This document shows positions 1-64,000 of a DNA stretch of 64,000 bases, one piece after another. Source of the stretch: Bradyrhizobium erythrophlei (GTDB lineage Bacteria; Pseudomonadota; Alphaproteobacteria; Rhizobiales; Xanthobacteraceae). The position numbers and the translations under genes are program-made. The stretch's first letter is position 1, and each line of letters starts with the position of its first letter. The stretch is taken from NCBI RefSeq assembly GCF_900142985.1, contig NZ_LT670849.1, positions 6,030,501-6,094,500 of the forward strand, in the 5' to 3' direction. A model generated the notes under the pieces. The model searched no databases. It was not told the origin of the DNA and saw only the letters and a program-made list of their open reading frames with translations.

Positions 1-1053
1 GCAGAGACGTTCGAGGATCGGGATCATCAGCTTCAACTTCTTGCCGGCCTGAACATTTTCCTTACCCGAACTAGCGATTTCCGCGACGCGTTGACCGTTG
101 CAAAACGGGGGGGCGCGGTCGCCCGGGCGGCTAAAAATATGGCCGGCCTTGTCATGACGGATTGGATGCTCGGTGTTTCCCATCATTTGGTGGGAAATCA
201 GGTTAAGGCACAATACCATTGCGAGGCCGGTATGGCCAAGGCCGTCGAGCTGGGTCAACTCAATACCAACTTCTTTGGGTACGATCATCGTATCCGTGCG
301 CTAGTCGCCCTCGCTCGCGCCTTGTGGCTGCGCGGTTCTTCAGAGCGGGCGCTCAGAATAGCGCAGCAGGCCATCGACGAAGCCGAGCGTCATGATCATC
401 CAGTTTCGATCTGCATCTCGCTGATCTATGCGGCACCGGTCTTTCTCTGGAGCGGTCAACTGGAACGAGCCGCCGACCTGATTGAGCGATTGATCGTTCA
501 TGCCGGGCGATACTCATTGGCGCCGTATCGCGCCGTCGGAATAGCGCTAAGGGGTCAACTCGCGGTCCTACGCGACCAGGCGGAAGCCGGCCTCACTCTG
601 TTGCGAGACGCGCTGGAAACGCTGCATGCTGAACAGCACAGCATTCTCACTACAGTTTTCACCAGCGCGTTGGCGGAAGGCCTCTGGCAGACTGGTCAGT
701 CCGACGAAGCGCTGCTCACCATCAATGGAGCTGTCGCACGCGCGGCCATTTGTGGAGCGACGTTTGACATGGCGGAGCTGCTTCGGATTAAAGGACAAAT
801 TCTCGCGGCAATGCCACGACCGGACTGGGCGTCAGCCGAAGACTGCCTGATGCAATCACTCGCCGTGGCGCGAGAGCAGTCGGCGCTGGCCTGGGAGTTG
901 CGATCGGCCACGGCCATGGCTCGCTTGCTGTCCGAGAACGGACAGCGCGACCGGGCCCGCGACACCCTCGCTCCGGTCTATCACCGGTTTACAGAAGGCT
1001 TCGAAACGGCGGATCTTCGCATCGCGCGGCAGCTGATCCACGATTTGGTGTAG
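1..1053 (+). CDS. TPR-repeat protein, C-terminal part (5' end outside window)
   Basis: The reading frame is open from base 1, so the gene starts upstream; the in-frame TTG at 91 is probably not its start. About 350 residues are visible. They are alpha-helical and rich in Ala, Leu and Arg, with repeating patterns such as ALVALARALWLRG, SERALRIAQQAIDEAE and ELLRIKGQILA, typical of tetratricopeptide-like helical hairpins. In this class such a tail often follows an ATPase or winged-helix/cyclase N-terminus (large signal-transduction ATPases), but that part is not in the window, so the function is not assigned. It ends with a TAG stop at 1051-1053. The next gene starts about 270 bp later. Confidence 0.75.
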   Translation, partial: AETFEDRDHQLQLLAGLNIFLTRTSDFRDALTVAKRGGAVARAAKNMAGLVMTDWMLGVSHHLVGNQVKAQYHCEAGMAKAVELGQLNTNFFGYDHRIRALVALARALWLRGSSERALRIAQQAIDEAERHDHPVSICISLIYAAPVFLWSGQLERAADLIERLIVHAGRYSLAPYRAVGIALRGQLAVLRDQAEAGLTLLRDALETLHAEQHSILTTVFTSALAEGLWQTGQSDEALLTINGAVARAAICGATFDMAELLRIKGQILAAMPRPDWASAEDCLMQSLAVAREQSALAWELRSATAMARLLSENGQRDRARDTLAPVYHRFTEGFETADLRIARQLIHDLV

Positions 1054-1324
1054 GTAGTCACTTTCTTTGGTGAAGCGGAGCGGCTGTAGCCGGGCCGTCG
1101 CCCAGCGTCGAGATGCCGCTAACCTTTAGAGAATGCTCGGTATTTCGTGGACAGACGCCACAACGGCTCGCCGCGGACCAAGCGCGACGCCCATCGCCTG
1201 AACCGACTGTCCGCTTTTCACGGCTTTACGAGACACTACAAAACACAATGTGCCAGGGCCCCGTCCTTCGGCCATCGTCGATGCAAAGCGGCCATCCGCA
1301 TTTGCACGACCTCACAGGCCCATC

Positions 1325-1708
1325 ATGTCCCCTTCGCGTCTTCCGCAAGTCTCGCCGCCCGCGCTTCCGCCACTCGTGGCGACCTATGTCAAAGCGACCA
1401 ACAGCTTCGATCTCGACGAGCTGCTGGCAACTTTCGCAGACGATGCACTCGTTAATGACCAACTGCGCGACTACTGGGGAAAGTCGGCCATCAGGGAATG
1501 GGCAGCGCGCGACATCATTGGAGAAAGACTAACGATACAGGTCGTCGAGGCAAGGGAGCATTACGGGCATTGCATACTGACGGCAAACATCGATGGCAAC
1601 TACGACAAACGAGGGCTGCCCGATCCGTTGGTGCTCACCTTCTATCTCTCAGCCCACGGCGATCAAATCGTTCAGCTCATCATTCTTCGCAATCAGTCCG
1701 ATTTTTGA
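1325..1708 (+). CDS. SnoaL-like (NTF2-fold) protein
   Basis: 127 residues. The ATG at 1325 is preferred to the upstream in-frame start at 1250 because the protein then begins just before the fold (MSPSRLPQ). The core FDLDELLATFADDALVND is followed by a Gly-Lys-x-Ala-I-R-E-W segment and a beta-rich C-terminus (LVLTFYLSAHGDQIVQL), the layout of SnoaL-like proteins of the nuclear transport factor 2 fold. Members include polyketide cyclases, isomerases and many proteins of unknown substrate. No signal peptide is seen. It lies between the TPR gene and a histidine kinase on the same strand. The fold is fairly sure; the substrate is unknown. Confidence 0.7.
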   Translation: MSPSRLPQVSPPALPPLVATYVKATNSFDLDELLATFADDALVNDQLRDYWGKSAIREWAARDIIGERLTIQVVEAREHYGHCILTANIDGNYDKRGLPDPLVLTFYLSAHGDQIVQLIILRNQSDF

Positions 1709-1919
1709 AAATCGCATCAGCGCTGCGATCCAGATCGATGGATTGCGGCTACGACTGTCCAAAGTTCCAGCCACTGGACGGAGATTCAACTGAAGATTTC
1801 ACGCGCGAAGCTGAGCATTTACATCGCTTTACAACACTAAACTCGCTTCCTCGCGGATGTTTGCGCAACCTTCGTCAGCAAGGGAGTCATCAAAAGCCTT
1901 AGCTGGAAGCGAGGACATC

Positions 1920-2750
1920 ATGACCGACACAAATGAGCAGAGTGCGATTCCCGCCGCCAACGGGGGGATCGGCGTCATGGGGGCGACCGATCGGCCAGTA
2001 ACGTTCGGAATTGCAGGCAGATCAGACCCACAGCGGACTAACGGTTTTGAAGCCGTGCTCCTCGCCATGGCAGGCCATGATCTTCGACAACCATTGCAAA
2101 TCATCCAAAGCTCCCACGATCTTCTCGGGATCGGCGTCCGGACCAAATCCGAACAATGTCTGCTGCAGAGGGGACAGCATGCTATCAACGGCCTGAATGG
2201 GTTGCTTGATCAACTGCTGGGGGCTGTTCGGCTCAATGAGCATGCAAAGGAGGCAGAGCTCTCGCCCGTCGCGCTCGAGCCGCTGTTTAGGCAAGCATGT
2301 CATGAAAATGCGGAAGGCGCGTTGCAGAAGGAGATTGACATCCGCGTGCGTCCCACTGGCGCGTCGGTCATGAGCAATGCGGTGCTGCTCAACGGTATCC
2401 TCCGAAATCTGGTTAGCAACGCGATCAAATATACCGAGCCCAAAGGCCGGATACTCATCGGCTGCCGTCGTTCAGGTCAGAATGTACGCATCGACGTTTG
2501 CGATACGGGTATCGGTATCAGGGAGGAGCAAATATCGAGAATCTTTGATGCATTCACTCGACTCGATTCCGCGCGGTGTGATGGACTTGGCGTCGGATTA
2601 TTCATCGTGCGACGGGCGATCGAAGTGCTCGGACATCGCATCGATGTCAGCTCTGTCGCCTCCCGAGGATCACGCTTCTCCATATTCGCGGTGCGAGCGG
2701 ACGCGATGAACGACATCATCGCGTCTGCGCAGAAGTGCCGAGGTGACTAA
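1920..2750 (+). CDS. Soluble histidine kinase without sensor domain
   Basis: 276 residues. The ATG at 1920 has GAGGA just upstream and is preferred to 1857. The H box is HDLRQPLQ, with the phosphoacceptor His near residue 53. The ATP-binding domain shows the N box (NLVSNAIKYT), the G1 box (DTGIGI) and the G2 box (GLGVGLFIV). There is no transmembrane segment and no recognisable PAS, GAF or HAMP domain in the roughly 50 residues before the H box, so the input must come from a partner protein or a very short N-terminus. No response regulator gene is adjacent, which makes it an orphan kinase here. The lysR gene at 2937 follows after 186 bp. Confidence 0.85.
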   Translation: MTDTNEQSAIPAANGGIGVMGATDRPVTFGIAGRSDPQRTNGFEAVLLAMAGHDLRQPLQIIQSSHDLLGIGVRTKSEQCLLQRGQHAINGLNGLLDQLLGAVRLNEHAKEAELSPVALEPLFRQACHENAEGALQKEIDIRVRPTGASVMSNAVLLNGILRNLVSNAIKYTEPKGRILIGCRRSGQNVRIDVCDTGIGIREEQISRIFDAFTRLDSARCDGLGVGLFIVRRAIEVLGHRIDVSSVASRGSRFSIFAVRADAMNDIIASAQKCRGD

Positions 2751-2936
2751 CGACGTCGCGACGGGTTGTTCGAAAGGTTGAGTGAGTTCGACAATCTTCG
2801 TCCAACAGTTCAATGTTGTCAGAACGTCGGATGGGGAGGAGACATCGACTCGACGACTAGTTGTCCTCTCTTTCCTCCGACAGCAGCTTCTATGGCCGTT
2901 CGTTCAAGTGTGTTAATGCCGAAGACAGGAGTTACT

Positions 2937-3824
2937 ATGAACGCAATCGATCTAAAAGTCTTTGAGGCAGTTGCCCGGCACGGCAGCATGAATCGAGCGG
3001 CATCTGAGCTGAACACTGTGCAATCCAATGTCACTGGGCGAGTGAGGGCGTTGGAGCTCGAGCTTGGTGTCCTTCTATTCCAGCGGCATGCGCGCGGTGT
3101 GAAGGTGACTTCTGCTGGACGCCGCATGCTCCCCTTTTCGGCACGCATATCCAAACTACTTCGCGACGCGGGGGTCGCTGCAAGGGATGACGGCATTCCC
3201 AGCGGTGTGCTGGAAATTGGCACCCTGGAAACGACTGCGGCGGTTCGGTTCCCGTCAATGGTCGCAAACTTTACCAAAGCCCACCCAAAGGTCCGTCTCG
3301 TAGTCACGACGGGAACGACCTCTAGTCTCGTCGAGGATGTTGTTGAATGCAGACTAGAGGGCGCGTTTGTTGCGGCACCGGTCGACCATCCAGATCTGCA
3401 ACAGGAGAGCGTGTTTCGTGAAGAGCTTGTCCTGGTGACGCCTCGCTCGATTCGGCGCATTGAGGATCTTTCGTCGATCAACGAACTGAAAACAATCGTC
3501 TTCCGTGCTGGTTGCTCATACCGAGCACGGCTGGAAAACCTGCTGAACAACGTTGGAATACTCATTGCACAGCCTCTGGAATTCGGTTCGATCGAAGCGA
3601 TTCTGGGCTGTGTGGCCGCGGGGGTCGGGATCACCTTGTTGCCGAAGGGGGTAGTCGCCGCGGCTTGGCGAGAGAGCCAGGTCGCGGTGCATCAACTGGA
3701 GCCCGAGTTTGCGGAAATGCAGACGATGTTCATTCGGCGCACAGACGCTTACGTATCCAGTGCGCTCTCAACCTTCCTCCAGATTGTACGACCGGACACC
3801 GAATTGCAAATAGCCGCCGAATAG
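2937..3824 (+). CDS. LysR-family regulator, copy 1 (LysR-1)
   Basis: 295 residues. The ATG at 2937 follows AGGAG at good spacing; the longer frame from 2766 has no such site. The N-terminal winged helix-turn-helix (DLKVFEAVARHGSMNRAA, then the recognition helix TVQSNVTGRVRALE) is typical of LysR regulators. A periplasmic-binding-protein-like effector domain follows. It is very close in sequence to the protein at 42118-43047, and the identity continues into the upstream DNA (both have GTTCGTTCAAG then GTTAATGCCGAA) and downstream into a shared leader and the start of an mmgE/prpD gene. The two loci are therefore copies of one block. The likely target is the inverted repeat at 3968-4005 and its other copies. 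Confidence 0.92.
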   Translation: MNAIDLKVFEAVARHGSMNRAASELNTVQSNVTGRVRALELELGVLLFQRHARGVKVTSAGRRMLPFSARISKLLRDAGVAARDDGIPSGVLEIGTLETTAAVRFPSMVANFTKAHPKVRLVVTTGTTSSLVEDVVECRLEGAFVAAPVDHPDLQQESVFREELVLVTPRSIRRIEDLSSINELKTIVFRAGCSYRARLENLLNNVGILIAQPLEFGSIEAILGCVAAGVGITLLPKGVVAAAWRESQVAVHQLEPEFAEMQTMFIRRTDAYVSSALSTFLQIVRPDTELQIAAE

Positions 3825-3967
3825 CCTTGTCAGTCAGAGACGGCACATCTGCAACGGGTTCCGATCCCCAAGCGATTTCTCCATGCCGCTCGCCTACCAT
3901 GGCGCGATCATGCGAGTTAGAATCATTGGATTTCGCTCCGTAATCATTCGAGTTCAACCTAACCCGA

Positions 3968-4005
3968 GCAATCTGCAGCACAGATTGCCCTCTCGAATCT
4001 ATTCG
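3968..4005 (+). promoter_or_regulatory. LysR-type operator/leader, copy A
   Basis: A perfect 8-bp inverted repeat GCAATCTG-CAGCA-CAGATTGC (3968-3988) contains the T-N11-A pattern of LysR sites. A second inverted repeat, CGAAT-CT-ATTCG, follows at 3994-4005, and then the conserved TTTGATGATC-CAAT stretch. It sits 144 bp after LysR-1 and 80 bp before the truncated mmgE/prpD start. The same element recurs at 5096-5133, 43466-43503 and, inverted, 14118-14155. Confidence 0.75.
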
Positions 4006-4085
4006 TTTGATGATCACAATCGATAGGGGCACGGTGCTTCGCGTGGAAGAGTATATCGATCGCATGGATCCGCCAGGGACATCAT

Positions 4086-4250
4086 ATGCTAATAAAGAAT
4101 TCGTCATCCCTCTCTACGGTAATCGCGATTGCTGGCTTTGCTGACCAAGCTGTTTCGACATCATTGAAGCCCGACGCGCGCAAGTTTTACAAGCGAAGCA
4201 CTCTGGACAGCTGGGATGAGCGATCTCTGCGCTTCCGGGAGCGCCGTTCC
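4086..4250 (+). pseudogene. Truncated MmgE/PrpD family gene (5' fragment)
   Basis: The first ~40 residues (MLIKNSSSLSTVIAIAGFAD, then KPDARKFYKR) match the start of the intact MmgE/PrpD protein at 43590. One base is then missing (AGCTGGGATG here against AGCTTGGGATG in the intact gene), which shifts the frame, and homology ends near 4250. About 1.25 kb of the gene is lost. With LysR-1 and operator A it forms a degraded duplicate of the 42.1-45 kb locus. Confidence 0.85.
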
Positions 4251-4273
4251 CTTCCGCTCGAAAGGATTTCTCG

Positions 4274-4529
4274 ATGCCGCAATCAATCTGCAATCGCGCC
4301 GCGTTGAGTCGGCAGGACGCAATTATCGCCGGCATAGCCGTATGGGCTCCGCAAGTCCTGTCGTCCGTCTCCAGTGCAGCGACGCCTTTGCGCTTAAAAA
4401 GTGCCGCACCTTGACGAGCTGGTTGTTCGCCTTGCCTGCGAGGCAGAGAAGAACTTTCCGATATCCAAAGTTCTCAACGCCGCTATCGGCATACTTGCGT
4501 TCACCAAAGATAAAGGATGGGGCCAATGA
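4274..4529 (+). pseudogene. Frameshifted remnant of a short gene upstream of the cupin
   Basis: The frame from ATG 4274 begins with a Tat/Sec-like leader (ALSRQDAIIAGIAVWAPQ) and stops after about 50 codons. A second frame, shifted by one base, continues as DELVVRLACEAEKNFPIS to a TGA at 4527-4529 that overlaps the cupin ATG (ATGA). The overlap suggests the two were once translationally coupled. I do not recognise the family. Confidence 0.45.
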
Positions 4530-4954
4530 CCCGCAACCATCAACCTGATCAGGCAGATTTTAGAGCGATCCTGCCTGAAGATATCGACTGGAAGCCGTTT
4601 CCGGCGTTTCCACCTGGGGCTCGTCTGGCGGTCGTCGTAGGCCACCCCACGGAACCCGGTCCTTACGTGGTCAGGGTCAAGGTGCCAGACGGCACGAAAC
4701 TGATGCCGCACAAGCATCCAGAGGATCGCATCTACACGGTCATGTCGGGCGTCTTTTACATCGGGCTCGGGGAGACGTTCGAGGGCGAAAAGGTGAAGGC
4801 CTATCCGCCGGGAAGCGTCATCGTTCTTCCAGGCGAAACCTGGCATTTTCATTGGGCGAAGTCCGGCGAATACGTCACGCAGGTGACGGCGATCGGACCA
4901 CTCGGCCTTGAATATCACGATCCACATGATGATCCACGCCGGCACAGCTCTTAG
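4526..4954 (+). CDS. Cupin-domain protein
   Basis: 142 residues from the ATG at 4526; the ATG at 4517 is possible, but AAAGGATGGGG is spaced correctly only for 4526. The first cupin motif is visible as PHKHPEDRIYTVMSGVFYIG (metal-binding His and Glu) and the second as PPGSVIVLPGETWHFHW. A single cupin domain of this size is typical of small metal-binding dioxygenase-like or ligand-binding cupins; substrate unknown. No signal peptide. It lies between the mmgE/prpD fragment and the MSAD gene, which has its own leader beginning 142 bp after the cupin stop, so co-transcription with MSAD is possible but not required. Confidence 0.8.
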   Translation: MTRNHQPDQADFRAILPEDIDWKPFPAFPPGARLAVVVGHPTEPGPYVVRVKVPDGTKLMPHKHPEDRIYTVMSGVFYIGLGETFEGEKVKAYPPGSVIVLPGETWHFHWAKSGEYVTQVTAIGPLGLEYHDPHDDPRRHSS

Positions 4955-5095
4955 CAATCCTTGCCGCAACGATGCTCATTGGCGGGCGGCGCAAAGAGTC
5001 GCATGAGCGACTGTGATCGGCAGCGGAGGAAAAATATCGCGCGCTGCTTGGCCGGTCCTTCTTGCTGTAATCATGCGATTTTGGTGCCAAATCGA

Positions 5096-5133
5096 GCGAT
5101 CTGCCGCACAGATTAGCCTCTCGAATTTATTCG
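5096..5133 (+). promoter_or_regulatory. LysR-type operator/leader, copy B (upstream of MSAD)
   Basis: GCGATCTG-CCGCA-CAGATTAG (5096-5116) keeps the inner ATCTG/CAGAT arms of copies A and C. CGAAT-TT-ATTCG follows at 5122-5133, then TTTGATGATCGCAATTGATG. Homology to copies C and D continues through GCGACAAAA and an AGATCAATCGC segment to about 5195, shortly before the MSAD ATG at 5213. This is the copy that drives an intact gene other than mmgE/prpD. Confidence 0.75.
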
Positions 5134-5212
5134 TTTGATGATCGCAATTGATGGGGACATGGTCCCTCTGGCGACAAAAACGAGATCAATCGCTCAACTA
5201 TGGAAAGTCATC

Positions 5213-5602
5213 ATGCCGCTCCTGCGCTTCGACCTCATCGAGGGACGCTCGGAACCTGAGCTGAAGAAAATCCTCGACGTCACGCACGAGGTGTTGCTCG
5301 AAACCCTCCACGTACCGAGAAACGATCGCTATCAGGTGGTACACGAGCACAAGCGTTCTCGCATGGTCATCGAGGATACGGGGCTCGGGTTCGCCAGATC
5401 TGACAAAATAGTTGTGCTCCAGATCACCAGCCGTCCACGAGAACGCGAAATGAAACAGGGCTTTTATCGTTTGCTGGTCGAAAGGCTTTCCGCCAGTTGC
5501 GGAATTTCACCAAGCGACGTGGTCGTGACTTTTGTGACAAACGCTGATGAGGATTGGTCATTCGGTGCAGGCCGAGCGCAGTTTCTGACTGGCGATCTAT
5601 AA
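5213..5602 (+). CDS. Malonate semialdehyde decarboxylase-like tautomerase
   Basis: 129 residues, the length of the malonate semialdehyde decarboxylase (MSAD) of Pseudomonas pavonaceae 170. The start is fixed at ATG 5213 because the family needs Pro right after Met as the catalytic amine. Counting Pro as 1, the residues known to matter in MSAD are all present: Pro1, Asp37 (in RNDRYQ), Arg73 and Arg75 (in TSRPRE). The C-terminus DWSFGAGRAQFLTGDL is also characteristic. The reaction would be malonate semialdehyde to acetaldehyde and CO2 in the cytoplasm. It stands behind operator copy B, the same leader found before the mmgE/prpD-caaD operon at 43.5 kb whose product it would consume. Two broken copies lie at 49497-49690 and 51105-51490. 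Confidence 0.85.
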   Translation: MPLLRFDLIEGRSEPELKKILDVTHEVLLETLHVPRNDRYQVVHEHKRSRMVIEDTGLGFARSDKIVVLQITSRPREREMKQGFYRLLVERLSASCGISPSDVVVTFVTNADEDWSFGAGRAQFLTGDL

Positions 5603-5740
5603 ACCTGCAGGGACAGAAGCCGAATTGGAGTTGCGGCGGACGCAGAAATTATTATTCGACACGCCTTCCTCCATAGTTTTGGAATCAACTGGAAGAAGTG
5701 TTGCTATAACGCAAACATCATTGAACACCAAGGAACGATC

Positions 5741-6721
5741 ATGACGATCACCACCAGGCTGACCAAGCATTTTGGTATCAAGCATCCGATTGTGCTGGCG
5801 CCCATGACTCCTGCTTCGGGAGGAGCTTTGGCATCGGCAGTAGCGGCAGCTGGAGGACTCGGGCTGTTGGGTGGCGGTTACGTCGACCGCGTTTGGTTCG
5901 AAGCCGAATCGGCAAAGGTCACGCGATCCGACGTTGGCGCCGGGTTTATCACCTGGACCATTCCCGAAGATCCGGGATTGCTTGACATCGCGCTGGAGCG
6001 GCATCCGCGTGCGATGATGTTGTCCTTCTCGGATCCGGGTCTGTATGCCGCTCGCATCAAGAAGGCTGGCGTACCGCTGATTTGCCAAGTGCATTGCCTG
6101 GATCACGCGTTCCGCGCGGTCGATGTCGGGGCGGATGTCATCGTCGCTCAGGGGACCGAGGCCGGTGGGCATGGCTGGGCGCTGCGTTCCACGATGCCAT
6201 TCGTTCCGTCAGTGGTGGATGCGTTGGCCGCACGGGCACCCGATGTTCTCGTGCTTGCGGCGGGCGGTATTGCGGATGGCCGGGGTCTCGCGGCGTCGCT
6301 CATGCTGGGAGCTGATGGTGTGCTGATGGGCACCAGGTTCTGGGCAACGCAGGAAGCTCTCATCCCGGATGCGGCAAAGACAATGGTGCTGGAAGCGACC
6401 GGGGACGAGACCATACGGACAAGCGTTTACGACGTCGTGCGGAGACGAGTGTGGCCGCCGGGCTATACCGGCCGGCTCATGAGGAACGATTTTATCGAGA
6501 GGTGGCAAGGTCACGAAAAGGAACTCGCACAAGTGCGCGGAGAGGAATTGCGTAAGGTTGAGGAAGCGCAGAATTCCGATGATTTCGAGATTGCCAACGT
6601 AACTGTCGGCGAGAGCATCGGGTTGATCCACGATATTCCGAAGGCCGGCGATCTGATCCATCGAATCGTTGCCGAGGCCTCCAACCGGCTGATGAAATTT
6701 GCCCCGGCGCTCGCTGCCTGA
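5741..6721 (+). CDS. Nitronate monooxygenase family flavoprotein (2-nitropropane dioxygenase-like)
   Basis: 326 residues from ATG 5741. A TIM-barrel FMN protein: the N-terminal strand HPIVLAPM, the Gly-rich AAAGGLGLLGGGY, the phosphate-binding region AQGTEAGGHG (His in the usual catalytic position) and AAGGIADGRGLAASLMLGAD followed by GTRFWATQEA. These are the class motifs of nitronate monooxygenases; several relatives act on other substrates, so the substrate is not certain. It lies 138 bp after MSAD and just before the molybdenum hydroxylase genes, with matching strand. A fragment of a close paralogue is at 41643-41873, and a more distant family member is at 47299. Confidence 0.85.
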   Translation: MTITTRLTKHFGIKHPIVLAPMTPASGGALASAVAAAGGLGLLGGGYVDRVWFEAESAKVTRSDVGAGFITWTIPEDPGLLDIALERHPRAMMLSFSDPGLYAARIKKAGVPLICQVHCLDHAFRAVDVGADVIVAQGTEAGGHGWALRSTMPFVPSVVDALAARAPDVLVLAAGGIADGRGLAASLMLGADGVLMGTRFWATQEALIPDAAKTMVLEATGDETIRTSVYDVVRRRVWPPGYTGRLMRNDFIERWQGHEKELAQVRGEELRKVEEAQNSDDFEIANVTVGESIGLIHDIPKAGDLIHRIVAEASNRLMKFAPALAA

Positions 6722-6749
6722 GGCAGTCGCCTGACATATCGGATACCCC

Positions 6750-7211
6750 ATGGTCAAATTGACGATCAACGGCGAACAGAAGTCGTTCGATGCGCCCGCG
6801 GACATGCCGCTGCTCTGGGTGCTGCGTGACATACTCGGCATGACCGGAACCAAGTTCGGCTGCGGCATTGCCCAGTGCGGCGCGTGTACGGTGCATATCG
6901 ACGGCAAGGCCATGCGCTCCTGCATGCTGCCGGTCGGCGCGGTGCGCGACCGCGCCGTCACCACCATCGAGGGCGTCGGCGCGTCGCCAGTTGGCGCGAA
7001 GGTGCAGAAGGCCTGGCTCGATCTCGAAGTGATCCAGTGCGGCTATTGCCAATCCGGGCAGATCATGGCGGCGGCAGCCCTGCTTGCGGCCACGCCCAAT
7101 CCCGATGACTCCGACATCGACGCGGCGATGGCGGGGAACATCTGCCGCTGCGGTACTTATGTGCGCATTCGCGCGGCAATCAAGCAGGCGGCGTCGCATC
7201 GCCAGTCGTAG
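6750..7211 (+). CDS. [2Fe-2S] subunit of a molybdenum hydroxylase (IorA-like)
   Basis: 153 residues. The first [2Fe-2S] site is a plant-ferredoxin type ([14 protein letters not shown], with a fourth Cys in MRSC). The second, all-helical site is [10 protein letters not shown] with NICRCGTY. This is the small subunit of xanthine-dehydrogenase-family enzymes of the isoquinoline 1-oxidoreductase/aldehyde oxidase type, and it passes electrons from the molybdenum centre towards the cytochrome. It starts 28 bp after the NMO gene and is followed 9 bp later by the large subunit, then the cytochrome, forming one operon. Confidence 0.93.
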
Positions 7212-7220
7212 GAGCTCGTC

Positions 7221-9404
7221 ATGACCGTTGCCGAGAGGAATTTCGAAGGTGTTGCGCGCCGCACGCTGCTGACCGGCGGTTTGGCGGGTGGATTTCTGTT
7301 CGCGTTCCATCTTCCGGTGCGGGCGCTGCGCGTTAATGAACCGCTGCAGCCTGTGGACGACACCGCCGGTAAGTTTGCGCCGAATGCCTTCATCCGCATC
7401 GATTCTTCCGGCAAGACCACGCTGGTGATGCCGCAGGTCGAGATGGGGCAGGGCGTCTATACCTCGATATCGATGATTCTGGCCGAAGAGCTCGACGCCG
7501 ATTTTTCGCAGGTGACGCTGGAGCACGCGCCGCCGAGCGACAAGCTCTATGGCAATCCGATGTTCGGCATTCAGGCCACCGGCAATTCCAATTCGATTCG
7601 GGCGTGGTGGAAGCCGTTGCGCGCGGCCAGCGCCAGCGCCCGAGCCATGCTGGTCCAGGCTGCCGCGCAGCAGTGGCAGGTCGATCCGGCAAGCTGCACC
7701 GCGGCGAATAGCGGAGTCACGCATCAAGCGAGCGGGCGGCGGCTTTCCTATGGCGCGCTGGCGCTTGCGGCGAGCAGCGAGGTGCCGCCAAAGGACGTCC
7801 CGCTCAGGGACCCCAAGGATTTCGTGCTGATCGGCAAGCCGCTGAAGCGGCTCGACACCCCCGACAAGGTCAACGGCAAGGCCGTGTACGGCATCGATGC
7901 GATGCTGCCCGGCATGAGGTTCGCAACCCTGAAGACCTGTCCGGTGTTCGGTGGCAAGGTCGCCAAGGTCGACGACAGCGCCGCCAGAAAAATCCCAGGC
8001 GTGCACAAGATCGTGGTGCTCGATGACATGGTCGCGGTGGTCGGCGATCACATGTGGGCGGCCAAGAAAGGCCTCGAAGCCCTGGTCGTGACCTGGGATG
8101 AGGGACCCAACGCGCGCGTCAGTTCGAAGGACATCTGGGATGCTTTGCGCACCGCCAGCGAAAAGAACGGTGCAGTCGCCAAATCCACCGGCGATATCGC
8201 CAAGGGACTTTCAACGGGTGACAAATTTGGGGCGTCGTACGAACTACCGTTCCTCGCGCATGCGACGATGGAGCCGGTCAACGCGACGGTTCATCTGAAG
8301 CCCGACTCCTGCGAAGTCTGGACCGGCACGCAGATCATGACCCGGGTGCAGTCGGAGGCGGCGAAGGCGGCCGGACTACCGATCGAGAAAGTCAGGATCT
8401 ACCAGCACCTGCTCGGCGGTGGCTTTGGCCGCAAGCTCGAACCCGACATGGTCGTCGCTGCCGTTCGGATCGCAAAGCATGTCGACGGGCCGGTCAAGGT
8501 CGTGTGGACCCGCGAGGAGGACATCCAGCACGACGTCTATCGTCCGATCTATCGCGATACCATTTCGGCCACGCTTTCCGGCGGCAAGATCGCCGGCTGG
8601 CAATACAAGGTCAGCGGTTCATCTATCATGGCGCGCTGGTTTCCGGCGGGGTTCCAGAACGGCGTCGACATCGACGGCGTCGATAGCGCCATCGACATTC
8701 CCTACGAGATACCCAACTTGCATGTCGAGTTTGTCCGGGCCGAGCCGCCAGCGGTTCCGACCGGGTTCTGGCGCGGCGTCGGTCCCAATAACAACGTGTT
8801 TGCGATTGAATGCTTCATGGACGAACTGGCGCGAAAGGCCGGTAAAGATCCCATCGAGTTCCGCCGGTCGATGCTTGGAAACCAGCCGCGGTTTCTCGCC
8901 GCGCTCAATCTGGCGGCGGAAAAATCCAACTGGGGCCAGCCGCTGCCGGCGCGCGTCGGGCGTGGAGTTTGCTTGCAGCCATCGTTCGCAAGCTTCATCG
9001 GAACCGTAGTGGAGGCGGAAGTCGACGAGCAGGGTGAGGTGGATCTGCGCCGCGTCACTTGCGCGGTCGACACCGGCATTGCCGTCAACCCCGATACCGT
9101 CATGGCGCAACTCGAGGGAGGGCTGATCTTCGGCCTGACCGCAGCACTCTACGGCGAGATCACCATCGACAAGGGCCGGGTGCAGCAATCCAACTTCAAC
9201 GACTATCGCATGCTCCGCATCGACCAAGCGCCCAAGATCGATGTTCACATCATCAAGAGCGGCGAGGCGCCCGGCGGCATCGGTGAGACCGGCGTGACGG
9301 CCGGCCCCCCGGCGCTACGCAACGCGATTTTCGCTGCGACAGGCATCGCGCTGCGGCGGCTTCCCATCGACCGGTACTTGATCGCAGCGGGGAATAAATC
9401 ATGA
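7221..9404 (+). CDS. Molybdopterin-binding subunit of an aldehyde/isoquinoline-type oxidoreductase (IorB-like), Tat-exported
   Basis: 727 residues. The N-terminus has a twin-arginine leader (ARRTLLTGGLAGGF), so the folded complex is probably carried to the periplasm with the small subunit. Typical molybdenum-subunit segments are visible: MPQVEMGQGVYTS, GGGFGRKLEPDM, GFWRGVGPNNNVFAIE and, near the end, GGIGETGVTAGPPALRNA with the catalytic Glu. Relatives oxidise N-heterocycles, aldehydes or nicotinate-like compounds with water as oxygen donor; the true substrate cannot be read from sequence. The stop codon overlaps the start of the cytochrome gene (ATGA at 9401-9404), evidence for translational coupling. 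Confidence 0.92.
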   Translation: MTVAERNFEGVARRTLLTGGLAGGFLFAFHLPVRALRVNEPLQPVDDTAGKFAPNAFIRIDSSGKTTLVMPQVEMGQGVYTSISMILAEELDADFSQVTLEHAPPSDKLYGNPMFGIQATGNSNSIRAWWKPLRAASASARAMLVQAAAQQWQVDPASCTAANSGVTHQASGRRLSYGALALAASSEVPPKDVPLRDPKDFVLIGKPLKRLDTPDKVNGKAVYGIDAMLPGMRFATLKTCPVFGGKVAKVDDSAARKIPGVHKIVVLDDMVAVVGDHMWAAKKGLEALVVTWDEGPNARVSSKDIWDALRTASEKNGAVAKSTGDIAKGLSTGDKFGASYELPFLAHATMEPVNATVHLKPDSCEVWTGTQIMTRVQSEAAKAAGLPIEKVRIYQHLLGGGFGRKLEPDMVVAAVRIAKHVDGPVKVVWTREEDIQHDVYRPIYRDTISATLSGGKIAGWQYKVSGSSIMARWFPAGFQNGVDIDGVDSAIDIPYEIPNLHVEFVRAEPPAVPTGFWRGVGPNNNVFAIECFMDELARKAGKDPIEFRRSMLGNQPRFLAALNLAAEKSNWGQPLPARVGRGVCLQPSFASFIGTVVEAEVDEQGEVDLRRVTCAVDTGIAVNPDTVMAQLEGGLIFGLTAALYGEITIDKGRVQQSNFNDYRMLRIDQAPKIDVHIIKSGEAPGGIGETGVTAGPPALRNAIFAATGIALRRLPIDRYLIAAGNKS

Positions 9405-10744
9405 GCGCTGGCCGCCGCATTCTCTTCAGCGTTGTCGTGATCGCCGCGGTTGTGGCGGCCGCGGCAATTTGGATCATCCGCGGCCCCGGTCCCATGGCCT
9501 TTGCGGGCGGCCAGAAAGTAGCACTCGCTGACTATAAGGCCGGCGATCCCACCGGTGTCCCGACTTCGCTCGCCAAGGCAAACCTCGTCGAGCGCGGGGC
9601 TTATCTGGCGCGGGCGGCGGATTGCATGGTCTGCCACACCACGCAGGGCGGCAAGGAATATGCCGGCGGCCTGGGCTTCAAGCTGCCGTTCGGCATGCTC
9701 TACTCGACCAACATCACCCCGGACAAAGAGACGGGCATCGGCAATTATACCGACCAGGATTTCCTCAACGCGGTCCACCGCGGAATCCGCCGCGACGGTG
9801 CGCGGCTTTATCCGGCGATGCCGTTCACGTCCTACACCTACATATCGGATGCGGACGCGCTGGCGATCAAGGCCTATCTGTTCAGCTTGGCGCCGGTACG
9901 CGCAGTTGCCCCTGCGAACACGCTGATGTTTCCGTTCAATCAGCGCTGGGCCATGAGTTTCTGGACCGTGATGTTCAATCCGGATGTCCGCTTCGAACCC
10001 GACACGTCGAAAAGTCTGGAATGGAATAGGGGCGCTTATCTCGCCGAGGCACTGGCGCATTGCGGCGAATGCCATACGCCGCGCAACCTGGCGTTTGCGC
10101 TGAACAACCGCAAGAAGTTCGGCGGCGCGCTGACGGCAGGTTGGCGCGCCTTCAATATCAGTTCGGACAAGGCCACCGGCGTTGGCGCGTGGAGCGATCA
10201 AGATCTGATCTCCTATCTGTCGATTGGACATGCTGCGGGCCACGGTACCGCTTCGGGGCCGATGGGTGAGGCAGTGGATCAGAGCTTCAGCCAGTTGGCG
10301 CCGGAAGACATCCGCGCGGTCGTGGCCTATTTGCGCACGGTACCAGCGACGGCCTCATCCGATCTGCCGGCGACGCTTGCGCCAGCCGCGCCGGCTTCGC
10401 ACCGAGTTAGCGGCACGCCGGATCCGCGGGGCAAGATGGTGTTCGAAGGCGCCTGCGTCAGTTGCCATGGCTGGACCGGCGAGAGCCCGATCTCGCCCTT
10501 AGCCACCCTCACCGGAGCATGGGCGGTCAACGATCCCAGCGGGACAAATGTTGTCCAGGTGGTGCTTTCCGGCACCAGGCGGTTAACGCCGGAGGACGCC
10601 GTCTCGATGCCTCCGTTCGGCAACGCCTATTCCGATGCCGAGATCGCAGCTCTTGCCAATTACGTCATCGGGCGCTTTGGAACCAAGGCATCGCAAGTCA
10701 CGGCGCCGGACGTTGCGGAGTTGAGGAAACAAACGTCGCAATAA
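9401..10744 (+). CDS. Membrane-anchored tri-haem cytochrome c, electron acceptor of the molybdenum enzyme
   Basis: 447 residues. An uncleaved or cleavable N-terminal membrane segment (ILFSVVVIAAVVAAAAIWII) is followed by three c-type haem sites: CMVCH near residue 75, CGECH near 220 and CVSCH near 351. This three-haem layout is that of the cytochrome subunits of membrane-linked alcohol and aldehyde dehydrogenases. It overlaps the molybdenum subunit gene by 4 bp. The three gene products would form a periplasmic dehydrogenase feeding the respiratory chain. In this context an alcohol or aldehyde upstream of a carboxylic acid such as chloroacrylate is a reasonable guess, but only a guess. Confidence 0.92.
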   Translation: MSAGRRILFSVVVIAAVVAAAAIWIIRGPGPMAFAGGQKVALADYKAGDPTGVPTSLAKANLVERGAYLARAADCMVCHTTQGGKEYAGGLGFKLPFGMLYSTNITPDKETGIGNYTDQDFLNAVHRGIRRDGARLYPAMPFTSYTYISDADALAIKAYLFSLAPVRAVAPANTLMFPFNQRWAMSFWTVMFNPDVRFEPDTSKSLEWNRGAYLAEALAHCGECHTPRNLAFALNNRKKFGGALTAGWRAFNISSDKATGVGAWSDQDLISYLSIGHAAGHGTASGPMGEAVDQSFSQLAPEDIRAVVAYLRTVPATASSDLPATLAPAAPASHRVSGTPDPRGKMVFEGACVSCHGWTGESPISPLATLTGAWAVNDPSGTNVVQVVLSGTRRLTPEDAVSMPPFGNAYSDAEIAALANYVIGRFGTKASQVTAPDVAELRKQTSQ

Positions 10745-10899
10745 GGGCGACGGGGGTATCCTCGGTGGCCGCCGCACAAATCGGTCCGACGGTCCACCGG
10801 CAATCCGTGCGCGCAGGCAGATTACGGCGAATTGCGTTGACGCCGTCGAGCGGGGATACGAGATAACCGGTACCATCGGTCCACTGCTCAGGAGAAGTT

Positions 10900-12099
10900 A
10901 TGAACGCGCCGCCAAAAATCGATCACATCACGGCACATTCTGACAGCGACATTCTACACTGGCTGACAAACGATACTCGCGACGAACGCTTCCTTGACAA
11001 TATTTTCGCTGAGCTGTGTTTCCGGCTCCAGCGAACGGGCATTCCGGTCAAGCGGGCGACGCTTCATTTCATGATCCTCCATCCGCAATGGCTCGGCTCC
11101 CGGATGATGTGGACCGACGGGATGCGCGAGGCCGAGCTTAGGAGAGTCGACTACGATATCAGGGAGCGCTCCGAATTCGTCGACAGTCCCGCCAACGAAC
11201 TCAATGACGGGGCCACCGAGGTGCGCGAGAATCTCGAACGTGATCCATCGCTGAGCCGCAAGCATGCCGTCTACGACGAGATGCGGGCGAGAGGCCTCAC
11301 CGACTATGTGGCGTGGCCGATGTACCATACATTCGGCAAGCGGCACATGGTGACCTTTGCGACCGACCGACCCGGAGGCTTCGACGATGCGCATATCGCC
11401 GATCTGTTGAAAGTGTTGCCGGTTTTGGCGCTGGTCAGCGAAATCCGTATCAAGAACCGGCTGGCGCGAACGTTGCTCGAAACCTATGTCGGGTCGCACG
11501 CCAGCGAGCTCATCCTGGCCGGCGCCACGAGGCGCGGGACCGGCACGACGGTACGCGCCGCCATCATGATCTGCGATCTGCGCGATTTCACAAGGATCTC
11601 CGACAACTGGCCGCGCGATGACGTCATTGATCTCCTGAACGGCTATTTCGACGCGATGTCGGAGCCGATTGCGCGGCATGGCGGCGAAATACTGAAATTC
11701 ATCGGCGACGGCCTGCTCGCCATTTTTCCGCTCAGCGAGCCTCAAGCCTGCGGAAATCTGCTGCATGCCGTGACTGAGGCCCGTCAGGCCATGATTGCGC
11801 TGAACGAAAAGAACGGCGAGACCGGCCGTGCGCCGCTGAATTACGGCATCGGCGTCCATGTCGGAGACGTCATGTACGGCAATATCGGATCGCGCACCCG
11901 GCTCGACTTCACCGTCATCGGTCCCGCCGTCAACATGGCAGCGCGCCTCGAAACCCTCACCAAGCAATTGGGAAGAACGGTGCTGCTCTCGCGCGCGTTC
12001 GCCGACTTCGTCGAAAACGAATTCGATCTCGAACGCGTCGGCGAATTTTCGGTCCGCGGCTTCAACGACCCGATCGAGTTGTTCGCGTATCACGGCTGA
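10900..12099 (+). CDS. Class III adenylate cyclase with N-terminal GAF-like region
   Basis: 399 residues; ATG 10900 follows AGGAGAAG. The catalytic domain occupies about residues 210-395: metal-binding Asp in MICDLRDFTRIS and in FIGDGLLAIF, Lys before it (ILKFIGDG) and Asp in [19 protein letters not shown], the pair that usually means ATP rather than GTP. The first 200 residues are soluble and resemble the GAF-like N-terminus seen in many Bradyrhizobium cyclases. The product would be cAMP. A fossil of the same gene, with about 870 bp missing from the middle, lies at 21049-21369 and includes similar flanks. No partner gene is adjacent. Confidence 0.88.
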   Translation: MNAPPKIDHITAHSDSDILHWLTNDTRDERFLDNIFAELCFRLQRTGIPVKRATLHFMILHPQWLGSRMMWTDGMREAELRRVDYDIRERSEFVDSPANELNDGATEVRENLERDPSLSRKHAVYDEMRARGLTDYVAWPMYHTFGKRHMVTFATDRPGGFDDAHIADLLKVLPVLALVSEIRIKNRLARTLLETYVGSHASELILAGATRRGTGTTVRAAIMICDLRDFTRISDNWPRDDVIDLLNGYFDAMSEPIARHGGEILKFIGDGLLAIFPLSEPQACGNLLHAVTEARQAMIALNEKNGETGRAPLNYGIGVHVGDVMYGNIGSRTRLDFTVIGPAVNMAARLETLTKQLGRTVLLSRAFADFVENEFDLERVGEFSVRGFNDPIELFAYHG

Positions 12100-12644
12100 A
12101 TGCCAACCTAGCGTCAAGTGCCGAGCCGCCCTCAAGAGGGCGCGCGCGAACTCGTCAAACGGCGACTATCGTCGAATTTGTCCGGCTAAGAGGTTGTAGA
12201 TTGTTGGCCATCGATATTGCTGAAGTCGAACATGCCTTTCAGGTCAACGGGCCCGGCAAGGCAAGGAAGCTTGCAATGTGCAGCGACACTCCCAGCAGGC
12301 GGACCGCTTTCGGCGTCGGCTAAGCGGTCCGATCGCAATAATTGCCAGTTCGGGTCGACTGCCGGCGGGAGAACGACCATGCGTTGAATGATATCCACAA
12401 GGTAACGCGGCTAGATGTTGACTTGGTTCACTCATACATTTGAGCGCCATCCTCGCAACGTTGAATGGCTGCGTGAAGAAAGGATAGGATAGGATAGGAT
12501 AGGATAGGATAGGATAGGATAGGTATTGTCCATCTAATGTAGTGTTGCCTTAAGCTCGCCAACGAACCGAGGGCGACTATGCCAGACGTCGGTTTTTTGG
12601 ATTAGTGATTTTCAGCAATCTACGTTTTTCAGATCCGCGCCGCA
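12100..12644. other. Intergenic stretch, no gene seen
   Basis: About 545 bp without a convincing coding frame; short frames here show no family features. The only notable content is the pentanucleotide tract at 12481-12523. The first few bases after the cyclase stop are shared with the cyclase fossil at 21.37 kb. Confidence 0.5.
12481..12523 (+). repeat. Short tandem repeat (AGGAT)8
   Basis: Eight perfect copies of AGGAT (12481-12520) followed by a partial AGG. The tract is intergenic, about 120 bp downstream of the stop of the minus-strand tautomerase gene and 380 bp after the adenylate cyclase stop. Because it is a 5-bp unit it would shift frames if coding, but no frame crosses it. Confidence 0.95.
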
Positions 12645-12878
12645 TTAGAAACCGCTCTTCAACCGCTTCCGATATTCCGCAACCGGCAAGCCTCCCCAGC
12701 CCCAATTGTCGAGGTCGACTTCTTCGATGATGACGAAGGTGGACCCCAGTGGCTTGTTCAAGACATCGAGCATCAGCTTGCTGGCACCTTCGATCAGCTT
12801 TGCCTTCTGCTCGCGTGTGATGCTATGCTGACCGGGCTCGGTGCCTTCCCGGGTGATTTCAATCGTGACGATCGGCAT
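12645..12878 (-). CDS. 4-oxalocrotonate tautomerase-family protein
   Basis: 77 residues, beginning Met-Pro so that Pro1 can act as the catalytic base after Met removal. The family features are MPIVTIEITREG, STFVIIEEVDLDNWGWGG and VAEYRKRL, the last two being typical of the slightly longer 4-OT group often encoded next to redox enzymes. Substrate unknown; keto-enol tautomerisation or a related hydrolytic reaction is expected. It lies about 120 bp downstream of wrbA on the same strand and probably belongs to the same transcript. A broken relative with its middle missing is at 47041-47165. Confidence 0.88.
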   Translation of the reverse strand: MPIVTIEITREGTEPGQHSITREQKAKLIEGASKLMLDVLNKPLGSTFVIIEEVDLDNWGWGGLPVAEYRKRLKSGF

Positions 12879-12999
12879 CGCGGTGCTCCCAGAGTTCTCG
12901 TCATCGCTCCGCCGAACGGCGTGATATCACCTCGCCGCCGGCACGATGTCCTTTTACAAGTATGTCTATGTCGATTGGGGTTCGACGATTGCGATCTTT

Positions 13000-13599
13000 C
13001 TAGCCGAAGATCTTGTTGGCGATCTCGGCAACATGGCGACCTTGAAAGCGTGCCCCTGCGAGCTCGTTCTCGCTCGGCTGGCGGCTGCCGTCGAGGCCCG
13101 CGATGGTGGTGGCGCCGTAGGGCGTGCCACCGGTAATCTCACCCATCTCGGTCAACCCACCGAAGCTATAGGGCAGGCCCACGACCACCATGCCGAGATG
13201 GAGTAGGTTGGTGATGGTCGAGAACAGGTTGACTTCCTGGCCGCCATGTTGGCTGGCGGTCGAAGTAAAGGCAGAGCCTACCTTGCCGTTGAGCGCGCCC
13301 TTCGCCCAAAGTCCGCCGGCTTGATCGATGAAGGTGGCCAGCTGTGAGGCCATCCGGCCGAACCGCGTAGGCCCACCAATGATGATTGCGTCATAGTTGG
13401 CCAGATCCTCGATCTTGGCAACGGGGGCGGCCTGGTCGAGCTTGAAGTTCGCGGCCTTGGCCACTGCTTCAGGCGCGGTTTCCGGAACGCGTTTGACATC
13501 GACCGTAGCGCCGGCCTCACGCACGCCGGCGGCCACGGCGCCCGCCAATTTCTCGACATGGCCGTAGGTGGAATAATATAGAACTAGTACCTTGCTCAT
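13000..13599 (-). CDS. wrbA: NAD(P)H:quinone oxidoreductase, WrbA type
   Basis: 199 residues from the ATG at 13599, which follows AAGGAG at ideal spacing; the longer frame to 13791 is not used. Flavodoxin-like fold: [14 protein letters not shown] binds the FMN phosphate, [14 protein letters not shown] and [11 protein letters not shown] are WrbA hallmarks. It reduces quinones by two electrons, avoiding semiquinone stress. Immediately upstream (13700-13946) is a gene fossil, so its present promoter may be inherited from that gene or from the leader at 14.1 kb. Confidence 0.93.
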
Positions 13600-13699
13600 T
13601 GGAGTCTCCTTGTGAACGAGCTTCGAGGGAAAGAGGATTTTGATCGGGCGCGGACGGCCGATACGACGGGGGTTAGACGCGCGGTCAAGATCAGGTGTC

Positions 13700-13946
13700 C
13701 TTGCGCGCCAAGGCAGACGAACAGGGCCGGAGCTCCGCCGGTCATCAGCAACACCACCGATGAGCCGGCTGGATGGCGACCGAGCGCACATCGCCGATCA
13801 CGCCGGTCGTCGCGTTTCACGTACAGCTCGACTCCGTTCGACGCTGGACCCATCGCCTCTTCGATACGCTTCAACGGTTGAATCGGCGCCGGCGCATCGG
13901 CCAGGACGACGCGGGGCATGCGGTCAAGGGTGTCCGATAGGGACAT
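13700..13946 (-). pseudogene. D-cysteine desulfhydrase / ACC-deaminase-like gene with its centre deleted
   Basis: From ATG 13946 the first 47 residues match the start of PLP-dependent D-cysteine desulfhydrase-like proteins (MPRVVLADAPAPIQPLKRIE, then ELYVKRDD). After about 14 unrelated residues the frame reads [15 protein letters not shown], which is the usual C-terminal segment of the same family (HTGGAPALF). Roughly 240 codons, including the PLP lysine, are therefore missing. The frame then runs on without a normal end to 13596. Confidence 0.75.
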
Positions 13947-13982
13947 GCGTGTACTCCCTCAATTATCGCTGCAACGGGCGGT

Positions 13983-14033
13983 TCAGTTGTCTTCATTTTC
14001 CGTAAGGCGCGATGTCGACTTTTCCATCAGCAT
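13983..14033 (-). pseudogene. Start of an mmgE/prpD copy, 16 codons
   Basis: The minus-strand frame MLMEKSTSRLTENEDN and its 5' leader align with the start of the intact MmgE/PrpD gene at 43590 (MLMKNSTSPSTVNA). The reading frame ends after 16 codons and the desulfhydrase fossil begins 36 bp further on. It shows that the leader at 14118-14155 was copied together with the beginning of its gene. Confidence 0.7.
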
Positions 14034-14117
14034 GTGAGCGTCCTTGGACAAGTCCAATACGATTGATCTGCTTTTGTCGCTCAACGGACCGTGCCTTCAT
14101 CAATTGCGATCATCAAA

Positions 14118-14155
14118 CGAATAGATTCGAGAGGGCAATCTGTGCTGCAGATAGC
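14118..14155 (-). promoter_or_regulatory. LysR-type operator/leader, copy D (inverted)
   Basis: Read on the minus strand: GCTATCTG-CAGCA-CAGATTGC (14155-14135), then CGAAT-CT-ATTCG (14129-14118) and TTTGATGATCGCAATTGATG. Similarity to copy C continues through GCGACAAAA to the ATG at 14033. It now stands upstream of fossils, with wrbA and the 4-OT gene further downstream on the same strand, so it could still drive those two genes. Confidence 0.7.
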
Positions 14156-14159
14156 TCGA

Positions 14160-14600
14160 TCAGCGTGGAAATCGAATGATCATGAAACCCACTCACGTGA
14201 TCGAGCGAAGTGTCCTCATTCCTTGTCATTTCGAGATGCGGTTTGGGAGGGAACGACGGCTTTGCGCCTACGAGCGGGCGTTCCCAAACGCGCGCTCATT
14301 CATCGAACCTCAAAATAGCCAGCCGATCGCTGATGATCCATCAATGCTCCGTATTCTCTTTTCGTGCGATCGGATTGCGCGTCAACGATACGCAACGCCA
14401 AGCATTTCTCGGAAGCCTTCTCCCTTGTCACAAAAGAGCACGCAATCGCCGCCGTTCGCGCTGGCGGTTAGCCGCCGAGATTTGGCGTAACCAAGCCCGG
14501 CGGTACGTACTGAATTCGGAAAGGTGTTCTACAGCGTGGCGGCTAGCATTGGCCACGTGAGTCGCAGCCCGGATGGAAAGCATCCGCGAGACAGAACTCA
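14160..14600. other. Intergenic stretch, no gene seen
   Basis: About 440 bp between operator copy D and the MaoC remnant. Several overlapping short frames exist but none resembles a protein family; it may be older gene debris. Confidence 0.4.
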
Positions 14601-14780
14601 AGCACCCGGACTTTAGCGGCGGAATCCGAAGTGCTTGAGACGAAGGCACTACGCGGCCGACGTGATCGCGGCTTCGTCGATTTGGCTATCACCACCCGAA
14701 ATCAGAATGGAGAGCTGATCACCCAGACCTGGAGCTTGCTTGTGCCGACCCGTCAGGGTGCACCTACGGGGTGGATTTGA
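14601..14780 (+). pseudogene. C-terminal remnant of a MaoC-like dehydratase gene
   Basis: In the frame ending with TGA at 14778-14780 the translation reads ESEVLETKALRGRRDRGF, VDLAITTRNQNGELI and LLVPTR, the usual end of MaoC-family hot-dog-fold dehydratases. No start and no catalytic N-terminal part is found upstream. A short inverted match to this tail and its 3' flank is present at 19145-19250. Confidence 0.5.
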
Positions 14781-14916
14781 CATTCGCGACCCGGCCAACC
14801 ACAAACTCGCAAGGCGAATGTGATTCTATCATTCGCAAAAGTGGCAGCTGAACGTTAGAATCGGACCATTAGATAATCAATCGCCCAGCGCAGCGGCGCG
14901 CGTCGTTCAACCTTTT

Positions 14917-15504
14917 TCACGGTGTCCTTAGCAGCGCAAAAAACGGCCGAATGACTCCGGTCAGCAGGGCGCGGTCGGGATTGGTGCGGGCCAGAACCCG
15001 GAGGCCCAGGACGATGCTCAGAGCGAGCCGCGCGATGTCGGCTGGAGGTTGTGAGCTAAGGATTGATCCGTCGCGCTGCCCAGCCGCGACACAGTCGCGG
15101 ACGTATTTTTCGATTTCATCAAAGACCTCGGTTACAACATCGCGGAAGCCCTGGTCGTGCGACGCAACCTCCAACGCCGTGTTCACGACAAAACAGCCCT
15201 TGTGAAGTCTGTCGGCGAGCAATTCTTCAACGGTCGCGTCAAAGTACCGCTCCAATGCGCGTAAGGGCGGATCATCTCCTCCGAAGATTGCCGAGCAGGT
15301 TTCGAGCGCCAGACGGACATACCGATCGAGCACGAGACGGTAGATGGCTCTCTTATCGCCGAACGCATTGTAGAGGCTTGGCGTAGTCATTCCGGTGTGG
15401 TCGGCGAGGTCGCGCATCGATGTCGCCTCATAGCCGTTGTTCCAGAAACGCTGCATTGCGGCTTCGAGTACCGTGTCTTCATCGAATTCCCTGGGCCTGG
15501 CCAT
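14917..15504 (-). CDS. TetR-family repressor (probable regulator of lctP)
   Basis: 195 residues. N-terminal helix-turn-helix: EDTVLEAAMQRFWNNGYEAT then TGMTTPSLYNAFGDKRAIY. The C-terminal ligand domain ends with ALSIVLGLRVLARTNPDR. It is divergent from the lactate permease gene at 15687; the space between holds a clear promoter overlapped by inverted and direct repeats (15540-15607). It most likely represses both itself and lctP-uxaA. A frameshifted copy of its first ~95 codons and of the same promoter lies at 19255-19637. Confidence 0.9.
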   Translation of the reverse strand: MARPREFDEDTVLEAAMQRFWNNGYEATSMRDLADHTGMTTPSLYNAFGDKRAIYRLVLDRYVRLALETCSAIFGGDDPPLRALERYFDATVEELLADRLHKGCFVVNTALEVASHDQGFRDVVTEVFDEIEKYVRDCVAAGQRDGSILSSQPPADIARLALSIVLGLRVLARTNPDRALLTGVIRPFFALLRTP

Positions 15505-15539
15505 CTAGATCCGTCTGTCAATTAGCGAGAGCAAATAAC

Positions 15540-15607
15540 TCACGGTCGTGTTCTATCACGGTCGTCAAAAAAATCTATTGCATGTTTTCTGACGAGCGTT
15601 ATAAAAT
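15540..15607 (+). promoter_or_regulatory. Promoter and TetR operator region of lctP
   Basis: -35 TTGCAT (15578-15583), 16-bp spacer, -10 TATAAA (15600-15605). An inverted repeat TCGTCA-N22-TGACGA (15562-15595) and a direct repeat TCACGGTCGT (near 15540 and 15557) overlap it. The -35 and -10 and their spacing are kept in the copy at 19610-19637. Confidence 0.65.
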
Positions 15608-15686
15608 ATGCACAGGTGGGCGTCGTCCACGGCGACAAGACCGCGGTGACCCGTCCGGTTGGCTTTGTTTGGAGAGGAGCTACCCA

Positions 15687-17351
15687 TTGTGGAATCAAGT
15701 TTACAATCCGTTCGGCAACGCCGCCCTGTCGACCGTCGTTGCCGCCGTTCCCGCGGTCACCCTGCTCGTCCTGATCGCATCGAATAAGGTTAAGGCTCAC
15801 ATTGCAGCGGTTGTCGCGCTGATTCTCACCAATATAGTCACCATCTTCGCCTTCACGATGCCGGCCGGAATGTCCATCCGTGCCTCGTTGCTTGGCGTCG
15901 TCGTTGGATTTTTCCCGATCGGCTGGATCGTACTCAACGTCATCTTTCTTTATCGCGTCACGGTCGAGACTGGACGGTTCGAGCTGCTGAAGCGCGCCAT
16001 CGGCGGCGTCACGACGGACCGCCGCTTGCAGCTCTTGTTGATCGCGTTTGGATTCGGCGCTTTTTTTGAAGGAACCTCCGGCTTCGGAACGCCGGTCGCG
16101 ATCACCGGCGCAGTTTTGCTCGGCCTTGGCTTCTCCCCGCTCGCAGCATCCGGCCTGTCGCTGATCGCCAACACCGCGCCCGTCGCCTACGGCGCGCTGG
16201 GCGCGCCGATCCAGGGCCTCGCATCCGTCACTGGGCTCGATCCCTATATCGTTGGCGCGATGATCGGCCGGCAGTTGCCGTTCTTCTCGATGCTCGTGCC
16301 GTTCTGGCTGATCTGGGCGTTCGCCGGATGGCGCGGCATGATAGCGATCTGGCCACCCATTCTCGTCACCGCCGTGTCGTTCGCGATCCCGCAATTCGTG
16401 ATCTCGAACTACATCAATCCCTGGATCGTCGATATCGGCGCGTCGCTGATTTCGATGGGTTGTCTCATCATGTTCCTGGAAGTCTGGCAGCCGAAGGAAC
16501 TGTGGTTGTCACCGGCGCTACGCGGCAAGGACGAGTCGGCTTTGACGATGAAACCAGTCAAGCCGCTGGACACAAAACCACTCACCCAGTCGCAGCTCTG
16601 GAACGCGTTGCTGCCGTGGATCATTGTTTTCATCGTGATGCTGATCTGGGGCAACGGTTCGTTCAAGACTTGGGCAAATTCCATATTTACCTGGAATTAC
16701 TCGGTTCCTAATCTACACAACATGATAAGCAAAATGCCGCCGGTGGCGGCTAAGCCGACACTTGAAGGCGCCGTTTTTTCGTTCCCCTACCTGTCGTTGA
16801 CCGGAACCGGGCTGTTGATTGCCACGCTCATCTCGGGCTCCCTGATGGGCGTCGGACCAGTCGCGATGGTCGTGGAATATGGCCGCACCATCAGGCTGTG
16901 CGCGGTCTCGCTGATCACGATCTCGGCGATGCTGGCGATCGGCACCCTGACGCGGCTGTCCGGCGTCGACGCGACGCTCGGTCTGGCGTTCGCTGCCACC
17001 GGCGTTCTCTACCCCTTCTTCGGAACGCTGCTCGGCTGGCTGGGCGTGGCGCTGACAGGATCGGATACCGCCTCCAACGTGCTGTTCGGCAATTTGCAGA
17101 AAATCACCTCCGAACAGCTCGGCCTTTCGCCGATCCTGATGGCCGCCGCCAACTCGTCCGGTGGCGTCATGGGCAAGATGATCGACGCGCAGTCGATCGT
17201 GGTTGCCTCAACTGCGACCAACTGGTTTGGCCACGAAGGTTCGATCCTGCGCTTCGTGTTCAAGCATTCGATCGCGCTAGCGTGTCTAGTTGGTGGACTC
17301 GTGACGTTGCAGGCTTACGTCTATCCATTCACGGAGATGGTCTTGAAATAA
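15687..17351 (+). CDS. lctP: L-lactate permease family transporter
   Basis: 554 residues. The TTG at 15687 is chosen because GAGGAG precedes it and the protein then begins WNQVYNPFGN, which lines up with the start of known LctP proteins; upstream in-frame ATGs would add a non-homologous tail. About 13 hydrophobic segments are visible. Family signatures include GFGAFFEGTSGFGTPVAI, APVAYGALGAPI and, near the end, AAANSSGGVMGKMI. It imports lactate, glycolate or a similar small 2-hydroxyacid with protons. The gene after it (130 bp) encodes a UxaA-type dehydratase, so the imported acid may be a sugar acid or sulfolactate rather than lactate. Confidence 0.92.
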   Translation: MWNQVYNPFGNAALSTVVAAVPAVTLLVLIASNKVKAHIAAVVALILTNIVTIFAFTMPAGMSIRASLLGVVVGFFPIGWIVLNVIFLYRVTVETGRFELLKRAIGGVTTDRRLQLLLIAFGFGAFFEGTSGFGTPVAITGAVLLGLGFSPLAASGLSLIANTAPVAYGALGAPIQGLASVTGLDPYIVGAMIGRQLPFFSMLVPFWLIWAFAGWRGMIAIWPPILVTAVSFAIPQFVISNYINPWIVDIGASLISMGCLIMFLEVWQPKELWLSPALRGKDESALTMKPVKPLDTKPLTQSQLWNALLPWIIVFIVMLIWGNGSFKTWANSIFTWNYSVPNLHNMISKMPPVAAKPTLEGAVFSFPYLSLTGTGLLIATLISGSLMGVGPVAMVVEYGRTIRLCAVSLITISAMLAIGTLTRLSGVDATLGLAFAATGVLYPFFGTLLGWLGVALTGSDTASNVLFGNLQKITSEQLGLSPILMAAANSSGGVMGKMIDAQSIVVASTATNWFGHEGSILRFVFKHSIALACLVGGLVTLQAYVYPFTEMVLK

Positions 17352-17481
17352 CTCGAAGCCGAAAGAAACCGCTCGACGGTGACGGTCGAATTCTCGTCAC
17401 CGGTGCAGGTGCAGAGCAGGTGTCCGTTCGATTACTGCCATACAATCAAAGCGAACAACAATCAGAGGATCGAGGCATATT

Positions 17482-19008
17482 ATGGGAACGCCGTCATCGG
17501 TATTAAAACTGCACGCTCGGGATAACGTCGCTATCGCGAGATCAGATATCAATGCTGGATCTCATCTCGCCGAACTCGACGGGTTGACTGTCAGATCGTC
17601 GATTCCAGCTGCACATAAAGTAGCGACCGTGGATATACGTCAGGGCGAGGCCGTCCTGCGCTACGGACAAATTATTGGATTTGCGACGAGCGACATCAAA
17701 GCCGGAGATCATGTCCACACCCATAACCTGGCCATGGGCACTTTCGAGCGCGATTATGCGTTCGGTGCCGATGTGGGTGCACCTCCGAGAGCCACGACGA
17801 CAGATGTATTTCAGGGAATTGTCCGTGCTGACGGGCGTGTGGCTACGCGCAACTACATTGGCGTCGTGAGCACTGTTAATTGCTCGGCGACAGTTGCCAA
17901 ACTTGTCGTTGAGCATTTCTCACGGCCCGGAGCCCTGGAAAAATATCCGAATGTCGACGGAGTAGTGCCGATAACACACGGTGTTGGGTGCTGCATCGAA
18001 CACAACGGAGAAGGCGTTCAACAATTGCGCAGGACCTTGGGTGGGTTCGTAAAGCATGTGAACTTTGCCGGCGTTGTGGTCGTCGGTCTTGGTTGTGAAG
18101 CGAACCAGATGGGTGCGATGTTCATGGCTGAGGGCATCGAAACCGGCAAGATGATCGCTCCGCTCGTGATCCAAGATAAGGGGGGTACGAGGAATACCGT
18201 TGCGGCAGCCGTTGCTGCAATCGAGGAGATGTTGCCGCGGGCGAACGAGTGTCGCCGGCAGCCAGTGCCGGTTTCTAATCTGGTTGTAGCTTTGCAATGC
18301 GGCGGTTCTGACGGCTACTCGGGCATAACTGCAAATCCAGCTCTTGGTGTGGCGGTTGACATGCTGGTAGGGCAGGGCGGTACGGCCATACTTACTGAGA
18401 CACCCGAGATTTATGGCGCAGAACATCTTCTGACCAGGCGAGCGGTCTCCAGAGAGGTCGGTGAGAAAATCGTCAACCTGATCAAATGGTGGGAGGAGTA
18501 TGCCAAACGAGAGAAGGGAAGCATCGACAATAATCCGACTCCCGGTAACAAAGCTGGTGGACTTACGACGATTCTAGAAAAATCGTTGGGTGCTGTGGCC
18601 AAAAGTGGCTCGACGCCCCTTACGGGCGTCTACCGATACGCTGAGCCAATCAAGGATCGGGGCCTCGTTTTTATGGATGCGCCAGGCTACGACCCGATGG
18701 GGACGACTGGACAAATCGCTGGAGGCGCGAATTTAGTGGCGTTCACAACGGGGCGCGGCTCTTGTTTTGGTGCAAAGCCGTCGCCCTCCGTAAAGCTTGC
18801 AACCAATACAAAGATGTTTGCGCGCATGCGCGACGACATGGACATAAACTGCGGGGACATCATGGATGGCGGATCCACAATCGAGAGCAAAGGCTTGGAA
18901 ATCTATCGCAAGCTTATCGATGTTGCGTCTGGTGAAAAGTCAAAAAGTGAAGAACTGGGCCTTGGCAACGAAGAGACTGTCCCATGGATGATTGGTGCGC
19001 AGATGTAA
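17482..19008 (+). CDS. UxaA/altronate dehydratase family hydro-lyase, full-length (SAF + catalytic domains)
   Basis: 508 residues. The N-terminal ~95 residues form a SAF domain (DNVAIARSDINAGSHL); the large catalytic domain has the Cys-rich and Gly-rich segments of altronate/galactarate-type dehydratases (THGVGCCIEHNG, GLGCEANQMG, QCGGSDGYSGITANPALG, DINCGDIMDGG). Such enzymes use Fe2+ to remove water from D-altronate, galactarate or (2R)-sulfolactate. Which acid is used here is not clear. Co-orientation with the lctP-type permease suggests uptake followed by dehydration. In several sulfolactate lyases the SAF part is a separate protein; here it is fused. Confidence 0.88.
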   Translation: MGTPSSVLKLHARDNVAIARSDINAGSHLAELDGLTVRSSIPAAHKVATVDIRQGEAVLRYGQIIGFATSDIKAGDHVHTHNLAMGTFERDYAFGADVGAPPRATTTDVFQGIVRADGRVATRNYIGVVSTVNCSATVAKLVVEHFSRPGALEKYPNVDGVVPITHGVGCCIEHNGEGVQQLRRTLGGFVKHVNFAGVVVVGLGCEANQMGAMFMAEGIETGKMIAPLVIQDKGGTRNTVAAAVAAIEEMLPRANECRRQPVPVSNLVVALQCGGSDGYSGITANPALGVAVDMLVGQGGTAILTETPEIYGAEHLLTRRAVSREVGEKIVNLIKWWEEYAKREKGSIDNNPTPGNKAGGLTTILEKSLGAVAKSGSTPLTGVYRYAEPIKDRGLVFMDAPGYDPMGTTGQIAGGANLVAFTTGRGSCFGAKPSPSVKLATNTKMFARMRDDMDINCGDIMDGGSTIESKGLEIYRKLIDVASGEKSKSEELGLGNEETVPWMIGAQM

Positions 19009-19144
19009 CGCCATGTAAGCGAAAGCTTGGTGCGGTTTGAGCGTGCCCAGACGTGCATTTGAATGGCTACGCCGGCCATCCAGCGTTCTGCTTACAGGTC
19101 TGGGTGATCAGCTCGTCTCCGGTCCGATCTCGGGTGCACTTCCG

Positions 19145-19250
19145 AGCCTACGGAAAGGTTGAACAACGCGTGCCGCGACGCCGGGCGAGTGGTTATCTAG
19201 ATGCACTTTGACGGGTCGGCACAACCAAGAGCGCAAGCCGAAAAAGACTC
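19145..19250 (-). repeat. Inverted copy of the 14.74-14.93 kb segment
   Basis: Read on the minus strand, 19240-19145 contains a MaoC-like tail (VVPTRQSA) followed by TCTAGATAACCACTCGCCC and GTTGTTCAACCTTT. These match 14740-14780 and 14868-14920 on the plus strand. In this copy the block directly abuts the broken tetR, so the tetR 3' half has been replaced by an inverted neighbouring segment. Confidence 0.5.
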
Positions 19251-19254
19251 GCCT

Positions 19255-19539
19255 GTGTATGCAGCCGTGCGGCGGTCGCATCGAAGTACTGCTCCCAATG
19301 CGCGTAAGGGCGGGTCATCGCCTCCGGAGATCGCGGAGCAGTTTTCGAGCGCCAGACGGATATAGCGATCGAACATAAGACGGGTAGATGGTTCTCTTAT
19401 CGCCGGCGCATTGTACAGGCTTGGCGTAGTCATTCCGGCGAGGTCGCGCATCGGCGTCGCCTCATCGCCGTTGTTCCAGAAAACGTAACATTGCGGCTTC
19501 GAGCACCGTGTCTTCATCGAATTCCCTGGGCATGGCCAT
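19255..19539 (-). pseudogene. Truncated, frameshifted tetR copy
   Basis: Aligned with 15504-15215, the start codon, the MARPREFDEDTVLEA region and the MTTPSLYNA segment are recognisable. There are at least three indels (a small deletion before the TTPSLYN region, an extra G near 19382, an extra C near 19287). The effector domain is absent. Confidence 0.88.
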
Positions 19540-19609
19540 CTAGATCCGTCCGTTACTGGCGAGAGCGATAACTCACGGTCGTGTTTTATTACGATCGATA
19601 AAAAAAGCA

Positions 19610-19637
19610 TTGCATGTTTTATTACGTCCGTTATAAA
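19610..19637 (+). promoter_or_regulatory. Promoter copied from lctP, now facing the alpha/beta hydrolase
   Basis: TTGCAT (19610-19615), 16 bp, TATAAA (19632-19637), identical in spacing to the lctP promoter. The TGACGA arm of the operator is mutated. The next intact gene on this strand is the hydrolase at 19916. Confidence 0.55.
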
Positions 19638-19728
19638 ACGAGAAGAGCCGATGCCGCGCCGGGCCTCGACTACCGATAGTAGGAGACCCGACCCCGGTTT
19701 CCGGCACGGCTCCTTTGCGGAGTTTTCC

Positions 19729-19821
19729 ATGATGAAAGTCGCCTTTCTGGTGGAGCACAAGACAGAGCCAGGAAAGGAGGATGCGCCAGCGGCGCTCCTC
19801 ATTGAGTCGCAACTGATTGGT
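19729..19821 (+). pseudogene. N-terminal fragment of an antibiotic-biosynthesis-monooxygenase-type protein
   Basis: MMKVAFLVEHKTEPGKEDA followed by PAALLIES resembles the first strand and helix of ABM-fold quinol monooxygenases (compare LEAKPGKEQAVADFL at 55.6 kb). Homology stops after about 30 residues and the frame then runs on without a recognisable end. Confidence 0.4.
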
Positions 19822-19915
19822 GTGCCGCTGCGCAGCGAGCCGTCAATCCCACCAACTGGAAGCAAACCCATCTCTTACTTGGTTGCCGACCTCGATCGGC
19901 ACAGGAGAAATGCGC

Positions 19916-20917
19916 ATGACCAAGCCCCCCAACCCATCTCGCCGCGACTTTTTGAGCACGACCGCTATCGGTCTGGGCGCGGTGGCCGAGTTCGCACTTA
20001 CAGGCGCAGCTCGCGCCCAGACCAGGAGTAAACAGATGAACGAGAATGCCCACGTAGACGGAATTTATCCCTTCCCGGCCGTGATGCAGACGCGGACGAT
20101 CGAAATCAACGGTGCCTCCATCCATGTGCGGGTCGTCGGTCATGGCCCGGCAGTGGTCATGCTGCACGGCTACGGCACGACCGGCGACATGTGGGGTCAT
20201 CTGGCGAGCGCGCTCATCGAAGACCACACGATCATCGTGCCGGACCTGCGAGGGCTGGGCCTCTCGTCGAGGCCTGATGGCGGCTACGACAAGAAGAATC
20301 AGGCGGCGGACGTAGTGGGCGTCCTGGACGCCCTCGGTGTGCGTACGTTCGAATTGGTGACGCACGACATTGGCATCATGGTCGGCTACGCCGTTGCCGC
20401 CACCTACCCTGAGCGCGTGAGCCGATGGGTGGCGATCGATGCGCCGCTGCCCGGCATCGGACCCTGGGATCAGATCAAACAGGATCCGGCCATGTGGCAC
20501 TTTGGCTTCGGTGGTCGGGACATGGAGCGCCTGGTCGCCGGCCGCGAGCGCATCTATCTCGACCGCTTCTGGAACGATCTTTCCCGGGACCCGAAGCGGT
20601 TTGACGAAGCGAAGCGCGAGCATTACGCGGCGCTCTATGCGCAACCTGGCGCAATGCGAGCGGGCTTTGCCCAGTTCCTGGCGTTCGGTCAGGATGCAAC
20701 CGACAACAAGGCGTTCCTAGCGAAGGGCAAGCTTAAGATGCCGGTCCTGGCCTTCGGTGGCGAAGCTACATTCGGCCCTATGATCGGCGCGGTGATTCGG
20801 TGTGTCGCCGATAACGTCGAAGATGCGGTCATCCCGGATTGCGGGCACTGGATCACGGAAGAACAGCCGGCCGCGACGACAAGACTTGTCGTCGACTTCC
20901 TGCATCGCCGTTCGTGA
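19916..20917 (+). CDS. Tat-exported alpha/beta hydrolase with Asp nucleophile (epoxide hydrolase/dehalogenase-like)
   Basis: 333 residues. ATG 19916 is favoured over 19910 by spacing to AGGAG. A twin-arginine leader (PSRRDFLSTTAIGLGA) ends near AQT. The hydrolase core has the oxyanion motif HGYG, and the nucleophile elbow THDIGIMVG carries Asp instead of Ser, as in epoxide hydrolases and haloalkane/haloacetate dehalogenases; the catalytic His is in PDCGHWITEEQP. WHFGFGG resembles the WHF segment of epoxide hydrolases. The substrate is not certain. The nearby haloacid dehalogenase and the CaaD/MSAD genes make a haloorganic or epoxide substrate attractive. Its promoter seems to be the lctP-like copy at 19610-19637. 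Confidence 0.85.
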   Translation: MTKPPNPSRRDFLSTTAIGLGAVAEFALTGAARAQTRSKQMNENAHVDGIYPFPAVMQTRTIEINGASIHVRVVGHGPAVVMLHGYGTTGDMWGHLASALIEDHTIIVPDLRGLGLSSRPDGGYDKKNQAADVVGVLDALGVRTFELVTHDIGIMVGYAVAATYPERVSRWVAIDAPLPGIGPWDQIKQDPAMWHFGFGGRDMERLVAGRERIYLDRFWNDLSRDPKRFDEAKREHYAALYAQPGAMRAGFAQFLAFGQDATDNKAFLAKGKLKMPVLAFGGEATFGPMIGAVIRCVADNVEDAVIPDCGHWITEEQPAATTRLVVDFLHRRS

Positions 20918-21048
20918 ATTAGCTCGCGTCACGTAGTGCGGCGCCGCGCGGCTGAGTCCAACCGGCGCCGCAACCCTTCCACCGGCAAGGGGATTCGCCG
21001 TGACTTGGCCGCTCCTGGCCGATCCAGGTTACCACCCAGGAACAAGCT

Positions 21049-21369
21049 ATGAACGCGCCGCCAAAAATCGATCATGTCGCCGCACATTCTGACGGTGACG
21101 TTCTAAACTGGCTGACAAACGACACTCGCGACGAGCGTCCTTGACATGTAGGGCAATATCGGGTCGCGCAGCCGGCTCGACTTCACCGTCATTGGTCCCG
21201 CCGTCAACATGGCAGCGCGCCTCGAAACCCTCAAGCAATTGGGAAGGACGGTGCTGCTGTCGCGCGCGTTCGCGGACTTCGTCGAAAGGGAGTTCGATCT
21301 CGAACGCATCGGCGAATTTCCAGTCCGCAGCTTCAACGACCCGATCGCTTGTTCGCGTATCACGGCTGA
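21049..21369 (+). pseudogene. Adenylate cyclase fossil with central deletion
   Basis: The first ~100 bp match the cyclase gene at 10900-10998 (MNAPPKIDH start). The sequence then jumps to what corresponds to 11872 (GGCAATATCGG) and follows the 3' end to the stop, so about 870 bp are missing. TAG and other changes near the junction and small indels in the tail rule out function. The ATG upstream region also resembles that of the intact gene. Confidence 0.9.
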
Positions 21370-21508
21370 ATGCCAACCTAGCCGCTGCGTTTTCATTTCA
21401 GGCGATTTCAAGCCTGCTGAATCGGCTGCGTCGGTCGGCTGACCCGAAAGCCGACTCTAACAGTTTCACGAGGCGCTCGGGACTGGGTCACTATGTCGTG
21501 CTGGTTGT

Positions 21509-22288
21509 TTAGCAGGTCGCGGTGACTTTGTCGCCAATGCCTACCATTCCTGCCGTTATCACGGTTAGGTAAATGCCAAGATGAATGTGACCGTAGCAAC
21601 GCATTAGTTCTTGCGGAACGTTGATGTCCCGGATTGCGTTATCGGGGTTGACCTCAGTGGCTGGACAACGGCGGGTTAACCGCACGCCCTTGCACCGAAC
21701 GGTACCCAGCATCAGATCCCGGTTAAGCCACTCGTTTTCAACCCAGGGATCAAGCCCTTCGACAAGAATATTTGCTCGGAACCTACGCGGATCGAGCCGC
21801 TTGCCGATCCGTGTCTCCAAGTCCCGAACCGAGGCAAGGTTGAGCATCGATATGGCCTGCATGAGCTCGGACGAGTGCACCCCGACGTCGGTGAAGCGAT
21901 GGTTGGCCGCGGTGACAAGTCGAGGCTGCGATGATTTTTGATCGTCAGGAAGAAAGCGTGCGAAGAATGCTGCAATGGCGCCGCGTCCCTCGGCAGAGCG
22001 GACGTCCGCCGACCATCCCTGGGCACCATCGGTCACCGACAACAATCCGGTGCCGGGTTCGTACGACGTTGTCAGGCGTGCCAAGGCTTCCTGGCGCGCC
22101 AGCATCAGGAATTGGAATTTGGGTAGCGGTTGAGGATTTCCTTCGTCAAACACAGTCGCAGGCAGCGCCAGGGCGAATTCCCTGTCGCCGCACACGCCTC
22201 GACCAGCTTGCAAAGTGACCGACTTGAGGAGCTCACGCGAGAGCCCTTTGATCGGGTACCTAAAAAGTCCAGAAACCTGCGCTGACAT
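21509..22288 (-). CDS. MOSC-domain protein with N-terminal beta-barrel domain (YcbX-like)
   Basis: 259 residues; ATG 22288 has AAGGTGAGG in front and is preferred to 22306. The N-terminal MOSC beta-barrel domain begins VSGLFRYPIKGLSRELL; the C-terminal MOSC domain has DPRRFRANILVEG and RLTRRCPATEVNP with the conserved Cys thought to hold a sulfur or the molybdenum cofactor. Relatives detoxify N-hydroxylated compounds with an electron-transfer partner. No ferredoxin domain is fused. It lies between the cyclase fossil and the haloacid dehalogenase; with 22314 it is convergent in orientation and nearly adjacent (25 bp), so the two may share a transcript. Confidence 0.85.
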   Translation of the reverse strand: MSAQVSGLFRYPIKGLSRELLKSVTLQAGRGVCGDREFALALPATVFDEGNPQPLPKFQFLMLARQEALARLTTSYEPGTGLLSVTDGAQGWSADVRSAEGRGAIAAFFARFLPDDQKSSQPRLVTAANHRFTDVGVHSSELMQAISMLNLASVRDLETRIGKRLDPRRFRANILVEGLDPWVENEWLNRDLMLGTVRCKGVRLTRRCPATEVNPDNAIRDINVPQELMRCYGHIHLGIYLTVITAGMVGIGDKVTATC

Positions 22289-22313
22289 GGCCTCACCTTG
22301 ACGCACTGGTCGG

Positions 22314-23120
22314 CTAAGCAGTGACGTATTTTGCCAAATCCAAGAGTGTCTTCCCGATAGCGTCGGGCCTCACACCCAGCTCCTCGAGCGGCGCGTTCAC
22401 CTGATTGACCCAGAAGGTGTTGAGGCCGAACGATTTAGCGCCTGCCGCGTCCCATCCTCCGAACGCTGCGAACACGATACTTTCGCGCGGCAAATTGAAC
22501 ACAACTTCGGCCATCTGGTAGGCGCGCGGGTCCGGCTTGTAAGCCTTCACGCGATCGGTGCTCAAAATGTGCTCGAATAAATCGGAGATGCCGGCACTTT
22601 GACTGTTTGTCATGAGTATCTTGGGTGTGAGGTTTGAGACGTAAGCAAGTCGAATTCCTGCTTGCCTCATGGATTTGAGCGCTTCGACCGAATCGGGCCA
22701 AGGTTTCAGATTAAGAAAAGCGTCCATGAATTTGTCGTGCACGTCGACCTTCAACTCGACCTTCGCGGCCTTGAACACAAACACCAGCGCATCGTCCAGA
22801 ATCTGCCAAAAGTCGACGTAGGTCTGATTGAGTGTCCTGAGCCAGCAATATTCGAAGATTCGACCCCGCCAAGCGGTGGCCAGCTGACTACCCTTGCCGG
22901 GGAAGTATTCGTCGATCACCGCGTCGACCGAGAGCGGGCTGAAGATCGTGAAAGCGTCAAATCCGACTGCCTTGACCTTGCCGCCAGCCGCCTGGGCAAC
23001 TGCGTCCGAGCCTAGCGCTAGCGTAGTGCCGCCCGTTGCCGCGGCAGCCCCCGCAATCATCAACAAGTCACGGCGGGTTGTGGTTTTGGGCTCAATGTAA
23101 CGCATCATCCAGGTTCCCAT
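22314..23120 (-). CDS. Tat-exported haloacid dehalogenase, type II (L-2-haloacid dehalogenase-like)
   Basis: 268 residues from ATG 23120 (MGTWMMRY; 23108 is an alternative). A twin-arginine leader TTRRDLLMIAGAAAATGG precedes the HAD domain. The nucleophile Asp is in GFDAFTIF, the Arg-bearing AWRGRIFEYCWLRT matches the substrate-binding arm of L-2-haloacid dehalogenases, YVSNLTP is motif II and KAYKPDPRAYQ motif III. In the last motif (AAFGGWDAAGAK) the Asp is kept, but the Ser and Asn that help position water in the cytoplasmic enzymes are replaced by Ala and Gly. Reaction expected: hydrolysis of short 2-haloacids outside the cytoplasm. An operator-like site lies at 23301-23320. Confidence 0.87.
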   Translation of the reverse strand: MGTWMMRYIEPKTTTRRDLLMIAGAAAATGGTTLALGSDAVAQAAGGKVKAVGFDAFTIFSPLSVDAVIDEYFPGKGSQLATAWRGRIFEYCWLRTLNQTYVDFWQILDDALVFVFKAAKVELKVDVHDKFMDAFLNLKPWPDSVEALKSMRQAGIRLAYVSNLTPKILMTNSQSAGISDLFEHILSTDRVKAYKPDPRAYQMAEVVFNLPRESIVFAAFGGWDAAGAKSFGLNTFWVNQVNAPLEELGVRPDAIGKTLLDLAKYVTA

Positions 23121-23300
23121 AGTTGCTGAGTCGTTAGCAGTCGGTGCGGGGTCTGTCGGTCTTAGCTCCGCATAGCCATAGTGCGTACGTCCATTACGGC
23201 TTGCTTGTCCCTCATGTGGAGGTGCCGGCGAATACACGAGTCAGCTCCAGGAAAATGAAGATTGCTTGAGCTTTACCCCATAAAACATTCTATCGGGAAC

Positions 23301-23320
23301 GTACGTACTAGTTGGTACGT
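23301..23320. promoter_or_regulatory. TetR-type operator, ACGTAC-TAGTTG-GTACGT
   Basis: A perfect 6-bp inverted repeat around TAGTTG (23303-23320). On the minus strand it sits between TTGCAA and TACGTT at 17-bp spacing, a possible promoter for the haloacid dehalogenase gene. The core TACTAGTTGGTAC is identical in the site at 50728-50742, and part of it recurs before the tetR gene at 25157. Confidence 0.6.
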
Positions 23321-23436
23321 TTGCAAGCCGGAAACCTTCCGTAACCATGATTCCAGTCGGAGCCTCGTTTTCGACGATTGCTCAGATGGTTCAATGCCCA
23401 ATTCGCAGAGCAGCACGACGATTCCATCGGCCAAAT

Positions 23437-23667
23437 TCAGTCCTCTCGTGTCAAGAGGTTCGTCAAGCGTCGAATGGCCGGCGCTGCGAACAGGACAACT
23501 GGCAGCATCATGATCCAGGCGACAAACGAGGACCGCAGCCAATGGATCATGAAGGTCCCGGTCGCGATGAAAGGGAAACTTGCGATCGCGGCCGCAATCG
23601 CACAGGTAAGGCCCGATTGAATAACCCCGTAAACGAAGTAGTCGAACCGGCGCGGTATTCCTCGCAT
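23437..23667 (-). CDS. DUF2798-type small membrane protein
   Basis: 76 residues with two hydrophobic helices (VIQSGLTCAIAAAIASFPF and SFVAWIMMLPVVLFAAPAIR), the pattern of the DUF2798 family of short inner-membrane proteins; the ending APAIRRLTNLLT is characteristic. Function unknown. It stands upstream of the operator at 23301 and downstream of the metallo-hydrolase gene on the same strand. Confidence 0.75.
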   Translation of the reverse strand: MRGIPRRFDYFVYGVIQSGLTCAIAAAIASFPFIATGTFMIHWLRSSFVAWIMMLPVVLFAAPAIRRLTNLLTRED

Positions 23668-23822
23668 ACGAGCCTCGGAACCGGGGTTATGGCTGATAGA
23701 GCAAGGTGTGTGCCGACGACCGGCGTCACTTGTTGTAAGCTCATGTGTTGCCGAATTGAAATAGTGTCGAAACGACCATGTCTGCGTGCAGACGATGGCC
23801 GTTTCGTATGCTTCGCCGCCAC

Positions 23823-24797
23823 CTATGCAGCAGGCACAAAGGTATAGCTCCCGCCGTCTGCCGTGATCGTACCGACGGCGGGAAACGGGAAGTGGTAACC
23901 GGTAACGAGCGACTTGTCGGCCACGGCACGGTCGAACAGTCTGCGCCGCGTCGTCTCCGCAAGCACCGGATCAGCATCGATTGCGCCGTGCCAATTGGGG
24001 TGCTTCGCGAATAGGGCAGGCATGTTTGTCGTGTCGCTCAGCACCATCAACTGCTGCTTGCCCGACCCTACAACGAATGCAGTGTGGCCTGGCGTATGGC
24101 CTGGTGCCGCGATTGAGTGGATGCCCGCAACAACCTCGGTATCCCACTCGTATTGCTTCAGCTTGTCCTTGAAGAGTGGGAACATCGCCTGAAGTCTCTT
24201 AGGCAGGCCATGCTGCTTTTCGGGCAGTTTAGTGAAGATGCTCGAATCCATCCAGAACTTGAACTCGTTGCTGGGCACGTAAATCGTGGCGTTGGGGAAG
24301 ACCGGCGTATTGTCAGGGGCCTTGCTCATGAGCCCGAAAACATGGTCCGGATGGAAATGCGAAACAACCACCTTCGTAATCTGCTCTGGTTTGATGCCGG
24401 CTGCAGCCATATTTACGATCATCGCTCCGGCCGTGGGCTGAAACTGACCACCCGTGCCGGCGTCGAAGAGAATCGTTTCTTTGCCGAGTTTGAGCAGGGT
24501 TATGTTGAACGGAATCGGCACGACGTCATTCGCGATCCCTGCGGCGGCCAGCGCGGCCTTGGTTTCATCAACGGAAACACCTGCAATAAACGACGGATCG
24601 TGCGGCTTTTCCCAAACGCCATCGTTCAGGATGAACCCATGATTCTTTCCGAGCTTGAACGGCCGGAAACCCTTGCCGGCTTCAGGTCCCTTCTGGGCAA
24701 GCGCAGCCTCAATAAACGAGACGGGCTTGGGCAGGCCAAACGCTGCTCCTGCGACTGCTGCCGTCAATAGTGCCTTGCGGCGGGTTAGATTTAACAT
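23823..24797 (-). CDS. Tat-exported metallo-beta-lactamase-fold hydrolase
   Basis: 324 residues; ATG 24797 follows AAGGAG. The leader LTRRKALLTAAVAGAAFG is a twin-arginine type. The zinc-binding signature SHFHPDHVFG is followed by further ligands in APGHTPGHTAF and SDTTN. Members include lactonases, sulfatases and many enzymes of unknown substrate; nothing here narrows it. It is divergent from the tetR gene at 25157, with the operator-like sequence at 25094-25110 between them, and may belong to the same regulon. Confidence 0.88.
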   Translation of the reverse strand: MLNLTRRKALLTAAVAGAAFGLPKPVSFIEAALAQKGPEAGKGFRPFKLGKNHGFILNDGVWEKPHDPSFIAGVSVDETKAALAAAGIANDVVPIPFNITLLKLGKETILFDAGTGGQFQPTAGAMIVNMAAAGIKPEQITKVVVSHFHPDHVFGLMSKAPDNTPVFPNATIYVPSNEFKFWMDSSIFTKLPEKQHGLPKRLQAMFPLFKDKLKQYEWDTEVVAGIHSIAAPGHTPGHTAFVVGSGKQQLMVLSDTTNMPALFAKHPNWHGAIDADPVLAETTRRRLFDRAVADKSLVTGYHFPFPAVGTITADGGSYTFVPAA

Positions 24798-25093
24798 CGC
24801 GATCTCCTTGCTTTGTCTGCGAAGAAGGCCAATGTGGCTCGGCGGTCGATGCCGTCGGCTCATATCAGCCGTTCGCAACCATCCATGGGGACTTTTGAAA
24901 CCCTAGCCCTCCGCCCCCAGATGCGGCGAGTAGCTGACAAAGTCGAACGAATACGAAGATGCAACGCCTGCAAGACTTTGGATCTTTGCTCACCGGCGTG
25001 AAAAGGAGACGTGGCCCCTGTCGTGACGGCGCTGCGATCATCGACGAACGTTTTGCGAAAACATTGCTGATACTCGATGGTGATGGTTGTTTT

Positions 25094-25110
25094 TACATAC
25101 TAGTAGCTAC
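25094..25110 (+). promoter_or_regulatory. TetR-type half-conserved operator upstream of tetR
   Basis: TACATACTAGTAGCTAC, 47 bp before the ATG at 25157, shares TACATACTAGT with the site at 50728 and the CTAGT core with 23303. A TATAGT sequence follows at 25115-25120 and may be the -10 of the tetR promoter. Compatible with autoregulation. Confidence 0.5.
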
Positions 25111-25156
25111 AGAATATAGTCACTTTCGGTTGATTCGATGCGACCATGGGGATGTC

Positions 25157-25720
25157 ATGAAGGCGAAGGGCGAGCTCGTTAAGGCGGCCAAGAAATTGAT
25201 GTGGGAGCGTGGCTACGAGGCCGTAAGTCCACGCGACTTGCTGGAAGAAAGTGGTGCGGGGCAAGGCAGCCTCTATCACCACTTCAAGGGAAAAATGGAC
25301 CTGGCGTCTGTGGCTCTCGGTGAAGTATCCGATGAAATGTGCGAGCTCGCGCGCGAGACTGTTGGAACGGACGGCTCTGCCTTGGATCGGGTTTTCCGCT
25401 ATCTGGACGTTTCTCGCGACGGCCTCAAAGGTTGCAGGATGGGCAGATTTGCAGCCGAATCGTCCATCGCCGAGGCGTCGCTGAGGAAGCCCGTCGAACG
25501 CTATTTCCGCGAACTTCAGGGGCTCCTTGCGGGAGCTCTCCGCGAAGCCCAGGCCGAGGGCGAAATTGCGAAACGCCTCGACGCCAATGAGCTTGCGCTG
25601 ATGATCATGGCTGTAGTGCAAGGGGGCTTCGCCGTTTCGAGGGTTTATCGCGATCGGAACGCCATTAATCGGGCCACGGAGACGGCCAAGTCGCTGCTTA
25701 AATCGCTTCGACATCGCTAA
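25157..25720 (+). CDS. TetR/AcrR-family repressor
   Basis: 187 residues from ATG 25157; the frame is open upstream to 24959 but the conserved domain begins at MKAKGELVKAAKKLMWERGY. The helix-turn-helix is SPRDLLEESGAGQGSLYHHFKGK, characteristic of the LmrA/YxaF-like branch. The C-terminal domain carries CRMGRFAAE near residue 95, also typical of that branch. It is divergent from the metallo-hydrolase gene and has a related operator in front of it, so control of itself, of the exported haloacid dehalogenase and of the methyltransferase at 49.8 kb is proposed. Confidence 0.9.
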   Translation: MKAKGELVKAAKKLMWERGYEAVSPRDLLEESGAGQGSLYHHFKGKMDLASVALGEVSDEMCELARETVGTDGSALDRVFRYLDVSRDGLKGCRMGRFAAESSIAEASLRKPVERYFRELQGLLAGALREAQAEGEIAKRLDANELALMIMAVVQGGFAVSRVYRDRNAINRATETAKSLLKSLRHR

Positions 25721-26052
25721 GCAGGATGACGCACCCTTCGCTGCAGCTGCTCGGTAAGTTACGCTTGCAGCCGCTGAGGTCCGGGCCGGTAAAATTCCGG
25801 GAGGCCGGCCGGTATTCTCCTCGTGGAACTGGCGCCTAATCATTCGGCTTCGCTGAAAGCTAATCGGCTTTGCCCTGAAAAGAGCGCCGGGATCTGGAAC
25901 AAGATCCCGGCCAGTCAGGGAGCAACGCGCGAGGGCAACGCCACTCTCGCCAATCAAAAGTGACCGGCCCCGCCAACGGTGAGCGGTTTCAGTGTGACAG
26001 GCCTCAACAATTCGACGACGGCTACCGAGCATGCCGCGACCCCTTGAACGGA
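25721..26052. other. Intergenic stretch between convergent genes
   Basis: About 330 bp between the stops of tetR (+) and gst (-). It holds the stem-loop at 25886-25911; no coding frame with family features was seen. Confidence 0.5.
25886..25911. terminator. Perfect 10-bp stem-loop, possible bidirectional terminator
   Basis: GCCGGGATCT-GGAACA-AGATCCCGGC: perfect 10-bp arms with a 6-base loop, located between convergent genes. On the minus strand it is followed by a short T-rich run (CTCTTTTC); on the plus strand no T tract follows. Confidence 0.5.
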
Positions 26053-26652
26053 TCACGCTGGGTGCTTCGTGCTTGCCATGCTCGGCCGCAAAGCAAATTG
26101 TTCGTGCCAGGCACTCAGCTGCGGTCGTTCGGATCGCCAAGGACGGTCACGGAAGCGAAAGTCGAGATATTCAAGGGCGCAGCCGACAGTGATGGTTCCG
26201 AGATCGGGATCGAGTGAAGGTACATTGGCATCGAGGGTATCGAGGACCTTGCCGATCCGATCAAACTGGGCGTCTACCCATCCGCTCCAGCGATAGCTTT
26301 CTGGCCGGAGGGTTTCTTGGCGACAGACAATGGCGCGATCCATAATGTCAACGCCAAGCAGTTCCAGCTTAAGCACCTGTCTGCGGGCGGGCCCCGGCTC
26401 CGGGAGCAACCCGCCGTCCGAGAACTCATCGAGGTACTCGCAGATCAAGCTGCTATCAAAAAGGACTTCACCGGAGTTCAATTGAAGTGTTGGGATGCGG
26501 GTCAGTGGATTGAGCGCCGAAAGCACGGCGTTTTCCTTTGTCGGAATCACAGATGTTTCGATGATTTCGACAGAACGATCAATCTGCATTTCCTTGGTAA
26601 CCACTACCACCTTTCGCGCATAGGGGGAGTTCGGCGACCAATATAGCTTCAT
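26053..26652 (-). CDS. Glutathione S-transferase family protein
   Basis: 199 residues. The thioredoxin-like N-terminal domain starts KLYWSPNSPYARKVVVV (catalytic Ser in SPYARKV), with the cis-Pro in RIPTLQL and the glutathione-binding DSSLICEYLDE. The C-terminal helical domain ends SAWHEQFALRPSM. Similar bacterial enzymes isomerise or dehalogenate small electrophiles, but the substrate is unknown. It is convergent with tetR. A separate, broken GST gene lies at 53740-54358. Confidence 0.88.
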   Translation of the reverse strand: MKLYWSPNSPYARKVVVVTKEMQIDRSVEIIETSVIPTKENAVLSALNPLTRIPTLQLNSGEVLFDSSLICEYLDEFSDGGLLPEPGPARRQVLKLELLGVDIMDRAIVCRQETLRPESYRWSGWVDAQFDRIGKVLDTLDANVPSLDPDLGTITVGCALEYLDFRFRDRPWRSERPQLSAWHEQFALRPSMASTKHPA

Positions 26653-26810
26653 GAGAATATCCCCGATGTTGCGTCGTCGTGTTTACCTAATCAGAATTGC
26701 GAACTCGCTGCTCCAGCCGTCTTGTGGCCAGCTCGCAGGAATCGCATCAACATTGCGGAAGTCGAGTGCAACCGATTCATCATGATTTCGTTTAGCTCGG
26801 CTTACAAAGC

Positions 26811-27045
26811 AAGCTTATGAATTTGGCGTAGCCAGGCGAAGCGATTTGAACTGAACACCATATCTGTCGCGACGATAAGACTGAGAGCTGCCACCGTCAG
26901 TCAGCGGCGCTGATCGATCCGGTGTAGCCATGCCATGCAATCAGCAGAGCTCGTGCGCGCGAGGCAAACCGTCCACCAATCGCCGGAGAAGATACGGTTA
27001 TCTCGAAAAAGCGTTCGATGGCGACACTAGTCATTGCCATCCGTC
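26811..27045 (+). repeat. Dispersed ~240-bp noncoding repeat, copy R1
   Basis: Begins AGCTTATGAATTTGG, then GCGAAGCGATTTGAACTGAAC, TATCTGTCGCGACGATAAGA and near the end GAGAAGATACGGTTATCTCG. Two inverted pairs, TATC-N9-GATA and AGATA-N4-TATCT, are kept in all three copies (also 28053 and 35575). No coding frame. It lies between gst and the DUF1348 gene stop. Confidence 0.85.
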
Positions 27046-27096
27046 GACCGGCTCGATGGCTTACGACGCGGGTGTCGTGCTCAGACCACGGTTGTC

Positions 27097-27561
27097 TTAG
27101 AGGTCTAGATCGCTGAGTGAGGGGTGATCGTCGGGACGCCGCCCAAGGGGCCAGTGATATTTGCGCTCGCGATCTTCGATCGGCAGGTCGTTAATGCTGG
27201 CGATGCGCCGTTGCATGAGCCCGGCGTCGTCGAACTCCCAATTCTCGTTACCATAACTACGAAACCAGTTGCCCGAATCGTCGTGCCATTCATATGCAAA
27301 GCGCACGGCTATCCGGTTGTCGCGAAACGCCCAGACCTCTTTGATCAACCGATAGTCCAGCTCACGCTTCCATTTGCGTGTGAGAAATGCCTCGATGGCC
27401 TCGCGACCACGGATGAACTCGGCGCGGTTGCGCCAAGTGCTATCCAACGTATAGGCAAGCGCGACTTTGCCAGGATCGCGAGTGTTCCAGGCATCCTCGG
27501 CGAGGCGCGCCTTGCGTGCAGCGGTCTCGGCTGTGAAGGGGGGCAAAGGCGGGCGGGTCAT
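27097..27561 (-). CDS. DUF1348 / SnoaL-like protein
   Basis: 154 residues. The segments [54 protein letters not shown] and [18 protein letters not shown] are the hallmarks of DUF1348 nuclear-transport-factor-2-like proteins. They are cytoplasmic and of unknown activity. It lies 38 bp downstream of the NIPSNAP gene on the same strand, so the two are probably co-transcribed. Confidence 0.85.
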
Positions 27562-27599
27562 GCCGATACCTGCTTGTCTGAGCTTGCGGAAGCGCCGGT

Positions 27600-27926
27600 T
27601 TATTTCAACGCCGAGAAGGCAGTGGGCGCAAGGATTTGATTATTGATGCTTGCAACAATCGGTCCATCGCTGTCGCCCTCATCGCGCACCTTGTGCCAAG
27701 CTGGGTCGTTCAGGAACGAGGTCCACTTCGTCTCGAGATCGGCCAGCGAGTCCCACTGGAGGATGTAAGTCAACTGGTTGCTGGATTCCCCGACAAGGGT
27801 CGTCCAAAAGCCGATTGCATGGATGCCGTGCTTTTTCCAGATGGGCGGAAGGTGGTCCCTGAATCGAGCCTGCAGCTTTGCCATTTGGCCTGGAACAGCC
27901 TGATACACTCGTAACTCATAGATCAT
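27600..27926 (-). CDS. NIPSNAP family protein
   Basis: 108 residues, one ferredoxin-like alpha/beta-barrel domain. It opens [15 protein letters not shown] and contains the Trp-rich [23 protein letters not shown] typical of NIPSNAP proteins. Function not established; such genes are common in bacterial catabolic clusters. The repeat copy R2 lies 126 bp upstream and may contribute its promoter. Confidence 0.87.
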
Positions 27927-28052
27927 CGCGGAATCCCTCTAACGTCAAGAAAGGCGGCGCGTAACGCGCGACCCGATAGGATGACAGCATTTCGATAACT
28001 GAGTCGCATGCAGCTGGTACACGGCGATTTCTTTCAGTTCAACTTGCAATCG

Positions 28053-28375
28053 AGTTTATGAACCTGGTGTGTGCAGGCGAAGCGATTTGAACTGAACGTC
28101 TTATCTGTCGCGACGATAAGAGCGCCAATCAGCGGCGTTGAATAGATCCGGCGTGGCCATGCTGCGCAATCAGCAGAAACTAGGAACACGGAACAAGCAG
28201 TCCATCAATCTCCAGAGAAGATATGGCTATCTCGAAAAAGCATGACTATTTCGAAAAATTGTTTGATAGCTACGCCTGTAGCTGCCTAGCCCGGACTGAC
28301 TCGATCGCAAATGTGCGACGCAGATAAGCTCATGCGATGGGCGAGTACGCACAAAACCTCTGAAGCGTCTGCAGC
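28053..28375 (+). repeat. Dispersed ~240-bp noncoding repeat, copy R2, with leader of the DUF485-like gene
   Basis: Parallels 35575-35895: AGTTTATGAACCTGG, GCGAAGCGATTTGAACTGAAC, GAGAAGATATGGCTATCTCG, then GACTCGATCGCAAATGTGCGACGCAGATAAGCTCATGC, matching the leader upstream of 35877 at the far end. Both GATA-type inverted pairs are kept. Confidence 0.85.
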
Positions 28376-28560
28376 TTGCTCATAGCAGGCGCTTTCTCGG
28401 CTGCTAACGATCTCGTTGTCAGCTTGTCCGGGTCGACAGCTCGATGAGCGTATGCGGCCCCTGATATCAGAGTTCGCTGCGATAGCGTTGGGAGTACTTG
28501 GGATCTTGCTTGGACTGGCGCGTGAGAGGCAGAATGTCGCAAATTGGACATTGCAAGCTA
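28376..28560 (+). pseudogene. Internal fragment of an actP-like symporter gene
   Basis: TCATAGCAGGCGC through GGCAGAATGTCGC matches 37278-37440 inside the intact symporter gene, with many substitutions and small indels. It follows repeat R2 directly, so this locus is a copy of 35575-37445 from which about 1.38 kb (the small gene and most of the symporter) has been lost. Confidence 0.85.
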
Positions 28561-28799
28561 TCGACGTCCGTTAGATGCGCCAAAGGGCGGGCTAAGCAAG
28601 CCATACAGTCAACGGGGCTGCCGAAGTGTCACAGCGCGCGACCGGATTAGAGAATTCGCCATAAAGAAGGTAGCGTATGCCAACAATGTCAAACAGTTCT
28701 TCGAGCGGCAACGCACTACCAACTCGCCGCCAGCTGTTTCGCGGCGTTAATAAGACCGCACCCTAAATCATACTGCGCTTTCCGGCCAAAGCCGGCATC

Positions 28800-30197
28800 T
28801 CACATCGCCTTGACGATGTTCTCGGTAACCTTCTTGGCGTCGCCGAGCAGCATCATGGTGTTGTCACGATAGAACAGCGGATTGTCGATGCCGGCGTAAC
28901 CCGACGCCAGCGAGCGCTTGATGAACATCACCGTGCCGGCCTTCCACACCTGCAACACGGGCATGCCGTAGATCGGCGAGGTCTTGTCATCTTCGGCCGC
29001 AGGATTGGTCACGTCGTTGGCGCCGATCACAAAGGCGATGTCGGCCTGGGCAAATTCGGAGTTGATGTCCTCAAGCTCGAACACCTCGTCATAGGGCACA
29101 TTGGCTTCGGCGAGCAGCACGTTCATATGGCCCGGCATGCGCCCCGCGACCGGGTGGATGGCGTATTTCACCTCGACGCCCTCTTTCTTGAGGATGTCGC
29201 CCATTTCGCGCAGCGCGTGCTGGGCCTGCGCCACCGCCATGCCGTAGCCGGGCACGATGATGACCTTCGAGGCATTCTTCATGATGAAGGCGGCGTCATC
29301 TGCCGAGCCGAGCTTGGCCGGCTTCTGTTCGCCGCTGCCGCCGCCGGCGGCTGCCGTCTCGCCGCCGAAGCCGCCGAGGATCACCGAGATGAACGAGCGG
29401 TTCATCGCATGGCACATGATGTAGGACAGGATCGCGCCGGATGAGCCGACCAGCGCGCCGGTGATGATCAGCGCCGAGTTGCCGAGCGTAAATCCGATGC
29501 CGGCCGCAGCCCAGCCGGAATACGAGTTCAGCATCGAGATCACGACCGGCATATCAGCGCCGCCGATCGGAATGATCATGAGTACGCCGAGGGCCAGCGC
29601 AATGATGGTGATCAGCCAGAAGTCAAGCGCACTGCCACTCACCACGAGGCCGACGATGAAGAATACCAGCGCCAGCGCCAGCGCAATGTTGATGACGTGA
29701 CGGAACGGCAGGATGATCGGCGCCCCGCTCATCCGCGCCGACAGTTTCAGGAACGCGATCACCGATCCGGTGAAGGTCAAGGCGCCGATCGCAACGCCGA
29801 GCGACATCTCAACCAGGCTTTGCGGATGGATGTGACCGGGCGTTCCGATGTCGAAGGCTTCGGGCGCATAGAAAGCGCCGGCCGCCACCAGCACCGCGGC
29901 CATGCCGACGAGCGAGTGGAACGCGGCGACCAATTCCGGCATCGAGGTCATCGGAACGCGGCGCGCGATCACCGCGCCGATACCGCCGCCAATGGCCACC
30001 GCTACAATGACGAGTACCCAGGCGATGCCGTCAGCAGGCGGATGAGCCGCCAGCGTCGTGCCGACCGCAATCGCCATGCCGATCATGCCGAACAGATTGC
30101 CCTGCCGCGATGTCGCCGGGCTCGACAGCCCACGCAACGCCAGGATGAACAGCACGCCTGCCACGAGATACAACAGTGCGGAAAGATTGGCGCTCAT
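28800..30197 (-). CDS. pntB: NAD(P) transhydrogenase subunit beta
   Basis: 465 residues. The first ~260 carry about nine membrane helices forming half of the proton channel; the last ~180 form the NADP(H)-binding domain III (VIIVPGYGMAVAQAQHALREM and the loop AIHPVAGRMPGHMNVLLAEA). It couples inward proton flow to reduction of NADP+ by NADH, providing NADPH for the PHB pathway encoded just upstream. It is the last gene of pntAA-pntAB-pntB, starting 42 bp after pntAB. A CCGGC-CAAA-GCCGG hairpin lies within 20 bp of its stop codon. Confidence 0.97.
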   Translation of the reverse strand: MSANLSALLYLVAGVLFILALRGLSSPATSRQGNLFGMIGMAIAVGTTLAAHPPADGIAWVLVIVAVAIGGGIGAVIARRVPMTSMPELVAAFHSLVGMAAVLVAAGAFYAPEAFDIGTPGHIHPQSLVEMSLGVAIGALTFTGSVIAFLKLSARMSGAPIILPFRHVINIALALALVFFIVGLVVSGSALDFWLITIIALALGVLMIIPIGGADMPVVISMLNSYSGWAAAGIGFTLGNSALIITGALVGSSGAILSYIMCHAMNRSFISVILGGFGGETAAAGGGSGEQKPAKLGSADDAAFIMKNASKVIIVPGYGMAVAQAQHALREMGDILKKEGVEVKYAIHPVAGRMPGHMNVLLAEANVPYDEVFELEDINSEFAQADIAFVIGANDVTNPAAEDDKTSPIYGMPVLQVWKAGTVMFIKRSLASGYAGIDNPLFYRDNTMMLLGDAKKVTENIVKAM

Positions 30198-30239
30198 CTC
30201 AGGTCCCCCATTTCCTTCTCACCCCGAGGTGGTTGCCGA

Positions 30240-30557
30240 TCACTTCGATTTCTTCTTGTACATGGCGAGCATGCGCTGGGTGACCAGGAAGCCGCCGAAG
30301 ATGTTCACGCAGGCAAAGGTCAGCGCGACAAAGCCGAAGCCACGCGCCCAGCCCGAGCCGCTCGAGATCATGCCGACGCCGACCGCGAGCAGCGCGCCGA
30401 CCACGATCACCGAGGAGATCGCATTCGTCACCGACATCAGCGGCGTGTGCAGCGCCGGCGTCACCGACCACACCACGAAATAGCCGACGAATACGGCGAG
30501 CACGAAAATCGACAGCCGGAACACGAAGGGATCGACGGCCTGCGCGAGCTGCTCCAT
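30240..30557 (-). CDS. pntAB: NAD(P) transhydrogenase subunit alpha part 2 (membrane)
   Basis: 105 residues with three or four membrane helices ([37 protein letters not shown] and a third at [19 protein letters not shown]), the small domain II piece that is fused to PntA in enterobacteria but separate in alphaproteobacteria. Sits between pntAA (11 bp before) and pntB (42 bp after). Confidence 0.95.
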
Positions 30558-30568
30558 GGTGTCTGCTC

Positions 30569-31699
30569 CTATTTCGGCTGGAAGTTCGGGTGGATGACGG
30601 CGCCGTCTTTGGTCAGCGCGGTGGCCTTGACCAGTTCGTCGTCCCAGTTCACGGCGAGCGCCTTGTTGGCCTTGTCGATCATGGTCTCGATGAACGAGAA
30701 CAGGTTGCGCGCGTAAAGGCTCGAGGCCGATGCCGCCACGCGGCCGGCGACGTTGGTGTAGCCGACGATCTTGATGCCATCGACCTCGGCAACCTCGCCG
30801 GCTCTGGCGCCCTCGACATTGCCGCCGCGCTCGACCGCGAGATCGACCAGGACGGAGCCCGGCCGCATCGACTTGACCATCTCGCCCGACACCAGCTTCG
30901 GGGCCGGACGGCCGGGAATCAGCGCGGTCGTGATCACGATGTCCTGCTTCTTGATGTGCTCGGCGGTGAGCGCGGCCTGCTTGGCCTGGTACTCCTTCGA
31001 CATTTCCTTGGCGTAGCCGCCCGCGGTCTGCGCGTTCTTGAATTCCTCGTCTTCGACCGCGAGAAACTTCGCGCCGAGCGATTCAACCTGCTCCTTCGTC
31101 GCCGGGCGCACATCGGTTGCTGTGACGATGGCGCCAAGACGCCGCGCCGTCGCAATCGCCTGAAGGCCCGCGACGCCAACGCCCATCACGAATACTTTGG
31201 CCGCCGGCACGGTGCCGGCCGCCGTCATCATCATCGGGAAAGCGCGGCCGAAGGCTTCGGCGCCCTCGATCACGGCGCGGTAACCCGCGAGGTTTGCCTG
31301 CGAGGACAATACGTCCATCACCTGCGCGCGGGTGATGCGCGGCATCAGTTCCATCGCAAACGCGGCGACGCCTGCATCCGCCATCGCCTTCAGCGCGGCA
31401 TCGTTGCCGTAAGGATCCATGATCGCGACGACCAGCGCGCCGCGCCTGTAGCTGGAAAGCTCGGAAGCCTCGGGCCGCTTCACCTTGATGATGATATCGG
31501 CATCCTTCAACGCATCGGCGCTGACGGTGGCGCCGGCCGCGGTGAAGTCCGAGTCGAGCAAACCGGACTTGATCCCGGCGCCCGGCTCGATTGCAACCTC
31601 GGCGCCCAGCGCCTTGAATTTTTTCACGGTGTCGGGCGAAGCGGCGACCCGTGGCTCGGAGGGATCGATTTCCTTGGCGACGGCGATCTTCATATCCAA
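30569..31699 (-). CDS. pntAA: NAD(P) transhydrogenase subunit alpha part 1 (NAD-binding)
   Basis: 376 residues, soluble domain I. It begins [20 protein letters not shown], contains the NAD-binding [22 protein letters not shown], and the [19 protein letters not shown] segment shared with alanine dehydrogenase. First gene of the transhydrogenase operon. The start used here is at 31699, two codons ahead of a second ATG (MDMKIAV), so 31693 is also possible. Confidence 0.95.
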
Positions 31700-31775
31700 C
31701 TCGCTATTTCAAGTCGTGCGCTGGAGCCGAAGCGTTCGCTTCGACGGCCGTGCACCAAATGCAGGGCGCGCGATA

Positions 31776-32501
31776 TCAAATCAAATACTGACCACCGTTG
31801 ATCGAGACCGTCGAGCCGGTGATGAAACCGGCGTCGTCGGCGGCAAGGAACACTACAGCGCGGGCAATCTCGCCGGGCTCGCCCAGACGGTTGACCGGAA
31901 TCAGCGGCAGGATGCTTTTTTCGAGAACGTCCTTCGGCACCGCCTGCACCATCTCGGTGTTGATATAGCCCGGGCAGATCGCATTCACCGTGATGCCGCC
32001 CCTAGCGTTCTCTAGCGCGAGCGCCTTGGTGAAGCCGATATCGCCGGCCTTGGCGGCCGAATAATTGACCTGGCCGAACTGGCCCTTCTGACCGTTGATC
32101 GAAGAGATGTTGACGATGCGGCCGAACTTGCGGGCGCGCATGCCTTCGATCACCTGGCGCGTCATGTTGAACAGTGAACCGAGATTGGTGTTGATCACGG
32201 CACTCCACTGCTCGAGCGTCATCTTGTGGAAGGCGGTATCCCTGGTGATGCCGGCATTGTTGACCAGAACATCCACCGGGCCGAGATGAGCCTCGACCTG
32301 CCTGACACCGGTGGCGCAGGCCTCAAATGAAGCGACGTCCCACTTGTAGACGGGGATGCCGGTCTCGGCCTTGAATTGTTCGGCGGCCGCGTCGTTGCCG
32401 GCGTAGCTCGCCGCCACCTTGTAGCCGGCGGCCTTCAGTGCCTTGCTGATCGCCGCACCAATGCCGCGCGTACCTCCGGTTACCAATGCAACACGTGTCA
32501 T
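31776..32501 (-). CDS. phaB: Acetoacetyl-CoA reductase (NADPH)
   Basis: 241 residues from ATG 32501, preceded by GAGGAGAAC; the open frame to 32600 overlaps phaA and is not used. An SDR with ALVTGGTRGIGAAISKAL, NNAGITRDTAF, the catalytic Ser in NISSINGQKGQ, Tyr-Lys in NYSAAKAGDIGF and the typical C-terminus INGGQYLI. It makes (R)-3-hydroxybutyryl-CoA for PHB. Same strand and 25 bp after phaA. Confidence 0.95.
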   Translation of the reverse strand: MTRVALVTGGTRGIGAAISKALKAAGYKVAASYAGNDAAAEQFKAETGIPVYKWDVASFEACATGVRQVEAHLGPVDVLVNNAGITRDTAFHKMTLEQWSAVINTNLGSLFNMTRQVIEGMRARKFGRIVNISSINGQKGQFGQVNYSAAKAGDIGFTKALALENARGGITVNAICPGYINTEMVQAVPKDVLEKSILPLIPVNRLGEPGEIARAVVFLAADDAGFITGSTVSINGGQYLI

Positions 32502-32526
32502 GACGAGTTCTCCTCTCAGCAACCGT

Positions 32527-33705
32527 TCAGTCACGTGCCAGGCACATCGCAATGCCCATGCCGCCGCCGATGCACAGCGTGGTGAGGCCTTTCTTGGCAT
32601 CGCGCTTTTGCATTTCGTGCAGCAGCGTCACCAGCACGCGTGCGCCGGAAGCGCCGATCGGGTGGCCGATCGCGATCGCGCCGCCATTGACGTTGACCTT
32701 GGCGGTATCCCAGCCGAGATCCTTGTTGACGGCGCAGGCTTGCGCGGCGAAGGCTTCGTTGGCCTCGATCAGATCGAGATCGCCGATGCTCCAGCCGGCC
32801 TTCTTGAGCGCGGCGCGCGAGGCCGGAATCGGCCCCGTGCCCATGATCTTGGGATCGACGCCGGCGTGCGCCCACGACACGATGCGGGCCAGCGGCTTCT
32901 TGCCTTCCTTGTCGGCCCGGCTGGCGGTCATCAGCACGACGGCGGCGGCGCCGTCGTTGATGCCTGAGGCGCTGCCGGCTGTAACCGTGCCGTCCTTCTC
33001 GAAGACCGGCTTGAGCTTGGCCATGGCATCGAGCGTGGCACCATGTCGCGGATATTCATCCGTATCGACGACGACGTCGCCCTTGCGGGTCTTGATCGTC
33101 ACCGGCACGATTTCGTCCTTGAACTTGCCGGCCTTCTGGGCGGCCTCGGCTTTCTGCTGCGAATGGACCGCGAACTCATCCTGCTGCGCGCGGGTAATTT
33201 GATATTGCCTCGCCACGTTCTCTGCGGTGTTGCCCATGTGATAGCCGTTGAAGGCGTCCCATAGGCCGTCCTTGATCATGGTGTCGACGAATTCGAGCGA
33301 GCCCATCTTGGCGCCGCCGCGCAGGTACTGCGCATGCGGAGCCATGCTCATGGATTCCTGACCGCCGGCCACCACGATTTCCGAATCGCCGTTGAGCAGT
33401 GCCTGATAGCCGAGCGCCACCGTACGAAGTCCGCTGCCGCAGAGCTGGTTGACACCCCAGGCCGGGCTTTCGACCGGGATGCCGGCGGCGATCGAGGCTT
33501 GACGCGCCGGATTCTGGCCCTGTGCTGCGGTCAGGACCTGGCCCACGATGACTTCGGACACGCGGCCTGGCTCAACGCCGGCACGCTCCAGCGCAGCCTT
33601 GATGGCGATCGCGCCGAGATCATGGGCTGGCATGGTGGCAAACGCACCGTTGAAGCTTCCGACCGCAGTGCGGGCGGCGCTGACGATCACGATTTCGTTC
33701 GACAT
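32527..33705 (-). CDS. phaA: Acetyl-CoA C-acetyltransferase (beta-ketothiolase)
   Basis: 392 residues. Active-site Cys in [14 protein letters not shown] (near residue 90), the His in [17 protein letters not shown] and the second Cys in [11 protein letters not shown]. It condenses two acetyl-CoA to acetoacetyl-CoA. First enzyme of the phaA-phaB pair; phaC lies immediately upstream on the same strand (62 bp). Confidence 0.96.
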
Positions 33706-33767
33706 GAAGATTTCCTCCGCTGGGTGCTCTGTTCGGTGGTGTCTATCGATCGGTTTGCGTAACCGAA

Positions 33768-35513
33768 TTAGTTCGATTTCTTTTTTACGTATCTACCGGG
33801 CGCGGGTTCTATCGGGCTGAACCGAGCGTTTCCTCGTTGTACCGGCGCCGGCATTGTTCCGTTTGAATGACGTCCCATCCACGCAATCCAATCCGGCCAC
33901 CAGCTTCCGGGTTTCTCTTCGGCACCGTCGAACCAGCCTTGCGGACCAGACTCAAGGTCGTCGCTGAGCCAGTGGCTGCGTTTATTGCGCGCTGGAGGAT
34001 TTATGACGCCTGCGACGTGCCCGCTGGCAGCCAGGACGAACCGTGTCTCACCACCGATCAAGTCTTTGGAACGAAATGCCGTCTTCCAGGGCACGATGTG
34101 ATCCTCGCGGGATGCAAGGAGATAGAACGGTACGGTAATCTTGGAGAGGTCTACCGGGACTCCGCACTGCGTGGTCTTGCCTGGATCTTTGATGTTGTTC
34201 TCAAGATAGGTGTTGCGCACGTACCAGCAGTACATTGGACCAGGCAGGCTCACGCTGTCGGAATCCCAATACAAAAGATCGAAAGCGTCTGGCGTTGCGC
34301 CCTTCAGATAGCTGTCGACGACATAGCGCCAGATTAGATCGTTGGCGCGCAGCGTACTGAACGTAAACGCCAGTTCTCTGCCAGGCATGATGCCGCCATT
34401 CCCGATTGTCCCTTCTTGAAATGCGACCGAGCCGGCGTCGATCAGCAGGCCGATTTCGCCTGTGTCGGAAAAGTCCAGCATTGTAGTTAGCAGCGTGACC
34501 GTTGCCAGGCTGTCTTGGTGCCGCGCGGCTAGCACGGCCGCGGCGCAGCTCAAAATCGTTCCCCCAATGCAGAACCCAAGCGCATTTGTTCGCTCCGCAC
34601 CGGTGATGTCGAGCACAACCTCGATCGCTTTGAGCGGGCCCATCTCGAGGTAATCATCCCAGGTAAAATGCCGAGTTTCAAACACGGCGCTTCGCCAGGA
34701 AATCAGAAATACCTGATGACCTTGCGCAACCGCATACTCGACCAGCGAGTTTCCCTTTCCGAGGTCAAGCAGGTAATATTTGTTGATACATGGGGGAACG
34801 AACAGGAGCGGCGTCTTTTCGACTTCGCTTGTCTGCGGCGCGTACTGAATAAGCTGGATCAGCTCATTTTCGAAAACCACTGTGCCTGGAGTTGTGGCCA
34901 GGTTGCGGCCTACCTCGAAGGCCGACTCGTCAGCCCGGGTGATCCGCCCCTTCTGGAGGTCATCGATCAGATTCTTCATGCCGTCCGTCAGACTTGCGGA
35001 GCGAGTGTCTATCGCCTTACGGATCACCTCGGGATTAGTCGCGGGGAAATTCGATGGGCTCACCGCGTCGATAAACTGACGCGCATAGAACCGGAGTTGA
35101 AGTTTGGTTCTATCGTCAACTTGCGCCGTATTCACGAACTCTTGCAAATACCTAGAGCCGAGCAAATATGTTTGCCTGAGAAGGTCGTAATAGGGTTGCT
35201 CTCGCCAAGAAGCGTCCTTGAACCGCCTGTCGCCTTTGGCAAGAGCAACATCCGAATGGTTGCCACCTGAATAGGTTTGGAGGAACATCGTGCTCCAAAG
35301 ACGCCACAGCCACACCTCGTTAAGATAGTCGCGCTGGAGATCGACGATCAATCTGAAGGGAGAGTAGAAACTTCCGGATGAAGTTGACTCCTCACTTCGT
35401 ACTCCCGCAGCCGTTGCGAGAGCATCGTCAAGCTGCTTCACAACGTATTGTCCGGCCCGCATCAGGCCTTCGAGATGCCCCGTGGCAGTAACAGATTGTG
35501 GGATGCTGTTCAT
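33768..35513 (-). CDS. phaC: Class I poly(3-hydroxyalkanoate) synthase
   Basis: About 581 residues from ATG 35513 (MNSIPQ), with GGAG eight bases upstream; 35546 is an alternative start. The lipase-like box GFCIGGTIL carries the catalytic Cys at about residue 315 (codon near 34569). The Asp is in [13 protein letters not shown] and the His in [26 protein letters not shown] and VFLISWRS are family landmarks. It polymerises (R)-3-hydroxyacyl-CoA. Length fits class I (about 600). Its promoter region is repeat R3 (35575-35876), shared with the divergent symporter operon. Confidence 0.95.
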
Positions 35514-35574
35514 GACGTGCACTCCGGCCTTATTTCTTATCGGCACGTAAAAATTGGCGATCGTTCCTCCGCCT

Positions 35575-35876
35575 AGCTTATGAATTTGGTGTAACGAAGC
35601 GAAGCGATTTGATCTGAATGGCGTATCTGTTGCGGCGATAAGACTTGGAGTTAAAGCTCTCCAACCGCCAATCCGCGGTTGAATCGATCCCGCCGGGCTC
35701 TCCCAACGCAGTCAACAGCACCCGAGAACGCCGAGTAAACCGCCCGCCGATCTCCAGAGAAGATATGGCTATCTCGATAAAGCGTTTGATGGCGGTGTCA
35801 GTCGTTGTCTAGCCTGACCCACATCGATCGCAAACAAAATATGCGACGCAGACAAGCTAATGCAGGGGAGGTGAGT
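35575..35876 (+). repeat. Dispersed ~240-bp noncoding repeat, copy R3, between phaC and the symporter operon
   Basis: AGCTTATGAATTTGGTG, then GCGAAGCGATTTGATCTGAAT, TATCTGTTGCGGCGATAAGA and GAGAAGATATGGCTATCTCG. In this copy the block lies in a divergent promoter region, so it probably is regulatory DNA. TATC-N9-GATA and AGATA-N4-TATCT pairs are conserved with R1 and R2. Confidence 0.8.
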
Positions 35877-36131
35877 TTGCCAAAAACCACTGACGTTGTT
35901 CGGCTGCGTGTTACCGCCCACAGATTGGGAGTTCGCCGATTCCGGTTGGCGCTCCTGATGATCGTCTCATATTTGGCGATGATGACCTTTTTGATTTACA
36001 GCGCCCGGCACGCGCCACAAAGCTCCGCTGTTGCAACTGACTTCGGCGCGGCCGTGATTGCGGTGGCGAGCTGCATGGCCTTCAGCGTAATTCTGACTGG
36101 CTTTTTCGTGTTGGTAAGAAATAGGGATTGA
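35877..36131 (+). CDS. Small membrane protein ahead of the acetate symporter (DUF485-like)
   Basis: 84 residues from the TTG at 35877, chosen because GGGGAGG is placed 5 bp upstream; the ATG at 35841 lacks such a site. Two hydrophobic helices (LALLMIVSYLAMMTFLIYSA and AAVIAVASCMAFSVILTGFFVLV) and a basic N-terminus fit the short membrane proteins encoded before ActP symporters. The symporter starts 3 bp after its stop, so the pair is tightly coupled. Confidence 0.7.
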   Translation: MPKTTDVVRLRVTAHRLGVRRFRLALLMIVSYLAMMTFLIYSARHAPQSSAVATDFGAAVIAVASCMAFSVILTGFFVLVRNRD

Positions 36132-36134
36132 GTC

Positions 36135-37763
36135 ATGCGCATCCCACGGGACTCCATACTGTTCCTTCTCGCAACCGTGTCCACTTTCGGTGCCGGTGGG
36201 GCGGCGTACTCTGCGCAGTCCGATTCCCACATTCGTCAGGCTGATTTTTCCACCATCATGTTTTTTGTAGTGTTTGCGGCGCTTACGCTGCTGATCTGCG
36301 TTTGGGCAGGCAGGCGTGCAACTAGTTCGTCCGAATATCTTACGGCGGGAAGTTCGATTTCAGCGGGCCAAAATGGCTTGGCTATCGCGGGCGATTATAT
36401 GTCCGCTGGCGCATTCCTTGGACTGTCTGGGGCAATCTATGTCTCCGGTTTGGACGGAATGTTCCTTGCCGCAAGCTATCTGGCCAGTTGGCCCATCGTC
36501 TTGTTTCTTGTTGCAGAACCGCTGCGGCGTCTAGGGAAGTACTCGTTTGCGGACGTGTTAGCTCATAAATTGCGAGAGCGGCCGATCCGCATCCTGGCAG
36601 GTGCGTCCACCATCGTCATCGTCAGTTTCTACCTTGTCGCGCAAATGGTCGGTGCGGGAGAGCTTATTTCGTTGCTGTTCGCAATCGGTTACGGGCCAGC
36701 GATCATCATGGTCGGTCTGCTTATGATCGTGTTTTCGACGCTCGGTGGCATGCGCGCGGCTACATGGGTTCAGATCATCAAGGCTGTTCTGATGATCTGC
36801 GGAAGCGCGATGATCACGGCATTGGCGCTAAACAGATTTGGATTCAGCGCATCTGACCTGTTGAAGACGGCGGAGGCCAATCATCCAAACGGTAACGGGA
36901 TCATGAATATCCACGGCTTCTCTCAAGACGGGATTGCGACCTTGTCCCTTGGCGTCGGAATCCTGTTTGGTACTTCCGGGCTGCCTCATATCCTGATGCG
37001 CTTCTTCACTGTTCATGACGAGCGGGCAGCGCGTGTATCGGTGTTCTACGCGACGTGCCTTATCGCGCTGTTCTTTACGATGCTATTTTTTATCGGATAT
37101 GGCAGTATCGCAATCCTCCGCGGCGATGCCACCTACGCGAACGCCAGCGGCGCACTATTTGGCGGAAATAATTTGGCTCCCATCCACTTGGCGAGGGCCG
37201 TCGGTGGAAGTGTCTTGGCTGGCTTCATCTCTGCGGTTGCGTTCGCGACGATCCTGGCCGTTGTCTCTGGACTGATCATAGCAGGTGCCTCCTCGGCAGC
37301 TAACGATCTTGTCGTCGGTCTGTCCGGTCGGCATCTCGATGAGCGCACGCGACTGCGGATATCGCGTATCTCTGCTTTGGCATTGGGAGTACTCGGGATC
37401 GTGTTTGGGTTGGCATGTGAGGGGCAGAATGTCGCCTACCTTCTTGCGCTTGCAACAGCGATTGCAGCCAGCGCCAACTTTCCATTGTTGCTGTTGGCAA
37501 TTTACTGGGACGGTTTGACGACGCGCGGTGCGGTGGTTGGCGGCACCTTCGGCCTCATTTCGTCGGTTGCTTTGACGGTCATAGGGCCGACCATCTGGTC
37601 AAAGGTACTCGGTCTTGGTCCTGCGATCTTTCCGTATGACTCCCCGGCACTCTTCACAGTGCCCCTCACGCTATTCGTCTGCTGGGTGGTATCGATCGCC
37701 AAGGCTGAACCCGAGAAGGACTGGCAGCTTACGCAACCTTCCGTCGCTCAATACGTAGAATAG
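36135..37763 (+). CDS. actP: Cation/acetate symporter, sodium:solute symporter family
   Basis: 542 residues. An N-terminal signal-like segment (ILFLLATVSTFGAGGAAYSA) is followed by about 13 membrane helices. SSS-family motifs include YLTAGSSISAGQNGLAIAGDYMSAG and GLPHILMRFFTVHDERAARVS. It imports acetate or related short monocarboxylates, matching PHB metabolism next door. An internal piece of a second copy survives at 28376-28560. Confidence 0.9.
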   Translation: MRIPRDSILFLLATVSTFGAGGAAYSAQSDSHIRQADFSTIMFFVVFAALTLLICVWAGRRATSSSEYLTAGSSISAGQNGLAIAGDYMSAGAFLGLSGAIYVSGLDGMFLAASYLASWPIVLFLVAEPLRRLGKYSFADVLAHKLRERPIRILAGASTIVIVSFYLVAQMVGAGELISLLFAIGYGPAIIMVGLLMIVFSTLGGMRAATWVQIIKAVLMICGSAMITALALNRFGFSASDLLKTAEANHPNGNGIMNIHGFSQDGIATLSLGVGILFGTSGLPHILMRFFTVHDERAARVSVFYATCLIALFFTMLFFIGYGSIAILRGDATYANASGALFGGNNLAPIHLARAVGGSVLAGFISAVAFATILAVVSGLIIAGASSAANDLVVGLSGRHLDERTRLRISRISALALGVLGIVFGLACEGQNVAYLLALATAIAASANFPLLLLAIYWDGLTTRGAVVGGTFGLISSVALTVIGPTIWSKVLGLGPAIFPYDSPALFTVPLTLFVCWVVSIAKAEPEKDWQLTQPSVAQYVE

Positions 37764-38171
37764 TAAAACGCTTGATCCGTGCGGTACATCAGCGCTTTCC
37801 TCTGGAAGGCATTAACACTTATCTCGGACCTCCGAAGGATGAACCAAAGGGGTGCCAAACGGGCCGGTTTGTAAATGCGGCTTCGATTGCAAATCGGTTG
37901 CCCCAGGTGCCGATCGAAAATTGTTTTTGCGATAGGCTACTATAGCGAGGCTCTCAAGCCTGCACAGGCTGTACCCAAGCTTGCTGGCCATCTCAAAATG
38001 TTGGAGCTGGCGATGACGGGAATAGGGGCTATCCACGGCGGTTTCGTACGGTCGTGAACCTATCGCCACCGCAATGCAGTTCGTGGGACAGATGACATAG
38101 CAGCCAGAATGTTAGGAATGCTCGCGTGAATGACAGTTCCGGTGCCAGCTTGGAAAGCCTAGATTAGCGGC
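37764..38171. other. Intergenic stretch, one weak 60-codon frame
   Basis: About 408 bp. A plus-strand frame at 37875-38057 (contains GCPRCRSK) has no recognisable homology and no clear ribosome binding site, so it is not called as a gene. No repeat or operator was noticed. Confidence 0.4.
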
Positions 38172-40283
38172 ATGAGTCATTCCGGGCGAACGGGTCTCCC
38201 GTTCGCCTCGGTACGGGGCGAAGTGATGAAAGACGACGTTAGCTCACCATGGCATGAAGGGGAACTTACGATACAACGCAGTGTCGGCGTTGCCGAGCAG
38301 ATGGATGCTCGGGGCCGAATACGGTTGCGCAAATTCCTTCTCGAACAGCACCGTGAATTCTTTCCTCTCTTGCCGTTCGTCGTGTTGGGCGCGGTCGATC
38401 CCGATGGTGAGGTCTGGGCGACGCTGCGAGCTGGTCCCCCAGGCTTCCTCACCTCGCCCGATCCGAAGATCCTTTCATTTCGTCTTAAGCGCGATGTGGA
38501 CGATCCTGCGGATATCGGCACGAACGACGGCGACTCCGTCGGCGTTTTGGGCATTGATCTCTCGACACGCCGCCGTAATCGGCTCAACGGCATAATCCGG
38601 CGTTCTGATGCAGAAAGTTTTTCGCTTGAAGTTATTCAAAGCTTTGGAAATTGTCCGCGGTACATTCAACGCCGTAATCCAATACTCATCCGCGATATAG
38701 ACGCACGGGGGAAGTTTCCACCTCAAATATTGTCCTCGCTTATTAACGGCCGCGCTCGCGAGATTATCACGCAGGCCGACACCTTCTTTGTTGCTTCCTA
38801 TATCGACGCCAAGGACGGGTCCCGACAGGTAGATGTATCGCACCGCGGCGGCAAACCGGGATTCGTGAGACTTGACGAAGACGGTACGTTCACCATCCCG
38901 GATTTTAACGGCAACCTCTTTTTCAATACGCTGGGGAATTTTCTGATCAATCCAAAGGCAGGACTTCTGTTCGTCGATTTTCTAACCGGTGATGAGCTGC
39001 AGCTCACGGGAGAAGCGAAAGTCCTTCTCGGTTCGCCAGAGATCACCGCATTTCAGGGCGCGGAGCGGATATGGCAATTCAGAGCTCGACAGGTGATCTA
39101 CCGACCAGACGGCCTGCCGCTACGCTGGTCACTCGAAGGTGGCGGAGCCTCACCCAATTCACTTATGACGGGTGATTGGCATGAGGCTAAAAAGCGACTC
39201 CGTGCCAGTGAATTGCCCAACAGCTGGCGTGTGTTTCGCGTCGCTCATATCAAGGATGAAACGGCTCTTGTTCGTTCTCTGGAACTGGAGCCGACCGACG
39301 GGGGTGGTCTGCTACGCCACCTAGCCGGCCAACATATTCCGATCCGCATTCAGCTCGCGGGCAGTGAAGTCCCGTTGGTCCGGACCTACACGCTCTCAGT
39401 ACCCCCGTCCGAGAACAAATACCGTATCAGTGTCAAGCGGGACGGTATCGTTTCGAGGTACCTTCATCAGCTGAATGTCGACGACACAATTGAGGTACGC
39501 GCTCCCGCTGGTGGCTTTACGATTGACGCGACGCAGGATCGCCCCGCGGTCCTGCTCGCCGCGGGTATCGGCATTACGCCGATGCTCGCAATGGTCCGTC
39601 ACCTCGTGGATGAGAACGCAAGGACACAGCACGTCCGACAGGCATGGCTCTTCCAATCGGCGCGCCGAAAAGACGAATTGGCCTTCAGCGGAGAGATCGC
39701 AGGCACTATCGGTGTATCAAAGGGTTACGCAAAATATATCAGCGTCCTAAGTGATCCCGACGCGGTCGCCGGAAAGGACGCCGATCACGTCGGGCGCATC
39801 GACCTAGCTCTGCTGAAGCGCGTGCTGCCGTTCGACGATTACGATTTTTATTTGTGCGGCCCGTCGTCCTTTATGCAGGAGACCTACGACGGACTGCGTC
39901 GGCTAAAGATAGCCGATGAGCGCATCCATGCCGAAGCGTTTGGACCGAGCTCGCTGCGACGAAGTACGGACAAGCCGACGTCGCGTTCTATTGAGGTTCC
40001 TGCGACCGACCCGACGCGCGTTATTTTTGGTGAGTCTGGCAAGGAAGCACGCTGGCACCCTGGCACTGGAACGCTTCTGGAGCTCGCTGAGGACCGTGGG
40101 CTATCGCCATCCTACGGCTGCCGGAGCGGAAACTGCGGGACCTGCAGCGTTAAAATATTGAAGGGGACTGTCGCTTACCTGATGGAGCCATCGTTTCCTG
40201 TGCCGGTAGGAGAAGCGTTGATTTGCTGCTCTATTCCTGGCCAAACGCCGGGCGAAGATCCTTCGCTGCACTTGGCCGTGTAG
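38172..40283 (+). CDS. Fusion reductase: PNPOx-like flavin domain + FAD/NAD(P) reductase + [2Fe-2S] ferredoxin
   Basis: 703 residues. Residues ~40-320 resemble the pyridoxamine-5'-phosphate-oxidase-like flavin-binding fold (FPLLPFVVLGAVDPDGEVWATLRAG; GFVRLDEDGTFTIPDFNGNLFFNTLGN). Residues ~350-580 form a ferredoxin-reductase module (GQHIPIRIQL, RTYTLSVPPSENKY for FAD; AAGIGITPMLAMVRHL and YLCGPSSFMQ for NAD(P)H). The last ~85 residues carry a plant-type [2Fe-2S] site (CRSGNCGTCSV with a distant Cys in ALICCS). The protein can move electrons from NAD(P)H through FAD and iron-sulfur to the N-terminal flavin; substrate unknown. It is monocistronic. Confidence 0.88.
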   Translation: MSHSGRTGLPFASVRGEVMKDDVSSPWHEGELTIQRSVGVAEQMDARGRIRLRKFLLEQHREFFPLLPFVVLGAVDPDGEVWATLRAGPPGFLTSPDPKILSFRLKRDVDDPADIGTNDGDSVGVLGIDLSTRRRNRLNGIIRRSDAESFSLEVIQSFGNCPRYIQRRNPILIRDIDARGKFPPQILSSLINGRAREIITQADTFFVASYIDAKDGSRQVDVSHRGGKPGFVRLDEDGTFTIPDFNGNLFFNTLGNFLINPKAGLLFVDFLTGDELQLTGEAKVLLGSPEITAFQGAERIWQFRARQVIYRPDGLPLRWSLEGGGASPNSLMTGDWHEAKKRLRASELPNSWRVFRVAHIKDETALVRSLELEPTDGGGLLRHLAGQHIPIRIQLAGSEVPLVRTYTLSVPPSENKYRISVKRDGIVSRYLHQLNVDDTIEVRAPAGGFTIDATQDRPAVLLAAGIGITPMLAMVRHLVDENARTQHVRQAWLFQSARRKDELAFSGEIAGTIGVSKGYAKYISVLSDPDAVAGKDADHVGRIDLALLKRVLPFDDYDFYLCGPSSFMQETYDGLRRLKIADERIHAEAFGPSSLRRSTDKPTSRSIEVPATDPTRVIFGESGKEARWHPGTGTLLELAEDRGLSPSYGCRSGNCGTCSVKILKGTVAYLMEPSFPVPVGEALICCSIPGQTPGEDPSLHLAV

Positions 40284-40655
40284 AAGCGCCAGGTATTTAT
40301 CGTGGCGCCCAGGAAACACCCGCGTTAGCCAACATTCTCCTGCGGGATCGCAACGCGTTACTGCTCGCGATAATGGAAAATGCAGCACGCTACAGAGCAC
40401 CACACGTCCGCTGTGCCGTAACGGCATTGAGTGCACTAAAGTCCTGGTGTTGTTGTCGGTGGAGATTGTCACGGAGACGGGCCATCTCGAATGGAAGCCT
40501 TCATCCGGGCCTTGAGGTTGAGGAGGCATAGGCGGCATGGGCTAGCGACGATTGGTGCAGATACCCCTATCAAAACCGATTATGCCTTCGATCCGTTGCC
40601 GCGCTCCGGACGATCGCCTAGGTTGGTTTGAGGTCAAAATTGAAGCGGTAGGTAA
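40284..40655. other. Intergenic stretch, nothing recognised
   Basis: About 372 bp between the fusion reductase and a lysR gene on the same strand. Short frames only; no family features, repeats or strong hairpins were noticed. Confidence 0.4.
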
Positions 40656-41624
40656 GTGGATCGAGTCGACGCCATGAAGGTCTTCATCGCGGCCCTCGAC
40701 GAGGGTGGCTTGAGGAAGGCCGGGCGCAAGTTGGGGCGGTCTCCTGCTGCGATAAGCCGAGCGCTTGCGTTTCTTGAGGCTCATGTTGGCGTTACCCTCC
40801 TTCACCGCACGACGCGTTCGTTCAAATTGAGCGAAGCGGGCGAACGGTACGCGGTCGTATGCCGCCGCGTCATTTCAGATCTCGAAGAAGCTGACCTTGT
40901 TGCAGCGGGCGAACGGTCGGCTCCCCGCGGCACGCTGACCATAACGGCTCCAGTTGCGGCAGGCGAAGACGTCTTGCGTCCGGTTTTGGACGCCTTCATG
41001 GACGCCTATCCGACCGTTTCGGTTAGATTGCTTCTGCTGGACAGGCCGGTTAGCCTGATCGATGAAGGCGTCGATCTTGCCCTGCGAGTTGCCCATTTGA
41101 CGGATTCCACACACGTGGCAATCCGGTTGGGCGAGGTTCGGCGTGTCGTAGCGGCATCGCCTCGCTACTTGTCGACGCATCCGAAAATCGAAGAGCCCGC
41201 TGATCTTGCAAAACACAAGATCATTGCGATGGCTCACTTCGGAATCGATTCCTGGAGCTTTTCGCCGGTGAGGGGATCATCGATCCCTCGCTCGGTTCAA
41301 TTCTCGCCCCGCTTGGTGGTCAACAGTGTTCGTGGTGCCGTTGCCTCAGCCGTCGAAGGACGCGGCATCACCCGACTTTTTTCTTATCATATTGCGGAGC
41401 AAGTTTCGCAAGCCACGCTGCAAATCCTTCTCGCGCACGACGAGCCCGCCGCGGTGCCCGTGCACCTCATTTCCCCGCAAGGCCGGCTGGCCGTTCCGAA
41501 GGCCCGGGCATTCGTGGATTTCGCCGTGCCTCGCCTCAAGGCGCATTTTTCTCGCCTTGCCAACAATTCCGCGGGGCAGCAACGCGGCTTTCAACTGTGT
41601 CGCGAAAAAGTGCCTTCCGACTAG
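40656..41624 (+). CDS. LysR-family regulator
   Basis: 322 residues from the GTG at 40656. Helix-turn-helix DAMKVFIAALDEGGLRKAGRKLG with recognition helix SPAAISRALAFLE; the effector domain has RRVVAASPRYL, then a VASAVEGRGITRLFSYHI segment usual for the CrgA-like branch. It differs strongly from LysR-1 and LysR-2. No divergent gene is next to it; immediately downstream lies an NMO fragment, suggesting its original target gene has decayed. Confidence 0.9.
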   Translation: MDRVDAMKVFIAALDEGGLRKAGRKLGRSPAAISRALAFLEAHVGVTLLHRTTRSFKLSEAGERYAVVCRRVISDLEEADLVAAGERSAPRGTLTITAPVAAGEDVLRPVLDAFMDAYPTVSVRLLLLDRPVSLIDEGVDLALRVAHLTDSTHVAIRLGEVRRVVAASPRYLSTHPKIEEPADLAKHKIIAMAHFGIDSWSFSPVRGSSIPRSVQFSPRLVVNSVRGAVASAVEGRGITRLFSYHIAEQVSQATLQILLAHDEPAAVPVHLISPQGRLAVPKARAFVDFAVPRLKAHFSRLANNSAGQQRGFQLCREKVPSD

Positions 41625-41642
41625 CGACGAGCAGCCGTTGTC

Positions 41643-41873
41643 GGGCCCGATGTTGTTGTCGTTCAAGGTACGGAAGCGGGAGGCCTGGCCAAACGGCACC
41701 CGCCAACGTTGCCGCTCATGCTGCCGGTCGTGAACGCTCGGAGCAACGCGTCCCCGGACGTCATCGACGTTGCTGCGGGCGGTATAGCAGATGGGCGCGT
41801 TCTTACTGCAGCTCACATGCTGGACGCCCAGGAGGTTCTGATCGACGGTCGCTTTTGGGCGACACAGGAGCCC
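41643..41873 (+). pseudogene. Internal fragment of a nitronate monooxygenase gene
   Basis: One frame reads GPDVVVVQGTEAGGLAKR, then DVAAGGIADGRVLTAAHML and DGRFWATQE. These align with residues about 130-210 of the NMO at 5741 (VIVAQGTEAGGHG, AAGGIADGRGLAAS, GTRFWATQE). The N- and C-terminal parts are missing. The key His of EAGGHG is replaced (EAGGLA). Confidence 0.88.
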
Positions 41874-42117
41874 CATCCATCCCAACGCAAAGGCCAGGGT
41901 GGTGGCCGCTTCGGGCGACGGGAACGACTTCGATATCTGTCCTGGAGATATGGGTATTTTTTCTAGAGATACCTTGTCATGGCCGATCCTGCCCACCGCT
42001 CTAAATTCGAAGGAGAGTTGGATTCAGACTTGAAAAGCGGGCCGCTGCGGTCACATGATAATCGTTCGTTCAAGCGCGTTAATGCCGAACCCCTCACTTT
42101 TGAAGATAGGACCCGTT

Positions 42118-43047
42118 ATGGACGCAACCGATCTGAAGGTCTTTGAGGCAGTTGCCCGGCACGGCAGCATGAATCGAGCGGCAGCTGAGCTAAACACTGT
42201 GCAATCCAACGTTACTGCGCGAGTGAGGGCGTTGGAGCTTGAGCTTGGGATCCTTCTATTCCAGCGGCATGCACGCGGCGTAAAGGTCACTCCGGCCGGG
42301 CGCCGTATGCTTCCCTTTTCGGCACGCATATCCAAACTGCTTAACGACGCCAAGTCGGCTGCCAGGGATGACGGCATTCCCAGCGGTGTGCTGGAAGTCG
42401 GTACGCTGGAAACGACTGCGGCGCTTCGGCTCCCGTCCGTGCTCGCAAGCTTTACGAAGGCCTACCCAAAGGTGCGCCCTGTGGTCACGACGGGAACGAC
42501 CTGCAGTCTCATCGAGGACGTTGTTGAATGCAGACTAGAGGGCGCGTTTGTTGCGGGGCCGGTTGACCATCCAGATTTGCAACAGGAAGGCCTCTTTCGC
42601 GAGGAGCTTGTCCTGGTGACGCCTCGCTCAATTCGAGGCATTGAAGATCTTTCCTCGATCAACGAATTGAAAACCATTGTTTTCCGCGTTGGTTGCTCAT
42701 ACCGAGCAAAGCTGGAAAGCCTGCTGAGCAACGTTGGAATACTCGTTGCACAGCCTCTGGAATTCGGTTCGATCGAAGCGATTCTGGGCTGTGTGGCCGC
42801 GGGAGTCGGGATCACGTTGTTGCCCAAGGGGGTAGTCGTCCAGGCTTGGCGAGACGGTCAGGTTGCCGTGCATGAACTGGAACCCGAGTTTGCTGAAGTG
42901 GAGACTGTGTTCATTCGGCGCACAGACGGCTACGTGTCCAGTGCGCTTTCGGCCTTCCTCCAGATTGTACGACCAGCTACCGGATTGCATGTAGCCGTCG
43001 CCGAACGGCCTTATTCAGCGAAGGTGGTACCTATGCCGCAGGGTTAG
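42118..43047 (+). CDS. LysR-family regulator, copy 2 (LysR-2)
   Basis: 309 residues from ATG 42118 (MDATDLKVFEAVARHG). Nearly identical to LysR-1 at 2937 in the DNA-binding part and highly similar throughout. Its C-terminus is about 14 residues longer. It is followed by operator copy C and the intact mmgE/prpD-caaD operon, so it is the probable activator of that operon, and by virtue of the shared operator also of MSAD. The effector is presumably a pathway acid; not shown by sequence. Confidence 0.92.
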   Translation: MDATDLKVFEAVARHGSMNRAAAELNTVQSNVTARVRALELELGILLFQRHARGVKVTPAGRRMLPFSARISKLLNDAKSAARDDGIPSGVLEVGTLETTAALRLPSVLASFTKAYPKVRPVVTTGTTCSLIEDVVECRLEGAFVAGPVDHPDLQQEGLFREELVLVTPRSIRGIEDLSSINELKTIVFRVGCSYRAKLESLLSNVGILVAQPLEFGSIEAILGCVAAGVGITLLPKGVVVQAWRDGQVAVHELEPEFAEVETVFIRRTDGYVSSALSAFLQIVRPATGLHVAVAERPYSAKVVPMPQG

Positions 43048-43465
43048 CCCTCTCCTCCGAGCGAGTTCTCCACACCGCTCGCTGACCAGGGCGCTGTCAT
43101 GCGAAAAAAATACGGGTCGAATACGGAAAATTAGCGCGGCAAGCTTGGATCTGGACGAGGGGGCCGACGAAAGCAAGGCGTAATTCCCCTGAGCTTCAAG
43201 ATCTGCGCTGGAGCCGGAATTGGGAGCCATCGTCAAACCCGCAGGCTGGCATTGATTTTGTTTTCAGTAGATGCGAACCGATGTCCTTTCGGTGGTTACA
43301 GATGTCTTGGGATGCTGATCCGGTTCGCAAGCCTGCTTGAATGGCAGCGATAATTGATCACCAATTCGCCCGAGTTGATGGATTCTGCTTCTGAGTGACG
43401 ATACGTCGCTCGATGTTGTCAGGTAATGTCGTTGCCATAATCAGACGGCTTTCAAAGTAAGCCGA
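43048..43465. other. Intergenic stretch before operator copy C
   Basis: About 418 bp between LysR-2 and the operator, with no convincing coding frame and no mapped promoter element. In the LysR-1 copy the corresponding gap is only 143 bp, so DNA was gained here or lost there. Confidence 0.4.
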
Positions 43466-43503
43466 GCAATCTGCGCCACAGATTGCCTTCTCGAATCTAT
43501 TCG
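43466..43503 (+). promoter_or_regulatory. LysR-type operator/leader, copy C (caaD operon)
   Basis: GCAATCTG-CGCCA-CAGATTGC (43466-43486), perfect 8-bp arms, then CGAAT-CT-ATTCG (43492-43503) and TTTGATGATCGCAATTGATG. The leader continues with GCGACAAAAGCCAGATTGATCGC up to the mmgE/prpD start at 43590. It is the reference copy because all genes behind it are intact. Confidence 0.78.
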
Positions 43504-43589
43504 TTTGATGATCGCAATTGATGCGGGCACGATCCTTGACGCGACAAAAGCCAGATTGATCGCGCTGGAATTTGGCCGGGGAAACGCAC

Positions 43590-45014
43590 ATGCTAATGAA
43601 GAATTCGACATCCCCTTCTACGGTAAATGCCATCGCCGGCTTTGCTGACCGAGCTGTTTCGGCATCCCTGAAGCCCGACGCGCGCAAGCTCTACAAGCGA
43701 AACATTCTGGATAGCTTGGGATGCGCGATCTCTGCACTTCCCGGAGCGCCGTTTGTGGCACTACGCGACCAGTTTGCGGAGTATCGGTCCGGCGGATCGT
43801 GCACGCTGATCGGCGGCGGTAAGACGGCTCCGGATCAGGCGGCGTTGTTCAACTCCGGGCTGGTCAGATATGTCGACCTGCTTGATAGCTACATGTCGCC
43901 CGGCGGGTTATGTCATCCCAGTGACAATTTCGGTGCCATCCTGGCTGCTGCGGAACACGCGAATGCGTCTGGCGAGAACTTCATGCTTGCCCTCGCGGTG
44001 GCCTATGAGATCCAGTGCCGGTTCACCGCCGTGGTGCCGGTCATGGCAAAGGGTTTCAACCATGCCATTCAGCTTGCGATCTCCGCGGCCGCGGGCGCAG
44101 GGAAACTGTTCGGTCTGACCGGCGAGCAGATAGCGCATGCTATCTCGATCGCGACTGTTGACAACATTTCCCTCACCTGCGTCCACGTTGAACCAGTATC
44201 GCAGTGGAAGGGGTTTTCTCCCGGAATGACGGGCATGCGTGCGGTTTATTCCGCGTCGCTCGCCAAGCGTGGTTTCACCGGTCCGTCCGGACTTTTTGAG
44301 GGGCCAAGCGGTTTGCTGCGGATGTTTGACCAAAAGATCGATGTTGACTGGTCAGACGACTCTCTTGAGATAATCAAGAGTACGATCATGAAGAAGTTCT
44401 GTTCGCTCATTCACGGTCAACCGGTTCTGGAAGTCGTGCTCAAGCTGAAGCGCGAAAATGGCTTGACGGCAGATGACGTTGAGAGCGTCCGCTGCGACAT
44501 CTTCCAATCGGGTTTCGATATCGCGGGTGGAGGTGCGTTCGGTCCAAAAGATAGGCCGCAGACGAAGGAACAAGCGGATTACAATCTGAAGTACCTGATT
44601 GCAGCAGCGCTTCTGGACGACGAGGTTGGACCGGCCCAACTTGAGCAGGCGCGTGTCCAGGCTGCCGACGCCCAGGCCCTGCTGAACAGGGTAGAGATTC
44701 GTCCGGACGACGCCTTCACCGCAAGATATCCGCACGAACTGAGCACGCGTATCACCATCAAGACCAAAGGCGGTCGCTCTTACGATCGTGAACAGGTGGG
44801 ATATGAAGGCGGTCTCGGTAATCCATTGTCATGGGAGCGTGCAGTCGAGAAGTTCAATTGGCTCAGCGAGCCCTTCGCAGACGCTGAGCTCCGCCAAAAC
44901 ATCGTCGACGCAGTGGTGAAGATCGACGAACGGCCTATCGCCGATTTGATGGGTCTCCTTGGGAGAGTTAATTCCAAGGCTGTCTATCAGGCATCCCATG
45001 CGGGGATTCAATGA
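43590..45014 (+). CDS. MmgE/PrpD family protein (dehydratase/decarboxylase fold)
   Basis: 474 residues from ATG 43590 (MLMKNSTSPS); GGGGAAAC lies upstream and the same start is copied in the fragments at 4086 and 14033. The family includes 2-methylcitrate dehydratase and cis-aconitate decarboxylase. Landmarks: RNILDSLGCAISALPGAP, YVDLLDSYMSPGGLCHPSDN and AISIATVDNIS. First gene of an operon with the two CaaD-like subunits (28 bp to the next start). Its role could be in feeding or removing a 3- to 6-carbon unsaturated acid; the exact reaction is unknown. Confidence 0.88.
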   Translation: MLMKNSTSPSTVNAIAGFADRAVSASLKPDARKLYKRNILDSLGCAISALPGAPFVALRDQFAEYRSGGSCTLIGGGKTAPDQAALFNSGLVRYVDLLDSYMSPGGLCHPSDNFGAILAAAEHANASGENFMLALAVAYEIQCRFTAVVPVMAKGFNHAIQLAISAAAGAGKLFGLTGEQIAHAISIATVDNISLTCVHVEPVSQWKGFSPGMTGMRAVYSASLAKRGFTGPSGLFEGPSGLLRMFDQKIDVDWSDDSLEIIKSTIMKKFCSLIHGQPVLEVVLKLKRENGLTADDVESVRCDIFQSGFDIAGGGAFGPKDRPQTKEQADYNLKYLIAAALLDDEVGPAQLEQARVQAADAQALLNRVEIRPDDAFTARYPHELSTRITIKTKGGRSYDREQVGYEGGLGNPLSWERAVEKFNWLSEPFADAELRQNIVDAVVKIDERPIADLMGLLGRVNSKAVYQASHAGIQ

Positions 45015-45042
45015 TCGCTCATGTCAACTCTGGAGGATTCCG

Positions 45043-45273
45043 ATGTCAATGATTTCTTGCGACATGCGGTACGGCCGCTCGGACGAGCAGAAGCGCGCTC
45101 TTTCAGCAGGCTTGATGCGCGTCATCGGTGAAGCAACTGGCGAACCGCCCGACAATATCTTTTTTGTCATCAGGGAAGGGCGCGGCATCAACTTCGTGGA
45201 GCACGGGCAACATTTACCCGAATTCGTCGAAGGCAACGCCAACGACAAAGAGCTGATCGCTCGTTTGAAATGA
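45043..45273 (+). CDS. caaD1: trans-3-chloroacrylic acid dehalogenase alpha subunit homologue
   Basis: 76 residues; TGGAGG precedes ATG 45043. From memory, the CaaD alpha subunit of P. pavonaceae 170 begins PMISCDMRYGRTDEQKRALS and includes INFVEHGEHLPDYV; here the matching segments are SMISCDMRYGRSDEQKRALS and INFVEHGQHLPEFV. With Ser as residue 1, Arg8, Arg11, Phe39 and Glu52, the residues that bind substrate and activate water, are all kept. Residue 1 is Ser instead of Pro; in CaaD the essential Pro1 is that of the beta subunit. It would pair with the product of 45290 as a heterohexamer converting trans-3-chloroacrylate to malonate semialdehyde and HCl. Hydration of related acetylenic acids is also possible. 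Confidence 0.87.
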   Translation: MSMISCDMRYGRSDEQKRALSAGLMRVIGEATGEPPDNIFFVIREGRGINFVEHGQHLPEFVEGNANDKELIARLK

Positions 45274-45289
45274 GAAAGCGGAGGTATCT

Positions 45290-45508
45290 ATGCCCTATAT
45301 TGAGTGTCATATTGCCGCCGGCCTCACGAAGGCTCGCAAGACGCAATTGATCCGCGATATCGTTCAAGTCACGCACGAGTCCATCGGGTCCGATCCGAAG
45401 ATCATCAATGTTCTTCTGTTTGAGCATCCGGCCGACAACATGAGCATTTCCGGTCGAATTCACGGTGAAGAGGCTCCGAGTCAGGCTGTTAAAAAAGCAC
45501 GAGCTTGA
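45290..45508 (+). CDS. caaD2: trans-3-chloroacrylic acid dehalogenase beta subunit homologue
   Basis: 72 residues; CGGAGG precedes ATG 45290, 16 bp after caaD1. It starts Met-Pro, giving the catalytic beta Pro1, and reads PYIECHIAAGLTKARKTQLI, GSDPKIINVLLFEH and NMSISGRIHGE, nearly the same as the CaaD beta subunit (PFIECHIATGL, GSDPKIINVLLVEH, NMSISGRIHGE as recalled). Tandem order alpha-beta, sizes and spacing equal the known caaD1-caaD2 pair. The product malonate semialdehyde is the substrate of MSAD (5213) and possibly of MmsA (51647). Confidence 0.88.
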   Translation: MPYIECHIAAGLTKARKTQLIRDIVQVTHESIGSDPKIINVLLFEHPADNMSISGRIHGEEAPSQAVKKARA

Positions 45509-45672
45509 GCCCTGTGCAGTTGTGGGTGCTCAGGATCGGCCAGACCGCCCGAATGCGATCCGCTGCACATGATGTCGGGTTATCGAGCGATGCACGGTGC
45601 GAGCGGCGTCGCTCGATTTGGCTACGACATGCTCATCCGCCCGCATTCGTTGAAGAGTGTTGAAAGATCAAG

Positions 45673-46782
45673 ATGAGCAATGGTCTAAGCGCACCAGGGC
45701 AGCGAATTCGCTCCTTGACGACTCGTGGCATAATGGTCCCGCTGAAGTTTACGCTGGGAACGAGTGCGGCGGTCATTAAGGCTGTACCGCTGCTGCTTGT
45801 TGATTTGCTCAACGAAGACGGTGTAACCGGCAGGGCCTATGCGTTTTGCTACAGGCCTTCAGGTGCGGTTGCCATATCATCGCATCTATCGGAAGCGATC
45901 GATCTGTTGAAGGGCAAGCGTGTCACGCCCTTTGACGCGACACAGATGGTTTCACGTCAGTTTTCTCTGCTTGGGGTGACTGGCACCGTCCGGATGGCGC
46001 TCTCCCTGATGGATATGGCGATGTGGGACGCGACGGCACAGACGCAAGGCGTTCCGCTTTCCTCGTTACTCGGATCCCGCCCGAAGCCGCTTTTGGCTTA
46101 TGACAGCCGCGGCCTTGGGCTGATGGATCCGAACCGCCTTGCGGAAGAAACCAAAGCTCTGCTGGAGGGCGGACTTAGGGCCGTTAAGCTCCGATTGGGA
46201 TATCCGTCTCTTTCCGAGGACCTAGCTGCTTTGAACGCTGTTCTTATGAGCATTCCCAGCGACGATATTGAGATCATGGTGGATTACAATCAGGCGCTGA
46301 CAAGCGCGGAGGCGATTCGTCGTGGAAGAGAACTGGAGAAGGCGGGAATCTATTGGCTCGAAGAGCCGATTGGTCACGAGGATTATGAGGCGAGCGCCGC
46401 GGTGGCCCGCGAATTGAAAATTCCGCTGCAGATCGGCGAGAACTTCAATGGTCCGGAAGGCTTGCTCCGCGCTATTTGCGTGCAGGCGAGCGATTACGTG
46501 ATGCCCGATGTGGCCAGGATAGGTGGCGTAAGCGGTTGGCTGCAGGCCGCCGGCGTAGCCGCTGCCCACGGCATCGAAATGTCATCGCATCTGATGCCTG
46601 AAATCAGCGCCCACCTGCTTTGCGCGACGCCCACCGCCCATTGGCTTGAGTACGTTGATTGGGCAGATGCGGTTATCGAGGAGCCGCTGAAAATTCGTGA
46701 CGGAATGGTTCTTACGTCAGAAAGGGTTGGCAGCGGGATATCATGGGACGAAGCCAAGCTAAAGCGGCTTGCCACGATCTGA
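45673..46782 (+). CDS. Mandelate racemase-like enolase-superfamily enzyme with Lys-to-Arg change
   Basis: 369 residues. Overall very like mandelate racemase: metal ligands Asp204 (IMVDYNQ), Glu230 (WLEEP) and Glu256 (QIGEN), the Asp279-His306 dyad (VMPDVARIGG; SSHLMPEISAHLL) and Glu326 (TAHWLEYVD). The other base, Lys166 of mandelate racemase in KTK, is Arg174 here (VKLRLGYP, with Lys172 kept). This should weaken racemisation and suggests dehydration or another abstraction on one face only. It lies 164 bp after caaD2 on the same strand and may be in the operon. Substrate probably a 2-hydroxyacid. Confidence 0.87.
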   Translation: MSNGLSAPGQRIRSLTTRGIMVPLKFTLGTSAAVIKAVPLLLVDLLNEDGVTGRAYAFCYRPSGAVAISSHLSEAIDLLKGKRVTPFDATQMVSRQFSLLGVTGTVRMALSLMDMAMWDATAQTQGVPLSSLLGSRPKPLLAYDSRGLGLMDPNRLAEETKALLEGGLRAVKLRLGYPSLSEDLAALNAVLMSIPSDDIEIMVDYNQALTSAEAIRRGRELEKAGIYWLEEPIGHEDYEASAAVARELKIPLQIGENFNGPEGLLRAICVQASDYVMPDVARIGGVSGWLQAAGVAAAHGIEMSSHLMPEISAHLLCATPTAHWLEYVDWADAVIEEPLKIRDGMVLTSERVGSGISWDEAKLKRLATI

Positions 46783-46809
46783 GTTCGCCCAAAGAGGATC
46801 ACTACGCCA

Positions 46810-46977
46810 TCGCTTCCGAAATGCGTGAGTTCCTTGGAGCTGTATCCAGTCGGGTGCGTGGTAGAAAGTAAGGATATGGTCGACGCGATCCTATTTCTGG
46901 GAAACACCACCTTTGAAGAAGGCGAATTCTGTGCGTCGACCAATGGCCAACCGGTCATCGTCAGAATGGAGCGATGA
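46810..46977 (+). pseudogene. C-terminal remnant of a short-chain dehydrogenase gene
   Basis: The frame ending at TGA 46975-46977 reads SKDMVDAILFLGNTTFEEGE, matching IQDIVDAIMFLENAPFVTGE of the SDR at 59837. No N-terminal half is present. It begins about 30 bp after the stop of the racemase-like gene. Confidence 0.65.
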
Positions 46978-47040
46978 CCTGGGCCACTACTCTTTCAGTC
47001 AACCAACGATCAGGGGCAAAGCCAGCAGGAGACGTACAAC

Positions 47041-47165
47041 GCGCCGGTCGTCAACATTGAGATCACGCGGGAGGGGGACACTTCCGCGGTATACGCACGT
47101 GACGCGAACTCGACGTCGAGAATTGGGACGGCGAGGTCTTCCCGTCGAAGGAGTACCGAAAGCGA
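47041..47165 (+). pseudogene. 4-OT tautomerase gene with its centre deleted
   Basis: The start VVNIEITREGDT and, in a frame shifted by one, ELDVENWDGEVFPSKEYRKR match MPIVTIEITREG and EEVDLDNWGWGGLPVAEYRKR of the tautomerase at 12645. About 35 codons between the two parts are gone, and the start codon is not visible. Confidence 0.75.
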
Positions 47166-47298
47166 ATGGCTGCCTCGGCCCATGTCACCGATACCAAAAT
47201 CGTGGGCGTCGCGAAAGAGTCAGCACGGGGCCTATACCGCTTCCCATGACGGCTATCGTTCTCGCCGGCTCAAGTTTGGCATTCCTGAAAGGCAGCCC

Positions 47299-48390
47299 AT
47301 GGCGCATTGGCCTGATGACCGTATCCAGAGGCTTTTCAACATCAAGCTCCCGATCATTCAGGCGCCGATGGCCGGATCCAGCACGACGGAGATGGCTATC
47401 GCGGTTGCTCTTGCAGGTGGACTCGGATCCTTACCGTCTGCGCAGATGACGCCGGCTCAGCTTACGGAAGCGTTGCTCAAATTCAGGACGGCTACTACCG
47501 CTTCCGTCAACGTGAACTTCTTCTGCCATGCTCCGGCAGTAAATGATCCGCTTGTCGATCGACAATGGCGCAAGCAATTGGAACCCTACTACGTCGAGTT
47601 CGGTATCGATCGCGAGGTACAGCTGGCTTCCGCAAATCGTGCCCCATTCGATGACGCATATTACGCGGTCGTCGAGGCCCTCCGGCCCGAGGTGGTCAGC
47701 TTCCATTTCGGGCTACCCAGCTACCTGTTGCTTGATCGGGTGAAGAGCACCGGCGCGAAGATCATCTCATCCGCAACGACGGTGAGAGAGGCCGTCTGGC
47801 TGGAGGAGCATGGATGCGATGCCGTGATCGCGATGGGGAGTGAAGCAGGTGGTCACCGCGGAAACTTCCTTACCCATGACATGGCCGCGCAAGTTGGAAC
47901 GATGTCGCTGTTGCCCCAGGTGGTCGATGCCGTCAAAGTGCCTGTCATTGCGGCTGGAGGAATTGCGGATGGCCGCGGGATAGTCGCAGCATTCTCCCTT
48001 GGTGCAGCTGCCGTTCAAATCGGAACGGCTTACCTTTTCTCGCCGGAAGCGAAGGTCTCGAAGATCCACCGGGAAGCGCTGGAAAATATCTGGGACGACG
48101 GGACCGCCGTGACCAACGTTTTCACGGGCCGGCCTGCGCGCGGAGTCCTGAACCGACTCATTCGCGAGATCGGTCCGCTGTCGCCTTTGGCGCCTGCCTT
48201 TCCGTTCGCGGCAGGAGGTCTCGCTCCTTTGCGCGCGAAGGCAGAAGCCGCGGGCTCGGGAGATTTTACGAACCTCTGGTCAGGACAGTCGGCCCGACTG
48301 TCGCCCCGCTTGCCGTCGGGCCAACTTACCGAGAACCTTGCGGCAGATGCCCTCTCGCATTTTAGCCGGCTCGCCGCGAGCACGCAGTGA
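47299..48390 (+). CDS. Nitronate monooxygenase family flavoprotein, second type
   Basis: 363 residues from ATG 47299 (MAHWPDDRIQRLF); upstream frame is tautomerase debris. FMN-binding TIM barrel: KLPIIQAPMAGSSTTEMAIA, AMGSEAGGHRGNF with the catalytic His, and AAGGIADGRGIVAAFSLGA. The sequence between NVNFFCHAP and VSFHFGLPS is typical of the true nitronate monooxygenase group (class I), different from the 5741 protein. It oxidises alkyl nitronates such as 3-nitropropionate, a 3-carbon acid whose oxidation also gives malonate semialdehyde, which fits the MSAD/CaaD genes. Confidence 0.88.
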   Translation: MAHWPDDRIQRLFNIKLPIIQAPMAGSSTTEMAIAVALAGGLGSLPSAQMTPAQLTEALLKFRTATTASVNVNFFCHAPAVNDPLVDRQWRKQLEPYYVEFGIDREVQLASANRAPFDDAYYAVVEALRPEVVSFHFGLPSYLLLDRVKSTGAKIISSATTVREAVWLEEHGCDAVIAMGSEAGGHRGNFLTHDMAAQVGTMSLLPQVVDAVKVPVIAAGGIADGRGIVAAFSLGAAAVQIGTAYLFSPEAKVSKIHREALENIWDDGTAVTNVFTGRPARGVLNRLIREIGPLSPLAPAFPFAAGGLAPLRAKAEAAGSGDFTNLWSGQSARLSPRLPSGQLTENLAADALSHFSRLAASTQ

Positions 48391-48706
48391 CCACGAATAT
48401 GGATTCTTTACGAGACCGACGATGATCGCCAGGGCCCATGGCGGCAACGCCGAGAGCGCTCCTTCCAGGAGAAGAGGTCCAACGAGACGCATCGGAGTAC
48501 TAGGCATGATTACCGTCTGAGTTTGCCAGCAGAGCCTAGGTAGCGAGATTCCAGCGATCGTTTTGGCCGATACCCGCTCTCTGAAAGATTCGTCAGCTAC
48601 AACAAAACGTGGTTTGGCCACCAAGCGATATAAGTGCCAATTTGCTTCACGTTCCGCTTGTTCATTCGATGGCGGCGTAATGTAATGATCAGATCGGGGA
48701 AACGTT
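48391..48706. other. Intergenic stretch, nothing certain
   Basis: About 316 bp. A minus-strand frame here contains a hydrophobic stretch (GALSALPPWALAIIVGLV) that could be gene debris of a membrane protein; no intact gene. Confidence 0.35.
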
Positions 48707-49213
48707 ATGGATAGAAGGAATCTTTTGAAGACGGTTACGTTGGCGGGATCGGCTCTTGCAGTGCCGGCCCTTGTCGCGCCGGCGTCGGCGGATGACAAGA
48801 ACGCAACCGCACCGTGGATCCAAAAGTTCGCGGCGACCTTGAGCGCGCACGACCTCACGGCATTCGCGGCGCTGTTCTCGGAGAATTACGTCAACCATCA
48901 GGTGAGCGCGGCCTCGCCGCCGCCGCCACAGGGCAAGTCGCCGAAGCAGGGGACAGTGGCAGTTTTTACTGCACGGCTGGCTGGAATACCGGACCTCAAG
49001 GTGGAGATCGAGGCCACGGTCGCGTCAGGCAATATTGCGGCTGCAAGCTTCGTCTACAGCGGTACCCATAACGGCCCGCTCGCGGGAGTTGCGCCTACCG
49101 GTCGCGCGCTCCGATTCACTTCCTGCGATATTTTCAGGGTTCAAGACGGCTTGATTGTCGAGCATTGGGGCATGGGCGATCTCGCCGGGGTGGCGGCGCA
49201 GTTGAAGGCCTGA
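48707..49213 (+). CDS. Exported ester-cyclase/SnoaL-like protein
   Basis: 168 residues. An N-terminal leader (DRRNLLKTVTLAGSALAVPALVAPASA) has an RR pair and ends with an Ala-x-Ala cleavage site, so export is likely. The mature part is SnoaL-like: FAATLSAHDLTAFAALFSENYVNHQ, GIPDLKVEIEATVASG and FRVQDGLIVEHWGMGD, the last being typical for the ester cyclase group. Substrate unknown. No operon partner. Confidence 0.85.
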   Translation: MDRRNLLKTVTLAGSALAVPALVAPASADDKNATAPWIQKFAATLSAHDLTAFAALFSENYVNHQVSAASPPPPQGKSPKQGTVAVFTARLAGIPDLKVEIEATVASGNIAAASFVYSGTHNGPLAGVAPTGRALRFTSCDIFRVQDGLIVEHWGMGDLAGVAAQLKA

Positions 49214-49496
49214 CGGCGGGCTGTTCAAGCCTTCGCCTCTGCGTGACAACAGTAAAATCTCCTCGGGAGACTCCCGGCTAAAGCGGGCTACGTCAACCGA
49301 GGGGATTGTCGTGGTGCTATATCCAGCATCGCTGGATTCCAGAAACCCAGCATTAAGCGCCGCCGGGACACTAGATCTCGAGTCCGACGGCGTAAACGTT
49401 TTTTGGCTTCGGTTGGACTAGGTGGTGTCGTCAGCCGTTGCCACACCCAAAACCTATCCCGAGTTCTTCCAGCTCCAAGGGTTAGGCTTCGACAGG

Positions 49497-49690
49497 CTAT
49501 AGCTCTCCCGTGAGGAATCGAGCGGCGCCAGAGCTCAAACGACCAATCCTCGTCCGTGTTCGCTACGAGCGTGATGACAAGGCCGCCCCTGGTGCGATCC
49601 GGCATACGGCCTCCAGCTTCTCCACCAGCATTTCACAAAGCGTCGGCTTCATGGAGCGACTGCGCGACCTCAAACCGGAACTTGACGAGT
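49497..49690 (-). pseudogene. MSAD-like gene, 3' remnant with frameshifts
   Basis: Read on the minus strand: MKPTLCEMLVEKLEAVCRIA, then after a frameshift VITLVANTDEDWSFEL, then after another shift LTGEL and stop (TAG at 49499-49497). It matches the C-terminal half of MSAD at 5213. The 3' flank (about 49360-49496) is shared with the second remnant at 51.0-51.1 kb, so these two are copies of each other. Confidence 0.88.
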
Positions 49691-49837
49691 TCGCGGTGGA
49701 CGGGGGCGCACCCCAAGGGCGAAGAGGAAGTTTAAGTAGGATTTGGTTTGAGGGCTCTCACACTATTCTCAATAGGTCGATACGTACTCAAGTTCCAAGC
49801 CTACCAAGGAGCCGACAAAATGATCTGGCGACTAGCG

Positions 49838-50584
49838 CTAGCGTGGCTTCACAAATCGTAGCGCGTATTGGTCAGTCTGGCTCCTTATCTTCTTGTCGAA
49901 GACAGGCAAAGTATGGTCGTCGCTCGGCCGCCGCAGGAAGGTGCCTTCGGCAGCAAGCTCAAACCCGGCCGCTGTTACCTCGCGGATCACCTGTGTTTTC
50001 TCAATGCGATGCAGTCGAGCAATCCCAGCGAGATCAGTTTCAGCGGGTGCTTCGTGGTCGAGTATGAAGTATGTGCCGCCCGGCTTTAGGCTTGCGAAAA
50101 CCGCACGATTAAAGGCGGCGGTGTCGACCTGGCCGTATTGAGCGATTTTGAGGTCATGATAGTTCTGGGTTATCCAGACTATGTCGAGAGGCTCGGGAAA
50201 CAGGACCGTCCCGAAGGGTAGTGCCTCCAAACTGACGTTGGTCAGGCGCCCCTCGGCAAGCGCACCCTCGAGCGCGCCTGTCCACGCTACATTCTCGATC
50301 GCGTAGACGTGGCCACTCGCGCCGATCACCGCACTCAACATTCGGGTAAAATAGCCGCCGCCAGGAAAGAACTCTCCGACGATCATGCCCGGCTTCACAC
50401 CGGCAAAGGCTATTGTTTCTGCCGGCTTGCGACTCAAATCGATTTTCACATCGGCGGGCGGTCGCGCCGTGTCAGCGAGGGCCGCCGCCACATAACCGGG
50501 GACTGAACTATCAGCTGCGAGGATACCTCCGACCGTGGCCCACCCAGCGGCTGCAAGAGCGCCCAACAACATCAGCCGGAACAT
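49838..50584 (-). CDS. Exported SAM-dependent methyltransferase-like protein
   Basis: 248 residues from ATG 50584 (MFRLML); 50596 is an alternative. A leader (LMLLGALAAAGWATVGGILA) suggests export or membrane anchoring. The Rossmann core has GVKPGMIVGEFFPGGGYFTRML (SAM site), HVYAIENVAW, and a later DIVWITQNYHDL. This group of secreted methyltransferase-like proteins is common in proteobacteria; whether it binds SAM outside the cytoplasm is doubtful and the role is unknown. The TACTAGTTGGTAC operator lies 140 bp upstream, which links it to the TetR at 25157. Confidence 0.85.
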   Translation of the reverse strand: MFRLMLLGALAAAGWATVGGILAADSSVPGYVAAALADTARPPADVKIDLSRKPAETIAFAGVKPGMIVGEFFPGGGYFTRMLSAVIGASGHVYAIENVAWTGALEGALAEGRLTNVSLEALPFGTVLFPEPLDIVWITQNYHDLKIAQYGQVDTAAFNRAVFASLKPGGTYFILDHEAPAETDLAGIARLHRIEKTQVIREVTAAGFELAAEGTFLRRPSDDHTLPVFDKKIRSQTDQYALRFVKPR

Positions 50585-51104
50585 AACAACCCCCATTTTT
50601 TACCAACTTGATCCTAACGGGCCAACTCCGTCGGCAATCATTTCGTCGAGTGGCGCCCGAAGGCGCTGCGCGCTTTGCCCGCGCGCTCCGCCCAGTGAAG
50701 GGATTACTCGAGCTAGCTAACACTGTACATACTAGTTGGTACATTACAAGCTGGAACCTCCTGTAGCGCGGGTTATCTCCCATCGCTACCCAGCAGCGCC
50801 AACCTGGCGGCCGCCTTTCAACACCCACCTCCTGTTCGCTCGGTTGAAGTAAGTGCGCCCGCCGTTTTTGAAATCCGACGTCCTGGATTTAAAACTCTGC
50901 TCCGAATCAGCTGACATATCGTGATGAATCACGGCCCTTACTATTTGGGTATCGCCCAATTGACGACGCGCCCTAGATTTCGGGGCCCGACCGCGTAATT
51001 TTTTGGCGATCGGTTAGACTAGTGCCCTAGGGGCGTCGTCGGCCGCTGCTATACCCAGGATCTATCCCGAGTCCCGCCAGGTCCGAGCGTTCGGCTTCCA
51101 CGGG
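50585..51104. other. Intergenic stretch with an operator-like site
   Basis: About 520 bp between the methyltransferase start and the MSAD remnant stop. It holds the TetR-type site at 50724-50743, and from about 50960 the sequence shared with 49360-49496. No coding frame. Confidence 0.5.
50724..50743. promoter_or_regulatory. TetR-type operator upstream of the methyltransferase
   Basis: TGTACATACTAGTTGGTACA: TGTAC-N10-GTACA arms around the same TACTAGTTGGTAC core as at 23303-23320; the similarity extends to CAAGC-N-GGAA just after it. On the minus strand TTGTAA and TACAGT flank it at 16-bp spacing, a possible promoter for the gene at 50584. Confidence 0.6.
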
Positions 51105-51490
51105 CTAGAGCTCTCCCGTGAGGAATTGAGCGCGTCCGAGTCCAAACGACCAATCCTCGTCCGTGTTCGTTACGAACGTGACGACAACGTCGCTTGGTGC
51201 AATCCCGCATACGTCCTCCAACTTCTGCACCAGCATTTTATAAAACGCCTGCTTCATGGAGTGACTGTGAGGGCGGGTCGTTACTTGAAGGACCAGCATG
51301 TTCGGGGTCCGCCTGATCCCTAACCGGTATCCTCGATGACTTCTGGATGGCACATGCTCCCTGACGATTTGATAACGGTCGCGCTCGGGCACGCCTAATG
51401 ATTTGACCAGAACCTCTTGGGTGACGTCCAGTATCATATTGATTTGATTTCCGAACGCCCTTGAACCAAATCGAAGCACAAAAGCGGCAT
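51105..51490 (-). pseudogene. MSAD-like gene, full length but frameshifted
   Basis: From the minus-strand ATG at 51490 the frame reads MPLLCFDLVQGRSEIKSI and stops; a one-base deletion then puts ILDVTQEVLVKSLGVPERD in another frame that runs to LTGEL and the TAG at 51105. A second, self-compensating pair of deletions near 51330 turns VIEDTGLGF-like sequence into SHRGYRLGI. Pro1, Asp37 and Arg73 codons survive, but Arg75 is His. Confidence 0.9.
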
Positions 51491-51646
51491 CATCGTTCTC
51501 CGTGCCACCTAGGACGTCGCCCATTGTATCCGCCGGGCCGGGGCGAGACGGACGCCGCAAAGTCGATTTTTCCTAAACCGACGGTTCATCGCTGCCTTCA
51601 ACGAACCGTGCCCGCTGCCGGGATCGCAGCGGGCCAGTCGTTGCGA

Positions 51647-53146
51647 TCAAGACATGTTGGGCATTACGAATTCGGCACCAGCTCGAATGCCGGTTGGCCA
51701 GCGGCTCGTGATCGTTTTCAACCGGGTATAGAAGCGAACACCCTCCGGGCCATGCATGTAGTGGTCGCCGAAGATCGACGCTTTCCACCCACCGAAGGAA
51801 TGAAACGCCATCGGCACCGGGATCGGAATGTTGATTCCGACCATACCAATCTTGATTTGGTGCGCAAATTCTCGGGCCGCATCGCCATCGCGCGTGAAGA
51901 TCGATGTGCCGTTGCCGAACTCGTGCTCGTTGATCATCCGTGCGGCGGTGTTGTAGTCGGGGGCACGGGCAACAGCCAGGACTGGCCCAAAGATTTCTTC
52001 CTTGTAGATCTTCATGTTCGGCGTGACGTGATCAAACAGTGACCCGCCGATGAAGTAGCCGTCCTGGTAACCTTGCATCTTGAAGCCACGGCCGTCGATC
52101 AGCAATTTTGCACCCTCTGCGACACCCGCGTCGATGTAGCCCCGTACCTTGTCCAAATGCTGCTTCGTGACGAGCGGGCCCATTTCCGCCTCTGGATCGG
52201 TGCCAGGTCCGATTTTCAGGTTGCGAATCTTCGGCTCCAACGCGGAGATCAGCCTGTTTGCGGTGGTTTCGCCCACCGGGACCGCGACGGAAATCGCCAT
52301 GCACCGTTCGCCGGCCGAACCAAAAGCGGCGCCCATCAGAGCGTCGGTCGCCTGGTCGATGTCGGCATCGGGCATGATGATCATATGGTTCTTGGCACCG
52401 CCAAGTGCCTGACAGCGCTTTCCTGTCGTCGCGGCCGTTTCATAGATGTACCGCGCGATCGGGGTCGATCCCACGAAGCTGATTGCCGAGATGTCGGGAT
52501 GATGTAGTAGCGCATCGACGGTTTCCTTGTCGCCGTGGACCACGCTGAATACGCCATCGGGAAGGCCCGCTTCCTTGAGCCACTCCGCGTAGATCAGTGA
52601 TGCCGATGGGTCTCGTTCGGACGGTTTCAGGATAAAGGCGTTTCCACAGGCCAGCGCCACGGGAAACATCCACATCGGCACCATCGCAGGAAAATTGAAG
52701 GGAGTAATGCCGGCGACCACGCCAAGAGGATGACGTGAAGAGTAGCTATCGACACGAGTTCCGACGTTGTCGGTGAACTCACCCTTCAACAGCTGCGGAG
52801 CCGCGGTCGCGAATTCCACGACCTCCATGCCCCGCTGAATTTCACCGACTGCGTCCGAGTGGACCTTTCCATGCTCGGCAACGATGACGTCCGCGAGTTC
52901 GTTGATACGCTCCTCGAGAATTCGGAGGAAGCGGTTCAGAATCCTCGCTCGCCGTAACGGCGTAGTCGCCGCCCACTTTGGCGCAGCCTTTGTTGCCGCG
53001 GCGACAGCATCCGCGACGTCCGCAGCGTTCGCGATCGGCACTAATCCCGTCTGCTCACCTGTCGCGGGATTAAAGACAGAAGACGTTCGCCCGTTGCGGC
53101 CAGAGACTTGCTTGCCATTGATGTAGTGCTTGACTTGAGTGACCAC
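51647..53146 (-). CDS. mmsA: CoA-acylating (methyl)malonate-semialdehyde dehydrogenase
   Basis: 499 residues from the GTG at 53146, placed 5 bp after GGGAGG; this start gives the normal family length (about 500). Catalytic Cys in [11 protein letters not shown]; the family-specific [15 protein letters not shown] and [23 protein letters not shown] are present. It converts methylmalonate semialdehyde to propionyl-CoA, or malonate semialdehyde to acetyl-CoA, with NAD+ and CoA. In this window it offers a second outlet, besides MSAD, for malonate semialdehyde made by CaaD or by nitropropionate oxidation. Confidence 0.95.
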
Positions 53147-53739
53147 GACTACCTCCCTGTTTCCATCGACCTCACATAAAGTGCTTAAGCTTGCAGATAA
53201 ACGGCTAATACGGCGGACCGGTTGTGCATAAATTGAAGTCAGCCGAACTGGCGGCCTGTCATCTTGGAAGCGGCAAGGGCACACGTGCCAGATTCTCGGC
53301 ACCGACATTCAGTGTGAATTACGCACCGCGGCTGCTGACGTTGGCGCAGCACTGGTTCCTAAAAGCGCGGCCGCTCAATGGCACTTGGCATAGCTTCCTC
53401 ACCTGTTCTTTCGGTTTGGCTTTTTAGAACTCCCCTTGCACGTTGAAGCATCCCACTGCTGGAAAGTCGTGAAACGAAGGTTGTTCGAAAAGAATGGCCC
53501 GTCCGCTAAGGACATCAAGCGATTAAATGTGATCGAGATATCGCTGTGGGAGATTGACTATCGAGCTGCTGGGATAATGGCCAAAAAAATGCCTGACCGA
53601 GGTCAAGAAGATCTTCGAAATCCAGGCGATACGATCCGGCCTGCAAGAATCCCGACCCGCCCCGGTCAATTTGGAAGGCAATTCGCGGACAGAAGTGCGC
53701 GAGCGCCTCCGTTGCCTTCTCTCGAAATCAGGTTCGATG
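53147..53739. other. Intergenic stretch, nothing recognised
   Basis: About 593 bp upstream of mmsA (divergent side) up to the first recognisable part of the GST pseudogene. Overlapping frames exist on both strands but carry no family features. It should contain the mmsA promoter; no convincing -35/-10 was identified. Confidence 0.4.
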
Positions 53740-54358
53740 ACTGGCACCTGCATCCAACCCCTACCTTACGTAGTTGCGGTACGTCCGTGCAACGCGCGAA
53801 TCGGCACCCTTTGAACTGCAAAAATCGTTTCGCTCCGCGGGACATTAGCCGCGCCGATGAGGTCCACTCATTGAGCCAGCATCCGTTCGGCAGAGTGCGG
53901 GTACTCGACCACAATCGGTTCCCCATCGTCGAAACGGGTGCTATGGCGCCATATCTGGATCTGGACTAGGTGCTGCCGGGACCGTTGTTCACACCGGATA
54001 GGTCAAAGGGCGTGCGTATGGCGATGGGGATCGTTGATTCCTACGGTTGCGGCGCACTGATTGCAGTCGCCGGATATTATTTGTTCCCCGACTTCATCGG
54101 CGGAGTGGATGAAGAAGCGAGAATGCATGGGATTGTGAGCAACCGTCGTGTGCTGCAGGAGCGGATGTAACTTCGTGGTGCCAGCGCCGTTATCGCGAGC
54201 GAGCGTCTCTTACTCGCTGTTTTTTTCGTCGCCCGATCTGCTTCCCCGTCTCACTTACCCCAGATGCCAACGAAGTCTTCGTGGGTGGATGGTTTCGCCA
54301 GATGGCAGAAGCAGGTACAGACAATGCCGTGCTGCCGAGCGAACGCGCCTCAGTTTAG
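53740..54358 (+). pseudogene. Glutathione S-transferase gene with nonsense and frameshift mutations
   Basis: SLSQHPFGRVRVLDHNRFPI and VETGAMAPYLD form the thioredoxin-like part; an in-frame TAG at 53967-53969 interrupts it. The same frame continues VLPGPLFTPDRSKGVRMAMG, IVDSYGCGALIAVAGYYLFP and RRVLQERM to 54170; after a frameshift VIASERLLL and, in a further frame, SLTPDANEVF and WFRQMAE give the C-terminal helices. The family match is clear, and the gene cannot make a full protein. Confidence 0.8.
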
Positions 54359-54389
54359 CTGAAGTTTGTGAGGCGTGACCGAGGCGGCC

Positions 54390-55352
54390 TTAGATGCCGC
54401 GTCGGATTTCGCGCGTACCGCGGCCGAGCTTCCGGCGCAGCAGCGAGCGCAGCGTCACACCTTCAGCATAGCCGACATCGGCAGCGATCTGATCGACGCT
54501 GGCCTGGCTGGTTTTGAGCAGGTGCACGGCACGCTCGATCCGCAGATCCTGGAGGTATTCGAGCGGCGATTTGCCCAACACGCTCTGCATCCGGCGCGCC
54601 AGCGTGCGCTTACTGGTGGCGAGCGCCACCGCAGCCTGATCCAGCGAGAATCCCTCGGCCAGACGTCGCCGCGCCCAGGGTTCGAATTTGGCTACCAGCG
54701 GATCGGCGTGGACTAGGTGCCCAGGGATTGCATAGGGTGCCTGCGAGGCGCGCGCATCCGCCACCAGATACTTTGCCGTGAGGTCAGCCAGTTCGGGGTT
54801 GGCGCGCCGGATCAGGGTGAGCGCCAGGTCCAGATGGCCAAGCGCCGCACCGGCGGTGACAACCGTGTTGGACTGCACGATGATTTGCGACTCGTCGAGT
54901 CGCACACGCGGATAGCGCTGCCGGAACAGAGGTGCCAACCACCAGGTGGTGGTGGCCGCTTCGCCGTCGAGCAGGGCCGCTTCCGCAAGCACGAAGGTGC
55001 CAACACAGGCGGCCGCGGTCAGCGCGCCGCGTCCCGACCACTTGCGCAGCACTGCGCCGGCTTCGCGTACCTCGCCGCTGGCGAGCGCCTGTACCAACTC
55101 CTCCGGCTTGATCCGATTGATGGCAGGCATCACCACTGTATCCGGTGTCTGTGCGCGAGTTGCCGATGTCACCGGCACGCTCAGGCCCTGCGCGGTTGCG
55201 ACAGTCTTTCGCAGGCCTACCACCTTCGTCTGGAAGGGCAGCGCGGAAATGTCGTTTATTTTCGCCAGCGCGTTGGCGGTGTCGAAGGCGTCAAGCACCG
55301 CGGCTAGACCGGTGTCGAACACGCCATTGAGAGCAATGATGTGAATGCGCAT
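54390..55352 (-). CDS. GlxA-type transcriptional regulator (DJ-1/PfpI domain + AraC helix-turn-helix)
   Basis: 320 residues from ATG 55352 (MRIHIIAL). Residues ~1-195 are DJ-1/PfpI-like (VVMPAINRIKPEELVQAL; the elbow Cys in LTAAACVGTFVLAEAALL). Residues ~215-320 are a two-helix-turn-helix AraC/XylS domain (GFSLDQAAVALATSKRTLAR and LQDLRIERAVHLLKTS followed by DQIAADVGYAEGVTLRSLLRR). No target is evident; the divergent gene at 55572 and the hydrolase after it are candidates. Confidence 0.9.
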   Translation of the reverse strand: MRIHIIALNGVFDTGLAAVLDAFDTANALAKINDISALPFQTKVVGLRKTVATAQGLSVPVTSATRAQTPDTVVMPAINRIKPEELVQALASGEVREAGAVLRKWSGRGALTAAACVGTFVLAEAALLDGEAATTTWWLAPLFRQRYPRVRLDESQIIVQSNTVVTAGAALGHLDLALTLIRRANPELADLTAKYLVADARASQAPYAIPGHLVHADPLVAKFEPWARRRLAEGFSLDQAAVALATSKRTLARRMQSVLGKSPLEYLQDLRIERAVHLLKTSQASVDQIAADVGYAEGVTLRSLLRRKLGRGTREIRRGI

Positions 55353-55571
55353 GGCTAGAACGATATCAGAATCGACATGTTTGCCAACGCGCAATCGCGG
55401 CCTCCTCACTGCTCAGCAAATTCAGATTCTTGAGAAGTTGGCCACAAACACGAACCTTGTTGGCTAGATCGGTATCAAAATTGGCAATCCTGCCAATGCT
55501 GCCAGCCCGCTCTTTCTCGTAAGTTTCCGCCGGGGTCGGAGCCCTTCGTAATCATCCAGTGGAGGAGAAAA

Positions 55572-55966
55572 ATGACGATCAAGTACGGCTGGAAGCCAAG
55601 CCGGGCAAGGAGCAGGCGGTGGCAGACTTCCTTGTCGCTGGCGTTGAAATGACAAGCCGGGAGGCGGGCACGCTGATCTGGTTTGCTCGCAAGCTCTCGC
55701 CGACGACGTTCGGTGTCTTCGACGCCTTTGCCAGCGAAGAGGATCGCAAGGCACATCTCGCCCACAACATCGCCAAGTCCTTGATGTCGCGCGTCGACGA
55801 AATGCTGGGAAAGCCGCCGTCAGTCGAGCCTGTTGATATTCTTGGAATGAAGAACAAGCCGGCTGATGTCTTTGCGTTCGGCAAACCGGGCGCAAAGACC
55901 TACCTGCATCAACCAGCTTGGCCATCACCGGTGAACAGTCGCCCATGCCGGAATGGTCACACGTAG
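55572..55966 (+). pseudogene. Putative quinol monooxygenase (ABM fold), apparently frameshifted near its start
   Basis: ATG 55572 follows GGAGGAG and begins MTIKYG, the usual start of this family, but the rest (VRLEAKPGKEQAVADFLVAG, GTLIWFARKLSPTTFGVFD, EEDRKAHLAHNIAKSLM, PSVEPVDILGMK) lies in another frame, as if about eight bases had been lost at codon 7. The downstream frame is open back to a GTG at 55559 that overlaps the ribosome binding site, an unlikely start. It may be inactive, or a sequencing error may be present. The C-terminal extension beyond VDILGMK is also unusual. Confidence 0.6.
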
Positions 55967-55998
55967 CAACGGGCAAAATGAAACACCTGGAGAATCAC

Positions 55999-56766
55999 AT
56001 GTCTATACTCCGAAAGACTTCTGCCATAGCCCTCATGATCGCCGTGAGCGGCACGATGGCTCACGCCCAGACGAAACCGGCTGCGAAGGACGTCGTCATT
56101 GTCCACGGCGCACTGGCGGATGGTTCTGGCTGGCGCGCCATCTACGACATCCTGAACAAGGACGGCTTCCATGTAACTATCGTGCAGGAGCCGCTCACCG
56201 GCCTCGCCGAAGACGTGGATGCTACCAAACGCGTCATCGATCAGCAGGCGGGGCCCGTCGTGTTGGTCGGCCACAGCTATGGCGGCTCGGTGATCACGGA
56301 AGCGGGCAACGACCCCAAGGTCAGCGCCCTCGTCTATGTGGCCGCCCTGCAGCCCGATAAAGGGGAGGCTAGCGGCCAGCTCATGTCGAAGTTTGCCGCG
56401 CCAAACGATGCCATGCGAGCGGCCACCAATCGGACCGCGCCGGACATCAAGTATTTCTACATCCCGGCGGCAAAGTTCCGGGAAACCTATGCCGCGGACG
56501 TCCCGGCGGCGCAGGCTAAGTTCATGTCGGACTCGCAGCAACAGCTTGCCGAGAAGGCCATGGCCGCGCCGATCTCTGAGGCTGCATGGCACAACAAGCC
56601 CAGCTACGCCATCCTGACCACCAAGGATCGCGTGGTAAGTCCTGAGCTTCAGCGTTGGATGTATCAGCGCTCGGGCGCCAAGGTTACCGAACTGGCCGCA
56701 AGCCACGCCGTTTTTGTCTCTCAACCGGAAGCGGTCGCCCGCGTGATCGAGGCCGCCGCAAAGTAG
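55999..56766 (+). CDS. Exported alpha/beta hydrolase
   Basis: 255 residues from ATG 55999 (MSILRKTSAIALMIA); a Sec signal peptide ends near MAHAQT. The core has VHGALADGSGWRAIYDIL, the nucleophile elbow VGHSYGGSV with Ser, and His in ASHAVFVSQPE. This subgroup (RsbQ/salicylate-esterase-like) is common in rhizobia; substrate unknown. It starts 33 bp after the ABM-type gene and is likely co-transcribed with it. Confidence 0.9.
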   Translation: MSILRKTSAIALMIAVSGTMAHAQTKPAAKDVVIVHGALADGSGWRAIYDILNKDGFHVTIVQEPLTGLAEDVDATKRVIDQQAGPVVLVGHSYGGSVITEAGNDPKVSALVYVAALQPDKGEASGQLMSKFAAPNDAMRAATNRTAPDIKYFYIPAAKFRETYAADVPAAQAKFMSDSQQQLAEKAMAAPISEAAWHNKPSYAILTTKDRVVSPELQRWMYQRSGAKVTELAASHAVFVSQPEAVARVIEAAAK

Positions 56767-56974
56767 TTTGCTGATCACCGCATCCGTTAAGAGCGCACAT
56801 ATTTCGCGGTTTCACCAACACGCAAAGTATGTGCGCCCGGTGGTTAGCGCGCCCAACTGCTGGAGTATGATATGGCCGCTATGCCTACGCACGATTTGTC
56901 CACCCACGATTTGCCTGTCGCCAAGCGCTGGTAACGCCGCCATGCCGCGCAGGTGCGTGTCACGCATTGGATCA

Positions 56975-57110
56975 ATGTCTCTCGACCCCCAACTCATGGT
57001 CAACAACATGTCGTGCAGCAATCGCCAATGGTAACGGCCATTGAGGCGATCGCCACGCGCGAGCCGGTCGAATACTGGCCTGGGATCATTTCGTCGGGGG
57101 TCAAATGTGG
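56975..57110 (+). pseudogene. Fragment of a CaiB/BaiF-type CoA-transferase gene
   Basis: LDPQLMVNNMSCSNRQW and VTAIEAIATREPVEYW match [17 protein letters not shown] and [16 protein letters not shown] of the CoA transferase at 60942. A one-base difference between the two segments breaks the frame. Nothing else of the gene is clear. Confidence 0.8.
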
Positions 57111-57178
57111 ACTTAGAGGCGTATCCGGCTTTGGCCCGACGAGCAGATGCAAGTTGGGTCCAGATCAAACTTATCGCT

Positions 57179-58504
57179 TCACTCGCTGGCTGCAAATAAA
57201 TCCCATCGACCGGGGATGCCTTTGAGCTCATATGCTCCGCGTTTGTCGAACTTCAGTCCTGCGCCCGCTACGAGGTCCGAGACCACGCGGGATACAAGGA
57301 CTTCCTCGGGCCCGGAATTTGCCATTACCCGCGCCGCGGCGTGGACCGCGATGCCACCGATATCGCGGCCTCTGACCTCGATTTCTCCAGTGTGCAAACC
57401 CGAACGCAAGAGTAAGCCAATCTGTTTGGCTGCGGCCGAAAACGCCAGCGCGCAACGTACGGCGCGACCGGGTCCATCGAAGGTGGCGAGAATGCCGTCA
57501 CCGGTGTTCTTGATCAGATTGCCGCGGTGTCTTTGAACCGTCTGGCGCGCTAGCTGATCGTGACTGTCCAGCAACCGACGCCAGTTCTGATCGCCCATTT
57601 CGGCAGCGCGACGAGTTGAGTCGACAATGTCGGTGAACAGCACGGTCGCCAGGATGCGCTCCAGATCGGTCGATTCAGTCTCGCGATGCCCGGTGATGAA
57701 CTCTTCGATGTCGCCGAGCAATGCCTCTACGTCGCCTGACCAGAATGCATGATCACCGCCGGGATATTCGATATATTTGGCACCGGGAACTTGCGCCGCG
57801 AAATCGCGTCCCAACTGGACCGGGACCTGTGCGTCGGCTACCCGGTGCAGCACAAGTGTCGGGACGCGCACGGCTGGAAGGATGTGGCCGACGTCGATCT
57901 GGAAGTTCAACAACTGCATGGCCTTCATTGCGCCGGGGCTGGCCGACAGACGCTCAAATTTGGCAAACTTCGCAACCGCGTCAGGGTCGGACGCCCTGCT
58001 GGCTATTACACCCTTCATCAAGGCGCCGGTCCCCCAATATTTCATCTGCTCCTGAGCGATCACCTGTGGGTCAGCGCCCGGAAAAAGCTCCGGGTAGCGG
58101 ATAAACGCTCCGAACAAGGCGAGGTGTGAAACGCGCTCGGGATAGGATGCAGCAAAGATTGCGCTCATTGCGCAACCCTCGGAAAAGCCGAGCAGAGCAG
58201 CACGTTGTGCGCCAACGGAGTCCAGAACAGCTCGAACGTCATCCATGCGCTCTTCGAGCGTGGCGGCGCCGGATATCCTGTCCGACAGTCCCTGGCCACG
58301 CTTGTCAAAGGTGATGACGCGGGCGAATTTTGAAAGACGTTGCAAGAACGCCGTATACCCGGGCATCTCATGCATGAACTCGACGTGCGAAATGGCTCCG
58401 GGGATGGCGATGATCTCGATGGGACCATCTCCCATGGTCTGATAAGCGACGCTTACATCCCCGCTCATCGCGTAGCGTGTCAGTGGCAATTCTGAATAAC
58501 TCAT
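57179..58504 (-). CDS. Alpha/beta hydrolase fused to a class III nucleotide cyclase domain
   Basis: 441 residues. Residues ~20-275 are an alpha/beta hydrolase: IPGAISHVEF, FDKRGQGLSDR, the elbow LGFSEGCAMSA with Ser, and His in PGGDHAFWSG. Residues ~290-440 form a cyclase domain: metal Asp in TVLFTDIVDSTRR and NTGDGILATFDG with Lys before it, and a C-terminus ELKGIPGRWDLF. Such fusions are frequent in rhizobia; the hydrolase part may sense or hydrolyse a ligand and control cAMP formation. The start is ATG 58504. Confidence 0.92.
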   Translation of the reverse strand: MSYSELPLTRYAMSGDVSVAYQTMGDGPIEIIAIPGAISHVEFMHEMPGYTAFLQRLSKFARVITFDKRGQGLSDRISGAATLEERMDDVRAVLDSVGAQRAALLGFSEGCAMSAIFAASYPERVSHLALFGAFIRYPELFPGADPQVIAQEQMKYWGTGALMKGVIASRASDPDAVAKFAKFERLSASPGAMKAMQLLNFQIDVGHILPAVRVPTLVLHRVADAQVPVQLGRDFAAQVPGAKYIEYPGGDHAFWSGDVEALLGDIEEFITGHRETESTDLERILATVLFTDIVDSTRRAAEMGDQNWRRLLDSHDQLARQTVQRHRGNLIKNTGDGILATFDGPGRAVRCALAFSAAAKQIGLLLRSGLHTGEIEVRGRDIGGIAVHAAARVMANSGPEEVLVSRVVSDLVAGAGLKFDKRGAYELKGIPGRWDLFAASE

Positions 58505-58778
58505 CGGATGACCGTCCCCGCTGGGCTTGCTTCTGCCGGCGCCATGGTAACACCGCCCAAATTGCTACGCGAGTTCTGCGACGGCGGCCAGAACGAACTC
58601 AGCCCGAGACATCGGCTCATTTGCTGGCATCGAGGCGTCAACCAGTCTCGACGTGAGCGAAAAGGACCGTGATGCGGTCCGCACACGCCTCCTTGTTTCC
58701 ATAAGTCCGATATGAAATGTTAAAGTCCGCGCATCAACGATAGCTATCGCGGATTTTGTTGTGCGGAAATTAAAGTCG

Positions 58779-59663
58779 ATGGATTGGGATCGTATCCGCA
58801 TATTCCTGGAAGTCGCCCGAACGGGTCAGATTCTCGGTGCCGCTCGGCGTTTGGGCGTGAACCACGCGACCGTGGCGCGGCAACTTACCGCCCTCGAGCA
58901 GGAATTGAAAACGCAGTTGGTCGAGCGACGTACCACGGGTTGCGTGTTGACAAGCGCAGGCGAGACCCTCGTTGCCGCAGCGGAGCGGGCTGAATCGGAA
59001 TTCCTTCAGGTCGGCGCTCACCTTGGTAGATCGTCGGAGGCAATCTCCGGGACCGTTCGCGTCGGCGCCCCCGATGGGCTTGGGAATTATTTTCTTGCCA
59101 GCCAGCTCGGTGCGCTTGCCGCGCGTCATCCCGACTTGCTCATTCAACTTGTTCCGCTGCCGCGGACATTCTCGCTGTCGAGGCGAGAGGCCGACATTGC
59201 AATTACGTTGGATCGCCCGAAGCAGGGCAAGCTGATTGTCACAAAACTTACCGACTACACGCTCAGCGTCTATTGCGCCGAAAGCTATTTGAAGCGCTCA
59301 GGACCGATCAGGAAGCAGGCCGATCTCGCCGGCCATCTCTTCGTTACGCATGTCGAGGATTTCGTCTACAGTCGAGCGCTCGACTATGCTTCTGCACTCG
59401 GAAAATTCGTGAACAGGCGCTACGAGTGCGGGAGTGTGGTGGCGCAGATCGAGGCGGTGAGGGGCGGCCACGGCGTGGGAATACTGCACGACTATGCTGC
59501 AAGACGATTTCCAGAGCTTAAGCGGCTACTGCCCGAGATCCGCTTCGTGAGAAACTACTGGCTGGTTTCGCATCCCGACACCCATCAAACGCACAGAGTG
59601 TCGGAAGTGCACGCACACATCGTGGCAAGCGTCCGCTCGGCGCGCCGAGAATTCAGGAACTGA
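58779..59663 (+). CDS. LysR-family regulator
   Basis: 294 residues from ATG 58779 ([16 protein letters not shown]); the GTG at 58761 is an alternative. Helix-turn-helix [22 protein letters not shown]; effector domain [18 protein letters not shown], then [13 protein letters not shown]. This branch often sits beside acyl-CoA or methylmalonate-semialdehyde genes. Likely target: the SDR at 59837 or the CoA-transferase operon after it. It is divergent from the hydrolase-cyclase gene. Confidence 0.9.
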
Positions 59664-59836
59664 CTGCAATTCATGCCTCATGCGTTTGCACGGCCGTGCA
59701 CTGTTCCAATTTTCGAAACAGAAGCTGCCGGCCAGCGACCGCTCGAATGCGTTCAGACGGCACTATACATGTTGGGGCAGGCGTGGACCGTCTGGCGGGT
59801 GGCAATCAGGTCGTCCGCTGATTAATGGGAAACACC

Positions 59837-60547
59837 ATGGGAACAGAGCAGAAAGTCGCCGTCATCACCGGTGCATCGCAGGGCTTTGGCGCTGGGCTTG
59901 TGAAGGGATATCGCGACCGCAACTACCGAGTGATTGCCAATTCCCGGTCCATCAAGCCCAGCAAGGATTCGGACGTCTTGAACATCGCCGGCGACGTTGC
60001 CGATCCGAAGACAGCCGACCGCATCGTTGAGGAAGGTTTGGCACGTTTCGGACGCATCGACACCTTGATCAACAATGCTGGCATCTTCATTGCAAAGCCG
60101 CTGGTTGACTATACCGAGGAAGATTACGCTTCGGTACTTGCGACCAATCTTGGCGGCTTCTTCAGGATCACCAAGCGCGTCGCAGCCGAAATGCTGAAGC
60201 AGGGGTCGGGTCATATCGTGCAGATCACGACCAGCCTTATCGACCACGCCAACAGCAATGTTCCGTCGGTGCTCGCCTCCATGACCAAAGGTGGGTTGAA
60301 CGCAGCCACGAAGTCTCTGGCAATCGAGTACGCAAAAAAGGGAATTCGGGTCAACGCCGTCGCGCCAGGCGTCATGAAGACGCCGATGCACAAACCCGAA
60401 ACACATGAGTTCAAAGCGAAGTTGCACCCGATGGGACGCATGGGAGAAATTCAAGACATCGTCGACGCGATCATGTTTCTGGAAAACGCCCCCTTTGTCA
60501 CCGGTGAGATCCTGCACGTCGACGGTGGCCAGAGCGCCGGTCATTGA
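59837..60547 (+). CDS. Short-chain dehydrogenase-like protein lacking the catalytic Tyr
   Basis: 236 residues from ATG 59837; ATG 59825 is also in frame. NAD(P) site VAVITGASQGFGAGLV, NNAGIFIAKPL and the C-terminal VDGGQSAGH are normal. In the usual Y-x-x-x-K motif the sequence is SVLASMTKGGLNAATKSLA, so Tyr is Ala and only Lys remains. The following GIRVNAVAPGVMKTPMHKPE is characteristic of a subgroup in which this change is regular, so the gene is probably intact with a modified or non-redox role. A hairpin at 60554-60582 follows the stop. Confidence 0.85.
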   Translation: MGTEQKVAVITGASQGFGAGLVKGYRDRNYRVIANSRSIKPSKDSDVLNIAGDVADPKTADRIVEEGLARFGRIDTLINNAGIFIAKPLVDYTEEDYASVLATNLGGFFRITKRVAAEMLKQGSGHIVQITTSLIDHANSNVPSVLASMTKGGLNAATKSLAIEYAKKGIRVNAVAPGVMKTPMHKPETHEFKAKLHPMGRMGEIQDIVDAIMFLENAPFVTGEILHVDGGQSAGH

Positions 60548-60553
60548 GCAAAG

Positions 60554-60582
60554 AGGAGAGGCGGCTAGGCCGCTGCTCTCCT
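60554..60582 (+). terminator. Hairpin after the SDR gene, probable terminator
   Basis: AGGAGAGGCGGC-TAG-GCCGC-TG-CTCTCCT: a 12-bp stem with a two-base bulge and a 3-base loop, 6 bp after the SDR stop. No T run follows, so it may be a Rho-dependent or weak intrinsic terminator. Confidence 0.5.
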
Positions 60583-60941
60583 ATCCCGGCAAACTTCGGG
60601 TCGATAAGGTCGTCGTACAACTGGAAGCGCCCCAAATGTTACGCCTCCACATTCGTTGATCCAAAGTTGAGGAAGACTTATCGCGCGTCTGTTGCCCTGG
60701 CTCCGGGAGTTTCGCGGACTCAGGTCTTTCAATCGAACCGGTACTTCGCCGACCGGGCATTTGGGTTGTAAAATCAACCGTGTCCGCTTTGGGCTGAGAC
60801 GCCATCAGTTCGGGTTCGTTGATCGCTGCGGCCCGATGAAGGCCGACAAGGGACGCAACCCGACGCGAATGCCAACGGGTCGGAATCGACGGTGCATTTT
60901 GCGACTAAAACACAACGGTCCGCGTCTTGGGGAGAGTTAAC
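60583..60941. other. Intergenic stretch before the CoA-transferase operon
   Basis: About 359 bp with no coding frame that resembles a family. It should contain the promoter of the operon starting at 60942; none of the operator copies described elsewhere was found here. Confidence 0.4.
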
Positions 60942-62207
60942 ATGCAGGGCACAACTGCTCAGGATCTGAAGAAGGGGCCGCTCGAAGGCATCACGGTCCT
61001 CGATTTCTCGCGGGTGTTAGCCGGACCGTTTTGCACTATGGTGCTTGCCGACCTAGGCGCGCGTGTCATCAAGATCGAGAAGTTTGGGACCGGTGACGAT
61101 ACGCGCGCCTTTGGCCCGTTCGTCGCTGATGAATCGGCCTACTTCATGTGCTTCAACCGCGGCAAGGAAAGCATCGTTCTCGATATTAAGTCGCCGCGCG
61201 ATAGGGAATTGCTCGAACGGCTGCTTGACCGGGCAGACATCGTTGTGGAGAACTTTCGCCCAGGTGTTATGGAGCGTCTTGGTTATGGGGCCGAACGGCT
61301 GGCCAAGACCCACCCACACATCGTCTACGCGTCGATTTCGGGATTTGGCCATACTGGGCCATTCAGTGACCTGCCAGGCTACGACATGGTTGTGCAGGCC
61401 ATGGGTGGCGTAATGAGCTTGACCGGATGGCCTGATGGTCCGCCTTCACGCGTCGGAACCAGTTTTGGAGATCTCGGGGCCGCGCTTTTCGCTACCGTCG
61501 GAATCTTGTCCGCTCTTTATAAGCGAGTTCAAAACGCGCAGGGAACTCGCGTTGATATTGGCATGCTTGACTGTCAGGCGGCGCTGATGGAGACGGCACT
61601 GGCGCGTTATGACGTGGAAGGCAAGGTACCTGGTCGCACCGGCGACAGTCATCCGTCACTAGCTCCTTTCGAAAGCTTCGCCGCAAAGGATGGTCGCTTC
61701 ATCATAGCCGCGGGCAACGACACGCTTTTCATGTTGATGGCGGATGCGCTTGGGTCGCCCGCATTGGCACTCGATCCGCGATTTATGACTAACGATATGC
61801 GTTGCAGCAACCGCCCCGCGATGATCACGGCCATTGAGACGATCACCACGCGAGAGCCAATTGAGCATTGGGTCGCAAAGCTCAACGAAGCCGGCGTCCC
61901 TTGCTCGCCAATCAATACGATCGATAAATTGTTCGATCATCCGCAACTCAAGGCCCGGAATATGATCGTGAAAGTGAAAGGTCAAGGCGATCGTTATATT
62001 CGGACTGCAGGCAATCCCATCCGTATCGTTGGCTATGCGGATAACGATGTCGAAACGCCAGCCGTTTCACCGGGGCTCAATCAACACCGCGAAGCTATTC
62101 TGAACGAGCTCATGGCCGGTCACGGTGCATACTCGAACGCCGCATCCGACGACACCGCGTCGACCGGGGTCGATGCATCCAGTTCGCTACCGCGAGCGGC
62201 TGAATGA
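60942..62207 (+). CDS. CaiB/BaiF-type CoA transferase (family III)
   Basis: 421 residues; GGGGAGAG precedes ATG 60942. Family start [26 protein letters not shown], then [14 protein letters not shown]; the catalytic Asp is in [13 protein letters not shown]. It moves CoA from an acyl-CoA donor to a carboxylic acid. The last ~25 residues (Ser/Ala/Asp rich) are an unusual tail. The stop overlaps the next start (ATGA at 62204-62207), coupling it to the enoyl-CoA hydratase, so the pair activates an acid and hydrates or isomerises its CoA ester. Confidence 0.93.
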
Positions 62208-63088
62208 CACGGATATCTCCCAAACGCAGGAAACAGGCCATGAGCAATACGGTTGCAACGATCCGCAAAGACAGCCCGGGACCCTCAGAGCAGTCAGCCG
62301 CGGGATCCGAGACCAGTGCGCTACAAACCATTATCGTCGAGCGTCGCGATCGTGTCGGCCTCATTACCTTGAATCGGCCTAAGAGCTTGAACGCTCTGAC
62401 CGCTCAAGTTGCGGTCGAGACACTCGCTGCCTTGAAGGCATTCGATGTAGATGATCAGGTCAGGGCTATTGTGATTACCGGTAGTACGCGTGCGTTCGCC
62501 GCTGGTGCCGATATCGCTGAAATGGCGGAGAAGCCATTTACCAGTTTCTATATGAGCGACTTTCTGGCCCCATGGGACGAAATCAAAACCATCTCCAAGC
62601 CAATCATCGCTGCCGTTGGCGGCTTTGCGCTTGGCGGTGGCTGCGAACTCGCGATGCTCTGCGATTTCATCATTGCGTCCGAGGACGCACAATTCGGTCA
62701 ACCGGAGATCAAGCTCGGTATCTTGCCCGGTATGGGGGGGTCGCAGCGGCTGACGCATGCGATCGGAAAATCGCTTGCGATGGATCTCATTCTTACCGGC
62801 CGTTCCATCGGAGCGGCCGAAGCGAAGGCTCTCGGTCTTGTTGCGCGCGTCGTACCGAACACCGACCTTCTGCAGGTTGCGCTGGAAGCCGCGCATACGA
62901 TTGCCGCCTACAACGCGCCTGCAGTGAAGATGGCCAAGGAAGCGGTCAATCGGGCGTTCGAGGTGCCCCTTTCTGAGGGGGTGCGCCATGAGCGTCTTCT
63001 GTTCCAGGCCGCCTTCGCGACTGAAGGGCAGAAGGAGGGTATGAACGCCTTCGTCAACAAGCGGGCTCCGGTCTTCCGCCATCGCTGA
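62204..63088 (+). CDS. Enoyl-CoA hydratase/isomerase family protein
   Basis: 294 residues from ATG 62204, or 282 from ATG 62240 (MSNTVATI). Crotonase motifs: [10 protein letters not shown], the CoA oxyanion hole [10 protein letters not shown] and [17 protein letters not shown], and the catalytic Glu pair at [20 protein letters not shown]. The first ~30 residues before TIIVERRD are an extra, disordered segment. Translationally coupled to the CoA transferase. The expected reaction is reversible hydration of a 2-enoyl-CoA. Confidence 0.92.
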
Positions 63089-63190
63089 GATGCTCTGCAT
63101 TCTCGGAGGAGGCGGCGATGGGCGCGATCCCGACACATAGTTGTATTGGCTGGGCCTCGTAGCGCATAAGTCTAACAGTTGGAGAAAGCG

Positions 63191-64000
63191 TTGGTTACCA
63201 GCATCGAATTGGACGGCGACTACGATTACATTGTCGTAGGAGCTGGAACGGCGGGGTGCGTCGTTGCGAATCGATTGTCGATCGATAGAAACAACCGCGT
63301 TCTGGTTCTGGAAGCCGGGGATAATGACAACTGGATCTGGTTCCATGTTCCAGTCGGCTACCTGTTTGCTATCGGTAATCCGCGTTCGGACTGGATGTTC
63401 GAGACAGAGAACGAACCGGGCCTCAATGGCCGTTCGCTTAAATATCCTCGTGGCAAGGTGATTGGCGGTTCGTCTGCGATCAACGCCATGATCTCCATGC
63501 GCGGCCAGGCGGCTGACTATGATCATTGGCGTCAACTGGGCCTCACCGGCTGGGGCTGGAATGATGTACGCCCGGTCTTCAAGCGCGTTGACGATCATTT
63601 TATGGGTGAATCAGAACATCACGGCGTTGGTGGTGAGTGGCGCGTGGAGTTGCCGCGGGTAAAATGGGATGTCCTCGATAGGGTCGCGGAGGCAGCCGTC
63701 GAGATGGGTATCCCGATGACGCCCGATTTCAACACCGGGGACAATACAGGGGTCGGGTACTTCCACGTCAATCAGAAGCGCGGCTTTCGCTGGTCGTCGG
63801 CGCGCGGCTTTCTGAAGCCTGCGCTGGATCGCGCCAATTTGCGCCTCGAAACAGGGGTTTTGGTCGAAAAGGTGCTGTTTGACGGCAAGCGTGCCGTCGG
63901 TGTCCGATTTCGGCAGCGTGGGCGGACGATCGAGGTTCGCGCGAAAGGCGAAGTCATCCTGTGCGCCGGCTCTATCGGTTCGCCGCAGATTCTCCAGCTT
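63191..64000 (+). CDS. GMC-family oxidoreductase (choline dehydrogenase-like), 5' part
   Basis: The TTG at 63191 follows GGAGAAAG; the frame is open to the end of the window (270 codons), so the gene continues outside. The FAD site YIVVGAGTAGCVVANRLS and VLVLEAGDND, the GMC signature SLKYPRGKVIGGSSAINAMI, and CAGSIGSPQILQL at the very end of the window are all present. Members oxidise alcohols (choline, long-chain or polyethylene glycols). It comes 102 bp after the enoyl-CoA hydratase and may complete the same operon, supplying the aldehyde/acid for CoA activation. Confidence 0.93.
   Translation, partial: MVTSIELDGDYDYIVVGAGTAGCVVANRLSIDRNNRVLVLEAGDNDNWIWFHVPVGYLFAIGNPRSDWMFETENEPGLNGRSLKYPRGKVIGGSSAINAMISMRGQAADYDHWRQLGLTGWGWNDVRPVFKRVDDHFMGESEHHGVGGEWRVELPRVKWDVLDRVAEAAVEMGIPMTPDFNTGDNTGVGYFHVNQKRGFRWSSARGFLKPALDRANLRLETGVLVEKVLFDGKRAVGVRFRQRGRTIEVRAKGEVILCAGSIGSPQILQL

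Follow-up and report, generated by a model that had tools for sequence, protein, structure and literature searches.

In catabolic operons governed by LysR-type transcriptional regulators (LTTRs), a T-N11-A recognition site lies approximately 65 bp upstream of the start, and an activation site lies near -35. The trans-3-chloroacrylate pathway of Pseudomonas pavonaceae 170 includes CaaD and malonate semialdehyde decarboxylase (MSAD), represented by PDB entries 1s0y and 2aag, which we take to come from that organism. CaaD is recognized by two 4-OT-like subunits, with Pro-1 in the beta subunit and Arg-8, Arg-11, and Glu-52 in the alpha subunit, while Pro-1 of the alpha subunit is not essential; in MSAD, the residues with assigned roles are Pro-1, Asp-37, Arg-73, and Arg-75. 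No regulator of CaaD or MSAD appeared in the portions of the literature searched, among the matches listed. Promoter propagation and capture have been described in bacteria (Matus-Garcia 2012 and Oren 2014, as cited in an excerpt of PMC11111574). The nod box, the NodD site and a LysR operator of Bradyrhizobium, has an ATC-N9-GAT core (PMC5596368, in excerpt), and the E. coli PtrR site is given as TTCACnAATnGAGAA in the excerpted text of PMC9068703.

The locus described here, from a soil bacterium that appears to be a Bradyrhizobium, resembles an LTTR operon in that a regulator with HTH_1 and LysR_substrate domains lies beside its target, and in its pair of dyads. However, lysR and the target point in the same direction, and the putative operator is present in five copies in the genome (A to E), four of them within the window, the 64-kb stretch of DNA that was analyzed (Table 1). 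As in P. pavonaceae 170, CaaD and MSAD align with 1s0y and 2aag, yet the operon starts with an MmgE/PrpD-family gene. As in promoter propagation and capture (PMC11111574, in excerpt), a promoter appears to have been copied to the front of another gene, but here it would be a regulated operator-promoter whose new gene belongs to its own pathway, and the copies before dead genes keep their cores. The leader shares the ATC-N9-GAT core of the nod box, but its neighbors are not nod genes. PtrR (NF047711) is the best NCBIfam match of both LysR proteins, at 233-236 bits against an equivalog cut-off of 400, and its E. coli site, as excerpted, differs from the leader.

Table 1. Positions of the leader cores, genes, and gene relics in the window.
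Feature	Position	Strand	Remarks
lysR1, copy of caaD-cluster LysR regulator	2937..3824	+	PF00126+PF03466
Leader copy A core	3965..4015	+	51/51 identical to G039
prpD 5' relic behind copy A	4086..4249	+	1-nt gap; homology stops near 4250
Cupin gene behind copy A	4526..4954	+	intact ORF
Leader copy B core	5093..5143	+	homologous block ~5063-5193
MSAD, intact	5213..5602	+	PDB 2aag E 4.2e-44, closest in PDB
NMO gene behind MSAD	5741..6721	+	
2Fe-2S-like gene behind MSAD	6750..7211	+	named by eye
Molybdopterin-binding gene behind MSAD	7221..9404	+	
Cytochrome c gene behind MSAD	9401..10744	+	
4-OT-type tautomerase downstream of copy D	12648..12878	-	
WrbA/flavodoxin-like gene downstream of copy D	13003..13599	-	
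Relic of D-cysteine desulfhydrase-family gene	13599..13946	-	
prpD 5' relic behind copy D	13986..14033	-	16 codons
Leader copy D core, inverted	14108..14158	-	50/51 identical to G039
Second LysR-like gene of ancestral cluster	40656..41624	+	first 75 residues unlike LysR1/LysR2, 7/75 identical
NMO relic	41595..41870	+	4/5 relatives have an NMO gene at this place; none seen in G039
Dyad upstream of lysR2, possible autoregulatory site	41932..41973	+	from sequence
lysR2, regulator linked to caaD operon	42118..43047	+	
Leader copy C core (ancestral copy)	43463..43513	+	
Tentative promoter of copy C	43505..43533	+	-35 TTGATG, 17 nt, -10 CACGAT; from sequence and alignment, weak
MmgE/PrpD-family gene, first of operon	43590..45014	+	PF03972+PF19305
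caaD1, alpha subunit	45043..45273	+	PDB 1s0y_A E 1.7e-39; Ser, not Pro, after Met
caaD2, beta subunit	45290..45508	+	PDB 1s0y_B E 2.5e-27
Enolase-superfamily (MR/MLE) gene	45673..46782	+	
Relic of tautomerase like 12648-12878	47044..47174	+	two short matches, E 1.4e-4
MSAD 3' fragment	49429..49627	-	
MSAD of ancestral cluster, broken	51108..51490	-	reading frame shifts near residues 15-20
Aldehyde dehydrogenase	51650..53308	-	PF00171; upstream partner of MSAD in five relatives

The 51-bp leader core comprises an ATCTG-N5-CAGAT dyad, a CGAAT-N2-ATTCG dyad, and TTTGATGATC. Searching for ATCTG-N5-CAGAT-N6-CTCGANTNTATTCG with up to three mismatches yielded exactly four matches in the window, whereas 100 shuffles gave 0.00 on average. 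The genome-wide leader search suggested with the original prediction, run as the same pattern search, yielded five matches, all inside 91 kb, and none for the reversed pattern. The four predicted copies are thus confirmed within the window, but the genome contains a fifth, copy E, at position 6125402, outside it. The ATC-N9-GAT form of the first dyad is found in all copies, whereas the predicted 8-bp palindromic arms hold for A and C only, those of B, D, and E being 5 bp long. The second dyad, approximately 22 bp further on, is intact in A to D and altered by one base in E, which has also lost 3 nt. As for the sequence elements said to trail the dyads, GCGACAAAA is present in B, C, and D but absent from A. 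A sigma-54 reading of the GGCAC motif was rejected by eye, because the -12 element lacks its GC.

The lysR genes that two of the copies directly follow are homologous, as predicted, but the description "near-identical" was too strong: identity between the products is 85.7% across 293 aa when they are compared one way and 82.1% across 313 aa when they are compared the other way (dN/dS of lysR1 against lysR2, 0.216). Both products carry HTH_1 and LysR_substrate domains above the Pfam cut-offs, and are therefore LysR-type transcriptional regulators. A sequence similar to the dyad upstream of lysR2 was seen by eye at that place in 5/5 relatives, and not upstream of lysR1. The operon assigned to copy C is likewise correct, except that prpD comes first and caaD1 and caaD2 follow it. 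The short caaD genes were located by a genome search with PF01361; CaaD alpha aligns with 1s0y over its full 76 aa and beta over 65/72, and these alignments show beta Pro-1 and alpha Arg-8, Arg-11, and Glu-52. The residue after Met in CaaD alpha is Ser in 6/6 genomes, in place of the proline of 1s0y_A, and the activity of the enzyme is accordingly regarded as putative.

Copy C occupies the ancestral site. Within the genus, five further genomes carry one leader each, always between lysR and prpD-caaD1-caaD2. Among 265 genus genomes, nine matched the pattern at three or fewer mismatches and six matched exactly; the other three each have one different sequence at exactly three mismatches, and were dropped as chance. 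The reversed pattern matched once in this set, in G193. With exact matches in only 6/265 genomes, the leader is not spread widely upstream of unrelated genes; a wide spread of that kind had been named beforehand as counting against a shared regulon. A genus-wide blastn search with the leader, in which three candidates per genome were scored, missed copies B and E of the window's own genome, and the pattern search was therefore used for counts. An exact-match scan of GTDB genome contigs returned three contigs, from a set that perhaps does not include the window's genome and in whose results G193 and G241, two genomes of the genus, are not listed.

Conservation is concentrated in the core: between copy C and the leader of G193, 46/51 core positions are identical against 45/81 in the flanks (Fisher p 1.8e-5). 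Furthermore, in 10/10 caaD clusters on Burkholderiaceae plasmids, which represent six distinct site sequences and include several records of near-identical strains, the top match of the core profile lies upstream of prpD on the right strand, and in nine of them a LysR of 64-65% identity is encoded beside caaD2. The scores are 29.3 for Caballeronia and low (3.9-7.8) for the others; nine score higher than any of 60 shuffles of the locus concerned and one, L104, does not (3.9 vs a maximum of 4.4), and the weight of the low scores rests in their position. In keeping with the association, the profile had no match at two of two distant caaD1 homologues, where the 18 kb read showed neither such a prpD nor such a lysR. 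Other findings speak against it. In G374, prpD-caaD1-caaD2 is present (caaD1 84%), but the 19 kb read contain neither the leader nor this lysR, so that a caaD operon can exist without control by the leader. Five genus genomes encode a LysR of 59-66% identity and have no leader. In a plasmid search with LysR2, which gave the best 20 of 28 matching records, caaD was found in two (L086 and L087) of the five neighborhoods fetched first and in none of the other three, and a LysR of 60-65% identity alone therefore does not imply a caaD cluster.

The single copy between lysR and prpD-caaD in relatives and the profile matches in Burkholderiaceae together indicate that the leader is very probably the operator-promoter of prpD-caaD1-caaD2, and that the LysR encoded beside it (LysR2, with LysR1 as a probable second reader) recognizes it. 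Recognition would take place at the ATC-N9-GAT dyad, near -65, and activation at the second dyad, beside -35. The tentative promoter of copy C would set the dyad centers near -64 and -42, although a consensus scan gave no sigma-70 match for it and its -10 hexamer is poor. This would constitute a specific regulator-operator pair for caaD, recognizable from Alpha- to Betaproteobacteria. That the segment instead acts as RNA at the 5' end of the transcript, being a riboswitch or an attenuator, would suit its inverted repeats and its position within approximately 130 nt of the start codons, but is very improbable: no Rfam family reached its gathering score within the window, the dyad spacing fits a LysR operator, and the core ends approximately 69-76 nt before the start codon in A to D, leaving the gene-proximal part as the variable one.

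The copied blocks differ in extent. That of A comprises lysR, leader, and the start of prpD, that of D the leader and the start of prpD, and that of B the leader alone, while the block of E reproduces B together with the 5' end of MSAD. The shared, defined ends that a mobile promoter cassette needs are thus absent from A, B, and D, and the copies are best read as fragments of one parent segment. Of the proposal that one regulon arose by duplication of a ready-made promoter cassette, the duplication survives, borne out by approximately 100 bp of homology that includes non-site positions, but the uniform cassette does not, and three of the five copies head relics. A small element of the mobile or repetitive kind (MITE- or REP-like) that carries a promoter by chance is similarly a very doubtful reading of the leader; five similar copies, one of them inverted, would agree with this, but besides the variable block ends, each of the five other genomes has a single copy, in the same place, and a search of plasmid DNA with leader C gave no match. 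In the leader and lysR trees, B and E group with a support of 100, and G115, G093, and G193 with 100 and 95; the nodes that place A, C, D, and B have a support of 45-74, and the trees do not give the order or timing of copying.

B and C precede intact genes, whose products were predicted to catalyze consecutive steps; the matches to 2aag and 1s0y support this. The MSAD behind copy B aligns with 2aag over 128/129 positions with Pro-1, Asp-37, Arg-73, and Arg-75 present, and no other of the 15 candidates scored in the genome matches MSAD at E≤1e-40. The NMO, 2Fe-2S-like, molybdopterin-binding, and cytochrome c genes behind it also follow caaD2 in G374. For the MSAD of G040 (92% aa identity), the match to the window begins no earlier than 22 nt upstream of its ATG, so that copy B is the leader joined to the ribosome-binding region of MSAD. 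The leader is absent upstream of MSAD in nine relatives and in G040 (220 bp read), and the search of 265 genomes revealed no further leader in any MSAD-bearing genome. A homologous leader thus stands before a non-homologous gene whose examined relatives lack it, as in promoter capture; alternatively, the leader may have been lost in G040. It is most improbable that similar LysR sites arose independently before MSAD and caaD. Other ATC-N9-GAT dyads do lie upstream of MSAD near a 58-66% LysR in four genomes (G205, G176, G191, and G244), and the MSAD upstream region of G115 has 27 nt that resemble leader A (81%, E 0.26), without a full dyad. Yet the similarity of copy B to the orthologous leaders of G039 and G241 is 83-84% and extends across 124-132 bp, taking in non-site positions, and its similarity to copy C is 75% across 132 bp. 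The dyads of the four genomes were rejected as the same leader, since they fall outside the best four matches of the leader profile per locus.

The genes behind copies A, D, and E are broken, and E is itself damaged. Together with the richness of the window in other decayed duplicates, this would agree with an account in which only C works, B perhaps by chance, and segmental duplication left A, D, and E behind as dead debris. We nevertheless consider it unlikely. Relative to G039, copy A retains 51/51 core positions against 51/70 in the UTR and 127/149 in the prpD piece, and copy D retains 50/51 against 61/74 and 33/48. The synonymous divergence of the adjoining lysR1 from G039 is 0.281, which gives a probability of approximately 1e-6 for an untouched 51-bp stretch, and copy B precedes the genome's sole strong MSAD match. 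The near-constancy of the two cores beside diverged flanks and dead prpD pieces suggests that operators A and D are still used.

Taken together, the comparisons favor, with a probability of about 0.7, a reading in which the leader is a LysR-read operator-promoter, fragments of the lysR-leader-prpD segment were copied within approximately 91 kb, B was captured by MSAD, and the cores of A and D were kept. Joined to the ribosome-binding region of the MSAD gene that heads the NMO/molybdopterin/cytochrome operon, copy B would subject the reaction that follows CaaD to the control that acts on CaaD itself; at the ancestral locus, meanwhile, MSAD decayed. The sequence homology, the conservation, the copy number, the junctions, and the broken or intact state of the genes are observed directly; from them we infer LysR binding, activation, co-induction, and the continuing use of A and D. 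This suggests a small gene circuit widened by copying its switch, and would make the locus a compact natural case of catabolic regulon growth, in which the ancestral arrangement, the copied operators, the capture junction, and the dead remnants are all readable.

Genes that are dead at the ancestral cluster (MSAD, NMO, and the 4-OT-type tautomerase) have intact counterparts elsewhere, downstream of extra operator copies: B for MSAD and NMO, and D for the tautomerase. More tentatively, then, the caaD pathway of this strain may have been taken apart and rebuilt via its switch, dead cluster genes being replaced downstream of operator copies, and these operators being kept almost base for base by selection, also where the gene that was first copied along is dead, as promoters for new neighbors or as decoys that tune LysR; we regard this as possible rather than probable. 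Relatives of the tautomerase behind copy D (67-70%) occur in the fetched caaD neighborhood of 9/10 Burkholderiaceae plasmid clusters, and the desulfhydrase-family relic matches a gene from a Paraburkholderia caaD neighborhood in two pieces, one N-terminal (46 aa, 43%) and one C-terminal (16 aa, 62%). Against the favored reading, none of the relatives searched has a close counterpart of the cupin gene behind copy A near caaD. The aldehyde dehydrogenase beside the broken MSAD is presumably of the CoA-acylating semialdehyde dehydrogenase type. Other decayed duplicates in the window pair 10895-12076 with 21044-21347 and 15252-15518 with 19295-19553, and three duplicate copies lie near 26.8, 28.1, and 35.6 kb.

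Comparative sequence evidence indicates that, as originally predicted, caaD, encoding trans-3-chloroacrylic acid dehalogenase (CaaD), and the gene for the next enzyme, malonate semialdehyde decarboxylase (MSAD), are very probably linked through a single LysR-type operator-promoter. A 35-column pattern of the two dyads, at three mismatches or fewer, has four matches in the window against a mean of 0.00 in 100 shuffles, which bears out the four predicted leader copies (A-D). Across the single 7.5-Mb contig of the complete genome it has five matches, all inside 91 kb, and the reversed-pattern control has none; the additional copy, E, is found about 31 kb past the window's right end. As to the leader's described form, 8-bp palindromic arms hold for A and C only, those of B, D and E being 5 bp, and GCGACAAAA is absent from A. 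The copies are unequal fragments of one parent segment, a picture that replaces that of a duplicated promoter cassette.

Leader copies and other features (window coordinates unless a locus or genome is named)
Feature	Position	Content or surroundings
Copy A, core	3965-4015 (+)	3' of lysR1 (2937..3824, +); then broken prpD start, cupin
Copy B, core	5093-5143 (+)	before intact MSAD (2aag, 4.2e-44), then NMO, 2Fe-2S-like (named by eye), molybdopterin-binding, cytochrome c
Copy C, core	43463-43513 (+)	between lysR2 (42118..43047, +) and operon prpD, caaD1, caaD2, MR/MLE enolase-superfamily, NMO-like, SnoaL-like
CaaD1		all 76 residues aligned to CaaD subunit 1s0y_A, 1.7e-39
CaaD2		65/72 residues aligned to CaaD subunit 1s0y_B, 2.5e-27
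Copy D, core	14108-14158 (-)	before 16-codon prpD start, broken D-cysteine desulfhydrase-family gene, WrbA-like gene, 4-OT-type tautomerase
Copy E		before MSAD start fused into cytochrome c piece
Ancestral cluster	40.6-53.3 kb	
CaaD alpha, start	45043-45051	
Broken tautomerase	47044-47174	two short matches
Aldehyde dehydrogenase	51650-53308	
Weak profile match	53510-53560 (-)	
Second leader-like family	26812-27012, 28053-28241, 35575-35783	
Sites near copy E	L011 4431-4481, 8293-8343	
Adenylate cyclase-like duplicates	10895-12076/21044-21347	named by eye
TetR-like duplicates	15252-15518/19295-19553	named by eye
G374 caaD locus	L089 4221-12042	

Each of five further genomes from the genus has the leader once, always in the order lysR-leader-prpD-caaD1-caaD2-MR. 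MSAD there lies behind an aldehyde dehydrogenase gene, oriented towards the prpD-caaD operon; the leader was not found within 220 bp upstream of it, and in one of these genomes (G115) that region holds a partial match (27 nt, 81%, E 0.26) without the full dyad. In the window's counterpart of this ancestral cluster, MSAD has reading frame changes and just a relic of the NMO gene is left between the two lysR genes; of the 15 candidates scored in this genome, the MSAD behind copy B alone reaches E<=1e-40. The caaD operator profile also matches weakly some 200 bp upstream of the window's aldehyde dehydrogenase gene, with a score of 4.6 that ranks fifth in the window. In all six genus genomes carrying leader and CaaD, the alpha subunit has Ser, not Pro, after Met; the beta subunit keeps Pro-1.

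A close relative of the copy B MSAD, in genome G040, has 92% protein identity, and its DNA match to the window begins only 22 nt before the ATG; copy B would thus be the caaD leader joined to the MSAD ribosome-binding region, unless the leader was lost in G040. In G374, a caaD-bearing genome from another genus of the family, prpD-caaD1-caaD2 is followed by the same NMO, 2Fe-2S-like, molybdopterin and cytochrome c genes as stand behind copy B, with MSAD divergent; by its appearance the B operon is thus a rearranged version of the caaD operon, with MSAD moved to first place. The same arrangement suggests a molybdenum enzyme as part of the pathway. Copy E is a decayed duplicate of B's leader-MSAD arrangement; it lacks 3 nt and has one dyad base altered, though compared with B its core (47/48 positions) is better conserved than its flanks (61/89).

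Compared with G039, one of the five relatives, copy A matches at 51/51 core positions, 51/70 in the UTR and 127/149 in the prpD piece, and copy D at 50/51, 61/74 and 33/48, respectively. At the synonymous divergence of the adjoining lysR1 from G039 (0.281), the chance of an untouched 51-bp stretch is about 1e-6. This conservation argues that A and D are kept by selection, now or until recently, whichever gene they serve; the core of B is less strictly kept (46/51 against G039). Of seven other genomes searched, three (G093, G115, G193) have 87-88% counterparts of the cupin gene behind A, located on different contigs or 1.4 Mb away from caaD, and homology to them begins at 4398. Relatives of the tautomerase behind D, at 67-70%, occur in nine of ten Burkholderiaceae caaD neighbourhoods; G039, alone among seven other genomes, has a match, at 76% and about 33 kb away from caaD, and the window's ancestral cluster holds a broken counterpart.

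Copies A-D and the five relatives, with related copies down-weighted and E excluded, supplied a position-weight profile of the core (51 bp), which was scanned over both strands of 18-21 kb stretches from 12/12 plasmid records holding a caaD1 homologue. In all ten Burkholderiaceae records the best position lies upstream of prpD and points at it, although six distinct site sequences among them make for fewer than ten independent cases. The two Caballeronia records score 29.3, where 300 shuffles reached a maximum of 6.8, and the eight Paraburkholderia records 3.9-7.8; nine of the ten score above every one of 60 shuffles of the respective locus, one plasmid record (L104) falling below the shuffle maximum (3.9 vs 4.4). 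By eye, the sites share the frame ATC-N9-GATA-N4-TATC, then TTCGYTTGAT, with two of ten varying, and a LysR of 64-65% identity adjoins caaD2 in nine. The Rhodococcus (55%) and Sphingomonas (44%) caaD1 records gave no profile match, and their stretches showed neither such a prpD nor such a lysR. G374 counts against the association, since the 19 kb read there contain prpD-caaD1-caaD2 but neither this operator nor this lysR.

LysR1 and LysR2 differ at 6 of their first 75 residues, with a dN/dS of 0.216, and both are thus probably functional, reading one predicted site. A dyad upstream of lysR2, similar in its five orthologues and absent upstream of lysR1, possibly serves autoregulation. The scores of both proteins stay well under the cut-off for PtrR. 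A LysR of 59-66% identity occurs without the leader in five further genus genomes. We infer LysR binding and induction from the sequence comparisons.

A second dispersed leader-like family, exemplified by ATCTCCAGAGAAGATATGGCTATCTCGATAAAGC and of LysR-operator-like architecture, has a fourth match at genome position 6118685 (query partly loose), and in G193 directly precedes that genome's orthologue of the LysR-like gene at 40656. Near copy E there are two copies of an ATCT...CGATAAGAGTATC...TTTATTCGTTTGACC site of similar architecture. The window also holds adenylate cyclase-like and TetR-like duplicates that have decayed, which makes duplication with subsequent decay a common event in this part of the genome.
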